Under the pieces are notes generated by a model. It did not search any database. It saw only the letters and a list, made by a program, of their open reading frames with translations, and was not told where the DNA came from. A program made the translations under genes and the position numbers. Source: a virus. Taken from it: 64,000 nt of DNA. The stretch is taken from the IMG/VR virus record IMGVR_UViG_3300004369_000008, positions 1-64,000 of that record; one strand, 5' to 3'. Positions within the stretch are counted from its first letter, which is position 1; every line of letters begins with the position of its first letter. Shown here in pieces: positions 1-64,000 of the stretch.

Positions 1-2931
1 ATTTACAATCCATCAATCACTGGTGGAGTAGTTCTTGCTGGAAGTGCAAATTTTGGATTAGACCTTGATGAAGTTGGTGCTGGTGGTGTGGTAATTGCTG
101 GCACGACGACCTTCAAATCTGATGAAGTTGGTGCTGGTGGAGTTCTTGCTGGTGGAGTTGCTAATCAGAACTTCGTCTTCAATATCACTTCAACTGGTGG
201 AGCAGTTCTTAGCGGAACGACAACATTCACTTCTGATGATGTTGGATCAGGCGGCGTGGTTGTTTCTGGCCTCGCAACCAACAGACAGTTAAGTTCCGAT
301 TCAGCTTCGGGCGGTGTGGTTGTTTCCGGTGATGCAGATGAGAGCTTCATCTTCTTTAACGCCGCTTCGGGTGGTGCGGTTGCCGCTGGCCTAGCAAACA
401 TCTATGCAACATACAACCCTGACTTCGCTGGTTATGGAGCGGTTGCTGGTGGCGATTCAACGAGTCAATTCACAGGAAGCCAAGATGCAACAGGCGGCGT
501 AGTCACTGCTGGATCAGGTGAAGTTCAGGCCATTTACTTCATCACTTCCACTGGTGGTGGAGTTCTTGGTGGCACATCTGGCATTGGTTCAACAACTGGT
601 GATATCGATTCTACGGGCGGCGTAGTAATCGGTGGATCAGCAGACGAGTATGTCGTTTACAATCCATCAATCACTGGTGGAGCGGTTCTTGCCGGTACGA
701 CCACATTCAAAGTTGATGAGGTTGGTTCAGGTGGCGTGGTTCTTGCTGGTAATGCAGATGAAAGTTTCATCTTCTTTAACACCGCTTCTGGTGGTGCGGT
801 TGCTGCTGGTCTAGCAAACATCTATGCAACATACAATCCTGAATTCACTGGCTACGGCGTGGTTGTTGGCGGAACGGGCGAGGAGGAATTTACAGGCGAG
901 GAAGACGCAACTGGCGGTGTGATTGTTGCCGGAACAGGCACAGTTCAAGGCACTTATTTCATCACATCAACTGGTGGAGCGGTTGTCGGTGGCATTGGCC
1001 AAATTTCTGGTGAGGTTGACGAATTTGGATCAGGTGGTGTAATTGTTGGAGGAACAACAGCTACAATCTTCGTCTTCAACATCGAAGGATCAAGTGGTGT
1101 AATTGTCGGCGGCGATTCGACAACACAGTTTACAGGTAATGAAGATGCTACAAGTGGTGTAGTTATCGGCGGCGATTCGACAACACAGTTTACAGGTAAT
1201 GAAGATGCTACAAGTGGTGTAGTTATCGGCGGCGATTCAACTGTAAATGCGACATATAACATCTCCACAACTGGCGGCGTAGTCATTGCTGGCACAGGCG
1301 AGGAAGAGTTTACAGGTGAAGAAGACGCCACTGGCGGTATAGTTGGTGGTGGAACAGGAACAGCCCAAGGCATTTACTTCATCGCCTCAATTGGTGGAAC
1401 GATCCTTGGTGGTGACTCAACGAGCCAATTCACAGGAAGCCAAGACGCAACTGGTGGAGTGGTTGTTGGTGAATCGGGAGTAGAGCAGGCCATTTACAAC
1501 ATTGTTGCGAGTGGTGGAGCAGTTACAGGCGGAAGTGTATCGGCTGGGTCTGAAACAGACATCGATTCTACGGGCGGCGTGGTAATCAGTGGTACGTCTA
1601 CCAACGTCAAGATTTATCCTGAAGATGCTACAGGTGGTGTGGTTGGCGGTGGAGAAACATCTGCTGTTTACGACGAAACATCCACAGGTGGTGTAGTTGC
1701 TGGAGAAACAGCAAGCACATTCTTTGTCTTCAACATTGATGGATCGAGTGGCGTGGTTGTTGGCGGCAATGCTACTGCCAATCTGGTTGGCGGCGGATTC
1801 ATTATTGAAGGTGGGGTTGTTGTCGCTGGCGACTCTTCAACACAAGCAACTTACAACATTGACGCAACAGGCGGTGTGGTTGCAGGTGGAGACTCAACTG
1901 CATCCAAATCTTCTACAGATGATGCTACAGGCGGTGTGGTTGTAGATGGAACTGCCGTCGCAGAAAAAGCCACGGTTATTTTGGCTCTTGGAGGCGTGGT
2001 TGTCGGTGGCGATAGTCTCGATTCAATAGAAGTAAGTGAATCTGGATCAGGCGGTGTGGTTGTAAGCGGTGCTGGAAATGTAACCACCTCATCGGGTGGA
2101 GTGATTATCGATGGAACTGCTTCTTCGCAAGCAACCTATGAAATCGGAACATCGGGTGGAGTAGTTCTTGGTGGGCAAAACCAAGGCGATCTGACAGATT
2201 ACGAGTACACAGCAGAAGGAGGGATTGTTGTTTCTGGAGACGCCAAAGTCACAGGCATCAAAATGTTTGTGTATGAAGGCAGTGGCGAAATCTTCACAGG
2301 AGGAACAGCCGAAGATAAAACTGGACCAAGCCACATTGCTACGGGAGGAATCACCGTCGAAGGCGATGCAAACCTCACAGGAACAAAAGATTACATCGTT
2401 TCTGGTAAGGGTGGGATCAAGATGGGAACCAATACAACAATTGTATTCGTGCCATTTGCCACAGGCGGCATCAAAGCAGGCGGCTCGGCCTTGGTCAACT
2501 ACCTAGACTTGAGATATGAGGCCACTGGTGGAATTGTTGTATCTGGTGAAGTTGAAACACATGAGGTTTACCACTACACATGCACTCCAAAGGGATTAGT
2601 AATCATTGGTGGAACAACTGGAACGAAACACAACAGATACACTTACGAAGCATCTGGTGGTATCAAAGTCAGAGGTTCTGCTGACTTCCTCGGAGTGTTC
2701 TTTGACAGAGATTGTAAATTCGTTCATGGATTCAATTGCATTGTCAAAACACCCAATAAATACAGAGATTGCGTATTCCCATTGTACTTCTATGGAGAGT
2801 GTGCGGTATTGGATAGTTGTGAATCTGGAGTGCGTGGAGCAGTTCTTAGTGCAATTACAGCTTGTAGGCAGAAAGGACTGTTGCCAAACGTCAGAAAGAA
2901 ACCAAACAGAAAACCAGTGAGAAAAACTTAA
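1..2931 (+). CDS. Repetitive fibre/adhesin-like virion protein (5' end outside window)
   Basis: The frame is open from base 1, so the start lies outside the window; at least 976 codons are visible. Almost the whole protein is a degenerate repeat of about 20 residues with the core [ST]GGVVV.G followed by a variable Thr/Asp/Tyr-rich stretch, as expected for a beta-solenoid or beta-roll shaft. The last 80 or so residues break the pattern: they carry six cysteines and end in a basic Lys/Arg tail, suggesting a separate tip or attachment domain. There is no enzymatic motif. A tail fibre, whisker or surface-display role is inferred from the repeat architecture and the structural-type gene downstream. 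No family recognised. Confidence 0.6.
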   Translation: MYNPSITGGVVLAGSANFGLDLDEVGAGGVVIAGTTTFKSDEVGAGGVLAGGVANQNFVFNITSTGGAVLSGTTTFTSDDVGSGGVVVSGLATNRQLSSDSASGGVVVSGDADESFIFFNAASGGAVAAGLANIYATYNPDFAGYGAVAGGDSTSQFTGSQDATGGVVTAGSGEVQAIYFITSTGGGVLGGTSGIGSTTGDIDSTGGVVIGGSADEYVVYNPSITGGAVLAGTTTFKVDEVGSGGVVLAGNADESFIFFNTASGGAVAAGLANIYATYNPEFTGYGVVVGGTGEEEFTGEEDATGGVIVAGTGTVQGTYFITSTGGAVVGGIGQISGEVDEFGSGGVIVGGTTATIFVFNIEGSSGVIVGGDSTTQFTGNEDATSGVVIGGDSTTQFTGNEDATSGVVIGGDSTVNATYNISTTGGVVIAGTGEEEFTGEEDATGGIVGGGTGTAQGIYFIASIGGTILGGDSTSQFTGSQDATGGVVVGESGVEQAIYNIVASGGAVTGGSVSAGSETDIDSTGGVVISGTSTNVKIYPEDATGGVVGGGETSAVYDETSTGGVVAGETASTFFVFNIDGSSGVVVGGNATANLVGGGFIIEGGVVVAGDSSTQATYNIDATGGVVAGGDSTASKSSTDDATGGVVVDGTAVAEKATVILALGGVVVGGDSLDSIEVSESGSGGVVVSGAGNVTTSSGGVIIDGTASSQATYEIGTSGGVVLGGQNQGDLTDYEYTAEGGIVVSGDAKVTGIKMFVYEGSGEIFTGGTAEDKTGPSHIATGGITVEGDANLTGTKDYIVSGKGGIKMGTNTTIVFVPFATGGIKAGGSALVNYLDLRYEATGGIVVSGEVETHEVYHYTCTPKGLVIIGGTTGTKHNRYTYEASGGIKVRGSADFLGVFFDRDCKFVHGFNCIVKTPNKYRDCVFPLYFYGECAVLDSCESGVRGAVLSAITACRQKGLLPNVRKKPNRKPVRKT
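1106..1238 (+). repeat. 60-bp tandem repeat inside the fibre-like gene
   Basis: A 60-bp unit is repeated exactly about 2.2 times, adding 20 residues per copy in frame. It is the most recent-looking duplication in a gene built of older, diverged copies. A larger imperfect duplication with a 420-bp offset joins about 332-415 to 752-835. Confidence 0.85.
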
Positions 2932-3068
2932 TGACTGATACAAACAAAGAATTTCTTGCTGGCATTTGGGACAACCCTTCCGACAGCGAATACGCTGCTT
3001 ATGAAGAATTTAGGGATTGTAAACAACTCGCACTTGGGCAGTATCCTTTGAAAGTTCTTTGTAATTGA
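2931..3068 (+). CDS. Small ORF coupled to the fibre-like gene, possibly truncated
   Basis: A 45-residue frame starts MTDTNKEFLAGIWDNPSDSE and overlaps the fibre stop codon (TAATG), the kind of junction used for translational coupling. The first 30 residues are acidic and look coding. The last 15 overlap the 3' end of the opposing HTH gene and may be chance sequence, so this could be a gene cut short by arrival of that gene. No family recognised. Confidence 0.4.
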   Translation: MTDTNKEFLAGIWDNPSDSEYAAYEEFRDCKQLALGQYPLKVLCN

Positions 3069-3333
3069 TATTGTGGATGATCCTGCTAATTGTCGAAAAT
3101 GTTACACCGAACTCTTCTGCAAGTTCTTTTAGAGTGGCTCCTTCGGATCGCTTTTGTCTTATTTCGTGGGCCTTGTTCGCATCGAGCTTATTGCAGCCCA
3201 TGTTATTCTTTCGTTCAAGAATACCGTAATACTGCATCCATCTGGAAACAGTGCGTTCTGATACCTTGTATTTTTCGGCAGCCATTTGGCGGTCATTGAC
3301 GAAAGGTTCGAGTTTTTCTTTAGGTGGTCTCAT
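3010..3333 (-). CDS. Small double helix-turn-helix DNA-binding protein
   Basis: From the Met at 3333 the protein has 107 residues. It contains two HTH-like segments: one around DRQMAAEKYKVSERTVSRW and one around TLKELAEEFGVTFSTISRI. The gene at 34107-34460 has the same double-HTH plan. Such proteins resemble the DNA-binding modules of phage homing endonucleases without the nuclease part; a regulatory or homing-associated role is inferred. The frame is open to 3393, but the extra 20 residues are hydrophobic and look non-coding. No good Shine-Dalgarno precedes any candidate start. Confidence 0.6.
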   Translation of the reverse strand: MRPPKEKLEPFVNDRQMAAEKYKVSERTVSRWMQYYGILERKNNMGCNKLDANKAHEIRQKRSEGATLKELAEEFGVTFSTISRIIHNINYKELSKDTAQVRVVYNP

Positions 3334-3413
3334 GTCTAAAGTATAATAGATGTCAAAAATAAAATTCTCGTGCATAACTAAAAAGAACCCCATTTCTTAA
3401 GAGAGGTATTTAC

Positions 3414-3836
3414 ATGGCACTTGTAGTCCCAAATTTAGGTGAGCTTGAACTGTTGGATAAAATGCTTAAAGATGCTCTGTCAGTTGACGAGGATTACATC
3501 TTGAAGCTTTTCCACACAAACGTCACTCCAGATGAAAACTCTGCTGCTTCATCTTTCGTTGAAGCAACATTTACGAACTATGCAGCACAAACCCTTACTC
3601 GTACACTTTGGAACACAGCCGTCACAAACGGTTCAAACAAAGCTGAATCGTCTTACGGTTCTTCCGCTTTGTCTTGGACATGTGGCGCAACTGGCGACAC
3701 AATTTACGGTTACTGGGTTATCGGCGCAACTTCATCCACATGTCTATGGGCAGAAGCTTTTGCAACAGCCCGTGTACTTGCTTCTAGTGATGTTTTGAAC
3801 CTTACACCCAAGTTCACATTAAATTCGGAAAATTAA
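3414..3836 (+). CDS. Small structural-type protein, paralogue of the 34539 gene
   Basis: 140 residues, start supported by GAGGT upstream. The N-terminus MALVVPN is shared with the protein at 34539-34940 (MALVCPD), and both have the same size and a Ser/Thr/Ala/Tyr-rich beta-type C-terminal half. Composition and its place next to the fibre-like gene suggest a virion protein, perhaps fibre-associated. No enzymatic motif. The protein ends LNSEN, the same five residues that end the HNH protein immediately downstream, which may be chance. Confidence 0.6.
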   Translation: MALVVPNLGELELLDKMLKDALSVDEDYILKLFHTNVTPDENSAASSFVEATFTNYAAQTLTRTLWNTAVTNGSNKAESSYGSSALSWTCGATGDTIYGYWVIGATSSTCLWAEAFATARVLASSDVLNLTPKFTLNSEN

Positions 3837-3857
3837 AGTATTTTTCGGAGTTGAAAG

Positions 3858-3900
3858 AAAAGTCCTCTTTTGTTACTCTAGTAGTATCAAGGAGGATTTT
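3858..3900 (+). promoter_or_regulatory. Hairpin enclosing the HNH gene's ribosome-binding site
   Basis: Bases 3858-3870 (AAAAGTCCTCTTT) pair with 3889-3900 (AAGGAGGATTTT) through 11 pairs, including one G-U, with one bulged G. The downstream arm contains the AAGGAGG Shine-Dalgarno of the gene starting at 3904, so a full-length transcript would mask it. Confidence 0.6.
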
Positions 3901-3903
3901 TCT

Positions 3904-4761
3904 ATGCGCATTAAAGAATGCAAAAATTGCAAAATGGAGTTTGCTCCAAATGGAAATCAAGTTCATTGTTCTGTCGAGTGTCGAACTGAATTTTTCAGAA
4001 AGCGAGAAAAAGAGCAGAAGGCTAAGAAGGCGTCTGAAGCCAGAACATCAAGTCTCAAGACCTGTGAGTATTGTAACAGCGAGTTCATCTCCAGATTTTA
4101 CAATACAAACAGACAAAGATTCTGCTCTCAACAATGCAAATCAGATTTCCACAAAGACAACAAGACAAAAAGTTTGAAGGGTGAAGCTGATCTTTCACCT
4201 CGGAAATGCCAACATTGTGACAAAGAATTTATACCCAAATTTAACTCAAATCATCAACGACAATTGTTCTGCAAATCTCTCTGCAAAAAGGAATTTCATA
4301 AAGAGCAGACGAGAATTAAGACAGAAGAAGAGCGTGCCAATACAATCAAGATGTGCCCCATCTGTGACAAAGAGTTTTCACCCAAGAAAACGATGAAGCA
4401 AATCTACTGTACGAGGAAGTGTGCCAACTCAATTCAAAAAAGAGTTTACGGCATGATGAGAAACTGTTACAATCTCACCAATTCCACTAAGGCCGATCAT
4501 GCACATGAGGTATTAGGTTATTCTCCGAGTGATTTACTGGAGTATCTGGAGAAGTTCCCTCAGTGGAAGAGCTTAAGAAACCAGAAGTGGCATCTCGACC
4601 ACAAGTTCCCGATCATTGCTTTTGTGCGTAAAGGGATCGCTGATATCTCATTGATCTGTAGATTGGACAACTTGCAGCCATTGGCGGGAAGTGTGAACTG
4701 CAAGAAGAGTGACATATACGACGAAGAGTTGTTTGAGGAGTGGCTCAATAGCGAAAACTAA
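3904..4761 (+). CDS. HNH endonuclease with four Cys zinc-binding motifs (homing-type)
   Basis: 285 residues. Four CxxC...CxxxC-type treble-clef/zinc-ribbon units span residues 5-165 (CKNC, CEYC, CQHC, CPIC, each with a second Cys pair). The C-terminus holds the HNH-like core WHLDHKFPI, then N.LQPL and N..K. The last 80 residues match the C-terminus of the HNH protein at 27915-28691 (LGYSPSDL/LGYGPKEL, WH.DH), so the two are paralogues with different zinc-finger fronts. Freestanding genes of this kind in T4-like phages are usually mobile homing endonucleases. Strong SD (AAGGAGG), but masked by a hairpin. Confidence 0.85.
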   Translation: MRIKECKNCKMEFAPNGNQVHCSVECRTEFFRKREKEQKAKKASEARTSSLKTCEYCNSEFISRFYNTNRQRFCSQQCKSDFHKDNKTKSLKGEADLSPRKCQHCDKEFIPKFNSNHQRQLFCKSLCKKEFHKEQTRIKTEEERANTIKMCPICDKEFSPKKTMKQIYCTRKCANSIQKRVYGMMRNCYNLTNSTKADHAHEVLGYSPSDLLEYLEKFPQWKSLRNQKWHLDHKFPIIAFVRKGIADISLICRLDNLQPLAGSVNCKKSDIYDEELFEEWLNSEN

Positions 4762-4789
4762 TCTGTGATTTTTCACTAGATTGCGATAT

Positions 4790-4826
4790 AATAAGTCTTG
4801 ATTGGGCAAACCAATCAAGGCTTATT
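4790..4826. terminator. Long perfect hairpin between HNH gene and 4848 gene
   Basis: AATAAG-T-CTTGATTGG (4790-4805), loop GCAAA, then CCAATCAAG-G-CTTATT (4811-4826): 16 pairs including one G-U. It lacks a long T tract, so it may be a weak terminator, an RNA-processing site or an attenuator. GATATAAT just before it resembles a -10 element. Confidence 0.5.
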
Positions 4827-4847
4827 TCGTTTCATGGAGGAATACAG

Positions 4848-5717
4848 ATGAAATTAAGACCCTTCCTCGTTGCTGCCACTGTGTTTTTGACAGGATTCAT
4901 GTGTTTCACCATCTGGTATAAGATTGTAAATGTTGGCGAGCCTCCGGTGTCAAAGATTGACGAGAAGATACATGTGCAAACCGAACCAATTGAGACACAA
5001 CCCAAACCAGTCGTTCCCGAATTGGTTCTAAAGCTGAACCAGAAGAACTCTCAAATCCATTCTTTAAGATGCGAAAACATGGATGTCAAGGTTTGGCAAG
5101 ATGGTATGCGTGTTCATCTTTCAGGCGAAGTGTATTACGAGAAACCCTTAAAGTTTCGGATGTTTATTAGTTCTATTTTTGGAAAAGAACTTGATCTAGG
5201 CGCAAATGAAGAGGTGTTTTGGTATTGGTCTCGGCGAAATAAACGAGAGGGGCTGTTCTATGCCAGATATGAGGATTTCTTCAATACTCGTCTGAAAACT
5301 CCCTTTGGCCCTGTGTTTTTGCGTGCATCCTTTGGGGTTGACGAGCTTCCCACAGAGAATGCAAAATTTGTAGAGGACGAAAAGGGTGTCTTGGTCGTGG
5401 TTCAAAGTAAGAACTCGATGGGAAAATCAGTCAACAAATACACATTCATCAATAAGCAGACCGAACTTATCGAAGGATATCTGATTTCTTATGAGGATGG
5501 TAAGAAATCTGCGTCAGCCGAGATTATGGAACATGAGAATGGACTACCCAAGAAAATTCTGTTCACATACTACGAAGAAGACCAGATCATGCAACTTGAG
5601 TTAAGCAACATTCAAATGAATGCGTCAATTGACGGGAAGATGTGGCAAATACCTTCAATCCAACCTCAGATCAATATGGGCGAACAAGCTGGTGCGGCAG
5701 TTCAATATGATGAATGA
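4848..5717 (+). CDS. Membrane-anchored LolA/LolB-like protein of unknown function
   Basis: 289 residues with an N-terminal hydrophobic segment (residues 7-24) that is either a signal anchor or signal peptide, followed by a Pro/Glu-rich linker and a soluble beta-rich domain. The pattern SLRCENMDVKVW then EKPLKFRMFISSIFGKELDL resembles bacterial LolA/LolB-type or DUF4292-type lipoprotein-handling proteins; this is a low-certainty resemblance. SD (GGAGG) lies upstream. Its stop overlaps the start of the next gene (ATGA), so the two are probably co-translated. An envelope-facing role in the infected cell is inferred. Confidence 0.6.
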   Translation: MKLRPFLVAATVFLTGFMCFTIWYKIVNVGEPPVSKIDEKIHVQTEPIETQPKPVVPELVLKLNQKNSQIHSLRCENMDVKVWQDGMRVHLSGEVYYEKPLKFRMFISSIFGKELDLGANEEVFWYWSRRNKREGLFYARYEDFFNTRLKTPFGPVFLRASFGVDELPTENAKFVEDEKGVLVVVQSKNSMGKSVNKYTFINKQTELIEGYLISYEDGKKSASAEIMEHENGLPKKILFTYYEEDQIMQLELSNIQMNASIDGKMWQIPSIQPQINMGEQAGAAVQYDE

Positions 5718-7864
5718 ATTCCATAGATAAAGGCATGAGATTCAGAGACTTCCTAGAAACACGTCAGGAATTGGCGACTGCTTTCAAAAATAAACTGCAT
5801 GGAGTGCCACAAGACCCACACCATCATCCAGAAGGTGATGTGTTGATTCACACACGCCTTGTGAGAAAAGCTGTTCCAAAAGCCATCCAAGAGTTGAAAG
5901 CCGTACAAGCCGGTGAACTGAGAGATGTATTGGCCAACATAGATTTCTCACTCTCTACTGAAGAAGAGAAGATCATTGCCATGGCTACATGGGTACATGA
6001 CATTGGCAAACAAACAGCAACAACAATTGGCGGAAATCCATGGCGAGGTGGCGGCGATGGAAAAATACAAGCCATCGGCCATCAGGATCAGAAGCACTAC
6101 TTGCCTCAGTTGCGGGATTTGGAAGGACTTGCGCCAGATGAAACCAAGCAGCTTTACCATCAGAATGCCGATCTCATCAACTGGTTGATAGAACATCACA
6201 TGGATTTCGCTTCTGGACAGGGTTTCTCAAAGCGATTTGTGGCCGAAAACTTCGATGGTGGAGTTATCAAGCCCAGTCATCGCATGAAGCTCTTGCTGAT
6301 TCTCATGTGGTCCGATAAAATGGGCCGCAGACCAGAAGAGACTATCGCCCAATCCGTTCAGAAGAATGCAAGAAACCTTCGTCAATCTTCTGAGACAGGA
6401 CAGAAGAGGGCTGCGAACATTTCTCGCCAGTCTGTGTCCTTTGAAGGTGGGCCAGAGCAATTTGCCCAGTTGCTTAAGAACCGTAGTATGGCTGCGAATC
6501 AGAGATTCAAGGCTTTACAAGGCAAGTTCCCACACTTGTCAGATGATGAAATTAGAGGTCTGACCGAGAGTGCTGAAGTGAATCCAACAATTGTAAAATC
6601 CGAAATTCACATTCCAGAGGAATGCAGCATCGTTGCCCGTGCCCTAACTCAAAGCGGGGGAGCGGAGGTCTATGCTGTGGGCGGATCGGTACGAGATCAC
6701 TTGTTTGGGAAAGAACCCAAGGACTTCGATCTTACCTGCAATCTTTCCGAGCAGGAAATTGTTGATCGCCTGCGCAAAGCTGGATTGAAAGTGGCTGAAA
6801 AGGAATCAGATACCTTCGGTGTGGTTTTTGTTCACGTCACAGATGGACAAGAACCCATCGAGGTAGCTCCTTTCCGTACCGATGTTGGCGTAGCTGACGG
6901 TCGAAGACCTGATGAAGTTAAGTTTGGTGTTCCTATTGAACAAGATGCGCTCCGTCGTGACTTCACGATGAATAGTCTTTACTACGACTTCGGCTTTGGT
7001 CGCTTCGGCGATGGATCGATCATTGATTTCAACCCCGGTGGGCAAGGTGTAAAAGACATCAAAGATGGAGTGGTACGTCCCGTAGGCGATCCCAATGACC
7101 GCTTTCGTGAAGACCGCTTTCGCATCTTGCGTTTGATGCGATTTTTCGCACGATACAACGCCGGTGACATCACTCAGTTTCTCGACGAGCAAACCAAACA
7201 GGCCATCCAGAAATATGGTGATCTCAGAAGTCCCATGGAAGGACTGGAACCTATCAGTGATGAGCGTATTGAGAGTGAATTTGTTGCTGGTTTGAAGCAA
7301 TCACAAAACACTTCCGAATTCCTGAAGAACTATGTTCGTCTGGGATTATTGGAGACGGTGTTTCCACGTCTCCATGTGGACATTCAAGGAATTGACCGAT
7401 TGGACAATAGCAAGAATGTCAATGTGATTTTGGCGTGGTTGCTTCGTCAGAATGGCAACGTTGGCGCTGCATTGAACAAATTGAAATACCCCAACGAAAT
7501 CAGTGATCCTGTTCAGTTCTTGGTCGAGTCGTTGAAGTTCGGTGCGGACAATGTGTTTGCAATGGTCAAGAGACGTGATCGCAATGCAGAAATGTCTGCT
7601 GGTCTCAAACGTGACCTACAGGAATTTGCACGAGTGGCCGGTGATCCAGAATTGACATCCCGCCTCACACACTTGTCACAATACGACATGCCAGTTGTCA
7701 GCGGTCAAGAATTGATGGCCAAAGGTCTCAAGGGAAAAGAGATTGGCGACGAACAACGTCGTCAAGCAACCGATCATTACAGCAGTTCATTCACTGACTT
7801 TTTGAAAGGTCAAAATGATCCGCTTAGTCCAAATGATCCAAAACAAAAAACCTCCGGTGTTTGA
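5714..7864 (+). CDS. HD-domain / CCA-adding-type nucleotidyltransferase fusion
   Basis: 716 residues. Residues 35-205 form an HD phosphohydrolase-type domain (H46, HD at 95-96, HH at 161-162, D201). Residues 300-560 form a class II tRNA nucleotidyltransferase / poly(A) polymerase domain: GGSVRD (323-328), catalytic DFD (337-339), RRDFTMNSL (414-422), EDRFRILR (466-473). In bacterial CCA enzymes carrying an HD domain, the HD lies C-terminal; here it is N-terminal. Probable role: 3'-end repair or modification of tRNA, with the HD domain removing phosphates. A second Met at 5735 would give MRFRDFLETRQ, which resembles a T4 capsid-targeting peptide. Translationally coupled to the upstream gene. 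Confidence 0.85.
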   Translation: MNSIDKGMRFRDFLETRQELATAFKNKLHGVPQDPHHHPEGDVLIHTRLVRKAVPKAIQELKAVQAGELRDVLANIDFSLSTEEEKIIAMATWVHDIGKQTATTIGGNPWRGGGDGKIQAIGHQDQKHYLPQLRDLEGLAPDETKQLYHQNADLINWLIEHHMDFASGQGFSKRFVAENFDGGVIKPSHRMKLLLILMWSDKMGRRPEETIAQSVQKNARNLRQSSETGQKRAANISRQSVSFEGGPEQFAQLLKNRSMAANQRFKALQGKFPHLSDDEIRGLTESAEVNPTIVKSEIHIPEECSIVARALTQSGGAEVYAVGGSVRDHLFGKEPKDFDLTCNLSEQEIVDRLRKAGLKVAEKESDTFGVVFVHVTDGQEPIEVAPFRTDVGVADGRRPDEVKFGVPIEQDALRRDFTMNSLYYDFGFGRFGDGSIIDFNPGGQGVKDIKDGVVRPVGDPNDRFREDRFRILRLMRFFARYNAGDITQFLDEQTKQAIQKYGDLRSPMEGLEPISDERIESEFVAGLKQSQNTSEFLKNYVRLGLLETVFPRLHVDIQGIDRLDNSKNVNVILAWLLRQNGNVGAALNKLKYPNEISDPVQFLVESLKFGADNVFAMVKRRDRNAEMSAGLKRDLQEFARVAGDPELTSRLTHLSQYDMPVVSGQELMAKGLKGKEIGDEQRRQATDHYSSSFTDFLKGQNDPLSPNDPKQKTSGV

Positions 7865-7877
7865 CACGGAGGTTTTT
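7849..7877 (+). terminator. Rho-independent terminator overlapping the gene end
   Basis: AACCTCCGGTGT (7849-7860) pairs with ACACGGAGGTT (7864-7874), with one bulged G, followed by a run of Ts. The upstream gene's TGA stop (7862-7864) sits in the loop. Confidence 0.85.
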
Positions 7878-7890
7878 CATACGTTGAGTT

Positions 7891-8124
7891 TTACTTACCC
7901 AGTCGCCTCTTGATTGCATCTCTTCTGAGTTTTTCGATTCGACGACGATCTTCGTCGAGTCTTTTGGGCGCTGCTGCGCCCGTTGTCTGTTGAACTCCTA
8001 AAGCCCGAAGTTGTGCTGGAGTGGCACCGGCAGCACTCTGTCCCACAATCGATCTTGGGCCAACAGATGGTCTCAATTCCCTTCTACGAGGCATTGAGCT
8101 TCTTCTTCCTCCACATCCACACAT
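7891..8124 (-). CDS. Small basic Arg-rich protein, unknown
   Basis: 77 residues starting MCGCGGRRSSMPRRRELRPS and ending in an Arg/Lys-rich helix. Good SD (GGGAGGA) and a TATATAAGA element 29 bases upstream. The CxC front could bind a metal and the basic tail could bind nucleic acid; both are inferences. No family recognised. Confidence 0.6.
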   Translation of the reverse strand: MCGCGGRRSSMPRRRELRPSVGPRSIVGQSAAGATPAQLRALGVQQTTGAAAPKRLDEDRRRIEKLRRDAIKRRLGK

Positions 8125-8152
8125 AAACGGTCCTCCCTTAAACTCTGGACTC

Positions 8153-8161
8153 TCTTATATA
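8153..8161 (-). promoter_or_regulatory. TATATAAGA late-promoter-like element
   Basis: Exact 9-mer TATATAAGA upstream of the gene starting at 8124. The same 9-mer occurs before genes at 27911, 34539 and 35769. It resembles the T4 late-promoter core TATAAATA, and a gp55-type sigma is encoded at 42949-43524. Confidence 0.5.
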
Positions 8162-8213
8162 TCCTGAATTGATTTGATTTATCCGACACTAATTTATGTG
8201 GAAGGAGTATCAA

Positions 8214-9779
8214 ATGACAACAGAATTGATAGAAGAATTGCCCAAAGAGGAAATGACCGTCGAAAGGGCGCAAAAAATCATCGATGATGGCTTGGATGCC
8301 GCTTCGGAACGAATTTCTTCCATGCCAATGATTGCAGAAATCATCTGCAAACAAATCTTAAAGTGTGACCCTGAGTGCATTAAAGCATATCAGCTTCTCG
8401 GCCTCGCTAAGCACGGAATGGGACGACACGCAGAAGCCGTAGAAATTTTCCAAGTGGTATTGGAATTTGAACCAGACAATGCCGACGCCCACAACAACAT
8501 TGCGCTTGCTTACGGTTGTCTCGACATCTTTGATAGAGGTATTGAGCATTTGGAGATAAGTAACAAATTGAGACCAAATTGCTATTTGTTCATGAATAAT
8601 CTGGCTCTTCAATACAGGCAAGTTGGAAGATACAACGACGCTATTGATCTTCTTAAAGCAGCTTGCAAAGTACATTGCGAACCAGAAATGCTTTGCAATC
8701 TGGGTGGAATTTTTGCAGAATTGTTGGATTATGAAGGCTCAATGAAGTTTTACAAAACTGCCATTGAACTTGATCCAGATAACTCCACAGCACATGTCGA
8801 TATGGCCTGCACAAATTTCCTCCTTGGAAACATGAAAGAAGGCTTTGATCTTTACGAATGGAGATTCAAGCATTACAACCAATTGAACTTTTACAAAAAA
8901 GCATACGATCAATCCAAACTTTGGAATGGAGAAGATAGTCTTGAAGGCAAGCGAGTTCTGGTTTATGCAGAACAGGGAATGGGCGACTGCATTCAATTCT
9001 GTCGATGGCTTCCAGAGCTTAAAGAAAGAGGGGCGTATGTGATGCTCCATTGCTCTGAAATTCTTTCCACCGTCATGAAGAGAATACCCGGAGTGGATGA
9101 AATTGTCATTCGTGACATTGTGAATAACAAAGGTGAAGAATTTCCTGAATACGATTACCAATGTTGCACAATGAGCCTTCCGCATCTCCTCAAGTCTTAC
9201 GAGTTTAATGGCAAGCCTTACATTGAACCTCTGACGGACAAATTCAAGAAGTTCATTAAAGGCGAGAATTCCAGCACATGCAATGTTGGCATTTCATGGG
9301 CTGGAAATCCTGCTCACCCAAATGACAGACTACGATCTATACCCCTGAAAGAATTCTGGCCTCTGCATAATACCGAAGGTGTCAAGCTAATGAACCTTCA
9401 GGTTGATATGAGAAAGAGAAGTTACAGAACAGCTAATGGAATTATTGATCTAACAGAACAGTGTGAAAACATGAATCTGGTGGACATGACAAGCATGATC
9501 CAAACACTTGAGGACACATGCACAATTTTATCTGGTCTCGATTTAGTTGTCACATGTGACACTGCCTTGGCTCACTTAGCTGGAGCAATGGGCGTTCCAT
9601 GCTGGATAGCATTGCCATACAATCCTGACTGGAGATGGCTCAAAGAGGGCAGCGAGTCGAAGTGGTATGATAGTATCAAACTATTCCGACAGCCCAGTCG
9701 TGGGGATTGGACAAGTGTATTTGAAGAAATGCAGGGAGAGCTAGAAGAATATGCTAAGGTTGTATTACAGAATAAGTGA
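8214..9779 (+). CDS. TPR protein with GT9-like glycosyltransferase domain
   Basis: 521 residues from the ATG with AAGGAG upstream; the frame opens 18 bases earlier, but that Met lacks an SD. Residues 20-210 contain about five tetratricopeptide repeats (for example HAEAVEIFQVVLEFEPDNADAHNN). The C-terminal half has the heptosyltransferase/ADP-heptose (GT9) pattern: QGMGDCIQFCRWLP, VGISWAGNP and a late VTCDTALAHLAGAMGVP nucleotide-sugar site. Probable transfer of a sugar to phage or host surface material. It overlaps the next glycosyltransferase gene by 29 bases. Confidence 0.8.
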   Translation: MTTELIEELPKEEMTVERAQKIIDDGLDAASERISSMPMIAEIICKQILKCDPECIKAYQLLGLAKHGMGRHAEAVEIFQVVLEFEPDNADAHNNIALAYGCLDIFDRGIEHLEISNKLRPNCYLFMNNLALQYRQVGRYNDAIDLLKAACKVHCEPEMLCNLGGIFAELLDYEGSMKFYKTAIELDPDNSTAHVDMACTNFLLGNMKEGFDLYEWRFKHYNQLNFYKKAYDQSKLWNGEDSLEGKRVLVYAEQGMGDCIQFCRWLPELKERGAYVMLHCSEILSTVMKRIPGVDEIVIRDIVNNKGEEFPEYDYQCCTMSLPHLLKSYEFNGKPYIEPLTDKFKKFIKGENSSTCNVGISWAGNPAHPNDRLRSIPLKEFWPLHNTEGVKLMNLQVDMRKRSYRTANGIIDLTEQCENMNLVDMTSMIQTLEDTCTILSGLDLVVTCDTALAHLAGAMGVPCWIALPYNPDWRWLKEGSESKWYDSIKLFRQPSRGDWTSVFEEMQGELEEYAKVVLQNK

Positions 9780-10596
9780 CAAGGGTTATCCCAAAGCAAA
9801 ATTACCGGGATCAGACAAGGAAGTCTGTCTGATGAATTTCTGCAAGGCATTCGCCAATGACATCTTCTCAGAGATGACAAACAACGTTACGCCCATGAGA
9901 ATCATTGCTGACAATTGTGAACGGAAGACAGTCAAAATGTTGATGTCTACTGGAATACCCACATCTGTTACTTCTCTTGGAAATGCTGGTTCTTTAAGGC
10001 AAACTCTCGAAATAGCCCTTGATGAAGGGGATGAAGAAGATGTCGTTTATTTCTGTGAGGATGACTACCTCCATCTTGGCAGTGCGTCATTCATTCTCAA
10101 AGAGGGTGTTACAATCTCAGATTATGTAACGCTCTACGATCACCCAGATAAATACACAAGAACCTATGGTGGTGGAGAAATTTCTCGGGTGATGAGAACG
10201 AGATCATCTCACTGGAGATTCACACAAAGTACATGTATGACTTTTGGATGCAAAGTTAAAACCTTAAGAGAAGACAAGCTCATCTGGGACAAATGGACTG
10301 AAGGAGACCACCCACACGACCATAAAGTTTTCACAGAGCTTGGTGAGAAGGGACGACGTTTGGCAGTATCTATTCCGGGTGCTGCTTGTCACACCGATCT
10401 CACATTCTCAGGTGCAGTCAACAATGTGATGATTGACACATGGGCTATTGATCTCATGATCGAGCAACTTGAATACAACCTCGGAGAAAAAGGTGAGATG
10501 TATCAATTGTTGGTTGGCAACAAAATCGGTTGGAACAAGCTGGTTGCTTTAGATGCTCTGTTATTTGATAAACGAGAAAGGCGAACTGAGAATTAA
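9751..10596 (+). CDS. Glycosyltransferase-like protein (GT-A type)
   Basis: 281 residues. The N-terminus MLRLYYRISDKGYPKAKLPG and the acidic CEDDYLHL motif (residues 109-116, a DxD-type metal site) fit a GT-A fold glycosyltransferase. It overlaps the end of the TPR-GT9 gene, so the two probably act in one pathway. The acceptor is unknown. The terminator hairpin contains its stop codon. Confidence 0.65.
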   Translation: MLRLYYRISDKGYPKAKLPGSDKEVCLMNFCKAFANDIFSEMTNNVTPMRIIADNCERKTVKMLMSTGIPTSVTSLGNAGSLRQTLEIALDEGDEEDVVYFCEDDYLHLGSASFILKEGVTISDYVTLYDHPDKYTRTYGGGEISRVMRTRSSHWRFTQSTCMTFGCKVKTLREDKLIWDKWTEGDHPHDHKVFTELGEKGRRLAVSIPGAACHTDLTFSGAVNNVMIDTWAIDLMIEQLEYNLGEKGEMYQLLVGNKIGWNKLVALDALLFDKRERRTEN

Positions 10597-10613
10597 CTCA
10601 GTTCGCCTTTCTC
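10574..10613. terminator. Bidirectional terminator between convergent genes
   Basis: GAGAAAGGCGAACTGAG (10574-10590), loop AATTAA, then the perfect 17-base complement (10597-10613). The plus-strand gene's TAA stop forms half of the loop. It lies between the plus-strand glycosyltransferase and the minus-strand gene at 10633. Confidence 0.8.
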
Positions 10614-10632
10614 TTCGTCGTGCCCATCAATG

Positions 10633-10944
10633 TTAATTGGTGGGTGTGGCTGTCGTCTTTTTGGAAGACGTTTTGGTTGCGGTTGCAGCCTTGGTCGTCT
10701 TGTTCTTGACGGACTTCTTTGCTGCTTTCCTCTGTGGTTCCGAGAACTCGACATCGAGTTTCAATCTTTGTCCCAATGCTCGTGCCACGCTGCTTAGCGA
10801 GCCACGGGTTGGGAAAGATGTGGAACCATCCTTCTTTGCCAGACGAGTAGCGTTCGTGCCGGGAACGGTCACACGACCCTCCCAATTCGCTTCGCCAGTC
10901 TTGCTGGTCTTTTGCCTTACTTCAACTGTTAGTTGCTTGCTCAT
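10633..10944 (-). CDS. Small protein with Lys/Thr-rich histone H1-like tail
   Basis: 103 residues, SD AAGGAG. The first 70 residues look folded; the last 33 are almost entirely Lys, Ala and Thr (KKSVKNKTTKAATATKTSSK), like histone H1 or HU tails, so nucleic-acid binding is likely. No family recognised for the front part. Confidence 0.65.
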   Translation of the reverse strand: MSKQLTVEVRQKTSKTGEANWEGRVTVPGTNATRLAKKDGSTSFPTRGSLSSVARALGQRLKLDVEFSEPQRKAAKKSVKNKTTKAATATKTSSKKTTATPTN

Positions 10945-11002
10945 TGTTCAACTCCTTTTGTTAGTGAATCGAGCTTCCTGCATCGATAATCGCAGCGTTC
11001 CT

Positions 11003-11030
11003 TTGTAATCGTTCGGAATTTTTACGTCAA
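11003..11030 (-). promoter_or_regulatory. Sigma70-like promoter for the 10633-10944 gene
   Basis: On the minus strand, TTGACG (11030-11025), 16 bases, TTACAA (11008-11003). It lies 58 bases upstream of the start codon. Confidence 0.5.
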
Positions 11031-11033
11031 CCC

Positions 11034-11729
11034 CTATTTCAACAAAAGTTTTGGCTGGATGAAAGTTCTGGTCTTCTCAAAGAAGTCCACTTGATCCTTT
11101 TGCCAGTGATGACACATGGTCGGTATCAACATCCTCTTATCTTTCGGTCGTTGCCTCTTTTCATAAAAAGCGTCAAGTGCCTTAGTGTATTTGCCCCAAT
11201 ACTCATCTTTAGCATGAGTGGTGAGAAACTTGTCAACTTCGAACACATCGAAGATGGAGTGAATCACAGACTTCACTTCTTTGAATGGCGCTTTTCTATT
11301 GTGGTTGCCAATCTTGTTGAAGTCTGCAAACCACAAGAATGTATGTGGATCATAGATGAGAACTGGGCTGGATAAACCAGCATAAGCGTGTTGGTGAACA
11401 TAGTCTTTGATCTGTGTGAACCACAGTTTTTTGACAGCTTGTTGATCGATATAAAACTTGTAATAGTAGTAACCGATGATCCCACGGAAAGAAAACGTCA
11501 AGATATTCTTGCTTGTCTTGTGATGGAAGTTGTTCCTTAAGCAAAAGGGACAGTAGAATTTTCCGCCACCAATTTTAATACAAGAACTGAAGTTACCTGA
11601 GTCTATTTGAACGAGTTTCTCACAAAATTGACAATTCTTGAAGAAAGTGTCAGAAAGTTGCTTGCCTTCGCAACTTTGGACTTTTGTGAGTTTCACTTCC
11701 TTTACTTGCATTTCCAGCATCCTCTTCAT
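11034..11729 (-). CDS. Zinc-finger-containing protein, unknown
   Basis: 231 residues. Two cysteine pairs near the front (CQFC at about 33-36 and CPFC at about 60-63) suggest one zinc-binding module, followed by an aromatic-rich domain. I do not recognise the family. A sigma70-like TTGATT...TAGAAT element lies just upstream, in the divergent spacer shared with the 11815 gene. Confidence 0.6.
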   Translation of the reverse strand: MKRMLEMQVKEVKLTKVQSCEGKQLSDTFFKNCQFCEKLVQIDSGNFSSCIKIGGGKFYCPFCLRNNFHHKTSKNILTFSFRGIIGYYYYKFYIDQQAVKKLWFTQIKDYVHQHAYAGLSSPVLIYDPHTFLWFADFNKIGNHNRKAPFKEVKSVIHSIFDVFEVDKFLTTHAKDEYWGKYTKALDAFYEKRQRPKDKRMLIPTMCHHWQKDQVDFFEKTRTFIQPKLLLK

Positions 11730-11814
11730 TTATTCTAATAGCATGGGAGAAAAAAATCAATCCATGACCTATATACTTCACAGGTTAGGCATAGCCAAAT
11801 TGTGAGGGAATATC

Positions 11815-12039
11815 ATGGTTACAGATTTTATCAAGTGGTGCAACGGCAATAGTCTTCCGCTTCCAAGCGTGTCTGAAAACACGAAACGTGCCGGTTTGAG
11901 TCAAGAGTATCCTTCGGGATACGTTCGCAGTCAGTATCCTGATGCGTACTTTGCTCCAGTCGTCGCTACATCCTACCTCGATCTTAAGAATGCAAAAAAG
12001 GTCAAGGATAGGAAGGATGCAGGCAACACGCCGCTCTAA
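11815..12039 (+). CDS. Small protein, unknown
   Basis: 74 residues, SD GAGGGA. Compact sequence starting MVTDFIKWCNGNSLPLPSVS with a Tyr-rich middle. It stands alone between a divergent promoter region and a strong terminator. No family recognised. Confidence 0.6.
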   Translation: MVTDFIKWCNGNSLPLPSVSENTKRAGLSQEYPSGYVRSQYPDAYFAPVVATSYLDLKNAKKVKDRKDAGNTPL

Positions 12040-12061
12040 TTCTCCTCCGAGAATACACACA

Positions 12062-12099
12062 AAAGCCCCCGTCGCCCTTCTTTGGGTTACGGGGGCTTT
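12062..12099. terminator. Terminator after the 11815 gene
   Basis: AAAGCCCCCGT (12062-12072) pairs perfectly with ACGGGGGCTTT (12089-12099). It can serve the plus-strand gene and the converging minus-strand gene at 12109. Confidence 0.8.
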
Positions 12100-12108
12100 G
12101 CGTTTCGT

Positions 12109-12585
12109 TCATACATCCAAAGCCCAATCTTTAGATGTGCATTCACTGCATCCATCATTCGGGCCACAAGTGCATTTCTTCATTTGGTGCAAATCGGCAA
12201 TTGCTGATTCTGCCTCATCATCTGAATATCCAGACAGATCAAGAAAATGAACATCAGCACCTAGATGTTTTCCGATGCGGTTGTCTTTGTCTTTTGTTGA
12301 CAGGTCTCTGTTGTCATTTTTGAGCATGTCTGGGACACGTTCCCAGTAACCCCAATGGGCATCGTTCTTTGGATGTGGGAAGATGAGGGGTGGAGTGCAG
12401 TTTACATACTTGTCAATGATCTCTTCGACAGTCTCTTGGGGAAGCCCTGATGCTTTAACAATTGCGCCTGTACTTCTCCAGTCATATTTGGGATGGCGTG
12501 CCAAAGCTTTGAAGAATTTTGATTCAACATCTCCACGCTTTGTTCCATGAGGATACACCTCTGTCCATTTCTTGGGCTTGTTCAT
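12109..12585 (-). CDS. Conserved-looking protein with C-terminal Cys cluster, unknown
   Basis: 158 residues, SD GGAGGA. The N-terminal 70 residues (FKALARHPKYDWRSTGAIVKASGLPQ) look like a winged-helix or HTH domain: a helix, then a turn with a recognition-type helix. The end carries CTCGPNDGCSEC, a likely metal site. A DNA-binding role is inferred. Confidence 0.55.
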   Translation of the reverse strand: MNKPKKWTEVYPHGTKRGDVESKFFKALARHPKYDWRSTGAIVKASGLPQETVEEIIDKYVNCTPPLIFPHPKNDAHWGYWERVPDMLKNDNRDLSTKDKDNRIGKHLGADVHFLDLSGYSDDEAESAIADLHQMKKCTCGPNDGCSECTSKDWALDV

Positions 12586-12660
12586 TTTTGTCCTCCGAAA
12601 TTTAATAGCCGGGCCACTATTATACAGAGGTAGTTTAGTTAAGTCAAAGGGAGAAATCCA

Positions 12661-13146
12661 ATGAAATATCGTAAGTTAAACAAATACGAAGCAAAAGAAG
12701 AGAAAGGGCGGCACCTCGCAGAAGTGATGGGTGGTAGCGGTCTGTATCTCTACAGAAACAGCACTGACTCAGATATGACTCTTCCACGTCCAACGAAGAG
12801 TGGTTTAAGAGCAGTGGGTCCGAAAGGAACGTTTCAAGGTGACAACTATTACATGCAGATGGTGCGAAGCGGTTTGCTCCGTCTTGTAGAAGTATTGCAG
12901 ACACCTGAACAACAAGCTGCTGTGGCAAGAGCCGAAGCAGCACAACTCAACGAGGGTAACATTATGACTGAAGACAGATTGATTCTCGACCAGCCGGATA
13001 TGATTACAGAACACGGCAAAGTCGAACATGTTGTCGGCACATCTCCTCAACAGAAATTGAACGAGAAGTGCGGCGAACAGGGCGAAGATGTCCTTCTGAA
13101 TGAAGGTCCATGCGACGACGGATTCGTCATCATCGATGACAAGTAA
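12661..13146 (+). CDS. Unknown protein
   Basis: 161 residues, SD GGGAG. The middle (GPKGTFQGDNYYMQMVRSGLLRLV) looks folded; the C-terminal third is acidic with two Cys. The spacer before it (12586-12660) is divergent with the 12109-12585 gene and contains TATTATAC, a possible -10 element. No family recognised. Confidence 0.55.
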   Translation: MKYRKLNKYEAKEEKGRHLAEVMGGSGLYLYRNSTDSDMTLPRPTKSGLRAVGPKGTFQGDNYYMQMVRSGLLRLVEVLQTPEQQAAVARAEAAQLNEGNIMTEDRLILDQPDMITEHGKVEHVVGTSPQQKLNEKCGEQGEDVLLNEGPCDDGFVIIDDK

Positions 13147-13162
13147 CAAGTTCGTGGTTTTT

Positions 13163-13176
13163 TGAGAAATTTCTCA
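13163..13176. promoter_or_regulatory. Perfect 14-bp palindrome next to an early-type promoter
   Basis: TGAGAAATTTCTCA ends 9 bases before the -35 of the promoter at 13186. A dimeric repressor or activator site is possible. The other three copies of this promoter type do not have the palindrome. Confidence 0.35.
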
Positions 13177-13185
13177 CCCAGTCGC

Positions 13186-13214
13186 TTTACAATCCAAAAA
13201 TTGCACCGTAAAAT
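13186..13214 (+). promoter_or_regulatory. Conserved promoter, AAA+/RNA-ligase unit
   Basis: TTTACA, 17 bases including CCAAAA, then CG-TAAAAT. It shares -35, spacer motif and -10 with promoters at 18776, 22566 and 57230. Confidence 0.7.
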
Positions 13215-13267
13215 ACTCCCATGCGTAGAGGTTTCCAAACCATCAAACACATGGGAGTATTTTCGTC

Positions 13268-14569
13268 ATGGCAACTGCCAAGCGACCGAAGCTGCCTTCT
13301 CACCAGAAGAACGATGATGGGATGACTGATCCATACATCGTCTTCACGCTTGTTCGTCAGAATTCCCAACGTACCAATGATGAAACTGTTGGCCGTCAGG
13401 TCGATGAGATCATGAGTGGTACGTTGGCAGGCGACCGTGCCATGTGGGAAGTCGATGATATCGAGAAGCACGCTCCCACGCAACAAGGCGAATACTGGTA
13501 CTTCCGGTACGTCGTGACCATCACTCGAAAGAAGGGCCGCAAGCAGAACAATGCTCTCTCCTTGTCGAGTGAGAAGCATCATATCATGGACGTGTTGAAG
13601 CAGAAGTGCGGCGTCTCCAAATTCGGCAAGTATCCGTGGGAAGTCACGGATCATGCTGTCTCATGGGAAGAGACACCTAACATCACTGGCGACAGCATCG
13701 AAGAATTCTCCATCAACGATGTCGTTGACTTCAACCAAGCTAAGACTTGGGATGACATCGAAATCCCCGAAGTGCTGCTCAAGGGCACAGATTCCGAAAT
13801 CGAACGCCACCCGGCCTTCAAGGGTATCTTCGGTCGTGCTGCGCATATCCGTGTTATCTTCTCATCAATCAAGACGATGGTAGATACGAAGGGAATGCGC
13901 CGCAATCACTGTCTTCTCTGGGGATTGCCTGCATGTGCGAAGTCTCATCTCATGCTTGGCGTACAAGAAGTGCTGGGAAAGGGCGGATACCTCGCCATCA
14001 ATGGCAACTCCGCTACCAAGGCTGGCATCGAGCGAATCTTCCTTGATCGACTGAAGCAGACAGGGACTCCCCCGGTTGTGTTCATCGAAGAGATCGAGAA
14101 GACCCTCGAAGCCATTCTTACTGTCTGGCTTTCCATCCTCGATGATCGGGCTGAAGTCCGCAAGATCACTCACCACGATCAGCACAAAGCTGAGGCTCGT
14201 GTGCTGGTGATTGGTACGGCCAATGACAAGGTTCTGTTCGACCGGCTCATGGGTGGTCGTCCCCGTCATCCCGGTGCAATCTCCAGTCGCTTCACCAAGA
14301 AACTGTATGTTCCTCGTCCTGACGAGCAGATCATGCGGAAGATTCTGTCTCGGGACATCAAGTTATACGGAGGCGATATGGTGTGGGTTGATTCCTGCAT
14401 CGATATCATGCGAGAACTGGGCACGAACGACCCTCGTACTGTGCTGTCGCTTCTGGATGGTCAGGATCGTCTCTTGACTGGAGAGTACAAGAAGGATATC
14501 CTTGCAATACATCAATTGGAGCAGACAGATCGTGCTGCTGACGAAGAAGAATTTGAAGTCCCTGAATAA
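13268..14569 (+). CDS. AAA+ ATPase with degenerate Walker A
   Basis: 433 residues. Residues 1-200 are an N-terminal domain of unknown fold. The AAA+ core follows: Walker A GLPACAKSH (219-227, where the usual Gly before Lys is Ala), Walker B VVFIEEIEK (270-278, Glu-Glu instead of Asp-Glu), sensor-1 region GTAND (316-320) and a GAISSRF Arg (341). The active site may therefore be weak or specialised. First gene behind the 13186 promoter and followed by the 14584 gene at 14 bases. Possibly a remodelling ATPase (MoxR/RuvB-like); the partner is unknown. Confidence 0.75.
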   Translation: MATAKRPKLPSHQKNDDGMTDPYIVFTLVRQNSQRTNDETVGRQVDEIMSGTLAGDRAMWEVDDIEKHAPTQQGEYWYFRYVVTITRKKGRKQNNALSLSSEKHHIMDVLKQKCGVSKFGKYPWEVTDHAVSWEETPNITGDSIEEFSINDVVDFNQAKTWDDIEIPEVLLKGTDSEIERHPAFKGIFGRAAHIRVIFSSIKTMVDTKGMRRNHCLLWGLPACAKSHLMLGVQEVLGKGGYLAINGNSATKAGIERIFLDRLKQTGTPPVVFIEEIEKTLEAILTVWLSILDDRAEVRKITHHDQHKAEARVLVIGTANDKVLFDRLMGGRPRHPGAISSRFTKKLYVPRPDEQIMRKILSRDIKLYGGDMVWVDSCIDIMRELGTNDPRTVLSLLDGQDRLLTGEYKKDILAIHQLEQTDRAADEEEFEVPE

Positions 14570-14583
14570 CACGGAGGAACATC

Positions 14584-15099
14584 ATGTCATACGCAGTCGT
14601 TGAAAACGGCGCTTGTCTTCATATCAGTGAAGATGCGGCCTCAGCGGTTAAAACTTTCGAGTCGAAACCCAATTCCAAGTTAGTACGAGTTGCCAACTTG
14701 GAAGAACTCCAAGTTGCAGTCGAAGCAAGCAAGAACGTCGAATCGTGCAATGTCGAAGACGATGACATCTCCAATGTTCTTCGTCAACTCCTCGACAAAC
14801 TGGACGAAAATGGTATCAATGCTGAGAACGCCGAAGAGCTTCGCAAGAAACTCCAGTCCGGTGGGGAACAGCTTGTCGCTGAAGTGAGAAGTCTCGGAAT
14901 CCGTGGAATGCGTGTTGTTGGGGATGGTCTGGCGGCACTTGGAGACTTTATGCGAATCGCCTCGGAAGAGAACGACGTGCAGGCACAATCAACTGACGAG
15001 GGTAGCTGCTGGGTTCCACGTCGCCCGTGTGTGACCGGGGGGCCGGATGACTGCTGTGGTGGTAGCAACTCGTGTGAACACAAACACAAACAAGAATAG
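14584..15099 (+). CDS. Unknown protein with Cys-rich C-terminus
   Basis: 171 residues, SD GGAGG, directly downstream of the AAA+ gene and probably in its operon. Largely helical middle (LRQLLDKLDENGINAENAEE) and a Cys-rich end (six Cys in the last 35 residues) that may bind metal. No family recognised. Confidence 0.55.
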   Translation: MSYAVVENGACLHISEDAASAVKTFESKPNSKLVRVANLEELQVAVEASKNVESCNVEDDDISNVLRQLLDKLDENGINAENAEELRKKLQSGGEQLVAEVRSLGIRGMRVVGDGLAALGDFMRIASEENDVQAQSTDEGSCWVPRRPCVTGGPDDCCGGSNSCEHKHKQE

Positions 15100-15174
15100 G
15101 GGCTTTGGCCCTCTAAGTTAATCGTCCTCATGGATTGAGGGTGATACAATTTTTGCAAGGAAGCGAGGACAAGG

Positions 15175-16317
15175 ATGTCCAGTCTAATCGTAGAAGTATG
15201 CGCAGTAGAAGAAGTTGCGCCTCATTCAAATGCTGATCGCCTAGAGCGAGTCCGAGTTAAAGGCTGGTGGTGCATTGCGCCAATTGGCCAACTCCATGTT
15301 GGGGACAAGTGCGTCTATATCCCACCTGATGCTGTTCTCTCCGAAGAACTGGCAGACAGGTGGGGCATCTCCAAATACTGTGGTGAACTCGCCAAGCTGC
15401 CCAATGGCGAACGACCACCGGGCAAACGTGTCCGTGCTTGTCGTTTTCGGGGCGAAAGTTCGTTTGGTACATTGCAACCTCTCGACGACCCAACATGGGA
15501 AGTTGGCAGGGATGTCCGAGAACATTTCGGCATCACCAAGTACGAACCACCTATCAAATCCAACGAAGGCGACTCTGCGCCAGAAATTCCTGAATTTCAT
15601 CGATACACAGGCATTGAGAATCTCGCCAACTTTCCTACCATTTTTTCAGAAGGAGAGGAAGTTGTTGTCACAGAAAAGATTCACGGAACGAACTGCCGCA
15701 TTGGTCTGGCCTTTATTCCAGATCGAGACGGACATCGTGCATGGGCTTTTGTAGCTGGCTCTCATAGCATTCGTCGTTACGAATACAGTCAATCAGAATC
15801 AGGGAAACGACATAGAAGTCGTTACTGGTTTCCATTGCCCGAAGGCGAGGACAAATATGATTCACCACTCGCCAATCTCATCGAAGACGTTTTGTTTAAC
15901 GAAAAAGCAGAAAGCTCTGTCATTGTCTTCGGCGAAATCTTCGGTGCTGGTGTTCAAGATATGCAGTATGGACAGAAAGGTATGTCCTTCCGTATCTTCG
16001 ATATTAGTGTCGATGGAAAATACATTGACCCAGATTCACTTCTGAAATACTGTGAGCGGTTTGAGGTCGAAACTGTGCCTGCACTTTACCGTGGTCCTTT
16101 CTCATTGGCTAAGATGGACGAACTGGTTGATGGACCTACTACAATCTGCGATCCGAGTGAGATCAAAGAACCGTTCAAAGGAAGAGAAGGAATCGTAATA
16201 CGTCCAGTCAATGAAAGGTACAACTTTGACTTGGGCGGTGATGGCCGGGTAATCCTCAAATACATCAGTGCGGACTACCATGAGCGCCGTAACAAAAATT
16301 GTACCGAAGACCATTAA
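15175..16317 (+). CDS. ATP-dependent RNA ligase, DraRnl (Rnl5)-like
   Basis: 380 residues. Residues 1-110 form the OB-like N-terminal domain typical of the Deinococcus DRB0094 ligase family (HSNADRLERVRVKGW, GDKCVYIPPDAVL). The nucleotidyltransferase domain begins with motif I KIHG at K168 (TEKIHGTNCR), followed by FGEIFG (motif IIIa-like), EGIVIR (motif IV) and ILKY (motif V). All catalytic motifs appear intact. It seals RNA nicks by lysine adenylation and likely repairs tRNA or other RNA cut by host nucleases. Confidence 0.9.
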   Translation: MSSLIVEVCAVEEVAPHSNADRLERVRVKGWWCIAPIGQLHVGDKCVYIPPDAVLSEELADRWGISKYCGELAKLPNGERPPGKRVRACRFRGESSFGTLQPLDDPTWEVGRDVREHFGITKYEPPIKSNEGDSAPEIPEFHRYTGIENLANFPTIFSEGEEVVVTEKIHGTNCRIGLAFIPDRDGHRAWAFVAGSHSIRRYEYSQSESGKRHRSRYWFPLPEGEDKYDSPLANLIEDVLFNEKAESSVIVFGEIFGAGVQDMQYGQKGMSFRIFDISVDGKYIDPDSLLKYCERFEVETVPALYRGPFSLAKMDELVDGPTTICDPSEIKEPFKGREGIVIRPVNERYNFDLGGDGRVILKYISADYHERRNKNCTEDH

Positions 16318-16326
16318 GGAGAAGAA

Positions 16327-16782
16327 ATGATTTGGGTAATCCTCACGCTATCAGCAATTGTGGCCATAGTTTTGGTCATTGTATTGGGATCAAGAAACAC
16401 CTGTGAAGAGTGTTGTGACGAAGGAGGTTGCACACCACCCCTAGTGATATTTGATCCAACGCCATCTCCAGAAGTTCCTGATCCAGTGATCGTAGAACTG
16501 CCACCAGAACCAGTGGAGCCGGTAGAAGAACCAGAGCCGGTAGAAGAACTACCAGAGCCAGAATCAGTGGAGACAGTAGAAGAACCTCCGTCTCCACCAG
16601 AATTGCCAGAGCCAGTTGTTGAAGAAATAACTGATGTTCCGGCAGAAGTTGACGAAGACGCCTTCAAAAACTTTCCAGTTCCCGACCCGGAGCCGGATCG
16701 ATTTGGTGGCGGTGGTGATTCTTTCGGAGGAGATAGTTCCGACAGTGGTGGGAGCGACTTCGGAAGCGGATTAGATGACTAA
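16327..16782 (+). CDS. Single-pass membrane protein with Pro/Glu-rich stalk
   Basis: 151 residues: N-terminal transmembrane helix (residues 2-21), a CEECC cluster, about 80 residues of Pro-Glu-Val repeats, then a Gly/Ser/Asp-rich tail. Low-complexity stalk architecture. It overlaps the next membrane-protein gene by 8 bases, so the two may form a membrane complex. No family recognised. Confidence 0.65.
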   Translation: MIWVILTLSAIVAIVLVIVLGSRNTCEECCDEGGCTPPLVIFDPTPSPEVPDPVIVELPPEPVEPVEEPEPVEELPEPESVETVEEPPSPPELPEPVVEEITDVPAEVDEDAFKNFPVPDPEPDRFGGGGDSFGGDSSDSGGSDFGSGLDD

Positions 16783-17992
16783 GGACACAATGATGAAGAA
16801 CATGATGTTTGCCATAGTGATGTTGTTCGCTGCAACCCCTGCGTTCGCACAGATCAGCGACACTCAAAAATTGAACGAGCTTGTCTTGATTCGAGAGAAT
16901 ATCGAGATGATGGACACGCTCAACGCCCGAGGGATCACAATTGATCCATCTGAGATCAAAGAACAACTTGTCACGGCAGGTAAGCTACTGGACAAGGATG
17001 GACCGATTACCTATGAAGAATTGAAAGCAGCCACGGGGTCTTTGACACCACCGCCAACACCGTGGAAGAAGTTCACAGGCTTCTTCTCTTTCGTCAATAT
17101 CGTAATGATATTAGCTGCTCTCATGCTCACACTTGCTATTGTGTGGCTATTCGGTTTCTATTTCCTTGGATTGATTCTCGTTGTACCGCCGAAAGTATGG
17201 GAGGTCATTTCCTACATCGGATGTTTTGGTCTGATTGCATTTGGGTCAAAAGCTGAACCAGACTTGCAGATGCTATGGGTTCTCCCCGGATGTTTTGGAT
17301 TGATCGGCGCACTTACGCTCAACAAATTCAATTGGTGGCGTGGAGAAAGAGGCAGATACAGCCGATATAGGTACGAGGAATACTTCACTCACTTTGCAAC
17401 ATTTGTATTGGCTGTCGCTTGGGGAATCACAGCCGTTTACTTTCAAAGTCAAATTGTTGGGTTTATGGCAGTTGGAGCAACTCTTAGTTTCCTTGGGTTC
17501 ATGTGTGGTGTCATTCCCGGCGTTGTGTACATTGGATTCACAGATGATGCAGTAGTTCTCAGATCAACCTTTGCTGCATTTTGTATGGGGGCAATCTACA
17601 CAGCCATGCACGCAACCGGAAAATCAAATGCTGTTTTTGAAACATTCAGCGTGGGTCTCTCTTGGTGGGGATTCTTTGTCTTCTATCTTGGAATGCTCAT
17701 CATGTCGAGCAAATGGTACAGCTATGATGGTCTTGGAAAGTACCTCTTGATGCAGATTCTCACCATCGTTGCTGGTGCAGCCGCATTGTATCTAGGGAAT
17801 GTCTACCAAATTGGTTTGCTGGCTGGTATTGGCGGAACATTCTTCGGCCTTTACTTAATCGAGAAATGGTATGAAGTTCCATGGAAAGGCGCTGGTTGGG
17901 CTTGGTCACTACTGGGCCTGTCCGTGTTCCTCTACTATTTTGTAGGATTCGCCAAGCTGCATCCAGAATACTTTCTGTTTGTGGTAAACTAA
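16775..17992 (+). CDS. Polytopic membrane protein, unknown
   Basis: 405 residues. A signal peptide (ending about ATPAFAQ), a short helical periplasmic segment to about residue 85, then roughly ten hydrophobic segments. No transporter signature recognised. Coupled to the Pro/Glu-stalk protein. A role in remodelling the infected cell's membrane or in superinfection exclusion is possible but only inferred. Confidence 0.65.
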   Translation: MTKDTMMKNMMFAIVMLFAATPAFAQISDTQKLNELVLIRENIEMMDTLNARGITIDPSEIKEQLVTAGKLLDKDGPITYEELKAATGSLTPPPTPWKKFTGFFSFVNIVMILAALMLTLAIVWLFGFYFLGLILVVPPKVWEVISYIGCFGLIAFGSKAEPDLQMLWVLPGCFGLIGALTLNKFNWWRGERGRYSRYRYEEYFTHFATFVLAVAWGITAVYFQSQIVGFMAVGATLSFLGFMCGVIPGVVYIGFTDDAVVLRSTFAAFCMGAIYTAMHATGKSNAVFETFSVGLSWWGFFVFYLGMLIMSSKWYSYDGLGKYLLMQILTIVAGAAALYLGNVYQIGLLAGIGGTFFGLYLIEKWYEVPWKGAGWAWSLLGLSVFLYYFVGFAKLHPEYFLFVVN

Positions 17993-18000
17993 ACGAACCA

Positions 18001-18023
18001 AAGGGACACTCCATGTGTCCCTT
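18001..18023 (+). terminator. Short hairpin after the membrane-protein gene
   Basis: AAGGGACAC (18001-18009), loop TCCAT, GTGTCCCTT (18015-18023), followed by GTTTT. Confidence 0.6.
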
Positions 18024-18044
18024 GTTTTCATGGAGGAATAGGAA

Positions 18045-18122
18045 ATGGATAAAACAGCCCTTGGAGACCGCATGAAGTGGTTCTTCGGAGAAGACCCGGT
18101 GTTGAAAGAAGACGACGAGTAA
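18045..18122 (+). CDS. 25-residue microprotein
   Basis: ATG with a strong SD (GGAGGAA, 7 bases away) opens a 25-residue frame, MDKTALGDRMKWFFGEDPVL plus an acidic end. It is bounded by hairpins on both sides, so it is expressed as a unit or as read-through from the membrane genes. Amphipathic (MKWFF then DDE). Function unknown. Confidence 0.5.
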   Translation: MDKTALGDRMKWFFGEDPVLKEDDE

Positions 18123-18126
18123 CCTA

Positions 18127-18160
18127 AAATGCCACATCCTTGCGAATGTGGCATTTTTTT
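18127..18160 (+). terminator. Rho-independent terminator
   Basis: AAATGCCACAT (18127-18137) pairs with ATGTGGCATTT (18146-18156), followed by a T tract. Confidence 0.85.
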
Positions 18161-18172
18161 TGGAGTCTAGGG

Positions 18173-18754
18173 ATGCGTCAATCAGAAGCACTACAAATTT
18201 TGGAACAGAAAATTTCCAAATGCACACTTTGTGCAGACCTGTCTCAATATCGATCTGACAATGAGTACCTGACTGTTCCCGGTGAGGGACGACCCAACGC
18301 CCAAGTTATGATCGTTGGAGAAGCTCCCGGTCAAAATGAGGCCAAACAAGGTAGTCCATTTGTAGGGAAAGCTGGCAAGTTGTTAGATGGTATCATTGAG
18401 GCATGTGGCTGGACTCGTTCAGAAGTATTTATCGCCAACATTCTGAAATGCCGACCGCCCGGAAATCGTGACCCGCTCCCTGAAGAAGCCACAAATTGCC
18501 GTACTTATCTAAACATGCAAATCAAGATCATCAATCCTAAATGGATACTTTGCTTCGGCAAGGTGGCATCGATCAATCTTCTGGGAAGAACCCCAGATAC
18601 GCCCATGAGAGCCTTGAGAGGTGATGTTTACGAACACGAAGGTCGAAAGGTGATTTGCACTTATCATCCTTCATATCTGCTGAGAAATCCTGCTGCCAAG
18701 AAAGATGTGTGGGAGGATTTACAGCCTTGTCTTCGGGATTTGTCCTCCAAGTGA
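18173..18754 (+). CDS. Family-4 uracil-DNA glycosylase (Fe-S)
   Basis: 193 residues from the ATG at 18173; the frame opens at 18140 but inside the preceding terminator, so the later start is preferred. Four Fe-S cysteines are present: C17, C20, C93 and C109. Motif A is GEAPGQNE (49-56) and the late motif is HPSYLLR (165-171). It removes uracil from DNA. In a phage this implies DNA repair, or editing of deaminated or dU-containing DNA. Confidence 0.9.
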   Translation: MRQSEALQILEQKISKCTLCADLSQYRSDNEYLTVPGEGRPNAQVMIVGEAPGQNEAKQGSPFVGKAGKLLDGIIEACGWTRSEVFIANILKCRPPGNRDPLPEEATNCRTYLNMQIKIINPKWILCFGKVASINLLGRTPDTPMRALRGDVYEHEGRKVICTYHPSYLLRNPAAKKDVWEDLQPCLRDLSSK

Positions 18755-18775
18755 CATATTTTTGATCCGATTTGC

Positions 18776-18803
18776 TTTACAGCCCAAAAGTCGTTCGTAA
18801 AAT
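18776..18803 (+). promoter_or_regulatory. Conserved promoter, first NAD+ unit
   Basis: TTTACA, 16 bases (GCCCAAAA...TCG), TAAAAT. Same design as 13186, 22566 and 57230. Confidence 0.75.
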
Positions 18804-18854
18804 AGTTTCGTCAAGGGAATTTACCCAGAACGTCACAACAACAAGGACCAAATC

Positions 18855-19742
18855 ATGCGAATTGACCTGTTCATCGTTGACGGTCTCAATGATTTTTGTG
18901 CCACCGGCAATGAGTCGTGGAATCTTGAGAAGCGTCGTGGTGCATTATTCGTCGATAACGCCGACACAGAGGCTCAACTCTGTGCCGACATGATCGAACG
19001 ACTTACACCCTCGGACCAACCATCAAAGCTCGCCAAAATTCACAAATTCTGCGACGAGCATCACAAGAACGACATCGCTCATCCGGGTTTCTGGAAAAAA
19101 CCGGACGGCTCTCATCCCGGCCCATTCACTGGCCCTGTTACGCTCGCCGATGTGGAGAGCCATCGTCTGACTCCTGTTCTCGACGGTTGGCGACCACGAG
19201 TTCTGGCCTATATCAAGGCTCTGGATAAGCGAAGCCGCAATCCTCTCATCATCTGGCCGGAACACTGCCTGTTCAAGTCGTGGGGCGCTTGCGTCTACAA
19301 GCCCATCGCAGATGCTCTCAATCTGTGGTGTGAACGAACTGGCGGATGGGTCAACTTCATCGACAAAGGCCGTTTCCCGCTGACCGAACACTACGGCGGA
19401 TTCGAGGCGGATGTGCCGGATGACGACCATCAGGACACCAAGTTCAATACAAAACTTGTGCCAGACTTGGAAGCCGCTGACAAGGTGGCGTGGATTGGTT
19501 GGGCTGGTTCGCACTGTCTTAAATGGACGGCAAGCGACGGGATCAACTACTTCACCGATCCCAACGATGGCTCAAATGCGCTCGTGAAGAAGTCCATCTT
19601 TTTCGAAGACGGTTCTGCCCCGGTCGTATCTCCTGATCCTCAGCAAACGGCCATGTTCGCCCAGTGGCGTCGGGACTTCCTCGACGAAATGGACAAACGT
19701 GGTGCTACGATCACGAAGACGACAGAGTTTCTCAAAGCATAA
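18855..19742 (+). CDS. Nicotinamidase-like cysteine hydrolase
   Basis: 295 residues. The isochorismatase/nicotinamidase layout is visible: D9 in FIVDGLNDF, HPGFW (76-80), WPEHC (134-138), DKGRF with candidate catalytic K171 followed by HYGGF, and candidate nucleophile C221 in WAGSHCLKWTA. This matches the Asp-Lys-Cys triad of PncA, which converts nicotinamide to nicotinate. It is longer than usual PncA (about 210 residues), with an insertion at about 20-100. pncB and nadE downstream make the nicotinamidase assignment the best one, although other cysteine hydrolases share the fold. Confidence 0.75.
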   Translation: MRIDLFIVDGLNDFCATGNESWNLEKRRGALFVDNADTEAQLCADMIERLTPSDQPSKLAKIHKFCDEHHKNDIAHPGFWKKPDGSHPGPFTGPVTLADVESHRLTPVLDGWRPRVLAYIKALDKRSRNPLIIWPEHCLFKSWGACVYKPIADALNLWCERTGGWVNFIDKGRFPLTEHYGGFEADVPDDDHQDTKFNTKLVPDLEAADKVAWIGWAGSHCLKWTASDGINYFTDPNDGSNALVKKSIFFEDGSAPVVSPDPQQTAMFAQWRRDFLDEMDKRGATITKTTEFLKA

Positions 19743-19758
19743 GAGAAAGGACCGACTC

Positions 19759-20022
19759 GTGAATCAAATTCACACTGCTCTCTGCAAGGCACACGCCGTT
19801 CTCAAGTGGTTTGCTTTTGGAGAGGCTGTCCGGTTGGCAGATCAAGTCTACAACATTTGTATTGCCTACCCGGATAAGAAAGATGACGAGTCGGCCCAAA
19901 AACAATTGTTGGAGATTGCTCAGAAAACCCAAAACTTCTTGCAATCTCACAACGGTCCCCCAACTCATGACGAGTCCTACAAGGAACTCTCGGCAGCGCT
20001 TCTCAAACACCAGATAGGATGA
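19759..20022 (+). CDS. Small helical protein, unknown
   Basis: 87 residues from a GTG with GAAAGGA upstream; the frame is open further back but overlaps the nicotinamidase-like gene. Helical, repeat-like sequence (HAVLKWFAFGEAVRLADQVYN, then QKTQNFLQ). Its stop overlaps the next gene's start (ATGA-type), so it is part of the NAD+ unit. Confidence 0.6.
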   Translation: MNQIHTALCKAHAVLKWFAFGEAVRLADQVYNICIAYPDKKDDESAQKQLLEIAQKTQNFLQSHNGPPTHDESYKELSAALLKHQIG

Positions 20023-20813
20023 AACCAATGTCAACCACTTTGAAACCTGATTTCCAATCATTCATGTTGCCCACAGGGGGCAACTTCACCGGACTGAAGA
20101 TCGGCCATGAAGACATGACCTCTGAGAATACGGTTGCGACCGGATTGCTCGATGAGTCCGGTTCGACCAATTCCTTCGCACGAGACATGGAGTTGGCAGT
20201 CGGGGAGATCATCAAATCTCTTCGTGATTCGTCACGAGCAGAACACATCATGTATCGTCATTGTCACTTCGGCACTGGCTTTCGTGAACACCACGGTTAT
20301 ACACCGTTGTCGAAGCTGAATCCCGGCGATTACGACGGTTGTTACCAGCCGGGTGGTGCAACCCATTTGTACGACAGTTGTGTGAATGTCATCGAAGCCA
20401 CGCAGGTCTACGGTGAAGAGATAACGAATAAGAAGTACCTGTGCAATGGGTTCATCTACATCATCACGGACGGCGCAGACTACGGCTCGACGTTGACCAT
20501 CCCTGATGTTCGTGATGCTCTTGCCAAAGCCATTGCCAGTGAAGATTTGGAATCGCTGATGACCGTTCTCATCGGCGTCAACGTCGGATCGTACAAGGCC
20601 GGACTGGAGAAGTTCAAAAACGATGCCGGTCTCACCCAGTTTATCACTCTGGAAAATACCAGTGCCAAGGCACTGGCGAAATTGTCCGGGTTCATCGTCT
20701 CGTCCATGATGGCTCAATCGCAACACCTCGGATTGGGTGGACCTTCACAACCCCTCGACCCGAACACAGGAAAGCCGGTTGCTGCCGGAAGCACAGGGTC
20801 GCTGACGTTTTAA
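20019..20813 (+). CDS. von Willebrand factor A-like (VWA) protein
   Basis: 264 residues. MIDAS-type metal site: LLDESGST (DxSxS, about residues 43-50), the Thr in GGATHLYDS, and ITDGADYG. This resembles TerY-type cytoplasmic VWA proteins. It lies between the nicotinamidase-like and pncB genes and overlaps its upstream neighbour. In bacteria, TerY-type VWA proteins are often encoded with PP2C phosphatases; a PP2C-like fragment is found at 25884. Role here unknown. Confidence 0.7.
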   Translation: MKPMSTTLKPDFQSFMLPTGGNFTGLKIGHEDMTSENTVATGLLDESGSTNSFARDMELAVGEIIKSLRDSSRAEHIMYRHCHFGTGFREHHGYTPLSKLNPGDYDGCYQPGGATHLYDSCVNVIEATQVYGEEITNKKYLCNGFIYIITDGADYGSTLTIPDVRDALAKAIASEDLESLMTVLIGVNVGSYKAGLEKFKNDAGLTQFITLENTSAKALAKLSGFIVSSMMAQSQHLGLGGPSQPLDPNTGKPVAAGSTGSLTF

Positions 20814-20872
20814 CCGTTAATCATCAAAGAAATCATCAAAGAGGGAGAAAAGGCTCATTGGTGGGAAGAGAA

Positions 20873-21418
20873 ATGATTTTCATTAACGAACTCGATGTCA
20901 TGCAAGATGGTTTCCGGTTGGCAAAACCGCAACTGTGCGACATGGTTAATTTTGTTGCACAAGGCGGGAGATTCAATCACGAATCGTTGTTGCAGCACAA
21001 CCCTCAGAGAACATCTCTGGTGGCTGTGGTCGAGTTCGAAGATGGCCGCAGATTCATCCGAGATGGGTTTCACAGAGCGGCAGTGATCCTTTTTGCCCGA
21101 GACGTGCCGTGCATATTTGATGATGAATACGTCATTGAGAATATGACGTATGACATGTATCTCGAACCGAACATTGAAAATCAATGGTACACGCCATTTG
21201 ATCCACGCATCGAAGTCAGACGGTCTGACTTCTTTAATTTCAAAGATGAAGTTTTATCTCGCATCGATCAAGATGGTGTGATTGATTTCATCAAACAAAA
21301 CAAGGATCGTTACGCTATACCTCGAAATAGCAGTCACAAACTCGTGACTCATGCCGAGAAACTATGGCCAATTTGGAATCAAGATCATGCCGATCATCAA
21401 GTCAATGCTAGACAATGA
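20873..21418 (+). CDS. ParB/sulfiredoxin-like domain protein
   Basis: 181 residues from the ATG with GGGAAGAG upstream; a TTG start 15 bases earlier is also possible. The segment VVEFEDGRRFIRDGFHRAAVILFARDVPCIF matches the ParB-like nuclease core (DG.HR.A). Such small ParB-like proteins in phages can be nucleotidases, ATPases or nucleases. The 51722-52222 gene has the same core. It overlaps the pncB start by 32 bases. Confidence 0.65.
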   Translation: MIFINELDVMQDGFRLAKPQLCDMVNFVAQGGRFNHESLLQHNPQRTSLVAVVEFEDGRRFIRDGFHRAAVILFARDVPCIFDDEYVIENMTYDMYLEPNIENQWYTPFDPRIEVRRSDFFNFKDEVLSRIDQDGVIDFIKQNKDRYAIPRNSSHKLVTHAEKLWPIWNQDHADHQVNARQ

Positions 21419-22559
21419 TTTGTATAAATACTCGATGCAAGCGGCGGTGTTGGAATACCGCCAGCATGTACCTGTCAAATATGTCTTCAAGAACCGCCGA
21501 CCAGAAGGCAAGTTCAATAAGGCATTCATGACTGGACTCAACCAAGAGTTGGAATCCATGTCAGAGGTCGCTGCAAAAGATGAAGAACTGCAATGGTTCC
21601 AAGATACTTGTCCATTCATGACGGATCAGTACATGGAGTATCTTAGGAACTACCGATACAACCCAGCAGACATCAGTGCAAAACTCGTGGACGGCGATCT
21701 TCAATTAGAAATCAACGGCTCTTGGGATCGCACCATTCTCTGGGAAGTCCCTCTCATGAGCGTGATCTCAGAGTTGTATTTCACTCATTGCGACACCAAC
21801 TGGGCACATGACGAAATTGCTCAAGCCAATGCTTTGATTGAAAAGGGGAATCGACTCAAAGATTGTAGTCTGGCTGACTTTGGAACTCGCCGTCGTCGCA
21901 GCCATAACATGCAAGATTTGGTGGTGAGAACCCTCAAGCAATTCCCTAAATTTGCGGGAACGAGCAATGTACATTTGGCGCACAAATATGGCGTCAAACC
22001 AATCGGCACGATGGCCCACGAATGGATCATGGGAATCAGTGCCCTTGAAGGTTTGAGATTCGCCAACCGACAAGCTCTGAACATCTGGAGCAAAGTCTTC
22101 CGTGGTCGTCTGGGAGTGGCCCTGACGGATACATTTGGAACAGGTGCGTTCTTTGAAGATTTCGACGACTACCTCGCCCGTCTGTTTGATGGTGTGCGAC
22201 ATGATAGCGGTGATGCCTTGGTGTTTGCACGCAAAGTAATTAGTCATTACAAAAAACTTGGGATCGATCCGAAAACAAAAACCATTGTCTTCAGTGATGG
22301 ACTTGATGTGGACACGGCCCTACAAATCCAGAAGGAGTTGGATGGTCTGGTTCGGATCAGCTTCGGCATCGGAACGCACTTAACCAATGACTATGCAGGA
22401 TCGAAGGCTCTAAACATGGTCATCAAACTGTGGTCTTGTAATGGCGTTACTGTGGTCAAGCTGAGCGACGTTGCTGCTAGTAAACAAATCGGTGACAAAG
22501 ACGCTTTGCGTGTCGCCAACTGGACTTTCTTCAACACTCCATTGGATTCAGTTGTATAA
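21387..22559 (+). CDS. pncB: Nicotinate phosphoribosyltransferase
   Basis: 390 residues. The whole length reads like bacterial PncB: SMLDNDLYKYSMQ at the N-terminus, FGTRRR (165-170), GTSN (191-194), AHEW with the phosphorylatable H211, RHDSGD (271-276) and VFSDGLD. It converts nicotinate + PRPP to nicotinate mononucleotide in the Preiss-Handler route. FGTRRR and AHEW distinguish it from nicotinamide phosphoribosyltransferase (NadV/NAMPT), the enzyme more often noted in phages. I chose the ATG at 21387 because it aligns with PncB starts and has GGAA upstream; a Met at 21351 lacks an SD. Confidence 0.93.
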   Translation: MPIIKSMLDNDLYKYSMQAAVLEYRQHVPVKYVFKNRRPEGKFNKAFMTGLNQELESMSEVAAKDEELQWFQDTCPFMTDQYMEYLRNYRYNPADISAKLVDGDLQLEINGSWDRTILWEVPLMSVISELYFTHCDTNWAHDEIAQANALIEKGNRLKDCSLADFGTRRRRSHNMQDLVVRTLKQFPKFAGTSNVHLAHKYGVKPIGTMAHEWIMGISALEGLRFANRQALNIWSKVFRGRLGVALTDTFGTGAFFEDFDDYLARLFDGVRHDSGDALVFARKVISHYKKLGIDPKTKTIVFSDGLDVDTALQIQKELDGLVRISFGIGTHLTNDYAGSKALNMVIKLWSCNGVTVVKLSDVAASKQIGDKDALRVANWTFFNTPLDSVV

Positions 22560-22565
22560 AGTTGG

Positions 22566-22593
22566 TTTACAAGCCAAAAACGTGTCGTAGAAT
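22566..22593 (+). promoter_or_regulatory. Conserved promoter, second NAD+ unit
   Basis: TTTACA, 16 bases (AGCCAAAAA...TCG), TAGAAT. The predicted transcript start is only a few bases ahead of the SD of the 22611 gene. Confidence 0.75.
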
Positions 22594-22610
22594 AGAAGTA
22601 GGAGGAAGCA

Positions 22611-22793
22611 GTGGAAGATCGAATCCAAACATTGGAACGGATTTCAGGGCTTCAGGTCTCACACCGAATGGAGAAGGAACAACATGTCTTTACATTCGGC
22701 GTTGGTCCTCGTAACAAACCTGCGGAAAGGAACTTGAATGCCAACCCCAATCGTAAAAGCTGGACTTGGCATTCTTGTCATCAAAGACTCTAA
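22611..22793 (+). CDS. Small protein upstream of the Nudix gene
   Basis: 60 residues from GTG with a strong SD (AGGAGG). It overlaps the Nudix gene by 56 bases. The first 40 residues (ERISGLQVSHRMEKEQHVFT) look like real coding sequence; the Trp/His-rich end overlaps the Nudix start. It could be a leader for coupling. No family recognised. Confidence 0.45.
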   Translation: MEDRIQTLERISGLQVSHRMEKEQHVFTFGVGPRNKPAERNLNANPNRKSWTWHSCHQRL

Positions 22794-23214
22794 GGTTCTC
22801 ACTGGCATTCGCAAAGGAAGCCATGGAGAAGGCAGGAGAGCGTTTCCGGGTGGTCATATCGATTCAGAAGACGAATCTCTCGTCCATGCCAGTTGTCGTG
22901 AATTGTCAGAAGAGTGTGGTATTCAAGTTCAACACCGATTGATCCGGGGTGGTTGGGACTTGTTTACAACATTCGACATTCTCAGCGAAGACGGACAGAA
23001 ACGGTATGTGACCATTTACATGGTTGCCGACTATATTTCTGGTGGCGAGTGGATCGACGATCACACTCTGAAAGGACTAGAACCGGATAAGTGCGAGAAG
23101 TGGGAGTTTCATTCACTTGAAACTTTGGCCAAGTTAATCAAAGCCGAAGGAGATCAAGTGTGGATTCCCATTGATCGAATCCAACTTCAACAGGAGACCT
23201 TGAATGAACGGTAG
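22738..23214 (+). CDS. Nudix hydrolase
   Basis: 158 residues. Nudix box around residues 38-62: GGHIDSEDESLV then RELSEECGI. It has one residue more than the classical GX5EX7REUXEEXGU spacing, but keeps RE..EE.G. Overall it resembles MutT/NUDT15-type nucleotide pyrophosphatases. Within the NAD+ unit it could hydrolyse NAD-related dinucleotides, ADP-ribose or damaged NTPs; the substrate cannot be read from sequence. It lacks an NMN adenylyltransferase domain, so it does not supply the missing NadD step. Confidence 0.85.
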   Translation: MPTPIVKAGLGILVIKDSKVLTGIRKGSHGEGRRAFPGGHIDSEDESLVHASCRELSEECGIQVQHRLIRGGWDLFTTFDILSEDGQKRYVTIYMVADYISGGEWIDDHTLKGLEPDKCEKWEFHSLETLAKLIKAEGDQVWIPIDRIQLQQETLNER

Positions 23215-23758
23215 CATTCCTCCTTTTCTGATGCCTTTCATGCAGCAGGATGACGGACGACGCAGCCCTGCGGACGACGCTTTTGTTCCCCCTCGCATCA
23301 ACAAGGCCATTGAGTTCCTTGAACTCATGGCTCTGAAGCGTCGGAGACAAGCGGCTGCATCCGATCATCAAATGGAGGTTATCGAACCTGACAATCTCTG
23401 TGCTGAGGAAGAAGCAGCACGAGATTCAGCACTCCAATGTCTTGCCAAATACTTTGATGGCAAGCTGGAAAACAACGTCTGGGAAGAGCTTCGCCTACAA
23501 TCCATCAAGCAGAAGGTGGAACACGAAGGGCAATGCGGACATGGCGTCAGCGGTGGCGTAGGTCGTATGATGAGTTGTCCGGCTTGCCACCAAAGTCCTC
23601 AACCCGATCCAAATTGCTCTCTGTGTGAAGGCTGTGGCCACTTGATGGTTCAGCCTGCTACGCCAGAGAATGTTCCACACCCCATTATGACGATCATGGA
23701 ACAAATCTTCAAAGCTCGTCCTCAACGGGGAGACGAAAAAGATGGAGACGCAGAATGA
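23204..23758 (+). CDS. Zinc-ribbon protein, unknown
   Basis: 184 residues. The C-terminal third has CGHG, CPAC and CSLCEGCG, a DnaJ-type or rubredoxin-like zinc module; the front is helical and charged. It overlaps both neighbours (Nudix by 11 bases, nadE by 4), indicating tight co-translation in the NAD+ unit. No family recognised. Confidence 0.6.
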   Translation: MNGSIPPFLMPFMQQDDGRRSPADDAFVPPRINKAIEFLELMALKRRRQAAASDHQMEVIEPDNLCAEEEAARDSALQCLAKYFDGKLENNVWEELRLQSIKQKVEHEGQCGHGVSGGVGRMMSCPACHQSPQPDPNCSLCEGCGHLMVQPATPENVPHPIMTIMEQIFKARPQRGDEKDGDAE

Positions 23759-25887
23759 ACGAGTTCGGTTTTGTCCGCATTACCGCTGTATCGCCGGTAC
23801 TCAAGGTCGGCGATCCCGATTTTAACACCACCAAAACGTTACAAGTTTTGGAACAGGTGCAAGACTCAGACATCGTAGTGTTTCCAGAACTCGGCATCAC
23901 TGGCTACACCTGCGGTGATCTGTTCCGTCAAGACACCCTCTACTACTCGATCTTCGAGCAGTTGGTCCGGCTCTGCGACTACAGCAAGAACCGACCACAC
24001 CAGTTGATCTTCGTAGGTGCGCCTTTCCGACTCGACAACAGCCTCTACAACTGTGCCTTCGCCATCAACAATGGTCGTGTAGTTGGGATCGTCCCCAAAC
24101 AGAACATCCCCAACTACAACGAGTTCTACGAAGGACGGTGGTTCCGCCGAGCAACTGGACAAGAACGCCAGAATGTTGCGTTGCTCTCTGGGCCACTCGC
24201 TGCGAGGAACATTGGGTTTGTCAACAGATGCCCGGTCTTATTCTTCGAGGCGTCCTTCAAATGGGTCCAAATATGCAATTCCCATGTGCCTTTCGGAACC
24301 AATCTGATCTTCTGGCACAAAGATGTGGGGATCATGGCTGAAATCTGCGAGGACTTGTGGATGCCCATTCCACCAAGTTCCTACGCCGCCCTCGCTGGGG
24401 CGCACATTATGGTCAACTTGTCGGCCAGTAATGAAACAGTCGCCAAGTGCGAATACCGACGTGCCCTCGTTGCCCAACAGTCTGGCCGCTGCATGTCGGC
24501 CTACATCTATGCTTCGTCTGGGCCGAAAGAATCAACCAGTGATGTTGTCTTTGGTGGGCATTGCCTCATCGCTGAGAACAGTCACATGTTGATTGAATCG
24601 GAACGAGTCGGCGATGGCAAGTTGCATACGGGCGGCTCTGTCTTCATCACAGCGGACGTGGACGTTCAGAAGTTGCAAGCCGAACGTCGCTGCACAACCA
24701 GCTTTGGCGATGCCTCCAACAACACCAACCAATTCCAGCCTGTTCGGATTGAGTTGCTCGAAGAAGAAACTCCGAAACCGTTGATCCAGAAACGGAATGG
24801 GCGTCCGTTCGTTCCTCAAAACGAAACCACGCTTCACAATCGGTGTGCCGAAATCTTCGGGATTCAGGTCGCTGGACTTTCCAAGAGAATTGAACGTCTC
24901 GGCGGACAACCTGCGTTGCAAATCGGAATCTCTGGTGGCTTGGACTCCACTCTGGCTGCATTGGTGGCTGCCAAGGCGTGTAAGATAACCGGCTTCAAGT
25001 CAAGCATCATCAAGGCAATCACAATGCCGGGGTTTGGGACAACGCCCAAGACCAAGACAAACGCCTTGGCTCTCATGGAACATCTGGGATTCGAGTCGGA
25101 CACCATCGACATTCGACCGGCGTGTCTCCAGACATTTCGGGACATCAAACACAGCCCTTTCGGAATTGACTTGGGACAAGCTGGAGAAGCCGGATCGCTA
25201 GGAGTTGAAGGCTTAACAGGCACGCTTGCTGGACTTAATCCAGAAGTCCTCGCCCAAGGCGATCTCAAGTTCGAGAACATTCAGGCTCGCCAACGGACCT
25301 ATCTGCTCATGAGCCGGGGGTTCGTGTTGGGGACGGGTGATCTCTCTGAGTTGGCCTTGGGGTGGTGTACCTACAATGGCGATCACATGAGCATGTACAA
25401 CGTAAACTGCTCGATCCCCAAGACGCTCGTGAAGTTTCTCGTCAATTACGTTGCGATGCACGAGTATGACGATGGGCCGGTGCGACAAACGTTGTTGGAC
25501 ATCGTTGGCACAAAGATTTCCCCAGAACTTTTGCCGCACAATCAGGGCGAAATCGTACAATCCACTGAGGATGTCCTTGGACCATACGAGTTGCACGACT
25601 TCTACCTCTTCTACCTCATGAGAAACGGATTCTCGCCGAAGAAAATATGGTATCTCACCAACAATACCATATTCACTCAGAACTACAGCCCAGAACTCAA
25701 GCTGAAGACGCTGCGAACGTTCATTGCACGCTTCTTCTCTCAGCAATTCAAACGGAATTGTGTTCCTGATGGTCCAAAAGTTGGTTCTGTCAGTTTGTCA
25801 CCTCGTGGTGATTGGCGTATGCCATCCGACGCCGACGCAACTCTGTGGCTCAAGGAAGTAGACGATATTGAATGGAGCTTGCGATGA
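23755..25887 (+). CDS. nadE: Glutamine-dependent NAD+ synthetase
   Basis: 710 residues, normal for the two-domain enzyme. The N-terminal nitrilase/glutaminase domain has the triad E45 (FPELGITGY), K115 (VPKQN) and C198 (AEICED). The C-terminal synthetase domain has the PP-loop SGGLDS at 393-398. All key residues are present. It amidates nicotinate adenine dinucleotide to NAD+, using glutamine. With pncB and the nicotinamidase-like gene it supplies three of the four Preiss-Handler steps; NadD (adenylylation) is not in the window. Start is ATGA-coupled to the zinc-ribbon gene. Confidence 0.95.
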   Translation: MNEFGFVRITAVSPVLKVGDPDFNTTKTLQVLEQVQDSDIVVFPELGITGYTCGDLFRQDTLYYSIFEQLVRLCDYSKNRPHQLIFVGAPFRLDNSLYNCAFAINNGRVVGIVPKQNIPNYNEFYEGRWFRRATGQERQNVALLSGPLAARNIGFVNRCPVLFFEASFKWVQICNSHVPFGTNLIFWHKDVGIMAEICEDLWMPIPPSSYAALAGAHIMVNLSASNETVAKCEYRRALVAQQSGRCMSAYIYASSGPKESTSDVVFGGHCLIAENSHMLIESERVGDGKLHTGGSVFITADVDVQKLQAERRCTTSFGDASNNTNQFQPVRIELLEEETPKPLIQKRNGRPFVPQNETTLHNRCAEIFGIQVAGLSKRIERLGGQPALQIGISGGLDSTLAALVAAKACKITGFKSSIIKAITMPGFGTTPKTKTNALALMEHLGFESDTIDIRPACLQTFRDIKHSPFGIDLGQAGEAGSLGVEGLTGTLAGLNPEVLAQGDLKFENIQARQRTYLLMSRGFVLGTGDLSELALGWCTYNGDHMSMYNVNCSIPKTLVKFLVNYVAMHEYDDGPVRQTLLDIVGTKISPELLPHNQGEIVQSTEDVLGPYELHDFYLFYLMRNGFSPKKIWYLTNNTIFTQNYSPELKLKTLRTFIARFFSQQFKRNCVPDGPKVGSVSLSPRGDWRMPSDADATLWLKEVDDIEWSLR

Positions 25888-26021
25888 ATACAGGATCATA
25901 CTTCAAGATTGGTAGCACACACGTCGTTTGTGAAGATTATGCAATTCACACAGATGACGCCGTGGTTGTTTCTGATGGCTGTTCAAATGGTGGTGGACCA
26001 TTGATGACCCTGAAATCGTAG
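25884..26021 (+). pseudogene. Truncated PP2C-type phosphatase fragment
   Basis: A 45-residue frame overlapping the nadE stop (ATGA). HVVCEDYA followed by VVVSDGCSNG matches the N-terminal metal-binding strand pair of PP2C-like phosphatases (..CQD..., V.DG.). The frame stops at 26021 and I found no continuation of the family downstream in any frame, so it is probably a 3'-deleted remnant. Confidence 0.55.
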
Positions 26022-26032
26022 CCGACATGAGG

Positions 26033-26178
26033 TTGTGTCATGCGTCGAATCAGGTACAATTCGCCCGAGCAGACAAATTGTTTGTTCTGAAGGTAAAATG
26101 ACCACTTACTGAATGGACTTAGGATGAAAACTCCAGATGGTTGGGGAAGGGCTGGGCCGAAAGGCTCAGCCCTTTTTT
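26033..26178 (+). ncRNA. Candidate short transcript (promoter to terminator)
   Basis: TTGTGT (26033-26038), 16 bases, TACAAT (26055-26060) resembles a promoter. About 90 bases further on, GGGCTGGGCC-GAAA-GGCTCAGCCC plus T6 (26149-26178) is a clear terminator. The predicted RNA of about 110 nt holds only a short frame starting at 26124 that runs into the terminator. The terminator also ends the nadE transcript and overlaps the 3' end of the minus-strand sulfotransferase gene. Confidence 0.35.
26149..26178 (+). terminator. Rho-independent terminator of the NAD+ region
   Basis: 10-bp stem with one G-U pair and a GAAA tetraloop, followed by six Ts. Confidence 0.85.
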
Positions 26179-26972
26179 GTTGCGCTCTTGCGATATTCAA
26201 CCTCTTCAGGCGTGCAAATTCTATCGTGAATCTCACACGCCTCATCGTAGTTTTCAATCCATTCATGTAGAGGTTGCTCTCTAAGTTTTCTGGATTTTGG
26301 TCGGAGTGAACCCATTCGGAATACCCCTAAGAAATCCAAAATTCGATTGGTTTGATTGTCCCAATCATCAAGGAAATCTTCGTAGAAAACCTCAAGAGTA
26401 TCTAATCCTTGAGTCTCTCTTTTGATTTTTTCAACATAATTCTGATCCCATGTGTACCATCCTCGAAAATGATCTTCAGTAACATGAATTTTAATGACAT
26501 CCGCAGGACCATCATTTCGTTCGGTTCCATCTGGAAGTTCAGTGAATCTTTGCCAAAGATCAGTCTTGATAGCCACGGATTGAGACGTGTATTGTTCCAT
26601 CCTGTTTCTGCGGAAGGGAATAATGATCTTGTAACCTTGTTCTCGGATGTAATCTCGAACATCAGTGAGTTCTCCAAGAGGATCGGGATGCTCATGTGTG
26701 CGTGCTTGATAGCCTTGGAGCTTAAACCCGACAGCTAAATGCTCAGGCTTGACATTCTCCGATAAAATCTTTTCAAGATAGCTCTTAGCTGTTGCGTGTT
26801 CTGAGTAGCATGTCTTGAACTGATGATATCCGATTTGATCTGGATACTTGTGATATCTTTGGTGAAAAAGTTCAGCTAGACATAGAACTTGGGGATGATG
26901 TCCCAGAACTCCCCACAGCATGGTCGAGCCTGTTCTTGGCTGATGACAGATAGCAAATTTAATGATCGACAT
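26166..26972 (-). CDS. Sulfotransferase (PAPS-dependent, Stf0-like)
   Basis: 268 residues. The N-terminal CHQPRTGSTML is the 5'-phosphosulfate-binding loop. IIPFRRNRMEQYTS is the 3'-phosphate-binding segment (Arg...Ser). A conserved C-terminal FYEDFLDDW helix follows. It transfers sulfate from PAPS to a hydroxyl on a sugar or lipid. The start overlaps the upstream Nudix gene by 14 bases. Together with the many glycosyltransferases it suggests surface-glycan decoration. Confidence 0.8.
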   Translation of the reverse strand: MSIIKFAICHQPRTGSTMLWGVLGHHPQVLCLAELFHQRYHKYPDQIGYHQFKTCYSEHATAKSYLEKILSENVKPEHLAVGFKLQGYQARTHEHPDPLGELTDVRDYIREQGYKIIIPFRRNRMEQYTSQSVAIKTDLWQRFTELPDGTERNDGPADVIKIHVTEDHFRGWYTWDQNYVEKIKRETQGLDTLEVFYEDFLDDWDNQTNRILDFLGVFRMGSLRPKSRKLREQPLHEWIENYDEACEIHDRICTPEEVEYRKSATKKG

Positions 26973-27441
26973 TTCTTATCCTAACCCACTCGGTGAACGA
27001 GGATGACATTTTGCGACGTATTGAATTCAGATAACGTGGCAACGTGTCTTTGAGTTTAGGATGAAGTTTTGTTTGTTTCATCTCGGAGAATGATACCCAT
27101 TTCCAATCAGTGTGTTCATCACTCAAGTTTTTCACGTCGAACTGGTCCTGAACTCGATAGAGAAATGTCGTGAAGGTCTTGCGACCGTCCTTGCTAACCA
27201 GTGTTTCAAATCTTCGACCGGGAATACTTTCGAGACCAGTTTCCTCTTTGGTCTCCCTGATGGCTGTTCCAATTTTTGTTTCACCATCTTTGGCACCACC
27301 GCCCGGCAAACACCAAGTTTCTCCATTGTCAGAATCGCCTGATCTTTTCAACAGAAGAACCGATTCGCCATCGGTGAATAGTATTCCAGCAGCCTGCTTG
27401 TTATTTACTTTAGTGCCGCCCTTGCCAAATCTGTGAAACAT
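26959..27441 (-). CDS. Nudix hydrolase (second)
   Basis: 160 residues with a canonical Nudix box at 47-70 (GGGAKDGETKIGTAI then RETKEETGL), matching GX5EX7REUXEEXGU exactly. MutT-like; substrate unknown. Its start shares a base with the upstream stop (TAATG), so it is translationally coupled. It is not in the NAD+ unit but only 1 kb from it on the other strand. Confidence 0.9.
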   Translation of the reverse strand: MFHRFGKGGTKVNNKQAAGILFTDGESVLLLKRSGDSDNGETWCLPGGGAKDGETKIGTAIRETKEETGLESIPGRRFETLVSKDGRKTFTTFLYRVQDQFDVKNLSDEHTDWKWVSFSEMKQTKLHPKLKDTLPRYLNSIRRKMSSSFTEWVRIRNVDH

Positions 27442-27911
27442 TACTTAGGCCCTCTTTTCAGAGGGACTCGCTTCAAATTTTCGATATGACGATCTGGCTT
27501 ATCTTTGAGATCGTGCATGATGCTACGAACCTTTTGTGCAATTTCAGAAGCGTTCTCTGAATCTGTAGAAGCCGTGGATTGGACAGAGACAGTCTTGCGG
27601 TCTTTGTTGTAGAACCCCTTGGAGATATAGAACTTCTTCTCCTTGGGATTCCAGCTAACCACACATGACCACTCTCCATCATCCCAGTTTCTTGCAGAAA
27701 CAAGGATGCGAATGGGTTGTTCTTCGAACACATGCTTGACATGCAGATCATATTTCTTGAGCGCAGCCGAGACATAACCGAGGCAAATCTTAGCGTAACT
27801 GTCCAGAATCTCATCGATTTTGGTGCGGAAGTTGACTTCCACGCTGTAACGTGAATCTGCTTCGGCGAGTGTGCTTTGGTCTTTCAACCAGCTAATGAAA
27901 GTTCTGCTCAT
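27441..27911 (-). CDS. Unknown protein
   Basis: 156 residues, mixed alpha/beta; a central VSARNWDDGEWSCVVSWNPK strand-rich segment. No SD is evident; a TATATAAGA element ends 2 bases before the ATG. No family recognised. Linked to the Nudix and sulfotransferase genes by overlapping starts. Confidence 0.55.
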   Translation of the reverse strand: MSRTFISWLKDQSTLAEADSRYSVEVNFRTKIDEILDSYAKICLGYVSAALKKYDLHVKHVFEEQPIRILVSARNWDDGEWSCVVSWNPKEKKFYISKGFYNKDRKTVSVQSTASTDSENASEIAQKVRSIMHDLKDKPDRHIENLKRVPLKRGPK

Positions 27912-27912
27912 G

Positions 27913-27921
27913 TCTTATATA
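27913..27921 (-). promoter_or_regulatory. TATATAAGA element
   Basis: Exact match to the 9-mer at 8153, 34497 and 35756. Transcription from here would give an almost leaderless mRNA, so it may instead be coincidental or drive a different start. Confidence 0.35.
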
Positions 27922-28691
27922 GCCTTTTTGCTCAACCATTTCTCAAAGGCTTCTTCATCGTATTTAGCATGTTTAACATTGTTTGCAACCTGAGTGACTG
28001 GCCTGAGATTATCTAAACGATTGATTAAGGTGATATCATCAATTCCATGATCCACAAATACCTTAATTGGCCAGATATGGTCTATGTGCCAATTGCCATC
28101 TTTCACCTTCTCCCAGTTGGGGTGTTGAGTGATATGTTCTTGAAGTTCCTTCGGGCCATAACCAAGCATGTCGCTAGTGCGACCCACCTTATCTTTGCCT
28201 ACAGCTTTGAGAGAAGAATTGAGAGCCTTGTAACATCGTTTGCGGAAGAGATCATTGAGCCGTTTCTGCTTTCGATCTTCTATCCATCCATGGTTGCCTG
28301 ATACTGTGTTCTTCTGGCGACCACACTCAAAACAGTATTGGCCTTGGTGATGAAACCCAGCAAAGGTGATCTTTGACTCACTGCCGCATTTGCAAATGTA
28401 GCGATGTTTATGATGAATGCCCATGAACTCATCATCAAGAAACTCGCACCCACGATCCTTGAATATCTGCTTCACTTGTTTGAGTGATCGCTTTTTAGAC
28501 TGGCCGTGCTTAGTGCAATTGCCACATCGTTTTCCCTTGGTGAAATTGTTCCAAGTGGTTGTTCCATAACATCCGCAACTACATTTGTAATCCATTGGCA
28601 ACATACATCCAACGTATTCATCAAGTAGCTCACATCCTTGTTCCTTGAAGTATTGAGCCGCCTCTTCTGTTGTTCTTTTAAGCTTTCCCAT
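27915..28691 (-). CDS. HNH endonuclease with two zinc ribbons (homing-type)
   Basis: 258 residues. Two tandem units of about 60 residues with the pattern CELLDEY...CSCG...W.NF..G.RC.NC, then a basic linker and an HNH-like core WHIDHIWPI...INRLDNLRPV...N..K. The C-terminal 80 residues are paralogous to the 3904-4761 protein. SD AAGGAGG is 7 bases from the ATG but lies inside a 16-bp hairpin. Confidence 0.85.
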   Translation of the reverse strand: MGKLKRTTEEAAQYFKEQGCELLDEYVGCMLPMDYKCSCGCYGTTTWNNFTKGKRCGNCTKHGQSKKRSLKQVKQIFKDRGCEFLDDEFMGIHHKHRYICKCGSESKITFAGFHHQGQYCFECGRQKNTVSGNHGWIEDRKQKRLNDLFRKRCYKALNSSLKAVGKDKVGRTSDMLGYGPKELQEHITQHPNWEKVKDGNWHIDHIWPIKVFVDHGIDDITLINRLDNLRPVTQVANNVKHAKYDEEAFEKWLSKKAI

Positions 28692-28733
28692 AACAAAGCC
28701 TCCTTACACATATAGTAGTAAGGAGGCTTTGTT
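28692..28733 (-). promoter_or_regulatory. 16-bp hairpin masking the HNH gene's RBS
   Basis: 28692-28707 and 28718-28733 are perfect 16-base inverted repeats separated by 10 bases. On the minus-strand transcript the 3' arm contains AAGGAGG and ends at the base before the ATG. The loop and its flank read TACTATATGT, which contains a late-promoter-like TATATG. This is the arrangement known for T4 I-TevI, where early read-through RNA is untranslatable and late RNA starting inside the hairpin is translated. Confidence 0.65.
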
Positions 28734-28768
28734 TTCAATCCAGAGTGATTGAATGTTTTCAATCCAAT

Positions 28769-29689
28769 CTAATCCATGGTGATGGGAGGTATGTCGCCGT
28801 ACCTTGTCAACAATTCTTCTTGCCACTGTTGTTTAAGTTCCCAACCTTTTGTCTTAAAGTATTCTCCATCCAATTGCATACCACCACCGGGACCGGGAGG
28901 AGAAGCATATTTACCTCGGATGTGACCCAGCATAATCATTGCGTGAGCCAGAGCGCCTTCCTGCATAGCTTGCGTCACTTCCTTCCAGTCCTTGCATTTC
29001 TGCAAGTAGTGAACAATGACTTTCTGGTGGCCACAAGGCGTTGGATAGAGCTTAATGTACCCGAGATCAGATACCCATTCCCATCCACCGAGGTTTGAGC
29101 TAACTCGTGAAAACATCTGCTCGTATTGTTTATAGAGAACCCATTCTCCCATTCTGCCCCAGATGGGCTGGATTGGATCGATCAAACCACCTTGGATCGA
29201 CGAATATGCACCACCCGGATAAAAGTATTCAAGAGGTATGGCTCCGTCGAGATCGCTCGCCTGAAAAGCAAATGATCCTTGTTCTTTGTAGAACACATTT
29301 CTGACCATGCCCACATCATCTGGCATCTTATAGACACTCTTGCCGGGCGTGCTACGGAAAGTGTAATAATCGAAGTATTCTCGACCAGCGTAATCCTCAA
29401 AAATCTTGAGCGATTGATCGACAGCCAAATCAAGTTGCTGTTGATCCAATTCGATCTTTACAACAGGTGCGCCCAGCATGAGCAAGACATAATCTCTGAT
29501 GTCTTCCCGAACCTTCTCTCTGTTCTTTCTTGGTGTGAGTTTTCTATCATGTGGTGCTACTGGAGCATTACATGCAGTGCCTCCGCAGCCAGAAGAGCCG
29601 GTTTTTGTGCCAGCAACTCCACAGCTTAAATCTTGATATTGTTGAGCAGATGGCCTGTTAACAGCCAGCGGTCCTTTAGAACATCCCAT
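28769..29689 (-). CDS. Neck / head-completion protein, T4 gp13-like (putative)
   Basis: 306 residues. After a Cys/Gly-rich N-terminal 50 residues, REDIRDYVLLMLGAPVVKIE followed by a Q..LD.AVDQSLKIFEDYAGREY segment matches the start of T4-type neck proteins. Tyr/Gly/Pro-rich beta sequence follows. It sits near gp14-, gp15-, gp18- and gp19-like genes. The N-terminal Cys-rich addition is unusual. Confidence 0.6.
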   Translation of the reverse strand: MGCSKGPLAVNRPSAQQYQDLSCGVAGTKTGSSGCGGTACNAPVAPHDRKLTPRKNREKVREDIRDYVLLMLGAPVVKIELDQQQLDLAVDQSLKIFEDYAGREYFDYYTFRSTPGKSVYKMPDDVGMVRNVFYKEQGSFAFQASDLDGAIPLEYFYPGGAYSSIQGGLIDPIQPIWGRMGEWVLYKQYEQMFSRVSSNLGGWEWVSDLGYIKLYPTPCGHQKVIVHYLQKCKDWKEVTQAMQEGALAHAMIMLGHIRGKYASPPGPGGGMQLDGEYFKTKGWELKQQWQEELLTRYGDIPPITMD

Positions 29690-29761
29690 TATGCAACTCC
29701 CGTATAAGTTGTTGATCCTGTGTCTATATACGTTATGGAATCAGAGAAACGGGGTTTTAAC

Positions 29762-32700
29762 GTGAAGACATCTTTCAGAAAGTTCATCGTAAACACCAGT
29801 CGGAACAATCCCACATGGTCAGAAATGGCGATGGGAACCCGTCTGGACACAAAATGGGGTGGTTTACCCACGAATCAAGGTTTGTGCAATGTTGTCAGCC
29901 TAGCAGCAAATTCGGATTCTGACAGAGCTTTACTTTTCAAATGGCTACTCAATGATGGTTTGTATCAAGCTGTTCAAGCCAGAAACAATCTTACAGAATG
30001 GGCCATTGAACAACTGGACTATGAAGTACCAATTCATACTCAAGGACTTCCAGAACCAGCCGTTGGCGGTCTGAGAAAAGCTGTAGGGGAATCTGTGCAA
30101 TATAAGGAAGCTTTAAGATCAAGCGAAGAACCTGCACCACCTCGAATTCACAAATACGAAGATCAGATTATCAACCCACTCGACCTCTTTTCTCCAACGA
30201 TGAGAAAAAAGATACCAGAGTTGGGCCAGCACGCTGACGAGATTGATGCCAAATGGAAGACAGACTTTGAAGATAAGTTGGCCATTCCAATCTTCAGAAA
30301 TGGCAAGGCGAAAGGTTCGATACAGTTAGCCAACTTGAATGCCATCTTAGAATCCAAAGGCTACGAAGGGTTTCATTATGGACCACACATCACAAGCTCT
30401 GGAAAGTGGTCTGGCGGTTATCTTCAGAGTGTAGAAAAAGGTGATTGGCTTCAGCCGGGGCAACAGGCACATTGGTCCGATAAAGGTCAACGACATGGAC
30501 CAGACCTAAGCCAAGCCGAAATGGTAGAGGATGATAAAGGCAGAGCATTCTATGTGTTTGATAATATGGCCACGCCACAGGATGAGTACGCACTTCGACG
30601 AAAAGCCGCAGTGATGAAGCAAAGGTTTGTAAACCTTGTCAAAGATGTAGGACAAGGAAAGTCAGACATTTCTGACATGCACCAGCAGATCGCCCAAAGA
30701 GTGAAAGCTGGAGACTTTGAAAAAATGCAATGGACTCCGAGCAAGCCTAATCAATATGCCAAGGATAAGTTTGGTGTAGATGCTCGCACTGCGCAATCTG
30801 AAGCTGTTTATCCAACAGAGGTCATCAAAGATATAATCCCCTTGGTTCAAGCGGGATTAAAAGGTCCATTCAAAGTTGCCAATCTTGAAGATAAACTAGC
30901 TGGGGTTCCACCAGAAATTGTATCAGACATGATTATCAAGCGTGAAGGTGACAACTTCTGGATGAGTGACAAGTTCCAGAAAATGGCTTTTGATTTCATT
31001 TTCCAGCATGTTGACATAAATGATCTGGATTCGCAAGAAGAATGGCAGTTGATGCCCAAGAACAAGTGGAAGTCATTCTTGGACAAGTCTGGTACATTCA
31101 ATAAAGAAAAAAAATGGACATCGCCTTGGACTGATTTGTTCTTCACGTTGTCTTCTACGATTTCCAATGGCACTCAAAGTCACCCAGAGCTAATGACGCC
31201 TGCTATCAATTTTTCAATCAGGAAAGGTGTATTGCCAATTGAAGATATCGCCAAGCAAAACGAACTTGAACACAGAGAACTTACACCACAAGGTTTGGCA
31301 GGCTTGGTGAATCAAGGATACAGAATCAATGGTCAGTCAATTCCAAACGATATTCAAGAAATTATGTCTATGCTTGACTCCCATGGCCACAGTAAGTTGT
31401 TGGCCAAAAAGGGAGATCACGTTGTTGAATTAAGGAAAGAGAAAGATGGGAAATACTATGCAGTCTTCCAATCTTCGGGCGACAATCCATTTGGCGATCT
31501 CGGAGAACCAGATGGACACATGGCAGCCGGTCTTCAAATGCCCGTTTCAATGGGCCAAGGAAGAATGGGAATTTTTCCAACCGGAACATCAGAAGAACAA
31601 GATGACTTCGAAGAAAAACTCATGCGTGGAGATTTTGGTGAAGGTGATGCTGTAGGAAATGTCACAGAACTCCAATGTGTAAAAACTGCTGTCGGCGCTG
31701 CTATCAAACAATACAAGAACAGCGGACATCAAAGAGGAACTGTCTCTGACGCCAAGGGCAATAAATCCAGAGGTGCTGCAAGCGAAGCAGACATTGACGA
31801 TATCTTTGGTGGGTTCAATGGAATACTGGGCATGGGTGCTGAAGCACTAAAGGCTCTTGGCGGACACTATGCAATGAAGTACGGTTTCATCACAGATGAG
31901 CAGTACAAACAAAATACCAAATTCGATGCCGCTGATGAATTGAATAAGATTGATGGTGGCAGGACATTCTCAGCCAACCTCGAAGAAACAATGGACAGAG
32001 TTGGTGTTGACATCGATGATGTTGCACCAATTGTTGATAGAGTTTGGAAGACAATCCAAAGAGGAGATGGACCTAAGCCAGAAGACTTTAGAGATTACAT
32101 TGAGCAATTTGGAAAGAATTTCTGGGCAGCAGTAAAGCACGCATTGAACTCAAATGCCAAAGCCGGTCGAACACGCCTTATTAAGAATTACATCTTCAAC
32201 AAAATGGAGAAGATGAAGCAATCCCAAGTTAATCAAGGTGGAGTTAATGCTCTAAATGTTGTAGATGATGCCGAAGGACGTGGAGATGCTTTGGGAGGTG
32301 GAAAAACCTTCAAGTCTGTCGATCCGTTTGGCGGAAGAGTAATGTTGTTGGATGATGATAACTTCGTATTTCTCAAGAAATTCGGAGCAAAGCTTTATGG
32401 CAAAGAACCACTTCCAGAAAGTCTTGATGAACTAAAGGCATTGATTGATGCTGATGCTAATGGAACAGTTTCAGTTAGTTCGGTCATTCAAATGAAACCA
32501 GAAGAGTTGAAAAATTACTTGAAAGACAAATCTGATATTGAACATCTTTCAAAACTTTCCGGTATTAAATTCAAGCTGTATCTCTACAAAGGTCTTAGAG
32601 AAAAAGATGTTGTGAGTTACATCGATCAAGAGACAACAGAAGAAGCTTACTTGATGAAAGCAACTCGTCCAGATGATCTCGGAAAAGGTCAGGATCAGAG

Positions 32701-33160
32701 AAAAGTTGATCTGAAAACAGGATTTGCTAAACCGGATGATTTTGGAAAAAGAGTAAAAGACTTCAAAGCCGGAACTGGCGTGGGTGGTCCTGATGTTAAG
32801 CCAGCGACCAAGCCAGCAACCGCTGCATCACAGCCACAAGCACCATCAACTTGGGCTGCTCCTAAGATAAAGCCAAGTGCGGAAGTTCCGGCTCAGACGC
32901 CGCAGCCTCAGCAGGGCGTTTGGTCTGCTCCTAAGATAAAGAAGTTTGGAGAGGCTACTCTTCCAAGTTACAAAATTTGGAAAGAGACATCAGTGGTTTA
33001 TGATCCAAAGATGAAGAACCCAAAGAAGGGTTCAGGATTCAATTGGTGGGGAACTCCCGGCAATGCAGGAGGCACTGAAATTGGCGGCGAAGTCGAAACC
33101 ATGAAGAATGATCCAGATGGAACGAAAGGAGTCAAGAGTGGCAAACGTAAAAGAGGCTAA
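29762..33160 (+). CDS. Very large virion-type protein, unknown
   Basis: About 1,132 residues from the GTG at 29762 (V-KTSFRKFIVN); a GTG at 29720 and an ATG at 29735 are upstream alternatives, and none has a strong SD. No enzymatic motif seen. The last 200 residues hold a Pro/Ala/Gln linker with a duplicated SxWxAPKIK element, then a Gly/Lys-rich tail. N-terminus resembles other virion-type proteins here. Size and context suggest an internal or minor capsid protein; this is inference. Confidence 0.55.
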   Translation: MKTSFRKFIVNTSRNNPTWSEMAMGTRLDTKWGGLPTNQGLCNVVSLAANSDSDRALLFKWLLNDGLYQAVQARNNLTEWAIEQLDYEVPIHTQGLPEPAVGGLRKAVGESVQYKEALRSSEEPAPPRIHKYEDQIINPLDLFSPTMRKKIPELGQHADEIDAKWKTDFEDKLAIPIFRNGKAKGSIQLANLNAILESKGYEGFHYGPHITSSGKWSGGYLQSVEKGDWLQPGQQAHWSDKGQRHGPDLSQAEMVEDDKGRAFYVFDNMATPQDEYALRRKAAVMKQRFVNLVKDVGQGKSDISDMHQQIAQRVKAGDFEKMQWTPSKPNQYAKDKFGVDARTAQSEAVYPTEVIKDIIPLVQAGLKGPFKVANLEDKLAGVPPEIVSDMIIKREGDNFWMSDKFQKMAFDFIFQHVDINDLDSQEEWQLMPKNKWKSFLDKSGTFNKEKKWTSPWTDLFFTLSSTISNGTQSHPELMTPAINFSIRKGVLPIEDIAKQNELEHRELTPQGLAGLVNQGYRINGQSIPNDIQEIMSMLDSHGHSKLLAKKGDHVVELRKEKDGKYYAVFQSSGDNPFGDLGEPDGHMAAGLQMPVSMGQGRMGIFPTGTSEEQDDFEEKLMRGDFGEGDAVGNVTELQCVKTAVGAAIKQYKNSGHQRGTVSDAKGNKSRGAASEADIDDIFGGFNGILGMGAEALKALGGHYAMKYGFITDEQYKQNTKFDAADELNKIDGGRTFSANLEETMDRVGVDIDDVAPIVDRVWKTIQRGDGPKPEDFRDYIEQFGKNFWAAVKHALNSNAKAGRTRLIKNYIFNKMEKMKQSQVNQGGVNALNVVDDAEGRGDALGGGKTFKSVDPFGGRVMLLDDDNFVFLKKFGAKLYGKEPLPESLDELKALIDADANGTVSVSSVIQMKPEELKNYLKDKSDIEHLSKLSGIKFKLYLYKGLREKDVVSYIDQETTEEAYLMKATRPDDLGKGQDQRKVDLKTGFAKPDDFGKRVKDFKAGTGVGGPDVKPATKPATAASQPQAPSTWAAPKIKPSAEVPAQTPQPQQGVWSAPKIKKFGEATLPSYKIWKETSVVYDPKMKNPKKGSGFNWWGTPGNAGGTEIGGEVETMKNDPDGTKGVKSGKRKRG

Positions 33161-33425
33161 AGAGAAGCTTGTTCAATACATGAACAATCCAAAGGCATTC
33201 ACTTTGAAAAGGTGGTTCCTTGAGTTGCTCAAAGAGAGATATGCAAAACACGATCCGATTGTTGAGCGAGTCGCATTGTCTTTGTCCACAGATGCCGACC
33301 TTAAAGATTTTGGAGCTTTAGTTGCAGAAATCTTTGAGGCCGGTTATTTCAAAGCTGTGAATGATTACAAAGAACAAGCAGAAAAAGCTGGGATGCAAGT
33401 CAAAATAGTTTCGCCCAAATCTTAA
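33138..33425 (+). CDS. Small helical protein, unknown
   Basis: 95 residues from a GTG with an excellent SD (AAAGGAG, 7 bases). The frame is open further upstream, but inside the preceding gene, with which it overlaps by 23 bases. All-helical, charged (KRWFLELLKERYAKHDPIVE). Probably co-expressed with the 29762 protein. Ends in a 4-base convergent overlap. Confidence 0.65.
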   Translation: MANVKEAKEKLVQYMNNPKAFTLKRWFLELLKERYAKHDPIVERVALSLSTDADLKDFGALVAEIFEAGYFKAVNDYKEQAEKAGMQVKIVSPKS

Positions 33426-34120
33426 CTAAAATCAGGGTTGACATCAGACGGGAGTGCTTTCACTAGGAAGCCTCCCGTTTTTGGTTCAATCTCTTCAACT
33501 CGCCACCATCGACTCTCTTTTCTGCGTGGCATGATAACAGAACCTTTGGTCATTGTTTTCACACACCAGAAGACAATCTCTAGGTCGTTTTCATCGACAA
33601 CGACAGCATCAAAAACAAACTTGTCTCCGTATCTGTTCATCTTATATTCTGTTCCATACAGATCATCCTTCATTGTAATCTGTACGACTGGGGCACAATG
33701 AAACTCCATGCCTCGCTCACTAAAAATACGAGCCACTTGAGAACTGACATTGAACTCTTTGACTTCTTCCTTTGGTAGCAACATTGGTGCGCTTGTCTCA
33801 AATTCATCAATCACTGGTGACTCTTCTTCAACAACAGCGATTTCAGTCAATGGCTTGGAAGACTTGAGTTCATTCACGAACTCAAAAGGTGGAATCCATT
33901 CAGCATTGGGACGAAGATCAAGTTCTTCAGCGATATCAATTTGTGGATGCTCTTTCTTAAACTTCTCTTCGGGAGAAACTGGGTCTTTAGCAATCTCAGA
34001 ATCCCATGAGAAATTATGCAGGACCAGTTTGGATTTATCCCAATCCAGAGCTTGGTCGTTCATCAAAGGATTTGGTCCTCTGAGCTTGTAGACCTTTCCT
34101 TGTTTATCACGAATTGGCAT
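33422..34120 (-). CDS. Unknown protein
   Basis: 232 residues: a Trp/Pro-containing front (NFSWDSEIAKDPVSPEEKF), an acidic linker, and a C-terminal globular region (KFVFDAVVVDENDLEIVFWC). No family recognised. SD AGGA. Overlaps the upstream HTH gene by 14 bases. Confidence 0.55.
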   Translation of the reverse strand: MPIRDKQGKVYKLRGPNPLMNDQALDWDKSKLVLHNFSWDSEIAKDPVSPEEKFKKEHPQIDIAEELDLRPNAEWIPPFEFVNELKSSKPLTEIAVVEEESPVIDEFETSAPMLLPKEEVKEFNVSSQVARIFSERGMEFHCAPVVQITMKDDLYGTEYKMNRYGDKFVFDAVVVDENDLEIVFWCVKTMTKGSVIMPRRKESRWWRVEEIEPKTGGFLVKALPSDVNPDFS

Positions 34121-34460
34121 GTTTGTATCCTAACTTCACATCTGCTTCACCGCCAATTACAAAACTTGTAATGTTTCGGTGAATGCTATTGTTGACAATT
34201 TTGCTGATGAGTGACTGACTCACTTGGTATTTATCCGCCAGTTCAGTTTGCGTGTATTCTTTCGTTTGATACAAGGTGCGTATCTCGCCCACTTGTAGGC
34301 TTTCCAATCTATCCAAACCGAAGTTTGTGAGTCCATTAGCTTTCAAAACTCGATTGAGAGTTCTTCTACTAATATGGAACTGTTCGCAGACTTCTTGTCG
34401 TGATTTCTCAGAAACTAATAGCTTGAGGTCGTTTATGTTCAAATCTCTTATTTTGGCCAT
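34107..34460 (-). CDS. Small double helix-turn-helix protein
   Basis: 117 residues with two HTH-like units: SRQEVCEQFHISRRTLNRVL and TQTELADKYQVSQSLISKIV. Same plan as the 3010-3333 gene. Both sit directly beside the paralogous MALV structural genes (34539 and 3414), so the HTH-structural pair looks like a duplicated cassette. SD AGGTG. Confidence 0.7.
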   Translation of the reverse strand: MAKIRDLNINDLKLLVSEKSRQEVCEQFHISRRTLNRVLKANGLTNFGLDRLESLQVGEIRTLYQTKEYTQTELADKYQVSQSLISKIVNNSIHRNITSFVIGGEADVKLGYKHANS

Positions 34461-34496
34461 TTGTAATACACCTGAAATTATTCAAATGAGACACCA

Positions 34497-34505
34497 TATA
34501 TAAGA
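34497..34505 (+). promoter_or_regulatory. TATATAAGA late-promoter-like element
   Basis: 34 bases upstream of the 34539 start, a normal promoter distance. Exact match to the 9-mer at 8153, 27913 and 35756. Confidence 0.5.
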
Positions 34506-34538
34506 GTCCAAGGATTCAATTCCCGAAAGAGGTAAAAT

Positions 34539-34940
34539 ATGGCACTTGTATGTCCCGATGTTAAAGGTGAGATTCTTCTCCTGCAATACATTGTTGGTAT
34601 GGTAAATGCTGACAATCCCGTTCTCCATTTGTATGGTAACGACATAACTCCATCTGATTCTACAGTCATTGGCGATTTGACCGAGGTTGCTGGTGCAACT
34701 GGGTATGCGTCAGTTACTCTGCTGTCAGCAAACTGGACAACTACTCAATCTGCTGGTGTGACCACGGCTGTTTACTCTGAGCAGACATTCACATTCACGA
34801 CAGATGCGACTTCTTATGGATACTACGTTACAGACGAGAGTAACAACTTGCTGTGGCTTGAGAGATTCAGCGGCGCACCGTTTGATATACCTGATGGTGG
34901 AGGTACGATCAGTATTACGGCTAAGCTGACGCTTAGCTAA
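34539..34940 (+). CDS. Small structural-type protein, paralogue of the 3414 gene
   Basis: 133 residues, SD GAGG. MALVCPDVKGEILLLQYI, then a Thr/Ser/Tyr-rich beta region ending TISITAKLTLS. Shares start, size and layout with 3414-3836. Stand-alone unit with its own late-type promoter and a strong terminator, which suggests high expression. Probable virion or fibre-associated protein. Confidence 0.6.
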   Translation: MALVCPDVKGEILLLQYIVGMVNADNPVLHLYGNDITPSDSTVIGDLTEVAGATGYASVTLLSANWTTTQSAGVTTAVYSEQTFTFTTDATSYGYYVTDESNNLLWLERFSGAPFDIPDGGGTISITAKLTLS

Positions 34941-34970
34941 GCTTATACTGAAATTATGCAAGCGCAACAA

Positions 34971-35005
34971 AAAAGCCCAGTCATTTCTGACTGGGCTTTT
35001 TTTTG
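34971..35005. terminator. Strong bidirectional terminator
   Basis: AAAAAGCCCAGTC (34971-34983), loop ATTTCT, GACTGGGCTTTTT (34990-35002) and further Ts; A-rich on the other side, so it also serves the converging minus-strand gene. Confidence 0.9.
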
Positions 35006-35008
35006 TTG

Positions 35009-35485
35009 TTACTTAGGAAGAACGCTACCAACGTTTCCCATGGCAGTCCACTGAGCAGTAAGCTCAGGTACGGTCTTCTTTCTCCAATCACCGTTGCGAT
35101 ATTTGTCAACAATCCAGTCGATGGATGGTGATATCAAGTCGTTGATGACGTAGTTCTTGATTGCGCCCGCAAATGGCTTGAGATAAATTGGCAAAGCCTC
35201 TGCGATGACATAATCATAAAGACGTGATACAGCATCCAGAACTGTAGCCTTCTTATCTGGGCCATTGTCAAGAGCTTCATCGACGTATGCAATCAGATCA
35301 TCGAGACCTGCAAGCAAAAACGTTGTGACTCTTGTTAGGCTAATCTTCTTCCAAAATTTCCACCAAGGAGACGTTTCCTTGGAGGCGTCCCATGAAGCAG
35401 ACATGGCGCTGACGAAATTATCAATGTTCTCATCAACGAAAGCTGTTCCGATTGGGTTTGATTCATCTTTAATGATGGTTTCCAT
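35009..35485 (-). CDS. Helical protein, unknown
   Basis: 158 residues from the ATG with AAAGGAGC; the frame extends 20 codons upstream without an SD. Trp-rich PWWKFWKKI near residue 42, then amphipathic helices (TTFLLAGLDDLIAYVDEALDN). Possibly membrane-associated. Paired with the 63-residue gene upstream. No family recognised. Confidence 0.55.
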   Translation of the reverse strand: METIIKDESNPIGTAFVDENIDNFVSAMSASWDASKETSPWWKFWKKISLTRVTTFLLAGLDDLIAYVDEALDNGPDKKATVLDAVSRLYDYVIAEALPIYLKPFAGAIKNYVINDLISPSIDWIVDKYRNGDWRKKTVPELTAQWTAMGNVGSVLPK

Positions 35486-35495
35486 CGTTGCTCCT

Positions 35496-35687
35496 TTAAG
35501 ATTGTGTGTGTGATTCAATCCATTCGTTGAACACTGTGTCAACATGCTTTGTTAGGTACTCATCAATAGCACCAGCGTTGAAGACCTTAATCTTCTCGAC
35601 AAGTTCCTTTATTTCTTCAACCGTGAATGTTTTTTCTTTTTTGCCGAACCACGGCCATCCGAGCAAATCACGTTTTTCATCAGACAT
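35496..35687 (-). CDS. Small protein, unknown
   Basis: 63 residues, SD AAGGAGG. Contains WPWFGKKEKTFTVEEIKELV, echoing the WWKFWKK of the gene after it, so the pair may interact. A CATAAATA late-promoter-like element lies upstream. Confidence 0.6.
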   Translation of the reverse strand: MSDEKRDLLGWPWFGKKEKTFTVEEIKELVEKIKVFNAGAIDEYLTKHVDTVFNEWIESHTQS

Positions 35688-35716
35688 GATAACCTCCTTG
35701 AAGTTTGTCTATACCA

Positions 35717-35724
35717 TATTTATG
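35717..35724 (-). promoter_or_regulatory. CATAAATA late-promoter-like element
   Basis: One base from the T4 late core TATAAATA, about 30 bases upstream of the 35687 start on the minus strand. Confidence 0.45.
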
Positions 35725-35755
35725 CAGCGAGCCTCAATTCGGTCTGACAAAAGGA

Positions 35756-35764
35756 TATATAAGA
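35756..35764 (+). promoter_or_regulatory. TATATAAGA element before the gp14-like gene
   Basis: Ends 4 bases before the ATG at 35769, so the leader would be minimal. Exact match to three other copies. Confidence 0.4.
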
Positions 35765-35768
35765 TGCC

Positions 35769-36341
35769 ATGGGAATTAAGAACCAAGACGGAACACCGTA
35801 CAATGTAACAGGATCATTGCAACAATTTGATCCAGAGAATCCCGAGATTGACTTGTTCAATGTCTGGGATCAGGAAGCCATTGAAATTGGTGGTACGCCG
35901 ATCTTGTACTACGAGGTCTTCATCAACATTAGCAGCATTGATGAATTGTACATGGAGTCCCGAGGAAAGATTTGGTCACAGTGTCCAATCTGTCTTTATG
36001 GCTACTACGATCCAATCCCATCTCAGAATTCTATGGGTGCATTTGGCATTGATTCACCCGATGAGATGATGTTCGAGTTCAACTACAGAAGTGTTCTCAA
36101 AACAATGTGTCACGCTCCAAAAATTGGATCGAGACTCTACACGCCACACAAAAGAGAACACTGGGTTGTGATTCAGAGGAACGTTGAAGAATTCAAATTG
36201 TGGGGCGAGCTTCGTCTACAGGTAATGTGCAAGAGATTCCAAGAGTCTCTCACAACTGGGGAAGGCAGAGTCACACAAAGAGAGCCTGATTTCAAAGTCA
36301 ACAGTCTTAAAGATGTTGGTCGGAGTCAGAAAAATTGCTGA
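35769..36341 (+). CDS. Neck/tail-completion protein, T4 gp14-like (putative)
   Basis: 190 residues. The segment IDLFNVWDQEAIEIGGTPILYYE resembles the front of T4-type gp14 neck proteins, followed by KIWSQCPICLYGYYD and an EHWVVIQR region. It precedes the gp15-like gene as in T4 order. Weak SD; the start may depend on the adjacent TATATAAGA element. Confidence 0.55.
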   Translation: MGIKNQDGTPYNVTGSLQQFDPENPEIDLFNVWDQEAIEIGGTPILYYEVFINISSIDELYMESRGKIWSQCPICLYGYYDPIPSQNSMGAFGIDSPDEMMFEFNYRSVLKTMCHAPKIGSRLYTPHKREHWVVIQRNVEEFKLWGELRLQVMCKRFQESLTTGEGRVTQREPDFKVNSLKDVGRSQKNC

Positions 36342-36414
36342 ATTTAATTCTGCGTGGCGGATGAACATTGCTGAAAAAGACCAATGGTGGTTTGACTGGC
36401 TTCAATTTGGATGA
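36313..36414 (+). CDS. Possible Trp-rich microprotein
   Basis: A 33-residue frame overlapping the end of the gp14-like gene. It contains FNSAWRMNIAEKDQWWFDWL, which does not look random. No SD; it would rely on coupling. The rest of the 150-bp gap to 36492 shows only a CATAGATAC element (about 36470-36478). Confidence 0.25.
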   Translation: MLVGVRKIAEFNSAWRMNIAEKDQWWFDWLQFG

Positions 36415-36491
36415 GAATTTTACTTTCTTAATCAGCGTCTTTTCATTTTTGATTAGTCGATATGGTTTCATAGATACACCTAGGAGAACAA

Positions 36492-37499
36492 ATGCCAATT
36501 CCAGACTTGAACCCTTGTAATGATCCGGGGAACGTCCTTGATCTTAATGTAGATACACCGCCACCATTTTGTCGTGAGCGGAAAGTCGATTGCAATGGAA
36601 GTCCAATTCTTCAAGGACAGAAGGATGTCACATCAGAGCGTGATCTTGATTGGCTCGTAGAAGAAACATCTCGCACAAAGATGGGTTCGGGAGCATCTGC
36701 CTTGTGTGATCCAATGCAAACGGGTCACATTATCAATGAGCAGGGAATGTCTGAACCAAACAGAAATGTTCTGTATCGTTATGCGAAATCATTAAGAGGA
36801 ACTGACGAAGCTATGGTTGACCTGTTTAGGGACATCATAGTAATCGACGAAGACGGTAAAGCCCTACCAGTTCCTATTATCTGGGCCACGCAAGAAAAGG
36901 CGGTGGCCGCAATCATCCAATCGAACGTTCGAAAGGATGAAAGTCTAGTCGTTGATAGGGTCCGTCTGCCAATGCTGGCAATTCATTCTTCTGGTTACAA
37001 CTTTAATCAAGATCGATATGTCTATCACAAGGCCATTGATTATTTGAGAAAAGAAAGACTTGGATGGGCACCGGGCTTCACAAGAAAAGAGAGATATGAA
37101 AGAGATACTGTGTTTGGAGTGGCGAAGGGACTTCCACTTGATATTAGCTACACACTTTACGGCTGGACGCTGTATAGCGAAGACATGAACCAGATTCTTA
37201 CACAAATCATCACAAAATTTAGCCCTATAGCATACATACGAGTAAGAGGAATCTCATGGGAAATCGGTGTCAAGCTCGATTCAATCGCTAATAACGTTGA
37301 TATTGAGCCGGGCGACCAAAACGAACGAGTTCTCAAATTTGAATTCGGATTCACCGCCGAATCCTTCGTGGCACAGCCAATCGTAAGGAAGAAAGCGGTA
37401 CTGAAGACAAAGATTGACGTTGTGGACGCAATCGAAGACAAGGACATCACAGAGGTTCTATCAAAACTAGAAAGCGCAGTGAAGGAGTTAGAAGAATGA
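36492..37499 (+). CDS. Tail sheath stabiliser/terminator, T4 gp15-like
   Basis: 335 residues, SD AGGAG. The C-terminal half has the gp15 pattern: GLPLDISYTLYGWTLYSEDM, then NQILTQIITKFSP and an EFGF.AESFVAQPI tail. The N-terminal 150 residues are less typical. It lies directly upstream of the sheath gene. Expected to cap the contractile tail at the neck. Confidence 0.7.
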   Translation: MPIPDLNPCNDPGNVLDLNVDTPPPFCRERKVDCNGSPILQGQKDVTSERDLDWLVEETSRTKMGSGASALCDPMQTGHIINEQGMSEPNRNVLYRYAKSLRGTDEAMVDLFRDIIVIDEDGKALPVPIIWATQEKAVAAIIQSNVRKDESLVVDRVRLPMLAIHSSGYNFNQDRYVYHKAIDYLRKERLGWAPGFTRKERYERDTVFGVAKGLPLDISYTLYGWTLYSEDMNQILTQIITKFSPIAYIRVRGISWEIGVKLDSIANNVDIEPGDQNERVLKFEFGFTAESFVAQPIVRKKAVLKTKIDVVDAIEDKDITEVLSKLESAVKELEE

Positions 37500-37720
37500 T
37501 TGAGATTAAGAACAAGAGCAGGAGTCCAGTTCAACTCGTTGTTCGTTCAAGGAAGGCACCAAGGTCGTTCACGACGTTAATTGTCCCCGGCATCGGCAAG
37601 GGCAACAACATCAGGCTAATCGAGGATGAGCTAGTAACGGAATATATTCCACGAGTGGAAAAAATGGGCCTGATTGAGACTAGATATGTACCCAACAGTG
37701 AAGTTGTTAAGGGAGAATAG
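37496..37720 (+). CDS. Small tail-associated protein, unknown
   Basis: 74 residues, start overlapping the gp15-like stop (ATGA). Beta-type sequence (MIEIKNKSRSPVQLVVRSR) resembling small head-tail or tail-terminator proteins. Two bases separate it from the sheath gene. Confidence 0.6.
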   Translation: MIEIKNKSRSPVQLVVRSRKAPRSFTTLIVPGIGKGNNIRLIEDELVTEYIPRVEKMGLIETRYVPNSEVVKGE

Positions 37721-37722
37721 AC

Positions 37723-40077
37723 ATGGCTATTTTAAGAGGTTTTCCGCCTTCAAACACGATCTCGCCTTCGGTGCGAATTACCGAAAAAGATTTGAGCTTC
37801 ATCGCTCCTCAGCAGTCATTTCATCGTGCTGGTCTGATTGGGTTCGCCTCTAAAGGTCCAATCAACGTTCCAACACTTGTAAGCACGCAACGTCAGCTAA
37901 CTACTACGTTTGGCTATCCGCACCCAGAGTCCGGTGATCCTTACTTGGTTTATGCGGCTGAACAATACCTGCTGATTGCGAATGAGTTGTACATCGTCCG
38001 AGTGGCCGATGAAGATGAAGTTAGTGATGAAAAGGCAAACACGGCATCGATTGACATTCCATCTGCTGGAGGTCAAATCGAGATCAAAACAGACGAAGTG
38101 GGCGATTACACGTTCACAGTAGATTCCTTCTTCCGCTGGAGACTGAATGGAGTTCTGGCATCTAAGACCTTGGTGGTCTTGGCCGGTACTTACACAGCCG
38201 CTCAGTTGGCAGAAGACTTGAATCTTCAACTTGTTCCAGATATTGACGGCATCGAGTTTTACTCGTTTGACACCGATACAAAAATTGGAGTGAGAACAAC
38301 ATTCTCGTTCGGCCCAGATGCCGAATTGGAAATGGTCTCTGTCCAAGACGCCATTTATGGTGGTGCGGTTGTTGACGGCAATGTTACTGGTCTTGGCCAA
38401 GGTATGACACAAGCTTCCATCACTGGTAGCAAGAGCCAATACCCAGAAGCCTACCAGACGGCTGGAGAATATGATTTCACAGGTCTAACAGACCTCAACA
38501 TTCACATCGTTATCGACGGTACTGATAACGTCAACATCGACAACGTTGTTCAGATCATTGATCTTGGAGACCTTGAAGGTGCAGAATGGACAATCTCTGA
38601 AATTGTCACAGAAATCGAAAGTCAGAAAATTGAAAACGGCGGCACGCTGCCGGGTGGATGGACAGCTTCAGCTACAGGCGACAACCTGACATTCACAACA
38701 GACCATCATGGTCGAGATGCACGACTTCTTATCAAACCCGACAGCACTGCTGAAGGACTCTTTGGTTTGGAGAACGTAACCGTTGAGGGTGCAAGCCCAA
38801 TCGGTACATCTGGTGACGCTGCGATCTATACTTATGGTCGTGTGAATGGTGATGCAAACTCCACTGGAGCCATCTCTCTCACAGTACAAGCTGATTCTCA
38901 GGGTATTGACGGCAACTCGACTCAGATCGTTATTGAAAACAACATTCGTGAAGGTAACTTCGTGATGCAAGTCTACAACCAAGGTGTACAGGTTGAGTCT
39001 TGGGGTGCCCTCATTAAAGATGAGAACTCTCGGTTCTATGTTGAAACGTTCCTCTCACTGGTTTCCAGTTGGGTACGAGCAATTGACAATACAGCAAACC
39101 CAGCGCCACCTCTTGATGGTACTTATACCCTAACTGGCGGTTCAGACGGTATTCCATCTGATCCAGACGAGCAGGACGAGCTTATCATCGGAAATCGAAT
39201 TGGTTTCACAGGCATGTATGCTCTTTCAGAGCCAGAGCAGATCGACATTGACTTGATCGCTGCTCCGGGCCACTCAAGCACGGCAATTGTGACGGCTCTT
39301 CTGGACTTGTGCCAGAACGTCAGAATGGACTGCTTGGCCATCATTGACCCACCATTCGGTTTGACAGTCAATGAGATTGTCGCATGGCAAAACGGTACTC
39401 ACCCATTGAATACAACCAGATTTGACTCCGACTTCGGAGCGCTCTACTGGCCATGGGTGAAGATCAGAGACAACTTCAACAGAGTTGATATTTGGGCACC
39501 ACCTTCGGGATCGGTTATGGCCACTATCGCTCGAAGCGATCAGTTGTCTGCTCCTTGGTTCGCACCTGCTGGTGTTAACCGTGGTACTGTTCCCAACATT
39601 ACAGACGTGTTCTCTCGCCCAACGCTGGACGAAAGAGACTTGATGTACGGCTACCGAAATGCCGTGAACCCAATCGTTCAGTTCGTGGACTTTGAAGGCT
39701 TCGTAATCTGGGGTCAAAAGACACTTCAGAGACGCCCAACTGCTCTCGACCGTGTAAACGTCAGAAGACTGATGTTCTACATCGAGAAGAGAATCAGACG
39801 TGCATCTCGCCAGTTGCTCTTCGATCCTCATGACGACATTCTGCGACAGAAGTTCACCAGAATTTCGACAGCTATTCTTCAAGAAGTTCAGGTCGGACGT
39901 GGTGTCAATGACTTCCGAGTCAAGTGTGACGAAGAGTTGAACACACCAGACGTTATCGACAGAAACGAAATGCGTGCCCGAATCGGCGTTCAGCCTATCC
40001 GAGCCGCAGAGTTCATCTTCATCGAGTTCTCGATCCACAGAACCGGATCGTTCGGTGAGAATGCAGACACGTTCTAA
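37723..40077 (+). CDS. Contractile tail sheath protein, T4 gp18-like
   Basis: 784 residues. The N-terminus has FPPSNTISPSVRITEKDLSF and AGLIGFASKGPINVPTLV; the C-terminus has the sheath core: FVIWGQKTLQRRPTALDRVN, RRLMFYIEKRI and a final RPAEF-like AAEFIFIEFS. The middle 350 residues are a variable surface insertion typical of sheath proteins. Polymerises around the tube and contracts on infection. Confidence 0.93.
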   Translation: MAILRGFPPSNTISPSVRITEKDLSFIAPQQSFHRAGLIGFASKGPINVPTLVSTQRQLTTTFGYPHPESGDPYLVYAAEQYLLIANELYIVRVADEDEVSDEKANTASIDIPSAGGQIEIKTDEVGDYTFTVDSFFRWRLNGVLASKTLVVLAGTYTAAQLAEDLNLQLVPDIDGIEFYSFDTDTKIGVRTTFSFGPDAELEMVSVQDAIYGGAVVDGNVTGLGQGMTQASITGSKSQYPEAYQTAGEYDFTGLTDLNIHIVIDGTDNVNIDNVVQIIDLGDLEGAEWTISEIVTEIESQKIENGGTLPGGWTASATGDNLTFTTDHHGRDARLLIKPDSTAEGLFGLENVTVEGASPIGTSGDAAIYTYGRVNGDANSTGAISLTVQADSQGIDGNSTQIVIENNIREGNFVMQVYNQGVQVESWGALIKDENSRFYVETFLSLVSSWVRAIDNTANPAPPLDGTYTLTGGSDGIPSDPDEQDELIIGNRIGFTGMYALSEPEQIDIDLIAAPGHSSTAIVTALLDLCQNVRMDCLAIIDPPFGLTVNEIVAWQNGTHPLNTTRFDSDFGALYWPWVKIRDNFNRVDIWAPPSGSVMATIARSDQLSAPWFAPAGVNRGTVPNITDVFSRPTLDERDLMYGYRNAVNPIVQFVDFEGFVIWGQKTLQRRPTALDRVNVRRLMFYIEKRIRRASRQLLFDPHDDILRQKFTRISTAILQEVQVGRGVNDFRVKCDEELNTPDVIDRNEMRARIGVQPIRAAEFIFIEFSIHRTGSFGENADTF

Positions 40078-40090
40078 ACAAATGGATTTA

Positions 40091-40120
40091 ACCCCGGCCA
40101 CCTGAATTGGTGGCCGGGGT
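40091..40120 (+). terminator. GC-rich hairpin between sheath and tube genes
   Basis: ACCCCGGCCACC (40091-40102), loop TGAATT, GGTGGCCGGGGT (40109-40120): 12 perfect pairs. No T tract follows, so it may be a partial terminator or an mRNA-stabilising structure setting the sheath-to-tube ratio. Confidence 0.6.
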
Positions 40121-40140
40121 GATTTAGGAAGAGGTAAAGA

Positions 40141-40695
40141 ATGGTAGCAATGGGTATTGGTCGTCTTGGCGCACCAAACGTAATCATTAAGCGAAAGTTC
40201 AGATTCACACTACAGTTTTCAACTCCGTGTGGATTCGTTCCAGAGCATTATGTGAAGTTGGCAGCAAGACCCCAATTAGACATAGAAGAAACAGAACTGA
40301 ACTTCTTGAATGCTGTCACTTGGATTCCCGGCAAAGGCAAGTGGCAACCTTTGAGTGTCACTTATGTTGATGTCGCCACGGCTGAAATGCAAGGACTGTA
40401 TAACTGGGTCGCCACTGTGTATGAGTTCGGCGGTCCACAGGCTCCGATCACTTTGAAACAAAGTGAAAAAGCAGGGTGGAATGGCACTGGCCTTCTCACC
40501 ATGTACGATGGTTGCGGATCACCATTAGAGTATTGGCTTCTTAATTCATGCTGGCCTCAGTCGATCAATTTTGGCGACTTGGATTATGCTGATTCGGAAA
40601 CAGCCACAATTGAACTAACAGTCAGATTTTCTGATGTCCAGTTCTTCGGACAGTGCGGTGTAACAACACCAGTTAGCTGTTGCCGAGGATGTTAA
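40141..40695 (+). CDS. Tail tube protein, T4 gp19-like, copy 1
   Basis: 184 residues, SD GAGG. Shared family blocks: IKRKFRFT, PEHYVKLAARPQLDIEETEL, NAVTWIPGKGKW, MYDGCG and the final TIELTVRFSDVQF. Forms hexameric rings of the tube. Less similar to copies 2 and 3 than they are to each other. Confidence 0.88.
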   Translation: MVAMGIGRLGAPNVIIKRKFRFTLQFSTPCGFVPEHYVKLAARPQLDIEETELNFLNAVTWIPGKGKWQPLSVTYVDVATAEMQGLYNWVATVYEFGGPQAPITLKQSEKAGWNGTGLLTMYDGCGSPLEYWLLNSCWPQSINFGDLDYADSETATIELTVRFSDVQFFGQCGVTTPVSCCRGC

Positions 40696-40712
40696 ACTAA
40701 AGAGGAACAAAA

Positions 40713-41318
40713 ATGGCAGACAAGAGAAACATGGGTATCGGCGTTATCGGCCAGCCAGATATGGTGTTCAAGCGCAAATTTCGCTACACCTTTGAAATCT
40801 TCGGCTTCTGTGATAACGAGAAGAATGTTGTTCCTGAGCATTTCGTCAAGACAGCTTCTCGACCAAATCTATCCATTGAAGAAACAGAAATCAATCACCT
40901 GAATGCTAAGACGTGGATTCCCGGCAAAGCATCTTGGGAAACAATTACAGTCACTTATGTTGACGTAGCTCACGAAGAGATGAAATCTTTGTGGAACTGG
41001 CTTGCCACAGTCTACAACTTCACTGATCCAATTCGTCTGACGATGGGCAATAAACGTGAATGGGATGCCACAGGCGTTCTTAACATGTATGACGGATGTG
41101 GTATTTTACTAGAAACATGGCAGTTGCAGCACATGTTCCCAACTGCAATTAACTTCGGCGAGCTTGATTATTCGTCTTCTGAGGAAGCGACAATCGAATT
41201 GACTCTGAGATTCTCAGATGTCAAGTACAGATCGTTCTGCCCAGCATTCGATCCATTCGCTTGCTGTGATGGATGTGGAACAACAACCAAGAAGCCACAA
41301 TACGCAGAATTCATCTAA
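40713..41318 (+). CDS. Tail tube protein, T4 gp19-like, copy 2
   Basis: 201 residues, SD GAGG. FKRKFRYTFEI, SRPNLSIEETEINHLNAKTW, IPGKASWETITVTYVDVA and EEATIELTLRFSDV. Very close to copy 3 across the core; the C-terminal tails differ. Confidence 0.88.
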   Translation: MADKRNMGIGVIGQPDMVFKRKFRYTFEIFGFCDNEKNVVPEHFVKTASRPNLSIEETEINHLNAKTWIPGKASWETITVTYVDVAHEEMKSLWNWLATVYNFTDPIRLTMGNKREWDATGVLNMYDGCGILLETWQLQHMFPTAINFGELDYSSSEEATIELTLRFSDVKYRSFCPAFDPFACCDGCGTTTKKPQYAEFI

Positions 41319-41338
41319 GATAAAGATAGGAGTTAGGA

Positions 41339-41980
41339 ATGGCTGAGAAAATCCCAATGGGAATTGGACATCTAGGTTTCAGAAACCTAGTATTCAAACG
41401 TAAGTTTCGATTTACGTTTGTGCTGGAAGAAATCTGTGGTAGCCAAAGAATTCCCGAACATTTTGTAAAGGTCGCTTCGAGACCGAATCTGTCAATCGAA
41501 GAGACTGAAATTAACTTCCTGAACGCCAAAACTTGGATTCCCGGTAAGGCGTCTTGGGAAACGATGACTGTCACTTATATCGACGTAGCCTCCGCTGAGA
41601 TGGCACCGTTGTTTAACTGGCTGGCATCTGTGTACAACTTCACTGACCCAATCAATTTGGAGCAGGGTTCACAACGTGCAGACTATACTGCTACAGGCAT
41701 CCTTAAACTATGGGATGGTTGTGGTCAGTTATTGGAAATGTGGACAATTAAGGATGTTTGGCCAACCGCCATTAACTTTGGAGATTTGGACTATTCCAAC
41801 TCTGAAGAGGCAACAATCGAATTGACTCTGAGATACTCAGACGTTATGTACGAAAACATCTGCCCCGGTTTCGCAATTAGCCCATGTTGCTCGCCATGTG
41901 GTGGTTCACCAAACCAACCACCTGAAGAAGACCCAGAAGTCATCACGAACCACTCACCTGCTAATTTGCTTGGTTTGTAA
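41339..41980 (+). CDS. Tail tube protein, T4 gp19-like, copy 3
   Basis: 213 residues, SD GGAG. FKRKFRFTFVL, SRPNLSIEETEINFLNAKTW, IPGKASWETMTVTYIDVA and EEATIELTLRYSDV. Has the longest C-terminal tail, Cys/Pro-rich, which could be exposed in the tube lumen or at its end. Confidence 0.88.
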   Translation: MAEKIPMGIGHLGFRNLVFKRKFRFTFVLEEICGSQRIPEHFVKVASRPNLSIEETEINFLNAKTWIPGKASWETMTVTYIDVASAEMAPLFNWLASVYNFTDPINLEQGSQRADYTATGILKLWDGCGQLLEMWTIKDVWPTAINFGDLDYSNSEEATIELTLRYSDVMYENICPGFAISPCCSPCGGSPNQPPEEDPEVITNHSPANLLGL

Positions 41981-42003
41981 TCTTATTCAATCATGACTAA
42001 ATT

Positions 42004-42037
42004 AAAGGGGCCACAGTAAATACTGTGGCCCCTTTTT
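42004..42037 (+). terminator. Terminator after tube copy 3
   Basis: AAAGGGGCCACAG (42004-42016), loop, CTGTGGCCCCTTT (42023-42035) and Ts. It separates copies 1-3 from the diverged copy 4. Confidence 0.85.
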
Positions 42038-42052
42038 ATTGAGGAGATAAAC

Positions 42053-42631
42053 ATGGGAAGACCAATGGGTTTGGACTTTGGCTTGAACGGCGATGGCAAG
42101 TTCTGCAAAAGGAAATTCCGTTATCTATTCAGAATTGATGGTGTGGTTGCAGACAGCCAGAAATCAATGAAGACGCTGCCGCCACTACAAAGCGCACGGC
42201 CAAACTTGAATTTCAAAGAAATGACAGCGAATCATCTAATCGAAGATGTGTTCTATCCATCCAAGCCAGACTGGAAGCCGATCAATTTAGTTCTCTATGA
42301 TCTTAAAATTGATCCACACCCAGTCTGGGAGTGGATCAAAAAATTCTACGATCCACGCCCAGAGAAAGGAATTCTACTTGCCCCTAATGAAAATCCCGGT
42401 CCAACTGAAGGCTTCATTAGAAACGCCATCCTTGATCTGTATGATGGATGTGGAGAACTTGTAGAACAATGGGTCTACGAAGATGCTTGGCCGCAAGCTG
42501 TCAACTTCCAGACTTTGGACATGGGAAGCTCCGAGATTGTAACACTAGACTTGACTATCAGGTATGTGCGAGCGTATGTGCAAGAAGCACCGCCGCCACA
42601 ACTTCAACAACCTTCAGTCGGAAGTGTTTAA
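42053..42631 (+). CDS. Diverged tail tube-like protein, copy 4
   Basis: 192 residues, SD GAGGAG. CKRKFRYLFRIDGV, SARPNLNFKEMTANHL, KPDWKPINLVLYDL, LYDGCGELVEQWVYEDAWPQ and IVTLDLTIRYVRA. The same fold signature as copies 1-3 but clearly more distant, so it may make a special ring (tube initiator or terminator, or neck). Sits behind a terminator, allowing a lower dose. Confidence 0.75.
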   Translation: MGRPMGLDFGLNGDGKFCKRKFRYLFRIDGVVADSQKSMKTLPPLQSARPNLNFKEMTANHLIEDVFYPSKPDWKPINLVLYDLKIDPHPVWEWIKKFYDPRPEKGILLAPNENPGPTEGFIRNAILDLYDGCGELVEQWVYEDAWPQAVNFQTLDMGSSEIVTLDLTIRYVRAYVQEAPPPQLQQPSVGSV

Positions 42632-42909
42632 TCTTCGTCTTCGGATTCTTCGTCTTCTTCAACATCATCGAAGTCACGTTTAAGCAACTCACGCATCTCA
42701 GTGAGAGCGTCTTCGAGTTGCTTATTCTTCCAATCCATCTTGCGGCAAGTGCTGCTTTTGTTGAGACGACCCTTCTTGGTATAGCATTCAGCCTCATTGT
42801 CCATGAGACAATCTACCAATTCGGTGTATCCGTTTTCTTTGAGCTTCTTGATAATTTCCTGCATCTCGATACCGGATGCAGGGTTAACAGACATAGATTC
42901 GTTATTCAT
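42628..42909 (-). CDS. Small acidic protein next to gp55-like sigma
   Basis: 93 residues; a TTG two codons earlier is possible. Helical, with an extreme acidic tail (last 13 residues are nearly all Asp/Glu). Position beside the late sigma gene and its acidity raise the possibility of a gp33-type co-activator, but I see no motif that proves it. Convergent 4-base overlap with tube copy 4. Confidence 0.5.
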   Translation of the reverse strand: MNNESMSVNPASGIEMQEIIKKLKENGYTELVDCLMDNEAECYTKKGRLNKSSTCRKMDWKNKQLEDALTEMRELLKRDFDDVEEDEESEDED

Positions 42910-42948
42910 ATACAACCTATCTTAACTGAGAGTTAGAATTGATGCAAG

Positions 42949-43524
42949 TCAGTTTATTATGCCTCGGGACATACCAACACCGCTCATTGAGATTTCTTTT
43001 CCATTCTTATAGAACACATGATCGAAACGATCCTGCAACCAAGTGTGATATCTCTTCTTTAATTCATTGTAGTTTCTAGCACTACGATATAGCTGGCGAA
43101 AATGGTTCAAAATACATGTTGTCATGTAATTGAAAGCTTTGGCTTTTTGCCCGCTTTTTCCTCGATAGTTTGGATTAAACCTATCGACTTTCTCAAAGCA
43201 AATAAGAACACCTTCTTGAATAGCGTCATCTACGTCAATTCCACTGAATTTGGCGTAATTTGCGATGTTCTCTGATAGAATGTAGAAAGCAACCGCTAAT
43301 CTATCCTGACAAGCCTTGAAGCACATGCTCGCTTCTTTGTGTTGGCTTAAGATTGCTTCCAGTTGCTCTTTCTTGATGTGATCTTTGTATTTAACGAAAC
43401 GTCTGTTGTGAGTTTCTTCAAGATCGGCAATTATGAGTTCGAGTTTCGCTTTCTGTCTCTTGTAGAATTGAAAAGCTTGGATAATAGACTCGAAATCCTT
43501 GTTATTAAGGTACTCGTTAGCCAT
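42949..43524 (-). CDS. Late transcription sigma factor, T4 gp55-like
   Basis: 191 residues, SD GGAGGA. The hallmark block is very clear: DVDDAIQEGVLICFEKVDRF, then KAFNYMTTCILNHFRQLYRS and ARNYNELKKRY, the region 2-like core of T4 gp55. It directs host RNA polymerase to late promoters (T4 core TATAAATA) with sliding clamp gp45 and gp33. This supports a T4-like late programme and candidate TATATAAGA/CATAAATA elements. The C-terminus ends with MSGVGMSRGIIN. Confidence 0.93.
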   Translation of the reverse strand: MANEYLNNKDFESIIQAFQFYKRQKAKLELIIADLEETHNRRFVKYKDHIKKEQLEAILSQHKEASMCFKACQDRLAVAFYILSENIANYAKFSGIDVDDAIQEGVLICFEKVDRFNPNYRGKSGQKAKAFNYMTTCILNHFRQLYRSARNYNELKKRYHTWLQDRFDHVFYKNGKEISMSGVGMSRGIIN

Positions 43525-43622
43525 GGTCCTCCGGTTCGGATGCTATAAGGGGTATGTAACTATGCAAGCACGGCTAACATTTTGAAAAGAAAATCCTTCT
43601 TCCTTGACTTACTTAACGTAGT

Positions 43623-43826
43623 ATGAATCCAACTAACTTATACGCAGAGTTACAATCAAATCCCAGAAGCCGAGCGGCCTACCGGAAACTTGCTGCCTAT
43701 TACAAAAATTGTAACCAAGACAATATCGCTGAGGCATACCTCTATCTTCTGGAGAAAAAGTTCAATGTATCTGACGACTCAAATCTTGACGAAGAACAAC
43801 GAGAAGACATTACCAGCGACAATTGA
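43623..43826 (+). CDS. Small TPR-like protein
   Basis: 67 residues; SRAAYRKLAAYYKNCNQDNI resembles a tetratricopeptide helix pair. No SD visible. It overlaps the following glycosyltransferase by 62 bases in another frame; both frames look coding. Confidence 0.45.
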   Translation: MNPTNLYAELQSNPRSRAAYRKLAAYYKNCNQDNIAEAYLYLLEKKFNVSDDSNLDEEQREDITSDN

Positions 43827-44709
43827 GTCTATTTCTCCATTAGTCAATCAAATAGTGGTTGGAGATTTGGGCAGCACAGATCAAACCAAAAACATCTGTA
43901 AGCAACTCGGTGTGATCTGGGAGAACTGTCAAGGAATGAACAGATCAAGAGCAAGAAACTTTCTGTTTGATGCTCACAAAAGCAATTTCCACTTCGCAAT
44001 TGAACCATGGGAAGTTTTAACATCTGGTCATGATCGACTCAGAAAACTCAAGTGCAACACCATGGTCAACATATTCAGCAACGGGTCGCTGAGCAAAGAC
44101 GTGAGAATCTGGAACACAGGAAGATTTCACAATCCGATCTTTGAAAGACTTGATGAAGATGGACTGGACTCCAATTTGGTTCTCTATTCGGCTGGTGGAG
44201 TTCAATTTGAGGACGCTGTGAAGCTGCTGGAGACGTGGAAGGGTGATAACCCGACATCCGCCCGACCATACTACTACCATGCGTGTATGCTGCTCTCAGA
44301 GAGCCGATACGAGGAGTTCTTGAAAATGGCTGACCACTATCTATTCATTGAAAAAGAGAGAAACAGCATGTCGGCCACGATGACCAGATACTATTACGCT
44401 CTAGTACAAATTTTGCACCACAGAAAGGCCCGACCTGCACTCCAGAACTTAAACCTGTGTTTGTGCGTGAATCCTTTAATGGCTGAGTTCTGGTGCTTGA
44501 CAGGGGATGTCTATTACCACATCGTCAAGGACCACGAAAAAGCAAAAGAGTTCTATGAAAATGCGATCATTCTCGGGTCTCGCAGACTTACAAATAGCCC
44601 TTGGCCTATGGAGGTTGCCAAATATAGCGAGTATCCTCAAAGAATGATCGCAAGTTGTGATAAGATCATTGAATCAAGATTCACTTACGGCAGTGTGCCG
44701 AAGAAATGA
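43765..44709 (+). CDS. Family 2 glycosyltransferase-like protein with TPR tail
   Basis: 314 residues from the Met that begins MYLTTQILTKNNEKTLPATI, a classic GT2 front; VVGDLGSTDQTK is the nucleotide-sugar binding segment. The C-terminal half has TPR-like helices (ALVQILHHRKARPALQNLNL). An open frame extends 75 bases upstream without coding character. Acceptor unknown. Confidence 0.7.
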   Translation: MYLTTQILTKNNEKTLPATIESISPLVNQIVVGDLGSTDQTKNICKQLGVIWENCQGMNRSRARNFLFDAHKSNFHFAIEPWEVLTSGHDRLRKLKCNTMVNIFSNGSLSKDVRIWNTGRFHNPIFERLDEDGLDSNLVLYSAGGVQFEDAVKLLETWKGDNPTSARPYYYHACMLLSESRYEEFLKMADHYLFIEKERNSMSATMTRYYYALVQILHHRKARPALQNLNLCLCVNPLMAEFWCLTGDVYYHIVKDHEKAKEFYENAIILGSRRLTNSPWPMEVAKYSEYPQRMIASCDKIIESRFTYGSVPKK

Positions 44710-44710
44710 A

Positions 44711-44848
44711 TCAATGTTCTTTGTCCTTTTTATGTCGTTTCAAGTATGAAACAGACTCATTGTTCTCGTATTTCTTAATGAACTGGCAGTTCATACAAAG
44801 CACTTGGAACCCTTCAGGAAGTCCGTTACGTTTTAGCCAGTAACTCAA
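44711..44848 (-). pseudogene. C-terminal remnant of an HNH endonuclease
   Basis: A 45-residue frame without a good start: SYWLKRNGLPEGFQVLCMNC is the standard C-terminal zinc-knuckle end of small phage HNH endonucleases. The HNH core is absent upstream, where the 44845 gene occupies another frame. The 50060 gene carries the same element (YPEGYQVLCFNCNMGK). Confidence 0.55.
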
Positions 44849-45234
44849 TACAATTCTTCAATATGATTGACAACTACTGTTACCTGATCTTCAAACCGAG
44901 CAATGTCCAACTGCTTACGACCAGTTCCCAACTTACGCAACTCATCAGACAGTTCGTAAATCGAACAGTTGATGATCTGCCAGTTATTCTTGGAAAGCAG
45001 TGATGTTTCTTTCTCGACCTCATCTTCCGTAGGCGCTTCTTTCGTTGGAAAGTAATTCGCCAGTTCCTTGCCAGCCTTCAACATGACGTTCCTGTAGACC
45101 GTATGGTTGCATTTACAACCCGGATTCTTCATGAACTTTTGAATGTCATCTTGAAGTTCTTCTGGCAAGTTGTCTCGAAAGCGTTGGTCTAATAAAGCTT
45201 GCTTAACATCGTGGACGGTCACTCGTTTTCTCAT
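44845..45234 (-). CDS. Conserved-looking small protein, unknown
   Basis: 129 residues, SD AAAGGAA. Starts MRKRVTVHDVKQALLDQRFR; a CKCNH pair may bind metal; the C-terminal strand-rich part ends at an HNH remnant. Forms a run of minus-strand genes with 45203-47014. No family recognised. Confidence 0.6.
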   Translation of the reverse strand: MRKRVTVHDVKQALLDQRFRDNLPEELQDDIQKFMKNPGCKCNHTVYRNVMLKAGKELANYFPTKEAPTEDEVEKETSLLSKNNWQIINCSIYELSDELRKLGTGRKQLDIARFEDQVTVVVNHIEELY

Positions 45235-45670
45235 TGAAATTCCTTTTCCAGTAGGCTTCCATATTAGAGCGTTCGATCTCCACTTCTCTCTTGAGTAGCT
45301 TCAAATCTTCCATCTCTTCTTTATCCAGCAAGCCAGAATTGTTCAACATGTCAAGTTGATTGACCATCTCACATTTCCAGATATCCAGATTAGGCACATC
45401 ATCCATATTGCCATAACTTAGGAATCCATCGGGGTTGACATCTTTGATTTCCAACACTGGAAGAGGTTTGGCCTCGACAGGCTTGGGAGCCGGTTCTGTT
45501 TTAGAAAACCCAACTAGGTTCATCAAAACATCCATAACATCAAGAAAGTTGATGTCATGTTCCTTGATGAATTTACCGAGTCTTTCTTTTTTTGATTTCG
45601 AGCTTCGGATTGAAGGCGGGTTTTTCTGGGAGTAATCCATCTCGGATTCTCTGTTCTCGTTCTCGTTCAT
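45203..45670 (-). CDS. Unknown helical protein
   Basis: 155 residues from the ATG with AAAGGA. Basic front (SSKSKKERLGKF), Pro-rich linker, helical C-terminus (LDKEEMEDLKLLKREVEIER). It overlaps its upstream neighbour by 98 bases and its downstream neighbour by 32, an unusually dense packing. Confidence 0.5.
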   Translation of the reverse strand: MNENENRESEMDYSQKNPPSIRSSKSKKERLGKFIKEHDINFLDVMDVLMNLVGFSKTEPAPKPVEAKPLPVLEIKDVNPDGFLSYGNMDDVPNLDIWKCEMVNQLDMLNNSGLLDKEEMEDLKLLKREVEIERSNMEAYWKRNFNEKTSDRPRC

Positions 45671-45935
45671 AATTATCCTTTTCTGCTTGGTCTTCACGCT
45701 CTTTAATTGTCTTAGCGTACACCTCTGGCAACACCTTCGATATAACGCCACGCCCACAATGTGGGCATTTGAACGCCTTGTTACGAGGTGTTGATTTTCT
45801 CTCTGTTACCTTTTTTGTGGCCGAGTCTAATCGAGGCGCACCACCGGGAACATCTGCAAGAGGAAGCTCTGTCAAGTCAGCATCAATACCCTCGGTGATG
45901 ATTTTCTTAAAGCTGCAAGGCTCGCAGAAAATCAT
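45573..45935 (-). CDS. Zinc-ribbon protein, unknown
   Basis: 120 residues from the Met in MIFCEPCSFKKI. CEPC and CPHC pairs 57 residues apart are consistent with one zinc ribbon; the end is strongly basic. The frame stays open to 46217, but the longer version overlaps a membrane-protein gene, so the short form is preferred. SD is poor. Confidence 0.5.
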   Translation of the reverse strand: MIFCEPCSFKKIITEGIDADLTELPLADVPGGAPRLDSATKKVTERKSTPRNKAFKCPHCGRGVISKVLPEVYAKTIKEREDQAEKDNYEREREQRIRDGLLPEKPAFNPKLEIKKRKTR

Positions 45936-45942
45936 CCACCGT

Positions 45943-46305
45943 TTATGTCTGATCTGTGTGTTCTTCTTCTCGTTCTCCAACTGGCTCTCCTGTATCGATA
46001 ATAAACTCGATCTTACTATTTGCCCACTCAAACAACAAATTATTCCAAGTGGCCAATAAACCCCCAGCGAAGCCGCAGGCCAGAATAATTGACCAATGAG
46101 ATGAAATAATAAGCCATCCACAAAGGAATCCCGCCCATGTTCCAGTGCATTCGTAGCAATTAAAAAGAGACTCGGACCATTTCCAATAGTGCATCCATTG
46201 ACGGATGCTACGACCACCTATCTTGATAGAATCAAAAATTGTACCATGTACCAAGATGTTGGTCAGGCCAATAGTTGACAGCACAAACAAAATGAATGTT
46301 ATCAT
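45943..46305 (-). CDS. DUF1360-like membrane protein
   Basis: 120 residues. N-terminal hydrophobic segment, then SLFNCYECTGTWAGFLCGWLI, the CxxC-x-G-x-W-x-G signature of DUF1360-like membrane proteins, then a second membrane helix. Start overlaps the upstream stop (TAATG). Confidence 0.65.
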   Translation of the reverse strand: MITFILFVLSTIGLTNILVHGTIFDSIKIGGRSIRQWMHYWKWSESLFNCYECTGTWAGFLCGWLIISSHWSIILACGFAGGLLATWNNLLFEWANSKIEFIIDTGEPVGEREEEHTDQT

Positions 46306-46634
46306 TATTTCTCATCCTCATCGTTGTTCTTGTATTTCTTTTCCATGATCTGACGGATCATTAGTTTGTTCTCTTCGTTCTCTCTGATGTCCATATTGCT
46401 AGGAACAAATCTTGGGAAAGGATGATCGAAGTCAACCTTCTCGACTCGACAAGCTTCCTTTGTTGTAGGAACAACTGAAACTAGATAATTGGATTCCTCT
46501 TGTATGTCCTTGATGAACTCTGAGTTCAAGTCTTTGAACATTTCAATCTGTTCTTTGAAAGTCACGCCTTCAATATCAGGGTTGTAGTTCAAGAAGAACA
46601 CAACCACACCCTTCAAATTCTTATTCTCGCTCAC
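46305..46634 (-). CDS. Unknown protein
   Basis: 109 residues from GTG with SD GGAGGT; a TTG four codons earlier is possible. Beta front (GVVVFFLNYNPDIEG) and charged C-terminus. Coupled to the DUF1360-like gene. Confidence 0.55.
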   Translation of the reverse strand: MSENKNLKGVVVFFLNYNPDIEGVTFKEQIEMFKDLNSEFIKDIQEESNYLVSVVPTTKEACRVEKVDFDHPFPRFVPSNMDIRENEENKLMIRQIMEKKYKNNDEDEK

Positions 46635-46636
46635 TG

Positions 46637-47014
46637 TTACCTCCAAAATGATATGTAGAGCATCTTTTCATCACGCCATGTGCTGTAATAGAAATCGCCT
46701 TCGATCTCACAGAGTTTCTCGCAAATCCCAACTGAATCCTCCAAAGGAACTTCGATGTTCATGGACACACCATAATTGAGTCTTTCTATTACAACTCTTT
46801 CACCGAAATACTCTTCTAGTATTGCAATGTGTTCATCATGCAGGTTGTTCAGGAAGTCCAACATGGCCGACTTGCCAATTTGTCTTAGAAATGGCATCTG
46901 CTTACCCAGCCGCCATTGTTCAAAATAACTGAACATGTGCGGTGGGAGAAGTTTTTGCAACTCCCTATCATGAAAAACCAATTTTTCGACGTTCGAGAAA
47001 TTCAATATGACCAT
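46637..47014 (-). CDS. Conserved T4-like small protein, unknown
   Basis: 125 residues. MVILNFSNVEKLVFHDRELQ and a compact alpha/beta sequence that looks well folded. First of a six-gene minus-strand run. TATAAGAG lies directly before the ATG and no SD is visible. Confidence 0.6.
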   Translation of the reverse strand: MVILNFSNVEKLVFHDRELQKLLPPHMFSYFEQWRLGKQMPFLRQIGKSAMLDFLNNLHDEHIAILEEYFGERVVIERLNYGVSMNIEVPLEDSVGICEKLCEIEGDFYYSTWRDEKMLYISFWR

Positions 47015-47068
47015 ACTCTTATACCAACGTAATGGGTTCTAAAAGAACATAGTAACAAGGAGTAAAAT

Positions 47069-48292
47069 ATGGCTGATGATGTATTTCGCCAAAGAAAAAA
47101 GGTTAGCCTCAATGATGCAATCGATGAGGTAAACAACCAACAAGTTCAGGCAACAGATGAAGGAACGCTAATGAGCGAACAAACAGAAGAGGGCGATCCT
47201 CTACACGAAGTTAGGAAAGTGCAGCAGGCAATTGCACAAGCATCGGGAAGGGAAGTCCCGCAACAGATGGCAGCGGGCGCAGATGCTCCGTTCCAAATCG
47301 GCGGTAACATTCCGCCAGAATTTCGAGAAGCACTGGCAAACAAAGGCCAAGCTCCTCACTACGAAGAGGGCGTTGTCAAAGCCAAGCAGCCAAAGCAGAA
47401 GGTTGATGACGATGATGAGTTCTTCAAAACACCAGCCAGCAAAATGGCTCGAAAGAAGATGCCAACTCCAGACAGTCGTGTGAACCTAAGAACACAAGGC
47501 AGTGATAATCTGGAAGGTTTGCTGGATCGCCTCATCGAGAAACATCAATGGGAAGAATTTCAGTTTGCTTCTTTGGGAAAATTCTATGATAACATCCCAC
47601 AGACCATTCACATTCGAGCTATGACTGGTGAGGAAGAGCAAATTTTGGCCACTCCAAGATTTGTAAAGAAGGGCACGGCCATTGACAAAATCTTCCAGCG
47701 TTGTATTCGAGAACCCCTTGATACCAGAGAGTTGTTGTCTGCCGACAGAAATCACTTGCTCATTTACCTGCGTGGTATTTCTTATACCCCAGAGTATGAC
47801 GTGGAAATCAAATGTCCGGCATGTGGAACCAAGTTCTCGACAACCATTGACTTGAACATCTTGGAAATCGATGCTTGTCCACCAGACTTCGGCCCAGAAA
47901 CTTTGAGTGGTGTTCTGCCAGCCAGCGGATTTTCCTATAGCTATCGACTCTCTACGGGTCAAGACGAACAAGCAATCAGCGCCTACAGAGACCGCCGTAT
48001 TCAAATGTGGGGTGACTCATCTGAAGACGACACGTTGCTTTATCGTACTGTGATTCTTATGGAAGAGATTGAAGGCGTTTCAGACAAGAAGGAACTGATG
48101 GTTCTTCTCAAGAGACTGCCGATTGTTGATGTCGCTCACCTTCGAAACGAGGTTAGTGATCCTCCATTCGGAGTTGATACAGAAGTTGAAATCATTTGTC
48201 CTTCATGTGCAGAGGAGTTCCATATTGATCTGCCGCTTGAAACAAATTTTTTCTTCCCAAGGAAGAAGGAGCAGGAAAGAACCCGAGCGTAG
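47069..48292 (+). CDS. Tail/baseplate assembly protein, T4 gp26-like
   Basis: 407 residues, SD AAGGAG. The first 150 residues are charged and probably disordered. The C-terminal 250 residues match the T4 baseplate-protein pattern: FASLGKFYDN, IRAMTGEEEQILAT, LLSADRNHLLIYLRGISY, then two zinc pairs (CPACG and CPSCAEEF). The end contains T_TTT_TTC over a second frame, typical of programmed frameshifting in tail-chaperone genes. Confidence 0.7.
   Translation: MADDVFRQRKKVSLNDAIDEVNNQQVQATDEGTLMSEQTEEGDPLHEVRKVQQAIAQASGREVPQQMAAGADAPFQIGGNIPPEFREALANKGQAPHYEEGVVKAKQPKQKVDDDDEFFKTPASKMARKKMPTPDSRVNLRTQGSDNLEGLLDRLIEKHQWEEFQFASLGKFYDNIPQTIHIRAMTGEEEQILATPRFVKKGTAIDKIFQRCIREPLDTRELLSADRNHLLIYLRGISYTPEYDVEIKCPACGTKFSTTIDLNILEIDACPPDFGPETLSGVLPASGFSYSYRLSTGQDEQAISAYRDRRIQMWGDSSEDDTLLYRTVILMEEIEGVSDKKELMVLLKRLPIVDVAHLRNEVSDPPFGVDTEVEIICPSCAEEFHIDLPLETNFFFPRKKEQERTRA
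48247..48253 (+). other. Candidate -1 ribosomal slippery site
   Basis: T_TTT_TTC in the frame of the gp26-like gene, preceded by A_AAT_TTT (48244-48250), also a valid XXXYYYZ heptamer. A stop in the -1 frame (48238-48240) ends just before, and the -1 frame is then open to 48468. Confidence 0.6.
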
Positions 48293-48309
48293 AACTCTGG
48301 ACAACCCTG

Positions 48310-48468
48310 ATGGAAGAGCTTTTCTTCTTCCAATATCACATGAACATGAGCAAGCAGGATAGCATGACGCTTCCTGTCCATGAAAGAAAGTGGTTGATCC
48401 AGCGTTTTATTGACCAAAAGAAGAGGGAAAATGACGCAATGGAGAAGGCACGAAAGGCTAAGAAGTAA
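48310..48468 (+). CDS. Small tail-chaperone-like extension frame
   Basis: 52 residues if started at the ATG, but the frame is open from 48241, reading NPSVELWTTLMEELFFFQYH before it continues through MSKQDSMTLPVHERKWLIQR. A short helical protein with this LPVHERKWLI type of ending is what follows the slippery site in gpG-gpT tail-assembly chaperones. The ATG has no good SD, which favours synthesis as a -1 frameshift fusion with the gp26-like protein. Ends ARKAKK. Confidence 0.6.
   Translation: MEELFFFQYHMNMSKQDSMTLPVHERKWLIQRFIDQKKRENDAMEKARKAKK
48449..48466 (+). repeat. 18-bp direct repeat, left copy
   Basis: CACGAAAGGCTAAGAAGT, covering the last codons of the small tail gene. An identical copy at 49217-49234 covers the last codons of the HNH gene, so the repeats flank the HNH cassette. 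Confidence 0.9.
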
Positions 48469-48478
48469 GAAAATGATT

Positions 48479-48553
48479 GAGATTCCTTATAAAATGATAA
48501 CTTTCTCTCTCTTATAGAACATGAGAGAAAGTTACTCATGCAAAAGGAGTCTC
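48479..48553 (+). promoter_or_regulatory. Two-tier hairpin masking an HNH gene's RBS
   Basis: Outer stem GAGATTCCTT (48479-48488) with AAGGAGTCTC (48544-48553), 10 pairs with one G-U, which encloses the AAGGAG SD. Inner stem TAACTTTCTCTC (48498-48509) with GAGAGAAAGTTA (48523-48534), 12 perfect pairs. Between the stems is TATAAAAT, similar to a T4 late promoter. Confidence 0.65.
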
Positions 48554-48555
48554 AA

Positions 48556-49236
48556 ATGAACGATAAGAAATTATGTGAATGTGGATGCGGGAAAGAGGTA
48601 AAGGTTTGGAAAAACGGAAGATTCAGCCCTTTCCTCAGAGGACATCACATGCGAAAGAAGGGCTGGACGCCACCTGATCCAAATACAAAACATTATTGTA
48701 AATGTGGATGTAAAACAGAGATCAAGCCATTGAAGAGCGGTCATATCAACAAGTATATTAAAGGTCATCATCTTAAAGGAAAAGAATTAGACCTTAAATA
48801 TAGATTAGAGAGAACAAGGAATCGATGGGATAAAGAGCCTATACTAAGTCCTTATTTAAAAGACACGTTTATTTCATTTAACAAAAATCTTAAGAGATGG
48901 ACGGCTTGTGTAAAATGGGAAAACGGAAAAAACAGAGGTGTAATGCACGCCAACGCTGTTTACAGAGAACACTTTGGAGATATTCCCAAAGGCTATGTGG
49001 TCCACCACAAGAATGGTCGATGTGACAGGATTAAAGATGACAGACCCGAAAATCTTATGTTGCTTATTGATGAGTGGAACTTAAGGTTCTTTCCAGTATT
49101 AGCTAAAGGATTTGGTGTAGAAGAAAAAATCGTGACTGATTGTTACTTAAGAATTCAAGATGAAAATTTAAGTAGAGAAGAATTATTCGCTATGTTATGT
49201 GAGGAATTGGCTTCTTCACGAAAGGCTAAGAAGTGA
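48556..49236 (+). CDS. HNH endonuclease (homing-type)
   Basis: 226 residues from the ATG with AAAGGAG; a Met 18 bases earlier overlaps the SD. Two CxCGC-type zinc modules (CECGCGKEV, CKCGCKTEI), then an HNH core with VVHHKNGRCDRIKDDRPENL. Inserted between tail genes, flanked by 18-bp direct repeats. Base composition is more A-rich than its neighbours, consistent with recent arrival. Confidence 0.85.
   Translation: MNDKKLCECGCGKEVKVWKNGRFSPFLRGHHMRKKGWTPPDPNTKHYCKCGCKTEIKPLKSGHINKYIKGHHLKGKELDLKYRLERTRNRWDKEPILSPYLKDTFISFNKNLKRWTACVKWENGKNRGVMHANAVYREHFGDIPKGYVVHHKNGRCDRIKDDRPENLMLLIDEWNLRFFPVLAKGFGVEEKIVTDCYLRIQDENLSREELFAMLCEELASSRKAKK
49217..49234 (+). repeat. 18-bp direct repeat, right copy
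   Basis: Identical to 48449-48466. Overlaps the HNH stop region. Confidence 0.9.
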
Positions 49237-49294
49237 TAAGAAAGTACAAAGACCAATTTAGTGACAGCAGCCGATTTTGGAGGAGGCTCAGAGA

Positions 49295-50038
49295 ATGGCA
49301 ATTACAAAAGAACGATACCAAAACCCAACCTACGGGGACACGGTAAACTTGCGGCTGTTTTCATACAACAGCAACAACCTTGCCGATTTTGATTCCATCG
49401 AGAAAGTAGACCTCTACATTCTCGAACCCAGCGAAGCTACAGACATCAACCCAGATGGTCGTCGTTTGGTGGAAACATTCGATGGTAGTGCCGTTACTCT
49501 GGAAGATACAGGAACCCATTTGCTGTCCGTCGATCTTGTCAAAGATTTATACCTCATTGGGAATTACATTGATATATGGACGGTCAATCCTGACTCTGAG
49601 TCTCCATCCCAAACCGTTGAGCAGTGCTTTTCAGTCTATCCGGCACTCTGGTACACAACGCCCACGCCTGTTGTGTACGACTTCTCATTCTTCTTCCAAC
49701 CGAATAAGTTAAGACAAGGATCGAAGCAGTTTATCATTGTGGAAATCAGGCCGAATGTTCCAAGAGGTAGTGATCTTCAAAAATACTACGAGAACTTGGC
49801 CATTGTGTCCGATCTGAAGATTTCGATTGAACAAAGATGCGGAGAGTGTCTGCCTCAAGAGTGTGATCTGAGGCTTATCGTAGACAACGAATCAGTTGAC
49901 TATCGTGAGAAAAGATATGGATATTTCAAGATTGACACAGAAGACTGGGAGTGTGGCATCTATGACGTTTGGTTCCAACTGGATTTTGGAGAAAATCGCT
50001 ACATCAGCGAACGGCAACAACTTCAGATTTATTCGTAA
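49295..50038 (+). CDS. Virion-type beta protein, unknown
   Basis: 247 residues, SD GGAGG. Beta-rich with several Trp/Tyr strands (YDFSFFFQPNKLRQGSKQFI) and two Cys pairs; looks like one or two Ig-like domains. Placed among tail genes. No family recognised. Confidence 0.6.
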   Translation: MAITKERYQNPTYGDTVNLRLFSYNSNNLADFDSIEKVDLYILEPSEATDINPDGRRLVETFDGSAVTLEDTGTHLLSVDLVKDLYLIGNYIDIWTVNPDSESPSQTVEQCFSVYPALWYTTPTPVVYDFSFFFQPNKLRQGSKQFIIVEIRPNVPRGSDLQKYYENLAIVSDLKISIEQRCGECLPQECDLRLIVDNESVDYREKRYGYFKIDTEDWECGIYDVWFQLDFGENRYISERQQLQIYS

Positions 50039-50059
50039 ATCAAAGAGTGTTCTATAAAA

Positions 50060-50325
50060 ATGAAAGAAAAGAACAAACAGTTAAGGATGGAAGTGTATGA
50101 AGCATACGGCGGACCTGTTTGTAACTGTTGTGGAGAAACAATAATAGAATTCCTTAGCGTCGATCATGTTAATAATGATGGAGCGACACACAGAAAGAGC
50201 ATAGGAAGAACAAGTGTTTTACAATGGCGTAAAAAAATTGCTACCCAGAAGGGTATCAAGTGTTGTGCTTCAATTGTAACATGGGAAAACAATTCAATGG
50301 GGGAATTTGCCCCCATCACAATTAA
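50060..50325 (+). pseudogene. HNH endonuclease broken by a one-base deletion
   Basis: Frame 1 gives VCNCCGETIIEFLSVDHVNN and DGATHRKSIG up to an A7 run (50231-50237). Adding one A restores the family C-terminus in the next frame: NCYPEGYQVLCFNCNMGKQF, then NGGICPHHN and stop at 50325. As it stands, the frame instead continues into the downstream gene and makes a meaningless 305-residue fusion. Could be a real mutation, an assembly error or a slippage site. Confidence 0.75.
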
Positions 50326-50386
50326 GAGTTTGCTTAGAGTGGAAGACAAGGAGGACGACCACGCAGCATTAAACACAGGAGACATA

Positions 50387-50977
50387 ATGAAAGCGAGTCG
50401 TGTCGAAAGGTGTGACATCTACATCTCAGAACAAAGATTGCAGATCGATCCCAACAAGCCAGTCCATCCATTGAATAAGAGGCCATTGAAAAACAATTTC
50501 ATGTTCGTGCCTAGTCACTGCCCTGAACTTCGGGCACATACTAAATCTGTGGTTTGGGACTGTGTAAACAAAATTCTCACCGTTGAGATTTACGAAACTA
50601 AAGATTTTGCCGCCCACAAATGGTTCGGGACAATCAACAAAAGAAAGCGAGATGCTACCAACAGTCCATTTGTAGACATTGGTAAAGATGCTGTAGCTTT
50701 GATTTTCTTGGACGCCGAAGATGCAGAAGTGGCTAGATTCAAGTTCCTCAACTTAGAACTGATTGAACATGAATGTTCATTGGGTCAAGTTAAATGGGAT
50801 ATCACAGCAATGACATTTGGAGTTGATTCACCAAATGAGCCGGACCCATTGGTTCATGAAATCAAAATCAAATATGAAGACGTTAATGAGTTGATGGTTC
50901 ACAAAGAAGACGAACCATCAAATCCAAACGAGATAGCAGATCAAGAATGGCAGGACGTGAAACCGGAAGAGATTTGA
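50387..50977 (+). CDS. Structural-type protein, unknown
   Basis: 196 residues from an ATG with GGAG, 6 bases away. This start separates it from the broken HNH frame that runs into it. Contains ARFKFLNLELIEHECSLGQV and a DPLVHEIKIKYEDV ending, which recalls tail-tube or baseplate beta sandwiches, then an acidic tail. Placed beside tail genes. Confidence 0.6.
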   Translation: MKASRVERCDIYISEQRLQIDPNKPVHPLNKRPLKNNFMFVPSHCPELRAHTKSVVWDCVNKILTVEIYETKDFAAHKWFGTINKRKRDATNSPFVDIGKDAVALIFLDAEDAEVARFKFLNLELIEHECSLGQVKWDITAMTFGVDSPNEPDPLVHEIKIKYEDVNELMVHKEDEPSNPNEIADQEWQDVKPEEI

Positions 50978-51747
50978 AATGGGCTGTAGGAATTATAACA
51001 TGTCCTCGAAAAGAGGACTTCCTACAGAAGACTCTGACATCAATCCAAAACGCTGGATGGTCTTATGAGTCAATCACTGTGTTTGCAGAGCCAAATACAG
51101 ATGTGCCTGAAAATTTCGAAGGAATCGTTGTAAGGAGAACAAAGCAGTTCGGTGATTGGACAAACTGGGCCACTGGATTGTTTGAATTACTACTGAGAGA
51201 GCCTGACGCAGACTACTTTCTCATGTCGGAAGACGATGTACTATACAACAGAGACTCGAAACAATACCTAGAAATCTCGTTCCCCCATCTAGGAGACTTT
51301 GGGTCTCTGTCTCTTTACACACCGTCAAGATATCACAAAAAGAAGTTCCATGGTTGGCACAATGAGTGCCGAGGCGTCGAAACATGGTCTACAGTGACGG
51401 TCATCATGTCCAAGGAAAGTGTTATCAGATTCTTCGCTCACGAAGATACGCAGAGGCATCGCTTCCAAGACATTTTTCAAGCACCAGAAGTGCAATGGGG
51501 CGTAACTTGCGATCCTCAAAATTCTGTTAAAGATGCAGTCTTGGGACACTGGGCCAAAAAACACGGTCTGCCTGTGTATTATCACACTCCTGCTTTGGCA
51601 CAACATATTGGAATTACATCAACCATCAGCGACGAAAAAGCGTCAGTGGACAATAGCAGACAGGCGGCTGATTTCGTGGGCGAAGACGCTAGGTTGGATA
51701 TGACAGAAGTTCCAAAGACCCTTAGTTTTTGGCGGATTCCTCTGTAG
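50947..51747 (+). CDS. Glycosyltransferase-like protein (GT-A)
   Basis: 266 residues. AVGIITCPRKEDFLQKTLTS is a GT2-type front and YFLMSEDDVLYN holds the DxD-type site. It overlaps the upstream gene by 31 bases and, in a convergent arrangement, the ParB-like gene by 26. Likely part of the glycan cluster that follows. Confidence 0.7.
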   Translation: MAGRETGRDLKWAVGIITCPRKEDFLQKTLTSIQNAGWSYESITVFAEPNTDVPENFEGIVVRRTKQFGDWTNWATGLFELLLREPDADYFLMSEDDVLYNRDSKQYLEISFPHLGDFGSLSLYTPSRYHKKKFHGWHNECRGVETWSTVTVIMSKESVIRFFAHEDTQRHRFQDIFQAPEVQWGVTCDPQNSVKDAVLGHWAKKHGLPVYYHTPALAQHIGITSTISDEKASVDNSRQAADFVGEDARLDMTEVPKTLSFWRIPL

Positions 51748-52222
51748 TGAAGATGTACGCTGGCACTTCGTTAATCCCCAAATGTTTGGCACAACAAGCT
51801 CTGTGACAACCATCAAATCGAAAGTATCTCATTCCAAGATTTGTATTGGAAACATCAGCGACACAAACAGGATGCTTGTCATCAAAACCATTTTCTCTTA
51901 TGTCCTCAAGAAGATCAAGAAATGACTTGGCTCGTTCGTCGGCCAAATCTTCTTCATATCGAGTGTCAAGATACTCAGCGAAGTAAGATTGAGGATTGCC
52001 GTCCAAGAAGGATAGATGCCAACGCTCTACTTCTGATCTATTTTTGGCCAGAACGTCATCGACAAGAATCATCCCTTTCCGACAGGAAGCTAATTCCAAG
52101 TTAGGAATTGAAACAGAAGGCCCCACTCTGGTCCAGCCTCCGTCTTTAGGTCCGCCTGCGCACCAGTCCTCAAGATTCTCCTTAAAGTACCTTTGATGTT
52201 TCTCTTTGATGTAGAAGATCAT
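51722..52222 (-). CDS. ParB-like domain protein
   Basis: 166 residues. The C-terminal FRFDGCHRACCAKHLGINEVPAYIF is a ParB/sulfiredoxin-type core (DG.HR). Placed last in the glycosyltransferase operon, it resembles proteins of that kind found with sugar-modifying genes; the biochemical role is unknown. Confidence 0.65.
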   Translation of the reverse strand: MIFYIKEKHQRYFKENLEDWCAGGPKDGGWTRVGPSVSIPNLELASCRKGMILVDDVLAKNRSEVERWHLSFLDGNPQSYFAEYLDTRYEEDLADERAKSFLDLLEDIRENGFDDKHPVCVADVSNTNLGMRYFRFDGCHRACCAKHLGINEVPAYIFTTEESAKN

Positions 52223-53109
52223 AGAATTAGTTTGAAATCCCGGTCATAGTTCAGACACATATTTTGACAACACTTATGCAACTTGGGCTTGTCGCTACAC
52301 CATTCCAATGCACCATTGTCGGCGATCCTGACATCTCTGTAGGGATCGAAAGATCGTAAACAATTCCATCGTTTACGATAGTTCCTGTTGCCATGCCACA
52401 GATGATGAATATGACCTTCTAGGCAGCCCACGCTTCCATCAATGTATTCATGAAAGGGTTTTGCCCATTCAAAATAATGAGCTTGCATGGTGTCATTTAC
52501 CCGATCCATGAATCCATTGCCCCAGTCGCCCCAGATGGCGATAATGAAAGCAATGTCATCACTGCCGGTAATCCAATAGTTGTAAATGCCGTGTTTCTCA
52601 ACAACTTCTCTTTGCACACCCCAAGAAAACCCACTGGCAAACTTCTTGCTCAAATCAAGACAACTGCTGAGTTCTTTGTTCCAAGGCAGTTTGGAATTCT
52701 CCAGTGCAACTTTTGCAACACTCTTCTTCCTCTCTCCGAGCGAACCGTCTCTTTTCAATAGAGTGATTTCAGAGAAGCTCTGGACCATTTTGTGACTGGA
52801 AAGCGATTCATCCATCTTCTCATACCAATCAGGATCGTCGAAGAGAATATCGGCGTCTACCCAAACGGCTTTATCGTACTTGTCGGGAAGGCTCTTGATG
52901 ACATGATTGACAAGTCTGTATTGTTGCCAAAGAACACTCTGACATCTGATCTGTATGGCACCATCGACAGAGAAGGGATCATCACCAAAAGCGGCCTCGA
53001 TGATAAACAAAGGACGATTGCCAATGCCCTCACGAAACCTATTGAAGTTTGCAAGTTTAACTGGATTGTTTGAAGGGTTGTAATAGTTAGTCACTACAGC
53101 CAGAGTCAT
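52219..53109 (-). CDS. Glycosyltransferase-like protein
   Basis: 296 residues from the Met at 53109, whose ATG overlaps the upstream stop (ATGA). VWVDADILFDD is a DxD metal site; the N-terminus LAVVTNYYNPSNNP and a Trp/His-rich C-terminus complete a GT-A-type layout. The longer open frame to 53184 is not needed. Confidence 0.65.
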   Translation of the reverse strand: MTLAVVTNYYNPSNNPVKLANFNRFREGIGNRPLFIIEAAFGDDPFSVDGAIQIRCQSVLWQQYRLVNHVIKSLPDKYDKAVWVDADILFDDPDWYEKMDESLSSHKMVQSFSEITLLKRDGSLGERKKSVAKVALENSKLPWNKELSSCLDLSKKFASGFSWGVQREVVEKHGIYNYWITGSDDIAFIIAIWGDWGNGFMDRVNDTMQAHYFEWAKPFHEYIDGSVGCLEGHIHHLWHGNRNYRKRWNCLRSFDPYRDVRIADNGALEWCSDKPKLHKCCQNMCLNYDRDFKLIL

Positions 53110-53768
53110 AAACTTACAAAATCCTGAATGCAGGTTCCTGACGAAAAATGAGTCAATTGAGGATTGTGTTTGATGGTTTTGCATTGGTTCTTGATAGACT
53201 TAAAGAACAACTGACAGGTGTTATAGAATACTCCTTCAATTTCAATCTTGTTCATAGAAATCGAAGGAGTCCCAATTTCTTGAAGTCTCCACAAAGTAGG
53301 GCAAACCTCAAATGTGTATTTAGGGTCATCGCTAACTCGACCCATTCCAATCACCAGTCCTTCCATTGACCGCATTTGTGATAACCAATCTTTGCCTTTG
53401 AAGACGCAATCTGGTTCGATGAGAAGAATCTCTTCATAGTTTGTGAATGTCTGAAAGACAAAATCCAACACGTCTCCATGATAAGCCAATCTCTCTACAT
53501 CTTGACCTTTATGGTTCTCAAAAACAACATGCACATCTGAGTATTCTTTAAGAAGTTGAGATTCTTTTTGACACAATGAATTGACATGCGAATCTTGACC
53601 ACAATAGCCACGAGTCTTCCTTACCTTCTGGCCCGGAAGTGGGTTGTTGTCAATTCCAATCAACGTTTCGTGAGGAAAATGCTCTCGGAAAGACCTTAAG
53701 CATCTAGGGGTCCAAATGTAAGTGTAGTGAATTATCAGAACAACAGCCATCTTTGAGAACTTAAACAT
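53106..53768 (-). CDS. Glycosyltransferase-like protein
   Basis: 220 residues, SD GAGAGG. AVVLIIHYTYIWTPRCLRSF and EEILLIEPDCVFKG (an E.DC site in the DxD position) suggest a GT-A relative. Overlaps both neighbours by a few bases. Low similarity to known families. Confidence 0.55.
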   Translation of the reverse strand: MFKFSKMAVVLIIHYTYIWTPRCLRSFREHFPHETLIGIDNNPLPGQKVRKTRGYCGQDSHVNSLCQKESQLLKEYSDVHVVFENHKGQDVERLAYHGDVLDFVFQTFTNYEEILLIEPDCVFKGKDWLSQMRSMEGLVIGMGRVSDDPKYTFEVCPTLWRLQEIGTPSISMNKIEIEGVFYNTCQLFFKSIKNQCKTIKHNPQLTHFSSGTCIQDFVSL

Positions 53769-54627
53769 CAATCCTCTCTTCGTAATTCTTCCACACAACA
53801 CCGCTTCCCCATGACTTAGGATTTACTGCCACCTTACCTTTGGTGATTTTGTCCAAAGTGATTGATGCGTTAACCTCTTGCATTTTCTTGTAATTTTTGT
53901 TCTTAACGTATTTAACACGTTCATCATCTTTGGTTTCCAACCTGTCTTCTGTGAAGCTTGATTCGTACCTGACGATAGTAAAACCACACATCATGGCTCT
54001 AAACACGAAGTTCATATCGTCATGACCGAATCCATTATCCAAGTCCTCATCGAATCCTGTGAGATATTCGATATCCTTTTTGTAAAGAGCGAAACGACCC
54101 TTCAAATATAGTCTCTTACTGCCTCTGATAAGGAAGTTATCGGGAACTATGAGTATACGATCATCGGCAACAGAAGCACATTCATTAAGTCTGGTTGCGT
54201 AACCTCTATGTGTGAAATTGTCGGAATCAACATTGGCTATCAGATCATTTTTAGCTAATCGAAATGACATATTTCTTGAATGATTGGGCCTAAAGTGTTG
54301 CTGGCCCTTGGTTTGATAAACAACCAGTCTCCCACTGTCCATATAACTCTTCATTTCAGAACTACTGAGTATCCAATTTTTCAAGCCATCATTGCTTGAA
54401 TAATCCAACAGAAGAAATTCAAGATCGTCATAATCAGAATTGTCTTCGAGGTTGCGAGGCAGTGTTTTACGAAGATCGTGAAGCCTATTCATACATGTTG
54501 TGCAAATTGTAATGGACTTCTGGGGTATTCCGTTCATGTTCTTTTCGGGAAACACAGTTCGCTTAATGTACTTCCTTGTATTTCGAAAAAACTCAACGTG
54601 ATTTCTATTCATTTGATAGTACAACAT
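53761..54627 (-). CDS. Family 2 glycosyltransferase
   Basis: 288 residues. SITICTTCMNRLHDLRKTLP (nucleotide-sugar loop), LIANVDSDNFTHRGY (DxD) and the late GHDDMNFVFRAM (catalytic base region) are all present, as in polypeptide GalNAc-transferase-like and chondroitin-synthase-like GT2 enzymes. Start uncertain within 15 bases. Confidence 0.8.
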   Translation of the reverse strand: MLYYQMNRNHVEFFRNTRKYIKRTVFPEKNMNGIPQKSITICTTCMNRLHDLRKTLPRNLEDNSDYDDLEFLLLDYSSNDGLKNWILSSSEMKSYMDSGRLVVYQTKGQQHFRPNHSRNMSFRLAKNDLIANVDSDNFTHRGYATRLNECASVADDRILIVPDNFLIRGSKRLYLKGRFALYKKDIEYLTGFDEDLDNGFGHDDMNFVFRAMMCGFTIVRYESSFTEDRLETKDDERVKYVKNKNYKKMQEVNASITLDKITKGKVAVNPKSWGSGVVWKNYEERIDV

Positions 54628-55321
54628 TCTTCAATCTCTCGTAAACACAATGAGCAGGATGGTTTCCATCTTTATTTATCGATTCACGACGCCATATTTC
54701 ATTCCAGAGATGGATGGCATGAGAGTCGGGAATTGGCCTGTTTTCAGTTACAATTTTTGGAGCATCGAACCAGTGAATCGGGCAAAATGTACTAGGCGGC
54801 TGACAGTAACGATCTGTGCCTGTCATGATTGATGCCTCATTGATGAGGAGAGGACCAATTTCTCCCCAGACGAGTTTCTCTCGCTCCTTGGAGTAAACGA
54901 CATCAAGACAGTATTTCATAAGATCGCTTTTTCGAGGGCACTTAAAAACACAAGATGCGGTTTGTGCATGTCCTTTTCTTGTCGCTTCACTAGAAAGAAC
55001 GTAGTCTGTGTCGAAATTGAACTCTTTGAGACACACAACATCCGTGTCACACCACCAGCCACCTCTCTCATAAATCAACTTGTATCTAAAGAGATTTGAA
55101 AAAGCAGATACGCTACCTTTGCCTTCGGAAGTTTGGTAGACGAATATCTCGTCTTTAGAAAGGATTTCATTGCCATCTTCCACAACGATACCATTAGGCA
55201 CACCTTCCGCATCTCCATAAGTCCAAAGATGGCACTCGTGGCCAACTTTAAGATGACTACGAAGAGCCAATTTTTCCATAGTTGAAAGTTTTCCGCCGAT
55301 CCACAGACAGTTGGTTATCAT
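54605..55321 (-). CDS. DXD-motif (GT32-like) glycosyltransferase
   Basis: 238 residues from an ATG overlapping the upstream stop (ATGA). LFRYKLIYERGGWWCDTDVV is the classic GT32/DXD sugar-binding segment; LWIGGKLSTMEKLAL at the front and HLWNEIWRR at the end also fit. Confidence 0.85.
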   Translation of the reverse strand: MITNCLWIGGKLSTMEKLALRSHLKVGHECHLWTYGDAEGVPNGIVVEDGNEILSKDEIFVYQTSEGKGSVSAFSNLFRYKLIYERGGWWCDTDVVCLKEFNFDTDYVLSSEATRKGHAQTASCVFKCPRKSDLMKYCLDVVYSKEREKLVWGEIGPLLINEASIMTGTDRYCQPPSTFCPIHWFDAPKIVTENRPIPDSHAIHLWNEIWRRESINKDGNHPAHCVYERLKNVVLSNE

Positions 55322-56079
55322 ATCATCTTCACTTTCTTGTTTGTGGTCAGTTCCGAAAATGTATGAAGCCACTCTATCAAAGATGAAGCCCACAATGCTT
55401 TCTTGTCAATCGGATGTTTAAGAGGCACAACCCAAGAAGCTAAATTGGAAACATCTTTGCATCTAATCAGACATGTGTAAGAACCAATGTGTTGATTGTA
55501 ACAACTCATTGGCTCTGGGACATAGAGTCTTTTGGCCTCATAAAGTTTCCTCAATAGGTATTTGTGATTTTGAAGCAACAAATGTAACTCATGTTGAGAA
55601 AGTTTCTTAAGAAAGCCTGCTTTGATGCAATGATCGCTAGTGCAATAAATCATCGATCTTTGAAAGCTATCTTGACCCCAATAACTCAAGCTTCTGATAT
55701 TGATGTAAGAATTGCAAATTTGCTGCCATTGTAAAACATCAATTGAGTCGCCCATTTCTGAATTGATGAAGTCAGATATTTCAGGATGCAACCAATCGTC
55801 ATCGTCCATGGGAATGACAATATCGTTGTTGTTTAATTTGTGAACATCTGAGTATTTGCTTATGACTTGAACTGGGCATATTTCCGTTGCCTTTTCTTTA
55901 AGACGATAACGGAATTTTTGCCAACTGTTCTGATATTTTTTATTCCAATCTTCAAGAAGGTTAACCAGAGGTTCTGGCAAGTGATCCGATGAGCCATCTC
56001 CCATGGTAATAGGCTGACGGCACTGGTCAATACTGATGTCCTTCCAGTCTTCTGTTGATCTTAAAAAAACGTATATCAT
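55318..56079 (-). CDS. Family 2 glycosyltransferase-like protein
   Basis: 253 residues from MIYVFLRSTEDWKD; the frame is open to 56151. VIPMDDDDWLHPEI is the DxD site. First gene of a five-gene minus-strand glycosyltransferase run. A TTAGATACATAG element lies just upstream. Confidence 0.7.
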   Translation of the reverse strand: MIYVFLRSTEDWKDISIDQCRQPITMGDGSSDHLPEPLVNLLEDWNKKYQNSWQKFRYRLKEKATEICPVQVISKYSDVHKLNNNDIVIPMDDDDWLHPEISDFINSEMGDSIDVLQWQQICNSYINIRSLSYWGQDSFQRSMIYCTSDHCIKAGFLKKLSQHELHLLLQNHKYLLRKLYEAKRLYVPEPMSCYNQHIGSYTCLIRCKDVSNLASWVVPLKHPIDKKALWASSLIEWLHTFSELTTNKKVKMI

Positions 56080-56203
56080 TTGAAAAATAACCCCTATGTA
56101 TCTAATATATTGTGAGCGAAAAAATCCTCGGAGGCGTGACTTAGCCTCCAAAGCAATTTTGCACAGCCCAATTGAGGATGAGGGTGCTAAAAGGAGATAA
56201 GTT

Positions 56204-57148
56204 ATGGTTTATTCCAACAAATTTGTGATGTGTGTCTTGCTCAATGGCAAGCCACTGGAAGAACTGGCCAATGGCCAAGTGAAACTTCCCTTCGGTACTG
56301 AGTATGCTTTAAGACTCCGCAACCGAAACAACCGCCGAGCGGTCGTCAAACTCTACATCGACGGCGAAAACGTCTCTGCTGGCGGATATGTTGTTCCCGC
56401 TAACAACTTCATCGATATCAAGCGTCACCATGACGTGGATCGAGCTTTCAAGTTCGTTTCCCTCGACAGTGAAGATGCTATCGACTTCGGAAAAAATGGT
56501 CCGAACGAAGATAAGGTAAAGGGAACCATTGAGGCTCGCTTCTATCTGGAGAAAGAGCAACCACAGGTGGTCTATCGTGATGTTCACCATCATCACCACC
56601 CAGTGCCACGTCCTCAGCCATGGCCAAATCCTTATCCATTAAGACCATATTACACATGTGGCGGGGAAGGGTTAGAAGGATTGAGAACCACATGTGGTGG
56701 CGGTTCAAGTGGCCAAAGTTATAGCAACTCGCTATCGTTTGAAGGTGGCGGAACTCAAAACTCTGCTGGAGCATCATTCAATGCTGCTCCTGAAACAACA
56801 CTGTCATTCAGTGGTGACGTTGCCCCAGCATCATTCAATGCTGCTCCTCTCAAGGATGGCTGTACGGTTGAAGGATATGTCACCGGCCAGAGTTTCACGT
56901 CAACATGGATTGACACCGAAGAAACCTACACCAGTGTCAAAGTCTTTCTCCAAGGATTTGAGGAAGAAAAGCCAGTTTCCGTCGCAAAGCCCTCTAAGAA
57001 GAAAAGTCGAAACGGGAGCAGAAGACGCCCAACGAACAAAGATGTTCGTCTCGATGATCTTGAGGCAGAGAACGAAGAACTTCGCCGGAAACTTGCTGAA
57101 ATTGAGAACGAAAAACTCAAAGCAAAACTCAAAGAATCTGAGAAGTAA
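56204..57148 (+). CDS. Beta-domain protein with His/Pro linker and coiled-coil tail
   Basis: 314 residues, SD GGAG. Residues 1-120 form a compact beta domain (KFVMCVLLNGKPLEELANGQ, then AVVKLYIDGENVSAGGYVVP). Then a VHHHHHPVPRP linker, Gly/Ser/Asn-rich repeats (ASFNAAP twice) and a basic region leading to a C-terminal coiled coil (LEAENEELRRKLAEIENEKL). Looks like a structural or display protein. Function unknown. Confidence 0.6.
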   Translation: MVYSNKFVMCVLLNGKPLEELANGQVKLPFGTEYALRLRNRNNRRAVVKLYIDGENVSAGGYVVPANNFIDIKRHHDVDRAFKFVSLDSEDAIDFGKNGPNEDKVKGTIEARFYLEKEQPQVVYRDVHHHHHPVPRPQPWPNPYPLRPYYTCGGEGLEGLRTTCGGGSSGQSYSNSLSFEGGGTQNSAGASFNAAPETTLSFSGDVAPASFNAAPLKDGCTVEGYVTGQSFTSTWIDTEETYTSVKVFLQGFEEEKPVSVAKPSKKKSRNGSRRRPTNKDVRLDDLEAENEELRRKLAEIENEKLKAKLKESEK

Positions 57149-57170
57149 CGAGAACTGTTCATAGAAGCAG

Positions 57171-57203
57171 AGAAAGCCCACCTCATCGGTGGGCTTTCTT
57201 TTT
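57171..57203 (+). terminator. Rho-independent terminator
   Basis: AGAAAGCCCACC (57171-57182), loop TCATC, GGTGGGCTTTCT (57188-57199), then Ts. Confidence 0.9.
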
Positions 57204-57229
57204 GTCCCAAACAAAATTTGCACTTTCGG

Positions 57230-57257
57230 TTTACAGCCAGATTTTGAGTCGTAGAAT
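57230..57257 (+). promoter_or_regulatory. Conserved promoter of the second AAA+ gene
   Basis: TTTACA, 16 bases ending TCG, TAGAAT. Same type as 13186, 18776 and 22566. Confidence 0.75.
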
Positions 57258-57324
57258 AGTCCTGAACCGACAGCAAGGGAGTCTTGTTGTCAGACTCCGA
57301 AGCGAACTTGAAAGGAATAAACAA

Positions 57325-58818
57325 GTGCCATTAGAAACCGAAGAACGACCTCGTGGGAATGAGGAGATCACAGTCGAGCGCCGAGGCGACAGGATCATCA
57401 TTCCCGAGAACATGGAGTTGGCAGACGCCCAAAGATACCTTCGTGAGAAAGAAGAGGAAGAAGAAACATTCGTCGCCGTGGCGGAAGACATTCCGGCATT
57501 CCCCCTCGATGGAGCGGTGGCGTTCTACAACGTCTTACGCCGTCGTTACGGCTGGACGAATCTGAAGCCCACGCCGGGCATGTTCGGAAGCAAGAATCCT
57601 CCTCAAATGATTGGCGTGGCCATTGGTCACAACGAAACTCAGCAAGTCCCTTGGGGGCGATGTGAAGTCCCCAACATCAGCGGTCATTTGGACACGAGCT
57701 TCAACTTCAACGAAGTGGGACTGCCAATTTTCCGACTGAATGGACAAGTCAAGCGGAAACACGAGAAAGTTGTGGCTGAGATTGCCAAGGATGTCCGAAA
57801 AGAAGTTGCGAAGAGCAGCATCTACAAAGGCAAGGCCATTCGTATCAACTTTCGTGACGCCGAAGGAGATAAGATCACCGACTTCACACCGGCATTCTCT
57901 CCCGTGTTCCTCGATATGGAGAAGCACAGCAAGCAGGTTCTCATCTACTCTGAAGCAACACGCAAGGTTGTCCAGACGAATTTGTTGAACCCTGTGCAGA
58001 ACACGGAGAAGTGTCGCAAAATCGGCATTCCTCTGCGTCGTGGGGTTCTCCTGTCCGGCAGTTACGGAACAGGAAAGACCCTCACTGGCTACCAATTGGC
58101 CTCCGAGTGCATCCAGAACGACTGGACCTTCATCTATCTGGAAGACGTGCGTGATCTCGACATGGCTCTGAGCTTTGCTCGGATGTACATGCCATGCGTT
58201 CTCTTCTCAGAAGACGTGGATCGCTGCGTGGCCGGTCCTCGCACGCCTGAGATGGACAAGATTCTCAACACCCTCGACGGCATCACGTCGAAGGATACTG
58301 AGATCATGGTCGTTCTCACCACAAACCACAAGGACTTCATCAATCCGGCGTTTGTGCGACCGGGGCGAATGGACACAGTGGTTGAAGTCGGCGCACCAGA
58401 TGAATCTGCTGTCCTCAAACTGATACGATCCTACGGAACACAAGAACAAGACTGTGTGATCGAAGCCAGCGACAACGAGATTCTGGAAGCGGTCATTCCG
58501 ATCAAGGGAGCGAACGCCGCCTTCTTCCGAGAAGTCGTCGAACGAGCCAAACTGAGCGCAATCACGCACAGCGATGGTGAGGTCGTCACAATTCGTCCAG
58601 AAGACTTGAACTCGGCAGCGTTGACGCTCAAGGATCACGTCCGAATGCTTCAACCGGAACTCGGAGAGGCGGCTGAAGAGTATCAGCAGATCGATCCGAT
58701 GAAAATGATGATGGACATTGCCACCGACTACTTTGTGTCGGCCTTTGTCCACAAGCTCGCCAACCCCAAGGTCTTGGAGAAGATTCTCTTCAAGAAGGGC
58801 GGCAAGAAGAAGATGTAG
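57325..58818 (+). CDS. AAA+ ATPase, FtsH/CDC48-like
   Basis: 497 residues from a GTG with AAAGGAA upstream; the frame runs back through the promoter, so the earlier part cannot be translated from it. N-terminal domain of about 240 residues, then Walker A GSYGTGKT (245-252), Walker B VLFSEDVD, and a second region of homology TNHKDFINPAFVRPGRMD with Arg fingers. No protease domain. A protein-remodelling ATPase; partner unknown. Confidence 0.85.
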   Translation: MPLETEERPRGNEEITVERRGDRIIIPENMELADAQRYLREKEEEEETFVAVAEDIPAFPLDGAVAFYNVLRRRYGWTNLKPTPGMFGSKNPPQMIGVAIGHNETQQVPWGRCEVPNISGHLDTSFNFNEVGLPIFRLNGQVKRKHEKVVAEIAKDVRKEVAKSSIYKGKAIRINFRDAEGDKITDFTPAFSPVFLDMEKHSKQVLIYSEATRKVVQTNLLNPVQNTEKCRKIGIPLRRGVLLSGSYGTGKTLTGYQLASECIQNDWTFIYLEDVRDLDMALSFARMYMPCVLFSEDVDRCVAGPRTPEMDKILNTLDGITSKDTEIMVVLTTNHKDFINPAFVRPGRMDTVVEVGAPDESAVLKLIRSYGTQEQDCVIEASDNEILEAVIPIKGANAAFFREVVERAKLSAITHSDGEVVTIRPEDLNSAALTLKDHVRMLQPELGEAAEEYQQIDPMKMMMDIATDYFVSAFVHKLANPKVLEKILFKKGGKKKM

Positions 58819-58847
58819 GAAAGAACTGACGGTCGGTTCGCTTCGGG

Positions 58848-58882
58848 GAAACCCGGCTCAGAAATGAGCCGGGTTTCTTTTT
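58848..58882 (+). terminator. Rho-independent terminator
   Basis: GAAACCCGGCTC, loop AGAAAT, GAGCCGGGTTTC (58866-58877), then T5. Confidence 0.9.
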
Positions 58883-58935
58883 GCAATTTTTGGAATGACC
58901 GTATATCTTAGACAGACAACATTTGCATCTATGCC

Positions 58936-58979
58936 AAGAGCGACTTCGGGCCTTTCTTGAAAACGCCCGAGTCGCTCTT
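58936..58979. terminator. Hairpin at convergent gene end
   Basis: 58936-58951 pairs with 58965-58979 (15 pairs, one bulged T). It faces the 3' end of the minus-strand operon that ends at 58997. The remaining spacer (58883-58935) shows nothing clear. Confidence 0.6.
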
Positions 58980-58996
58980 TCCAGAGAATGATAAGC

Positions 58997-59179
58997 TTAG
59001 ATTTTTCGCTCATACTCTTTGCCCTTCACCAATGCCTCTTGTGTTTCGCACATGGGGCATTGTTTATTGGGAGCTTCTTGATTGTCACACAAGTCGATCA
59101 CCAATTTGTGGTGACAACTTTTGCATTCGTGCCAATAAGGTGTTGATTTCATTTTTGTTCCTCGACGAAGAGATCGCAT
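58997..59179 (-). CDS. Small zinc-ribbon protein
   Basis: 60 residues. CKSC and CPMC pairs make a zinc ribbon. SD GGAGG lies in the end of the upstream gene and the start overlaps its stop (TGAATG), indicating coupling. Confidence 0.65.
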   Translation of the reverse strand: MRSLRRGTKMKSTPYWHECKSCHHKLVIDLCDNQEAPNKQCPMCETQEALVKGKEYERKI

Positions 59180-59413
59180 TCATTCCTCCACCAGCCAACC
59201 CAGATGGTTGGCTACAAATTTCGCTGGGGCGACACCCGGCAAGTCTGCCTTTTGAGCCAGTTCAGCCCAAGTCACATGCAGCTTCCGCTTTGTGCCTTTC
59301 CTTCTTAGCTCGACCCCGCTTTGCGTCACTGTCACGACGACAGGGCCTTCTTGATTCACTTCGTCCTTCATCGTCACTTCTCGGACGACTGCCTTTGTCA
59401 ATTTCGTGGCCAT
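59180..59413 (-). CDS. Small protein, unknown
   Basis: 77 residues, SD GGAG. Beta-rich front (VVVTVTQSGVELRRKGTKRK) and a helical end. Its first 150 bases overlap the 3' end of the endonuclease VII gene in another frame. Confidence 0.6.
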   Translation of the reverse strand: MATKLTKAVVREVTMKDEVNQEGPVVVTVTQSGVELRRKGTKRKLHVTWAELAQKADLPGVAPAKFVANHLGWLVEE

Positions 59414-59777
59414 GATTTTTCTCCAAATAACTGGCTGCGTTTCTTAAGAATACAGGATTGTCTCGTAAAAGTCCAATCCCTTTGTTGCATTTCGTGCAGA
59501 GAAGGCCACGAACCAACCCGGTTGCATGGTCATGATCTACTGTGAGACACTGCACTTCGTTCGTCGAGTGATGCTTTACAACTTCTGGTTGCTTGCAGAT
59601 GGCACAAACGCCATCTTGCTCATCAAACAACTCGTCATATTGCTCAGGTGTGATTCCGAAGAACTTCTTAAGGTTTTGACGACGATTGAACTGACTTCGC
59701 TCTTCGTCTGTCATATCCCAATACCAACTCTTCTTGAGGCTTATCTTGTTTACACATACAACACCAAGATAAACCAA
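59262..59777 (-). CDS. Endonuclease VII-like (T4 gp49-type) HNH nuclease
   Basis: 171 residues from a TTG; a Met at 59714 is an alternative. LKKFFGITPEQYDELFDEQD, then CAICKQPE, LTVDHDHATGLVRGLLCTKC and NKGIGLLRDNP is the recombination endonuclease VII pattern with four zinc Cys and the DHDH catalytic core. Resolves branched DNA or cuts Holliday-like structures. The last 45 residues are Arg/Ser/Asp-rich and overlap the next gene, so the true C-terminus may have been extended by a change of frame. Confidence 0.8.
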   Translation of the reverse strand: MVYLGVVCVNKISLKKSWYWDMTDEERSQFNRRQNLKKFFGITPEQYDELFDEQDGVCAICKQPEVVKHHSTNEVQCLTVDHDHATGLVRGLLCTKCNKGIGLLRDNPVFLRNAASYLEKNHGHEIDKGSRPRSDDEGRSESRRPCRRDSDAKRGRAKKERHKAEAACDLG

Positions 59778-59785
59778 GTTCCTTC

Positions 59786-60058
59786 CTAATCCTCGACCTT
59801 TCCCTCTGCTCCTTCGTTGGCATGTTCTATGACTTCAACCTTTCCATAACATTCAACCCACACCCTCGCTCCGCAGGGCAACGGCTCGTCAGGACTGTAG
59901 ACAACCTTCGCCACCACATTACCCAGAGTATCATAAACTAATGCTTCATGTCCATACCTATTCTCTTTGTAATTTTTACAGGTAATGACAGGTTCTCTTT
60001 CGCCAGTCTTCATATTACGGCGAATTTTGTGTTGATTTACATGTATGATTGTCTTCAT
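59786..60058 (-). CDS. Small protein, unknown
   Basis: 90 residues from the ATG with AAGGAGG; an upstream TTG overlaps the SD. Beta-strand-rich (KTIIHVNQHKIRRNMKTGER, VWVECYGKVEVIEH) suggesting a small barrel. No family recognised. Confidence 0.6.
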   Translation of the reverse strand: MKTIIHVNQHKIRRNMKTGEREPVITCKNYKENRYGHEALVYDTLGNVVAKVVYSPDEPLPCGARVWVECYGKVEVIEHANEGAEGKVED

Positions 60059-60128
60059 ATCCCTCCTTAGCAATCAAGCTTAGTCAAAACCAATCCGCTC
60101 TTTGTAAAGTGATTGACTGGAGTACGAC

Positions 60129-60671
60129 TCATTGCTCCTCCTTGAACCAGAACTTATCATCTGTTTTTTCAAACAGGTCTTCCAACTTAATGATTCTCCA
60201 ATTTTTGTAACGGATCAAAAAATCAAAACCATGATCTAAGAAGTGTTCTGCTTTGACCATGGCAACCCATGGCTTGCGACTTCTTTTCCAACAGATGATT
60301 GGTTTGCGACCACTCTGGCCCTCGTCATTTTCAGACTGTTCGATGAAGGCGTCCAATCTGGAGATGCCATCAAAGATGCCATTCAGATCGATCTCCTTGT
60401 CGTACCCGCCTTTACATTCAATTACCCAGAGAAAGTCTTCTGGGGCACAGATATCACCTACCAGAGTCTTCTTCGCATGTTCTGGCATGTGATGAACCTG
60501 ACTCCAGCGATTACCTGAGCCAACAGATCGTGAAAACTCCTTGCCAAAATGTTTAGTGAGAAGCTTGCACAATTCCAATTCGACTCTATTTCCCTTTTTC
60601 TTACCATTGATCTTCTTCTTTACTGTCTTCTCTTCCAAGATGTCTTCGATAAACAGATCATTTTCATCCAT
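60129..60671 (-). CDS. PD-(D/E)XK-type nuclease (resolvase-like)
   Basis: 180 residues, SD AGGAG. KGNRVELELCKLLTKHFGKE (helix with the conserved Glu), VGDICAPEDFLWVIECKGGY (D...E.K catalytic site) are the hallmarks of the fold. A Holliday-junction resolvase or restriction-type nuclease. Precedes endonuclease VII in the same operon, so the two may act on branched DNA. Confidence 0.75.
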   Translation of the reverse strand: MDENDLFIEDILEEKTVKKKINGKKKGNRVELELCKLLTKHFGKEFSRSVGSGNRWSQVHHMPEHAKKTLVGDICAPEDFLWVIECKGGYDKEIDLNGIFDGISRLDAFIEQSENDEGQSGRKPIICWKRSRKPWVAMVKAEHFLDHGFDFLIRYKNWRIIKLEDLFEKTDDKFWFKEEQ

Positions 60672-60678
60672 GTTGCTC

Positions 60679-62013
60679 CTAGTAGCTGTTTAGGCTTCTT
60701 ATCGCCCCCTCCAATTCTTGCTTCACATGTCTGAGAGACTCCAGACCATCTTCATAGTCATTGTCTTTCAGAGAAGCTTCGAGGAAGGAGTTTCCAAGTT
60801 GCGCACCGAAGTCGCTCAAAAGATGATCGATCTCGGTGATAATGTCTTCGTGTTCTGTGCCCTTATATTCTTGACCTTCCCACCCATAAAACTCCCTATA
60901 ATCAGGATCGTCATGTCCATGTCCATGTCCATGTCCACAAGATGCACCTGTGCCATGATAAGGAATTATGTGACCTTGCGGACTATGTGTTGGAGGTCTA
61001 TAGGGCGGCATCCTGTACTTCGTCGAATCGCTCGAAGAAGTTGCTGCTTTATTAGAAGAGTAAATCACTCGATCTTCTTCATCTAATTGTGAAATTATCG
61101 GCAATTGATGTACCGGCTCTTTGATTTGACAGAAATCACCCTTTTCCCAAACAGAACTTGAGTTACTGATGTCGATGTCAAATTTGGCGTAGCTATCCTC
61201 TCCGTAACCCACGCAAGGGTTATCTTTGTCGATCTTAAAGAACCAGACCTGACCTACAGGAATCTCGATCAAAGAATTCATACTTTCACAGGCACTCTTG
61301 AGTGTGTCAGAAGACGCTACGGCACGATACCAAATCTCAGGTGAGGAAAAGAAGAATATCTGGCCTAGCGTATCTCTTACGTCTGCAATCCACAGAGGAC
61401 GGTGCTGGTTCCTAAAAAGGAACAGATATCGTGTGTCTGGATCGACATATTCTCCAAAAGCAACCGCCATCGCTCCTTCGTGAACAAGAGACCAAATATC
61501 TTTCAATCCCTTGAGTCGTGCGGCTGCGCCCGCTTCAATATCCAATTCATCTTCATCTTCTGATCCATGTTCGTACATGCGAAGCAAAACTTCAGAGTCA
61601 GTATCGGATCGAATCTGATACTTCTCTTTTAGAAAGTCTGCTTCACTCACTCTGCCATTGTGGATCATGCCGATACTGTGGTCAGACGACACGAACGGGT
61701 GGTTATTCTTGTTGTTACTGGCATGGCCCACACCGGGCGAGGTGGCCCGAGCGTGCATGAGCAAAAGATTGGGCTTCAGCTTCTCAAGCTTCTTCCAGAT
61801 GTCGAGCTTGATGAAGTTGCTGGAACGACCGGGTTCTTTGTGATAGATAACCCGATTCTTTTTGCCAGCTTCGGTGCCCCAAATTCCAGCGGCGTCTGTG
61901 CCTCTTAACTCTAAATAGTCAAAGAGACAAGACGCCAATTCGTATGTGATTTTTGGCTTTTTGCTCTTACCAATGTATCCTGCAATTCCGCAAATGGTAC
62001 ACCTCTCTTTCAA
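60679..62013 (-). CDS. Class II glutamine amidotransferase domain protein
   Basis: 444 residues from a TTG at 62013. CGIAGYIG is the N-terminal-nucleophile motif; RGTDAAG, MHARATSPG, NNHPF and IHNGRV complete the GATase II domain (to about residue 230). No sugar-isomerase (SIS) domain follows, so it is not a full GlmS. The nucleophile Cys is residue 8 from the TTG, but residue 2 if an ATT codon at 61995, preceded by GAGGTG, is the start. The C-terminal part has a Gly-His repeat and a helical tail. May supply ammonia to a partner. Confidence 0.8.
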   Translation of the reverse strand: MKERCTICGIAGYIGKSKKPKITYELASCLFDYLELRGTDAAGIWGTEAGKKNRVIYHKEPGRSSNFIKLDIWKKLEKLKPNLLLMHARATSPGVGHASNNKNNHPFVSSDHSIGMIHNGRVSEADFLKEKYQIRSDTDSEVLLRMYEHGSEDEDELDIEAGAAARLKGLKDIWSLVHEGAMAVAFGEYVDPDTRYLFLFRNQHRPLWIADVRDTLGQIFFFSSPEIWYRAVASSDTLKSACESMNSLIEIPVGQVWFFKIDKDNPCVGYGEDSYAKFDIDISNSSSVWEKGDFCQIKEPVHQLPIISQLDEEDRVIYSSNKAATSSSDSTKYRMPPYRPPTHSPQGHIIPYHGTGASCGHGHGHGHDDPDYREFYGWEGQEYKGTEHEDIITEIDHLLSDFGAQLGNSFLEASLKDNDYEDGLESLRHVKQELEGAIRSLNSY

Positions 62014-62316
62014 AGTTCAATCTTTGTCAATCTATTCTTGATTGAACAGGCTTTTCTTCCAAGATTCAAAGCAAGTTCACGACGTGTCATCTCGTGATAA
62101 TTCTCTTTGATAAATTGGTCTTCCTCAAAAGAGAATCGACCTGTTCTGGAACAAAATCAACAAGATGTTGCAAAAGCTTTTGTTTTCTTTCAAGACAGAA
62201 ACTTCCATTTTTATACATGTTATCTCTAAAACAAGCAAGCTCTTCTTTTCTTTCTATGATCCATCTGTAATTCTGTCAACTCGAATTTCACAACCCAATC
62301 CAACACGATTTTTCAT
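62010..62316 (-). pseudogene. Degenerate HTH-type gene with frame breaks
   Basis: Minus-strand frames overlap in series: MKNRVGLGCEIRVDRITDGS ends at a stop, then ERKEELACFRDNMYKNGSFC and a following segment in a second frame, then FSFEEDQFIKENYHEMTRRE with LALNLGRKACSIKNRL in a third, ending at a stop that overlaps the amidotransferase TTG. The last piece is a typical Myb/HTH module of phage homing proteins. It looks like one small gene broken by frameshifts. The rest of the gap to 62378 contains CATAGATAC (about 62338-62346) ahead of the next gene. Confidence 0.35.
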
Positions 62317-62378
62317 CAATATATTCACCGAGCAAGGTCATAGATACAGAAGAAATCGTAGTTTTTAAGGGGTAAAGC

Positions 62379-63239
62379 ATGAAGTTCACTTTTCTTGATT
62401 GGGTAGACAGAAAACAACCAGAGGACCAAAGTTGGTCTGACGATGGTTCTGTAGACTTCCTTTCAGAACCAGAACTTGCTTACCAGAGCGGCGATTACTG
62501 GGTCATCACCAATTCCGGCAGGTTTCTCAAGGATATCATTAAGATGCCCAAGAGAGGTACAGATGAAAAACCAGAACTCCTTCGAACACATCCTTTGAAG
62601 TACAGCCTCTTCCATGTTGATGGAATCGAAGGCCAAACAGTTAAGATGAGTCGTCCAGAGGACAAGTATGCTGCCATCAGAGATCAGAAAAGGTCATATT
62701 CTGGAGGCGCACAAAGACACACTGAGATCGCCAACTTGGTAGATGTGACCGCATCTTTCAGAATGCTTGGAATCGGAAATGCTGGCGACAATAACAGGTA
62801 CTTTATTGACAAATCAAAGTCAACAATGAACAGAATGAGGCCGCAAGAATTCCAGAGACGACTAGAAGCTTTCATTACTTTGACCAAAGGAAAATCTGCC
62901 TACAATCCCATTCCTCAAACAAGTGATGAGAGAAGCTTGATCCGAAATCTCAAGAAGCTGGATGATTTGATTCGATCTGGTGTTTTGAATACCAATGCAA
63001 ATGCTTTGACAACTCCAGAAGTTGTAGCGATCTTGAATCATCCTAATGCTCAGCCAATGGCACATAAATTTGGACTGACGCATATTTTGCAGTACATGCA
63101 GATGCCTACTCAAGCTGCATCGATTCCCACGCAAACATCGGCTCCGGTTACTCAAGAAAACCGGACTTGGAGAAGTGAACCTCGTCCTGTTTATCTTAAT
63201 GAAGGACGAAAGTTCTTCTCATACTATCCAGAGCGTTAG
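62379..63239 (+). CDS. Virion-type protein, unknown
   Basis: 286 residues, SD AGGGG. Starts MKFTFLDWVDRKQPEDQSWS. Mixed central domain (QRRLEAFITLTKGKSAYNPI) and a Gln/Pro/Thr linker near the end. The front resembles the capsid-targeting type of N-terminus. No family recognised. Convergent 4-base overlap with a small membrane-protein gene. Confidence 0.5.
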   Translation: MKFTFLDWVDRKQPEDQSWSDDGSVDFLSEPELAYQSGDYWVITNSGRFLKDIIKMPKRGTDEKPELLRTHPLKYSLFHVDGIEGQTVKMSRPEDKYAAIRDQKRSYSGGAQRHTEIANLVDVTASFRMLGIGNAGDNNRYFIDKSKSTMNRMRPQEFQRRLEAFITLTKGKSAYNPIPQTSDERSLIRNLKKLDDLIRSGVLNTNANALTTPEVVAILNHPNAQPMAHKFGLTHILQYMQMPTQAASIPTQTSAPVTQENRTWRSEPRPVYLNEGRKFFSYYPER

Positions 63240-63409
63240 AGTCCCAATCGTTTGAGAATATCGTAAATTGCCACTGGAAGTAAAGAAAGAAGACTGACCA
63301 CAGCTATGGCCATCCAATGAAGCTTTTCATATCCCTGTTCAATATCTCCAGCAACAAAGACGCTCCACAAAACAAACATGATGATGTATGTGACGAGATA
63401 TTTTAGCAT
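63236..63409 (-). CDS. Small two-helix membrane protein
   Basis: 57 residues immediately after the stop of the upstream gene. Two hydrophobic segments: YLVTYIIMFVLWSVFVAG and MAIAVVSLLSLLPVAIY, separated by a short charged loop; basic end (LKRLGL). Could be a holin-type or other small inner-membrane protein; not assigned. Confidence 0.6.
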   Translation of the reverse strand: MLKYLVTYIIMFVLWSVFVAGDIEQGYEKLHWMAIAVVSLLSLLPVAIYDILKRLGL

Positions 63410-63928
63410 TTACATTGCGGGTGGCTGCATTGGTGGCTGCATTGGTGGCTGCATTGGTGGCTGCATTGGTGGCTGACCAACCTGAGCATTTGGATCAGGC
63501 TGTGGAGGTTGTTGTGAAGGACCGTCTCCTGTAAGCTCAAAATCAGACTGGTCGATATCTTCGCCACCCATTTGTTCAGGTGGAGCTTTGAGATTATTAA
63601 CCTTAACTCCCAGTTGTCCTGAGATGCTTTCAAGTTCTTGAACAGCCGTAGGGAGAATTTGTTTCAAGTCTCCCTTGTATTCAATCGTTTTCTTGATGGC
63701 GACGGCAACACGTTGCAATTTTTGTAAATGCTTCTCAGATTTGCTGCTCCAATGACTGTGCAGTATCTTCCTGATCTGATTGACCACGTTGTTGGCCAAG
63801 CGATTGAGATGCCTTGATCCCATGTTTTCCATGTCTTGCTGAAGCTCTTGCGCAGCAGTTAAGACATCCCCGACCCGGTTGCCGAGGTAGTTTTTCTCTT
63901 CGTTGATTAGAAAATGTTTGAAGCTCAT
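63410..63928 (-). CDS. Virion-type protein with Pro-Pro-Met-Gln repeat tail
   Basis: 172 residues, SD AAGGAG. MSFKHFLINEEKNYLG is followed by a helical domain (NNVVNQIRKILHSHWSSKSE) and a C-terminal repeat of PPMQ. The front resembles T4 prohead/internal-protein targeting sequences. Start overlaps the upstream stop (ATGA). Confidence 0.6.
   Translation of the reverse strand: MSFKHFLINEEKNYLGNRVGDVLTAAQELQQDMENMGSRHLNRLANNVVNQIRKILHSHWSSKSEKHLQKLQRVAVAIKKTIEYKGDLKQILPTAVQELESISGQLGVKVNNLKAPPEQMGGEDIDQSDFELTGDGPSQQPPQPDPNAQVGQPPMQPPMQPPMQPPMQPPAM
63421..63475 (-). repeat. 12-bp tandem repeat encoding PPMQ
   Basis: Unit ATTGGTGGCTGC (plus strand) repeated about 4.5 times, perfectly. In frame, so copy-number changes lengthen or shorten the tail by four residues. 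Confidence 0.9.
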
Positions 63929-64000
63929 GACTCCTTATTTAGACCATTGGCTGCGGCTTTCACCAAACCATCGAAAAGAGGAGCGGGATTTCCCAAACGG
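63925..64000 (-). CDS. 3' end of a gene running off the window
   Basis: The visible end reads RLGNPAPLFDGLVKAAANGL, then NKES and a stop that overlaps the next ATG. Only 24 codons are seen. No assignment possible. Confidence 0.45.
   Translation of the reverse strand, partial: RLGNPAPLFDGLVKAAANGLNKES

What the first reader, a model, noticed from the sequence alone, without database searches (positions are those of the whole stretch)
13186..57257. One promoter design shared by four units across 44 kb
TTTACA, a 16-17 base spacer usually with CCAAAA and ending in CG, and TARAAT-A occur at 13186, 18776, 22566 and 57230. They drive the AAA+/RNA-ligase unit, both NAD+ units and the second AAA+ gene. 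This points to a regulon read by host sigma70-type polymerase, probably early, or middle with an activator binding the CCAAAA element.
Basis: seen in the sequence. Interest (0 to 1): 0.7.

Follow-up and report, generated by a model that had tools for sequence, protein, structure and literature searches.

The report
Shared early promoter in uncultured jumbo phages
Four start signals for gene reading in this phage share one design, and the same signal stands in front of the same genes (RNA repair, NAD+ rebuilding, an ATPase) in distant uncultured giant phages, so it is very probably a real early-gene switch of the type known from phage T4.

Summary
TTTACA-N16/17-TARAAT occurs exactly four times in the 73,986-base record, at the stated positions (0.03 expected); all four have CG before TARAATA and all are intergenic. 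The best evidence is from relatives. A 158-kb contig repeats the design, CG included, at about ten places. The nicotinamidase gene has TTTACA-N16-TANAAT just upstream in five of five phages. The AAA+ gene has it in 9 of 12 other contigs (31-54% protein identity, up to 532 kb). In a 245-kb relative all four window sites have a counterpart at the matching place, and seven of its eight sites precede RNA-repair, NAD+ or AAA+ genes. The -35 (TTTAC) is that of T4 early promoters. All five records tested encode a gp55-like late sigma, none an RpoB-type polymerase, and a TATATARG late-type motif stands before other operons. Best reading: T4-type early promoters read by host sigma70-type polymerase. 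The CCAAAA activator idea is not supported as a general element: it is absent at one of four sites and kept in few relatives. Timing and start sites are inferred, not measured.

The parts
13186..13214 (+). Promoter 1: TTTACA-N17-TAAAAT (ATCCAAAAATTGCACCG), before the AAA+/RNA-ligase unit
   Evidence: counterparts upstream of the AAA+ gene in 9 of 12 contigs
18776..18803 (+). Promoter 2: TTTACA-N16-TAAAAT (GCCCAAAAGTCGTTCG), before the nicotinamidase-like gene
   Evidence: counterpart in G009, G010, G011 and L046
22566..22593 (+). Promoter 3: TTTACA-N16-TAGAAT (AGCCAAAAACGTGTCG), before NUDIX / NAD synthase; starts 7 nt after the NAPRT stop, very short leader
   Evidence: G009 has TTTACA-N16-TATCCT upstream of NAD synthase
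57230..57257 (+). Promoter 4: TTTACA-N16-TAGAAT (GCCAGATTTTGAGTCG, no CCAAAA), before the second AAA+ gene
   Evidence: G009 has TTTACA-N16-TATACT after the same upstream gene, there before an RNA ligase
13268..14569 (+). AAA+-type protein (weak profile match to Spastin AAA domain), first gene of unit 1
15175..16317 (+). RNA ligase (PF09414, phrog_968)
18001..18023 (+). Terminator-like hairpin closing unit 1
18140..18754 (+). Uracil-DNA glycosylase family protein (PF03167), just upstream of promoter 2, also in G009
18855..19742 (+). Nicotinamidase-like protein, first gene of unit 2 (weak profile match; 39% identical G009 homologue)
21387..22559 (+). Nicotinate phosphoribosyltransferase (NAPRT)
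22738..23214 (+). NUDIX protein, unit 3
23755..25887 (+). NAD synthase with CN-hydrolase domain, unit 3
57173..57203 (+). Terminator-like hairpin with T-run (AAAGCCCACC-TCATC-GGTGGGCTTT-CTTTTT) just upstream of promoter 4
   Evidence: read directly
57325..58818 (+). Second AAA+ ATPase (PF00004, phrog_10440), GTG start after AAAGGA
42949..43524 (-). gp55-like late sigma factor
   Evidence: phrog_234 match here and in four relatives, none in 14 cellular control genomes; weak Sigma70_r2
34497..34504 (+). Late-type motif TATATAAG, 42 nt before gene 34539-34940 (others at 8161 -, 35756 +, 11775 -, 27921 -)

Best explanation
The four sites are early promoters of the T4 type. The host RNA polymerase with its housekeeping (sigma70-type) sigma binds TTTACA through sigma region 4 and TARAAT through region 2, with the CG before the -10 as an accessory contact, and starts units for RNA repair, NAD+ salvage and AAA+ ATPases soon after infection. 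A gp55-like phage sigma later moves the same polymerase to TATATARG promoters without a -35 for other operons, including structural ones. Shown: the sites, their rarity, intergenic placement, and conserved position and spacing in diverged relatives; a gp55-like gene and no detected RpoB-type gene. Inferred: transcription itself, its timing, which sigma, the role of CG, and the counter-defence purpose.
For: 4 exact sites vs 0.03 expected. Out of sample: G009 TTTACA to GTA...T peaks at spacer 16/17 (5+2 vs 0.12 per other offset); G010 TT.AC.-CGTA..AT 9+1 vs 0.19 and G011 ACTA..AT 5 vs 0.04. Nicotinamidase promoter in 5 of 5 phages; AAA+ promoter in 9 of 12 contigs, 0.004 expected per region. T4 shows the same -35 with the same method (TTTAC., peak at spacer 17) and in the literature (PMC1524935). 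No RpoB match; gp55-like sigma in all five records; gp55-type sigmas use no -35 (PMC1524935, general knowledge), so a conserved -35 points to a full sigma70-type factor.
Against: No transcript data. Host unknown, so the host sigma preference is untested. One relative, G001 (37% GC), shows no such set. The -10 of the NAD synthase counterpart in G009 is weak (TATCCT). The canonical TGn before the -10 is absent. Three of the 12 AAA+ loci have similar flanks and are not fully independent.
Confidence: 0.72

Rival explanations
1. Middle promoters: a phage activator made early binds the CCAAAA element (or the bases around TTTACA) and recruits the host sigma70 polymerase.
For: CCAAAA at a fixed place in three of four sites, CCAAA kept in the G010 AAA+ promoter; 3 of 34 sites elsewhere vs 2 of 611; the window codes for HTH proteins.
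Against: One of four sites lacks it, most relatives lack it, and the good -35 makes an activator unnecessary; T4 middle promoters replace the -35 by a MotA box 12 +/-1 bp from the -10 (PMC2988021), which is not the geometry here. No MotA/AsiA match (no positive control).
Confidence: 0.1
2. The promoters are read by a factor other than the housekeeping sigma: an alternative host sigma or a diverged phage sigma with region 4, whose specificity sets the lineage-specific bases before the -10.
For: The dinucleotide before the -10 differs by lineage: CG (G000, G010, G019, G021), AC (G011), mostly G at -13 (G009, G016).
Against: -35 and -10 stay close to the sigma70 consensus; the only Sigma70_r2 match in each record is at the gp55-like gene and Sigma70_r4 matches are generic HTH proteins.
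Confidence: 0.1
3. Promoters that are active throughout infection, not specifically early.
For: Sigma70-type elements alone do not fix timing; nothing measured.
Against: The presence of a late sigma and a separate late-type motif suggests tiers.
Confidence: 0.06
4. Recent copies of one mobile promoter cassette inside this genome, without a shared regulatory role.
For: CCAAAA and CG are shared within the window.
Against: Flanks and the rest of the spacers are unrelated, leader hairpins are not consistent, and each site has a counterpart at the matching place in G009.
Confidence: 0.02

Closest known systems
T4 early promoters (Straboviridae; Hinton 2010 PMC2988021, Nolan 2006 PMC1524935)
   Same: TTTAC -35 with T at -33, sigma70-type -10, G at -13 in many, promoter set ahead of takeover genes; T4 itself gives gTTTAC[AT]-N17-..TGG-TAnnnT with the same scan. 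Some relatives (L258, L267) read TTTACA-N17 ending GTGG-TATAAT, very like T4.
   Different: Window sites have C or G, not mainly G, directly before TTTACA, CG instead of TGG/TGn before the -10, mostly a 16-base spacer; no Alt homologue found (T4 rang as control).
T4 middle promoters (MotA/AsiA)
   Same: Sigma70-type -10; TGCTTTA-like letters precede some sites by chance of C/G-TTTACA.
   Different: A good -35 at normal spacing is present; the MotA box distance is not met; no MotA/AsiA match.
T4 late promoters (gp55, TATAAATA)
   Same: The phage has a gp55-like gene and a TATATARG motif ahead of other operons.
   Different: That is a separate class; the four sites have a -35.
Generic bacterial sigma70 promoters (e.g. 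E. coli lac, TTTACA -35; from memory)
   Same: -35/-10 hexamers and spacing.
   Different: Phage-family-wide preference for TTTACA over TTGACA at AAA+ and nicotinamidase genes, and fixed bases before the -10.

Membership tests
T4-type early promoter | -35 of the TTTAC type at sigma70 spacing | tested here: met
   4 of 4 sites; PMC1524935
T4-type early promoter | G at -36, directly before TTTAC | tested here: not met
   C, C, G, G in the window; C favoured family-wide 22 of 39. The literature notes that this position varies (RB43 G or C)
T4-type early promoter | TGn / GT-rich bases before the -10 | tested here: not met
   Window has CG at -14/-13 in 4 of 4; met in some relatives. The literature calls this feature variable among T4-like phages
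T4-type early promoter | A-rich UP element at about -40 to -44 | tested here: inconclusive
   25 bases upstream are 56-68% A+T against 55% for the record
T4-type early promoter | Transcribed at once by unmodified host sigma70 polymerase | not testable with these tools
   No RNA data; only inference from the elements
T4-like transcription programme | No phage RNA polymerase; gp55-type late sigma | tested here: met
   PF00562 absent in five records with controls ringing; phrog_234 in five of five. Records may be fragments; single-subunit polymerase not tested
T4-like transcription programme | Late promoters without -35 ahead of structural genes | tested here: inconclusive
   TATATA[AG]G 5 vs 0.7 (G000) and 9 vs 0.65 (G009), but no excess in AT-rich relatives
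T4 middle promoter | MotA box 12 +/-1 bp from the -10, with MotA and AsiA | tested here: not met
   Geometry differs; no MotA/AsiA match, without a positive control in the call

The most novel reading that the evidence does not exclude
A deeply conserved early regulon devoted to undoing damage by host defences (RNA ligase, Thg1, RNA-repair HAD and CPD domains, NAD+ salvage, AAA+), in which each phage lineage has re-tuned the two bases before the -10 to the sigma factor of its own host, so that this dinucleotide could help to read host identity from phage DNA.
Probability: 0.2. Interest if true: 0.7.

Novelty: new variant of a known kind. Interest (0 to 1): 0.45.

Why it matters
It gives a testable promoter map and a likely two-tier transcription programme for a large uncultured jumbo-phage family with no close relative among the phage records searched. 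It places RNA-repair, NAD+ and AAA+ genes under one probable early control, which points to early counter-defence, and the lineage-specific bases before the -10 may help to assign hosts.

Tried and rejected
Leader stem-loops: no consistent excess over shuffles, although the 22566 leader reaches z -2.8 over 100 nt. Unsupervised motif search upstream of genes found Shine-Dalgarno or coding signals only. A viral-contig scan for the full CCAAAA-containing pattern found nothing. Alt homologue: none, T4 rang. Sigma70_r4 hits are generic HTH proteins. Host search by tail sheath in bacterial genomes: only four distant actinobacterial hits, 27-31% identity, not informative. Three-mismatch version of the pattern and a generic sigma70 scan are at chance.

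Full report
OBSERVATION. The four sites read as described. In the whole 73,986-base record TTTACA-N14..20-TARAAT is found four times, all on +, none on -, none for the reversed control. An order-2 Markov model expects 0.03, and 0.005 with CG before and A after the -10. CGTARAATA occurs only there. Four of four lie between genes while about 6% of the record does. A generic sigma70 scan shows no excess over shuffles and a three-mismatch version is at chance, so the signal lies in the exact design.

RELATIVES. There is no near DNA match among phage records. Protein searches found collinear uncultured relatives: G001 (94 kb, 37% GC), G009 (245 kb, 58%), G010 (158 kb, 45%), G011 (123 kb, 49%). The tail sheath is 81-84% identical in the two compared, and 219 viral-contig stretches encode a relative of it: a widespread myovirus family.

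OUT-OF-SAMPLE TESTS. In G009 the distance from TTTACA to GTA...T peaks at spacer 16/17 (5+2) against 0.12 per other offset. In G010 TT.AC. to CGTA..AT gives 9+1 against 0.19; in G011 the dinucleotide is AC, 5 against 0.04. G001 shows no peak. G019 and G021 have CG with spacer 17. The 245-kb G016 has 13 TTTACA-N16/17-TANNAT sites, mostly with G at -13, but the reversed control gives 5 there. T4 as a positive control peaks at spacer 17.

ORTHOLOGOUS POSITION. Nicotinamidase: G000, G009, G010, G011 and L046 all have TTTACA-N16-TANAAT just upstream. AAA+: 9 of 12 distinct contigs (G009 and G010 among them) have TTTAC[AG]-N16/17-TANNAT within 200 bases upstream of the matched stretch, 0.004 expected per region, nominal p 4e-20; three of the nine have similar flanks, so this p is too small. 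Of the other three, one has TTTACA-N16-TATACT, one TTGACA-N16-TATAAT, one only a poor match. NAD synthase: G009 has TTTACA-N16-TATCCT, a weak -10. Site 4: the G009 site follows the same upstream gene, in one case overlapping a terminator T-run, but drives an RNA ligase.

WHAT IS DRIVEN. The eight G009 TTTACA sites precede AAA+, RNA ligase, Thg1, nicotinamidase, NAD synthase, a second RNA ligase, a HAD domain of RNA-repair proteins and one unknown gene. G010 sites precede AAA+, nicotinamidase, a CPD domain like that of tRNA ligase, CoaE, a radical SAM protein, a cold-shock protein and unknowns. Several of these genes are neighbours, so the enrichment is not fully independent. That they serve counter-defence (repair of cut tRNA, restoring NAD+) is inference from their families.

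SECOND TIER. A gp55-like sigma (window 42949-43524, -) is in all five records and in no cellular control. No RpoB family match. TATATA[AG]G occurs 5 times against 0.7 in G000 and 9 against 0.65 in G009, often shortly before a gene start; in AT-rich relatives there is no excess. This resembles T4 late promoters, with weaker statistics.

CCAAAA AND CG. CCAAAA is in 3 of 4 window sites, 3 of 34 sites elsewhere and 2 of 611 other TTTACA sequences: a minority feature, perhaps part of an A-tract preference (AAAA 9 of 34 against 51 of 611). C directly before TTTACA is enriched (22 of 39, p 3e-6). G before the -10 is strong (30 of 39), but the G009 sites were partly chosen for it. The lineage-specific dinucleotide is a description; its cause is not established.

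KNOWN KIND. T4 early promoters have GTTTAC at -36 to -31 and GT-rich bases before -12; relatives vary at -33 and -36 (PMC1524935). Middle promoters use a MotA box 12 +/-1 bp from the -10 (PMC2988021). The sites here fit the first kind and not the second; as two of the T4 details are not met, they are called a variant.

LIMITS. Nothing here shows transcription. Hosts are unknown. Records are fragments, and gene calls outside the window are crude. The names nicotinamidase and first AAA+ protein rest on weak profile matches plus conservation.

Noticed in passing
window 42949-43524 (-): gp55-like late sigma gene, present in all five records examined.
   Followed up: yes
window 8161 (-), 11775 (-), 27921 (-), 34497 (+), 35756 (+): TATATA[AG]G motif shortly before genes, a likely late promoter class.
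   Followed up: partly
window 3010-3393 (-) and 34107-34460 (-): Two small proteins with HTH domains, each divergent from one of a pair of paralogous genes (3414-3836 +, 34539-34940 +).
   Followed up: partly
window 12647 (-): Divergent TTGACT-N17-TATAAT upstream of gene 12109-12585 (-), with the same design in front of the homologue in G001 (27820 -) and L037 (3561 -).
   Followed up: partly
window 13163-13176: Perfect palindrome TGAGAAATTTCTCA ending 9 bases before the TTTACA of promoter 1; a possible operator.
   Followed up: no
window 13215-13223 and 13250-13258: 9-base inverted repeat ACTCCCATG / CATGGGAGT across the leader after promoter 1.
   Followed up: no
G009 (L016/L028 region) and G001 29900-30700: Thg1-family (tRNA-His guanylyltransferase) genes beside the RNA ligase in these phages; in G009 it has its own TTTACA promoter.
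   Followed up: partly
L007 1413, 6670, 11508, 14876, 17103: A more distant contig has its own promoter series TTGAC[AT]-N16/17-TANAAT with TGC before the -10, the canonical TGn.
   Followed up: no

Follow-up and report, generated by a model that had tools for sequence, protein, structure and literature searches.

A T4-like myovirus contig of 73,986 bp, from a large virus of bacteria, carries a 7-kb block with genes for three enzymes: a divergent nicotinamidase, a nicotinate phosphoribosyltransferase of the PncB type and a glutamine-dependent NAD synthetase. All three retain their catalytic residues. We propose that this block is a phage Preiss-Handler NAD+ salvage module that has lost nadD, and that it most likely serves to maintain NAD+ while the phage infects, a reading that we consider probable. 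The window analysed is the first 64,000 nucleotides of the contig, and a sequence-only reading of it had claimed that three intact-looking enzymes of one route are encoded together. The ORFs proved intact, and family scores and conserved active sites agreed with that claim, so that the chemistry of the module is well supported at the level of sequence. The features of the locus are listed in Table 1.

Table 1. Features of the NAD+ locus and its flank (positions in the window).
Position	Strand	Feature	Basis
18855..19742	+	Divergent nicotinamidase (PncA-like), 295 aa; predicted nicotinamide to nicotinate	Invariant residues; PDB profile and fold matches
20019..20813	+	vWA-domain protein, partner of the PncA-like gene	Homologue beside the PncA-like gene in 75/80 viral loci
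20858..21418	+	186-aa protein, function unassigned by family	No Pfam/PHROG family
21351..22559	+	PncB, nicotinate phosphoribosyltransferase; predicted nicotinate to NaMN	NCBIfam cut-offs passed; 1yir match
22738..23214	+	Nudix hydrolase	Pfam NUDIX above cut-off
23204..23758	+	184-aa protein with Cys-rich stretch	No family match
23755..25887	+	NadE, glutamine-dependent NAD+ synthetase, 710 aa; predicted NaAD to NAD+	PRK02628; 3dla
25884..25994	+	Remnant of PP2C phosphatase gene, first ~40 codons	Overlaps nadE stop as in relative
25997..26098	+	Remnant of protein kinase gene, last 34 codons, other frame	tblastn
26959..27441	-	Second Nudix hydrolase	Syntenic marker after nadE/nadD in closest relatives

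NadE scored 786 bits against PRK02628 (cut-off 473), contained both Pfam domains (CN-hydrolase and synthetase) and matched NadE of M. tuberculosis (3dla) with an E-value of 1e-118. The E45/K115/C198 residues and the SGGLDS loop named in the sequence-only reading were present, and both were conserved, the former in 10 phage homologues. PncB scored above the NCBIfam cut-offs (PRK05321, 452 bits; TIGR01514, 407 bits against 269.55) and matched the solved homologue 1yir (E 9e-89), and its best matches were NAPRT models, not those of the NAMPT type. Its FGTRRR motif was kept at F177-R182 as had been read, but H211, which had been taken for the catalytic histidine, varied among homologues; the invariant histidine was H223, in GTMAHEW. 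Translation of PncB probably starts at codon 13 (~21387), because the homologues begin there.

The single sequence of the PncA-like protein showed a weak match to PRK11609 (E 1.8e-4, 21 bits) and did not reach the curated cut-off of 174 bits. With a profile of its 67-member family, solved nicotinamidases ranked first (yeast Pnc1, 2h0r, E 2e-19). A structural comparison had been suggested for this protein, and its AF2 model (pLDDT 95) was closest to nicotinamidases, which gave the best fold matches; profile and fold both placed nicotinamidases above isochorismatases. The Asp-Lys-Cys triad D9, K171 and C221, from which a nicotinamidase-like enzyme had originally been read, was invariant across the 67 homologues, as were the putative metal ligands D67, H69 and H137 and also C138, with H76 conserved in more than 90%. 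The metal-binding set (DxH ... WPxHC) aligned with that of Pnc1 (2h0r). The family spans phages and bacteria, and the window protein sits on a long branch of its tree (1.81). In the scan of viral contigs, the single sequence retrieved no relatives and the alignment-based scan retrieved them. On these residues and matches, the protein is predicted to hydrolyse nicotinamide.

The NadD step had been described as missing, and a search of the whole contig found no NadD-, NadM- or NadR-type gene and no adenylyltransferase domain. The Preiss-Handler pathway is incomplete within the contig and therefore looks like a case of decay. The gene order in two relatives (G017 and G002) is nadE-PP2C-nadD-kinase, and in the window the stretch 25884-26098 joins the start of PP2C to the end of the kinase, with the junction at ~25995. 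The PP2C remnant matched the gene of G017 (L084:16064-16921) with 73% identity (tblastn, 61.6 bits, E 2e-16), and the kinase remnant matched residues 537-570 of L084:17559-19271 with 53% identity (42.4 bits, E 2e-9). Because these remnants correspond to the flanks of nadD in the relatives, the window phage must once have had nadD and lost it by deletion. As judged from the scar, about 3 kb is lost at ~25995, comprising the PP2C body, nadD and the kinase body, and to that extent the module is partly degraded. The NadD activity must now be supplied by the host or by a gene outside the 74-kb contig. The earlier proposal of a host or outside source stands in this form, but relatives hold nadD at this very locus, where the window has a scar.

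NadD-like ORFs followed nadE in six related phages (G001, G005, G017, G018, G019 and G020), two of them exceeding the TIGR00482 cut-off, and PncA-like, PncB, NadE and NadD genes all lay within 10 kb of one another in G017 (L084), L087/L088 and G002 (L120). Syntenic phages with NadD after nadE therefore encode PncB-NadD-NadE, and some of them the full Preiss-Handler route. Two close relatives (G001 and G005) had no recognisable PncA-like gene near pncB/nadE. In G003/G004, nadD was broken by two in-frame TAG codons; recoding of TAG was rejected as an explanation, since nadD alone is interrupted and neither the RNA ligase nor the stops of the neighbouring genes require it. CTP_transf matches in L072 and L073 were also rejected as NadD, as these sequences (194 and 386 aa) look CoaD-type.

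The commonest neighbours of the PncA-like gene were a TerY-P-like triad of vWA, PP2C phosphatase and kinase genes, and the quartet of PncA-like gene and triad was found in 66 of the 80 viral loci. Within 10 kb, PncB (16 loci), NadE (11) and NadD (11) were far below vWA, PP2C and kinase. Because the triad and not pncB/nadE supplies the most constant partners, the unit is larger than the three enzymes. The window vWA protein has an intact MIDAS-type motif (D45-x-S-x-S, T115, D151); Pfam VWA was matched by 4/9 members of its family, the window copy not among them. It alone of the triad is intact in the window, whereas the relatives hold the full set, and it would be what remains of a triad with a possible regulatory role over the module in those relatives. 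PADLOC returned nothing specific on the locus, with no model above trivial kinase similarity. The TerY-P triad consists of vWA, PP2C and Ser/Thr kinase genes, and modules like it have been described as antiphage systems that stand alone (Gao 2020, as cited in PMC11090510); the phage loci share the three adjoining genes but differ in joining them to a nicotinamidase.

Across large phage records, NAD synthase was present in 29/44 with the PncA-like gene versus 2/26 controls (Fisher 1e-6). The NAPRT/NAMPT family, which also serves a PncA-independent route, was weakly linked (25/44 versus 8/26, p = 0.05). Control records were anchored on the RNA ligase family, because an RNR anchor gave one record only. 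In bacteria, the PncA-like family occurred with pncB and nadE in Andreprevotia (L207, L217) and at four further loci (L182, L178, L225 and L234). The bacterial copies of the operon were accompanied by NAD-regulon genes, and NrtR-type repressor genes (PF21906) lay beside the family in L217 and L225. Bacterial Preiss-Handler operons (pncA, pncB, nadD, nadE) under NrtR use the same enzymes, and in L225, L214 and L217 a member of the PncA-like family adjoins PncB/NadE as well as a gene of the NrtR type. The phage copies differ in having no NrtR gene in the loci read, and the window in having no nadD.

In the proposed route, the PncA-like enzyme would deamidate nicotinamide to nicotinate, which PncB would join with PRPP to give NaMN. 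NadD, either that of the host or a phage enzyme encoded beyond the contig, would adenylate NaMN to NaAD, and the phage NadE would amidate NaAD to NAD+ with glutamine. This would sustain the NAD+ level in infected cells, also once TIR or SIR2 defences have cleaved NAD+ and freed nicotinamide, and the module could in this way serve anti-defence.

The same enzymes might instead have a metabolic purpose, raising NAD(P) for the nucleotide synthesis and redox demand of a large phage, and to this we give slightly less than an even chance. The genome encodes a ribonucleotide reductase, the bacterial copies keep company with NAD-regulon genes, and none of the known anti-NADase genes was recognised in the vicinity, all of which favour it. 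Against it, the genome also encodes an RNA ligase and a tRNA nucleotidyltransferase, as expected if the phage meets RNA- or metabolite-targeting defences, and phage NAD+ synthesis in the NARP systems defeats NADase defences (PMC12774641, PMC13232231).

The frequency of the quartet relative to pncB and nadE, together with the fact that the substrate class of the isochorismatase-like superfamily is not readable from fold alone, would suit a PncA-like protein that hydrolyses another amide and works with the vWA-PP2C-kinase triad, its proximity to pncB/nadE being secondary. We regard this as quite improbable, as the closest solved relatives are nicotinamidases, the bacterial neighbours include NrtR, PncB and NadE, and linkage to NadE holds genome-wide, although that to NAPRT/NAMPT is weak. 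It is also unlikely that the module in the window phage is a decaying remnant of little present function. The deletion of PP2C, nadD and kinase, the long PncA-like branch and the interrupted nadD of G003/G004 point that way, but the pncA-like, vWA, pncB and nadE genes are full-length with all catalytic residues, and loss of nadD would be tolerable because NadD is nearly universal in bacteria.

The preferred reading, a Preiss-Handler salvage module, differs from known phage NAD+ systems. The sequence-only reading had held its chemistry to be unlike NARP1 and NARP2, and family scores, conserved residues, the structure comparison, bacterial neighbourhoods and co-occurrence all agreed. NARP2 and KVP40-type systems (NAMPT/NadV with NadM or NadR) likewise make NAD+ from nicotinamide and PRPP with a phosphoribosyltransferase of the same superfamily, and NARP2 has the same proposed target, NAD+-depletion defence. 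They make NMN directly and need neither PncA nor NadE, whereas the window module would deamidate nicotinamide, form NaMN and use NadE last; its phosphoribosyltransferase is PncB-type, and the contig holds no NadM-like partner. NARP1 (Adps and Namat) resembles the module in regenerating NAD+ from what NADase defences leave behind (nicotinamide), but its two-step route starts from ADP-ribose (PMC12774641), which the window module does not directly reuse. A previous survey of how phages make NAD+ names NadV, NadM and NadR, and PncB, NadE and nicotinamidase are absent from its text (PMC9503650). It is already known from a 2026 paper that pncB/nadD/nadE are listed in one phage. For Xanthomonas phage X1, pncB, nadM, nadD, nadE and NAMPT are listed by annotation and a role against NAD+-depletion defence is suggested (PMC13384950); the likeness lies in an automatic AMG list alone, with no nicotinamidase named and no operon. 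A literature search, with Osterman 2024 outside its scope, turned up no publication that describes a Preiss-Handler system in phages.

These results point to a common, little-described third phage route to NAD+, which could aid survival of NAD+-destroying bacterial immunity. If so, phages would have a third chemical means of rebuilding NAD+, through deamidation of nicotinamide, and therefore other needs from the host, namely PRPP, ATP and glutamine, plus host NadD in the window phage. We suggest tentatively that large phages widely carry a distinct, regulated form, in which a nicotinamidase coupled to a vWA-phosphatase-kinase switch feeds PncB-NadD-NadE, and which senses or answers immune NAD+ depletion, as a strategy beside NARP1 and NARP2. 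This would connect the salvage of NAD+ with a phosphorylation switch like that of TerY-P, so far known from stress and defence contexts, give many unexplained genes of huge phages a testable reason and supply a divergent nicotinamidase family for assay. The window offers a natural partial-deletion form for comparison with complete relatives.

Among the minor ORFs, a homologue of the 186-aa protein was sought in the related loci and none was found, so that among the loci compared it is confined to its own contig. The first Nudix gene matched best, far under cut-off, the Nudix parts of NadM-Nudix proteins; it was ruled out as NadM, having no adenylyltransferase domain, and is possibly an ADP-ribose/NAD pyrophosphatase. 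Copies of the second Nudix gene, 45-52% identical, lay downstream of nadE in four related loci (L001, L002, L005 and L040).

The PncB and NadE of the window were clearly assigned by curated models and solved relatives, with NadE being the two-domain glutamine-dependent form (glutaminase triad E45/K115/C198). The sequence-only reading had named H211 as the key histidine of PncB, but the conserved histidine is H223. The PncA-like protein showed no match to Pfam as a single sequence and only a weak nicotinamidase match to curated models. Across 67 members of its family, D9/K171/C221 and D67/H69/H137 were invariant, and the family profile showed yeast Pnc1 as its top PDB match (E 2e-19). The predicted structure (pLDDT 95) had nicotinamidases as all ten best fold matches. 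Given 67 family members, the invariant residues, profile and model fold make a strong case for a nicotinamidase.

The family comprised at least 133 viral and 379 cellular stretches. Among 80 viral loci, the PncA-like gene was accompanied by vWA in 75, kinase in 73 and PP2C phosphatase in 68, but by pncB in 16, nadE in 11 and nadD in 11. As all four genes were present in 66 of the 80, the constant unit is the nicotinamidase with the TerY-P-like triad (vWA, PP2C, kinase). The four-gene unit also recurs in many bacteria. Bacterial family members sit with pncB and nadE; NrtR repressors adjoin the gene in two loci (L217, L225), PP2C accompanies it in L225 and L214, and a kinase in L214. One bacterial member (Andreprevotia, L217) passed the Pfam isochorismatase cut-off.

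Locations of the module, its remnants and other features (window positions unless stated)
Feature	Location	Remark
tRNA nucleotidyltransferase-like domain	5714-7864	716-aa protein
TPR protein	8196-9779	C-terminus with weak glycosyltransferase-9 match
RNA ligase	15175-16317	phrog_968
PncA-like	18855-19742	predicted divergent nicotinamidase
vWA	20019-20813	
PncB	21351-22559	
Nudix protein	22738	
NadE	23755-25887	
PP2C remnant	25884-25994	first 40 residues; 73% identity, E 2e-16; overlaps nadE stop, likewise in G017
Kinase remnant	25997-26098	last 34 residues; 53% identity, E 2e-9; another frame
Stf0-like sulfotransferase	26166-26972 (-)	occupies the place of nadD and a small gene in the closest relatives
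Interrupted NadD-like frame	G003 45205-45699 (L068), plus G004 copy	two in-frame TAG, Trp in relatives
NadR-like adenylyltransferase fused to ammonia-type NadE	G013, L079:11812-13050	one ORF, near phage pncB
Andreprevotia lacus NAD locus	L217:6529-9828	PncA-like gene, PncB, NadE, NadM-Nudix protein, NadR-like gene, ADP-ribosylglycohydrolase, NrtR-type repressor

The order RNA ligase, PncA-like, vWA, pncB, nadE recurs in diverged phages. Behind nadE, six relatives (G001, G005, G017, G018, G019, G020) carry NadD-like ORFs; for each of these, nicotinate-nucleotide adenylyltransferase models gave the best match, and two exceeded the TIGR00482 cut-off. PncA-like, PncB, NadE and NadD lie within 10 kb in G017, G002 and the pair L087/L088, a complete predicted route from nicotinamide. 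The G013 fusion represents a second layout, with a predicted enzyme covering the last two steps to NAD+.

The NadD step had been noted as missing, and a search of the whole 73,986-bp record, of which the window is the first 64,000 bases, found no adenylyltransferase. In G017 and G002 the gene order is nadE, PP2C, nadD, kinase, and the window retains the two remnants at this position. A single deletion, roughly 3 kb long by comparison with G017, would explain the loss of PP2C, nadD and kinase; the junction is possibly an assembly join instead. Recoding was rejected for the TAG codons of the G003 and G004 copies, which look like a broken gene. With nadD interrupted in these two as well, NadD seems repeatedly dispensable, as would be expected if host NadD suffices.

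Whole records of at least 100 kb were compared, 44 with the PncA-like gene and 26 controls without it, picked via the RNA ligase gene of this same lineage. NAD synthase was present in 29/44 versus 2/26 (Fisher p = 1.2e-6; p = 9e-6 without five records added from other searches; p = 7e-5 when only records no longer than 250 kb are counted), p-values that are optimistic as the records are related to one another. The NAPRT/NAMPT family was weakly linked (25/44 versus 8/26, p = 0.05), which fits, since NAMPT routes work without PncA or NadE.

Judged from its enzyme families, the module would convert nicotinamide to nicotinate, NaMN, NaAD (by host NadD) and NAD+. Speculatively, the Nudix protein could split ADP-ribose, with ribose phosphate passing towards PRPP. 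The module may serve defence evasion or metabolism.

The known NARP1 route uses Adps and Namat (PMC12774641), and a 2022 survey of phage NAD+ synthesis named NadV, NadM and NadR alone (PMC9503650). Single phage pncB genes were already known (Atu_ph07), and pncB, nadM, nadD and nadE are listed for phage X1 with an NAD+-depletion idea (2026; PMC13384950). In a literature search that covered few subscription journals, no description turned up of an operon containing the nicotinamidase, of its triad or of its occurrence across large phages.

Virus and cell PncA-like members were intermixed on a quick tree (24 label changes, at least three forced by well supported branches), so the gene was transferred more than once. 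The window copy was sister to that of G017 (support 98), on a long branch.

Genes for T4-type proteins (tail sheath, tail-sheath stabiliser, baseplate, tube), together with those for a ribonucleotide reductase and an SbcC-like subunit, place the contig among T4-like myoviruses; the record is probably a partial genome. The nucleotidyltransferase-like protein and RNA ligase likely form an RNA repair set.

Follow-up and report, generated by a model that had tools for sequence, protein, structure and literature searches.

Probable −1 programmed frameshifting in a gp26-like tail assembly chaperone gene of an IMG/VR virus

Tail assembly chaperones and the gp26-like locus

In phage lambda, the tail assembly chaperones gpG and gpGT are associated with a small −1 ORF reached through the slippery heptamer GGGAAAG. 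This G-T frameshifting has been described as conserved widely among long-tailed phages, 'except T4' (Atkins et al. 2016, PMC5009743). The chaperone genes of T4-like phages were later identified by Vladimirov, Gautam and Davidson 2022 (Virology 566:9-15), a study cited by the PRFect authors for some T4-like phages with short/long gene pairs (PMC10885494), and in the paper on phage Adele for poly-T −1 slippery sequences in T4-like TAC-N genes (PMC12846349). As represented by these citing papers, the T4-like genes are, in our reading, gp26 and gp51. The view, in the original prediction for the locus described here, that such a layout was not known to be established in T4-type gp26-like genes has been overtaken by these citations, and T4's lack of a frameshift was dropped as an open question on the same grounds. 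Since Vladimirov et al., as cited, identified T4-like chaperones, gene pairs and poly-T sites, the frameshift principle is already known, T4-type phages included, and the present locus is a well-supported further case.

The window, a stretch of 64,000 nucleotides from a virus record of 73,986 bases (IMGVR_UViG_3300004369_000008), displays, on the + strand unless otherwise stated, a tail sheath gene (37723..40077; phrog_23 tail sheath, E=6e-86; PF04984, E=6e-16), followed by four consecutive tail-tube-like genes (40141..42631; phrog_4542 tail tube, E=1e-20 to 2e-30), all upstream of a gp26-like gene (47069..48292). The latter encodes a protein of 407 aa, assigned as the short tail assembly chaperone (TAC-N) from PF12322, phrog_150 and a structural model, and is preceded by the Shine-Dalgarno sequence AAGGAG (47057..47062), with a 6-nt match to the anti-Shine-Dalgarno. 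The protein comprises (i) an N-terminal region of ~150 aa rich in Q/E/K, and (ii) a T4_baseplate domain containing two CPxC pairs, which passes the Pfam cut-off (PF12322, E=7e-16, 59 bits against 24.5) and also matches phrog_150 baseplate hub (E=1e-19). The AlphaFold model of the last 257 aa (pLDDT 88) finds its best BFVD match in the SP-15 baseplate hub subunit (E=4e-22); the comparison of the model with the PDB returned nothing significant, and a sequence-based search of solved structures gave no significant match. On the − strand, an ORF at 42949-43524 shows a weak match to sigma-70 region 2 (PF04542, E=0.0009, below the cut-off), and its sequence is possibly that of a phage sigma factor.

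The slippery heptamer and the −1 frame

Near its end, the gp26-like gene reads ..GAA ACA AAT TTT TTC TTC CCA AGG.., with the codons ACA AAT TTT TTC TTC at 48242-48256, and comprises both of the overlapping heptamers named in the original prediction, A_AAT_TTT (48244..48250) and T_TTT_TTC (48247..48253), the latter located 36 nt before the 0-frame stop TAG (48290..48292). A scan of viral_contigs for gp26-like relatives returned 80 loci; with duplicates and two truncated loci removed, the conservation set comprises 57 distinct sequences, including the window and its IMG/VR relatives. Conservation of the heptamer in relatives, proposed at the outset as a check, is borne out, with TTTTTTC kept in the same phase in all 57, whereas the preceding codon is AAT in 47, AGT in nine and TCT in one. 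A_AAT_TTT, lacking its AAT in 10/57 sequences, is rejected as probably not the shift site, and T_TTT_TTC is therefore taken as the site. By pooled codon use, the codon choice of the heptamer would arise with a frequency of ~0.14 per sequence, a value that is not an independent-trial probability because the 57 sequences are related, with other codons being allowed at this place. A screen for the layout, requiring X_XXY_YYZ within 90 nt of a stop together with a long −1 ORF running past that stop, was applied to the 122 ORFs of at least 100 aa on both strands, and disclosed the gp26-like gene as the sole case on the + strand and one AAATTTT case on the − strand (reverse-complement coordinates 26467-26844). 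The combination of heptamer and −1 ORF at the gp26-like gene is more than chance. A conserved stimulatory RNA structure downstream of the site was found neither in 67 nt from 20 sequences (mean z −0.08) nor in 45 nt from all 57 (mean z −0.22).

The −1 frame opens after a TGA stop (48238..48240) and runs from 48241 to the TAA ending at 48468, exactly as first reported. Downstream of the putative shift, 71 codons and the TAA (48253..48468) would encode the C-terminal domain of a long form (TAC-NC), starting LPKEEGAGK. The −1 ORF is kept in 57/57 distinct sequences with a length of 68-77 codons, and its peptide is conserved from the very first post-slip residues, L-P, following the pattern LP, PS..LW..L.EE.FFF.YH and LP...RKW...RFI.QK. 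Between close pairs, substitutions in the −1 frame past the 0-frame stop fall mainly on third positions (454 versus 194 and 162), and are spread evenly over codon positions in the dual-coding stretch. The predicted model of the domain displays three helices (residues 11-29, 34-38 and 42-70; pLDDT 89), in agreement with the small, conserved helical protein envisaged from the sequence at the outset; searched against BFVD, this fold gave no match below E=0.001.

At the sequence-profile level, the −1 domain scores 22 bits against DUF6760 (PF20546), below the curated cut-off of 27, and its filing under that family was rejected. Matches to Tma16 (PF11176; 20.8 bits for the window against 22.7) and to DUF525 were taken as spurious. 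A DUF6760 match also occurs in the −1 frame of a bacterial contractile-system-like cluster (locus L205, ~1145-1690), where it begins at the stop of a 118-aa ORF, itself located after a tube-like ORF, with G_GGA_AAG, also the lambda heptamer, a few codons before that stop. Together with the sub-threshold resemblance of the window domain, this cluster gives a sequence-level hint of a common origin of such C-terminal domains.

Downstream of the −1 ORF, the window contains an HNH endonuclease ORF (48538-49236; PF13392, E=2e-7), and an exact 18-bp repeat, CACGAAAGGCTAAGAAGT, at 48449-48466 and 49217-49234, ends both ORFs. In five relatives (L008, L014, L031, L043 and L061), a gene encoding 'KERYQNP' directly follows the −1 ORF and no HNH ORF intervenes, and the HNH ORF of the window is for this reason probably an insertion. 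The window gene next to the gp26-like gene and its −1 ORF was not recognised as a tape measure gene. As annotated, phages LIS04 and immuto display the order sheath, tube, gp26, small ORF and tape measure, the small ORF being unannotated in LIS04, and in SP-15 the tape measure position is occupied by a 3.6-kb gene for a putative tail protein, consistent with the order tube, gp26 and tape measure.

Probable frameshifting and its alternatives

The gp26-like gene very probably undergoes a −1 programmed frameshift that would yield two products, TAC-N (407 aa) and TAC-NC (466 aa). Most ribosomes would end at 48290 and release the short form, and a minority, having decoded AAT TTT TTC, would move one base back on T_TTT_TTC, where both tRNA-Phe could re-pair on TTT. 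The slipped ribosomes would resume with CTT CCC AAG and add the 71-residue helical domain, giving a fusion with the junction ..LETNFF-LPKEEGAGK... If the pair works as lambda gpG/gpGT does, TAC-N would coat the tape measure protein, with recruitment of tail tube subunits falling to the added domain of TAC-NC. What the sequences show directly is conservation of the site and of the −1 coding, and no conserved start codon; we infer the slippage itself, its rate and its role in tail assembly. The shift into a tail-chaperone-like frame, as originally predicted, is strongly supported on comparative grounds by the invariant heptamer, the −1 peptide extending from the slip site, the missing conserved start and the gene order of the relatives.

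The second frame might instead be a separate small gene, translated from the internal ATG (48310..48312) by independent or coupled re-initiation 18 nt past the gp26 stop. This ATG is present in the window and its closest relatives, and the distant phage Cygsa01, in which an ATGA overlap joins the small gene to the gp26 stop, shows that coupling of translation occurs somewhere in the wider family. However, the ATG lacks a Shine-Dalgarno sequence, as the original prediction noted, with an anti-Shine-Dalgarno match of only 3 nt against 6 nt for the gp26-like start. It encodes the M of LMEE, where many relatives have A; most have lost the ATG, and in many the first −1-frame start codon lies only inside or after the conserved helix 1 (at codon 28-36 in L020, L028, L029, L043, L046, L063 and L076). 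In addition, the −1 coding conservation reaches beyond the ATG, back to the slip site, and the third-position bias holds between the 0-frame stop and the ATG too. A separate gene is, on this evidence, highly unlikely.

The same invariant run that argues for ribosomal frameshifting, a conserved homopolymer of six T, could also let RNA polymerase slip, some mRNA with an altered number of U then fusing the two frames. Six T followed by C are short for transcriptional slippage, however, and two divergent families keep the heptamer invariably in the X_XXY_YYZ phase, so that polymerase slippage seems barely probable as the source of the fusion. Overlapping open frames are generally common, and a chance overlap with an untranslated −1 ORF would need no mechanism at all; against it stand the retention of both site and ORF in 57/57 sequences, the third-position bias in the −1 frame and the confident, conserved fold. 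Its probability is negligible, and it is already refuted as far as sequence can refute it. Ribosomal −1 frameshifting is the preferred reading.

Short and long chaperone forms in related and known systems

The PF12322 family, to which the window protein belongs, includes both T4 gp26 (208 aa) and T4 gp51 (249 aa), with an extra C-tail in gp51 only. T4 encodes the short and long proteins in two genes, gp26 and gp51, respectively, whereas the window clade would use one frameshifted gene; unlike the T4 chaperones, it also displays a long N-terminal extension and a C-terminal domain without a direct match to the gp51 tail. The clade is far from annotated phages, the best being ~32% identical and the unannotated 595-kb LR756511 42%, and includes contigs up to 533-595 kb.

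The gp26 genes of S-RIM8 (Synechococcus), Aeromonas phage 65.2 and Nitratidesulfovibrio phage SRB7757 have T_TTT_TTC placed one codon ahead of the stop, and their −1 ORFs encode 59-66 aa. In a cyanophage-type set of 80 S-RIM8-like loci, reduced to 77 distinct sequences, TTTTTTC lies one codon before the gp26 stop in every one. Profile comparison of the cyanophage-type −1 domain with the C-tails of T4 gp51 (hhalign, 96.6%, E=7e-10; also 95.6%) indicates that the two are homologous. T-runs with an open −1 frame occur at the same place in RaK2, XacN1 and the PA5oct-like phage PAC2. The phages fetched by a T4 gp51 match all possess separate short and long genes, as in T4, and phage 65.2, a member of the Straboviridae, has the frameshift layout in their place. 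The −1 domain of the window gave no direct profile match to the T4 gp51 tails or the cyanophage −1 domains; it matches the second domain of an immuto-like group (89.7%, E=2e-6), which in turn shows a weak match to the cyanophage domains (22.5%).

Cyanophage gp51 has been described as ~20% as long as other gp51 proteins and without the first ~200 residues (Sullivan et al. 2010, PMC3037559). This short 'gp51' is a small ORF after gp26 that matches only the C-terminus of T4 gp51, and was annotated as a separate truncated gene, whereas the present comparison suggests a frameshift extension of gp26, which would itself supply the missing ~200 residues. In S-RIM8, the open −1 frame at the T_TTT_TTC of gp26 continues into the small 'gp51' ORF, annotated as 'baseplate hub assembly catalyst' (locus L111, 3669-3869); judged from these features, this gp51 is probably the gp26 extension and no separate gene.

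A second ORF in the +1 frame is found in SP-15, LIS04, GXN1, Mel-JY01, LR756508, immuto and two loci from Bacilli-type MAGs; the +1-frame loci at the same Phe codons (TTT_Y) are L212-L311 (viral_contigs), L098-L103, L122 and L123. Among 73 distinct immuto-like or LR756508-like gp26 sequences, all display the second ORF in the +1 frame at these Phe codons, and all have TTT_Y, which allows tRNA-Phe to re-pair one base forward, with a −2 shift on the T run being possible in only 30. The site reads TTT TTT/CTT/CTA TGG CCT GA or TTC TTT TGG CCT GA in 72/73, and TAC replaces TGG in the remaining one; that of Flavobacterium phage immuto is TTT CTT TGG CCT GAC. These patterns suggest a +1 programmed frameshift at TTT_Y in the immuto-like group. 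By a strict count, at least one start codon precedes the domain in all but 8 of the 73, and independent initiation is accordingly harder to dismiss here than in the −1 group. The family can be read, with about even confidence, as having at least three routes to the long form at the same place, including (i) a −1 shift on T_TTT_TTC in the window clade, the cyanophage type and Aeromonas phage 65, (ii) a +1 shift at TTT_Y on the same Phe codons in the immuto-like group and the SP-15 type, and (iii) separate short and long genes in T4, with the direction of frameshifting switched within one orthologous gene.

In large contractile-tailed phages, where the usual annotation is 'baseplate hub subunit' and 'hypothetical protein', these comparisons would give the chaperone a two-product annotation. 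They also suggest a possible reason for the apparent reduction of cyanophage 'gp51' to the final ~20% (Sullivan et al. 2010); the −1 and +1 groups offer a natural series for how a frameshift site changes direction with the fused protein kept. By description, the window resembles the −1 frameshift of TAC genes in Vandenendeviridae/Andersonviridae, another lineage typified by phage Adele (PMC12846349), where the conserved site GTTTTT is T-rich, like the T-run of the window, and the −1 ORF is open in all genomes and often annotated as a hypothetical protein. Its likeness to lambda gpG/gpGT is one of layout, with TTTTTTC in the window against GGGAAAG in lambda: in both, a slippery heptamer close to where the chaperone gene ends gives access to a small downstream −1 ORF, and in the relatives LIS04 and immuto, as annotated, the gene likewise lies between the tube and tape measure genes.
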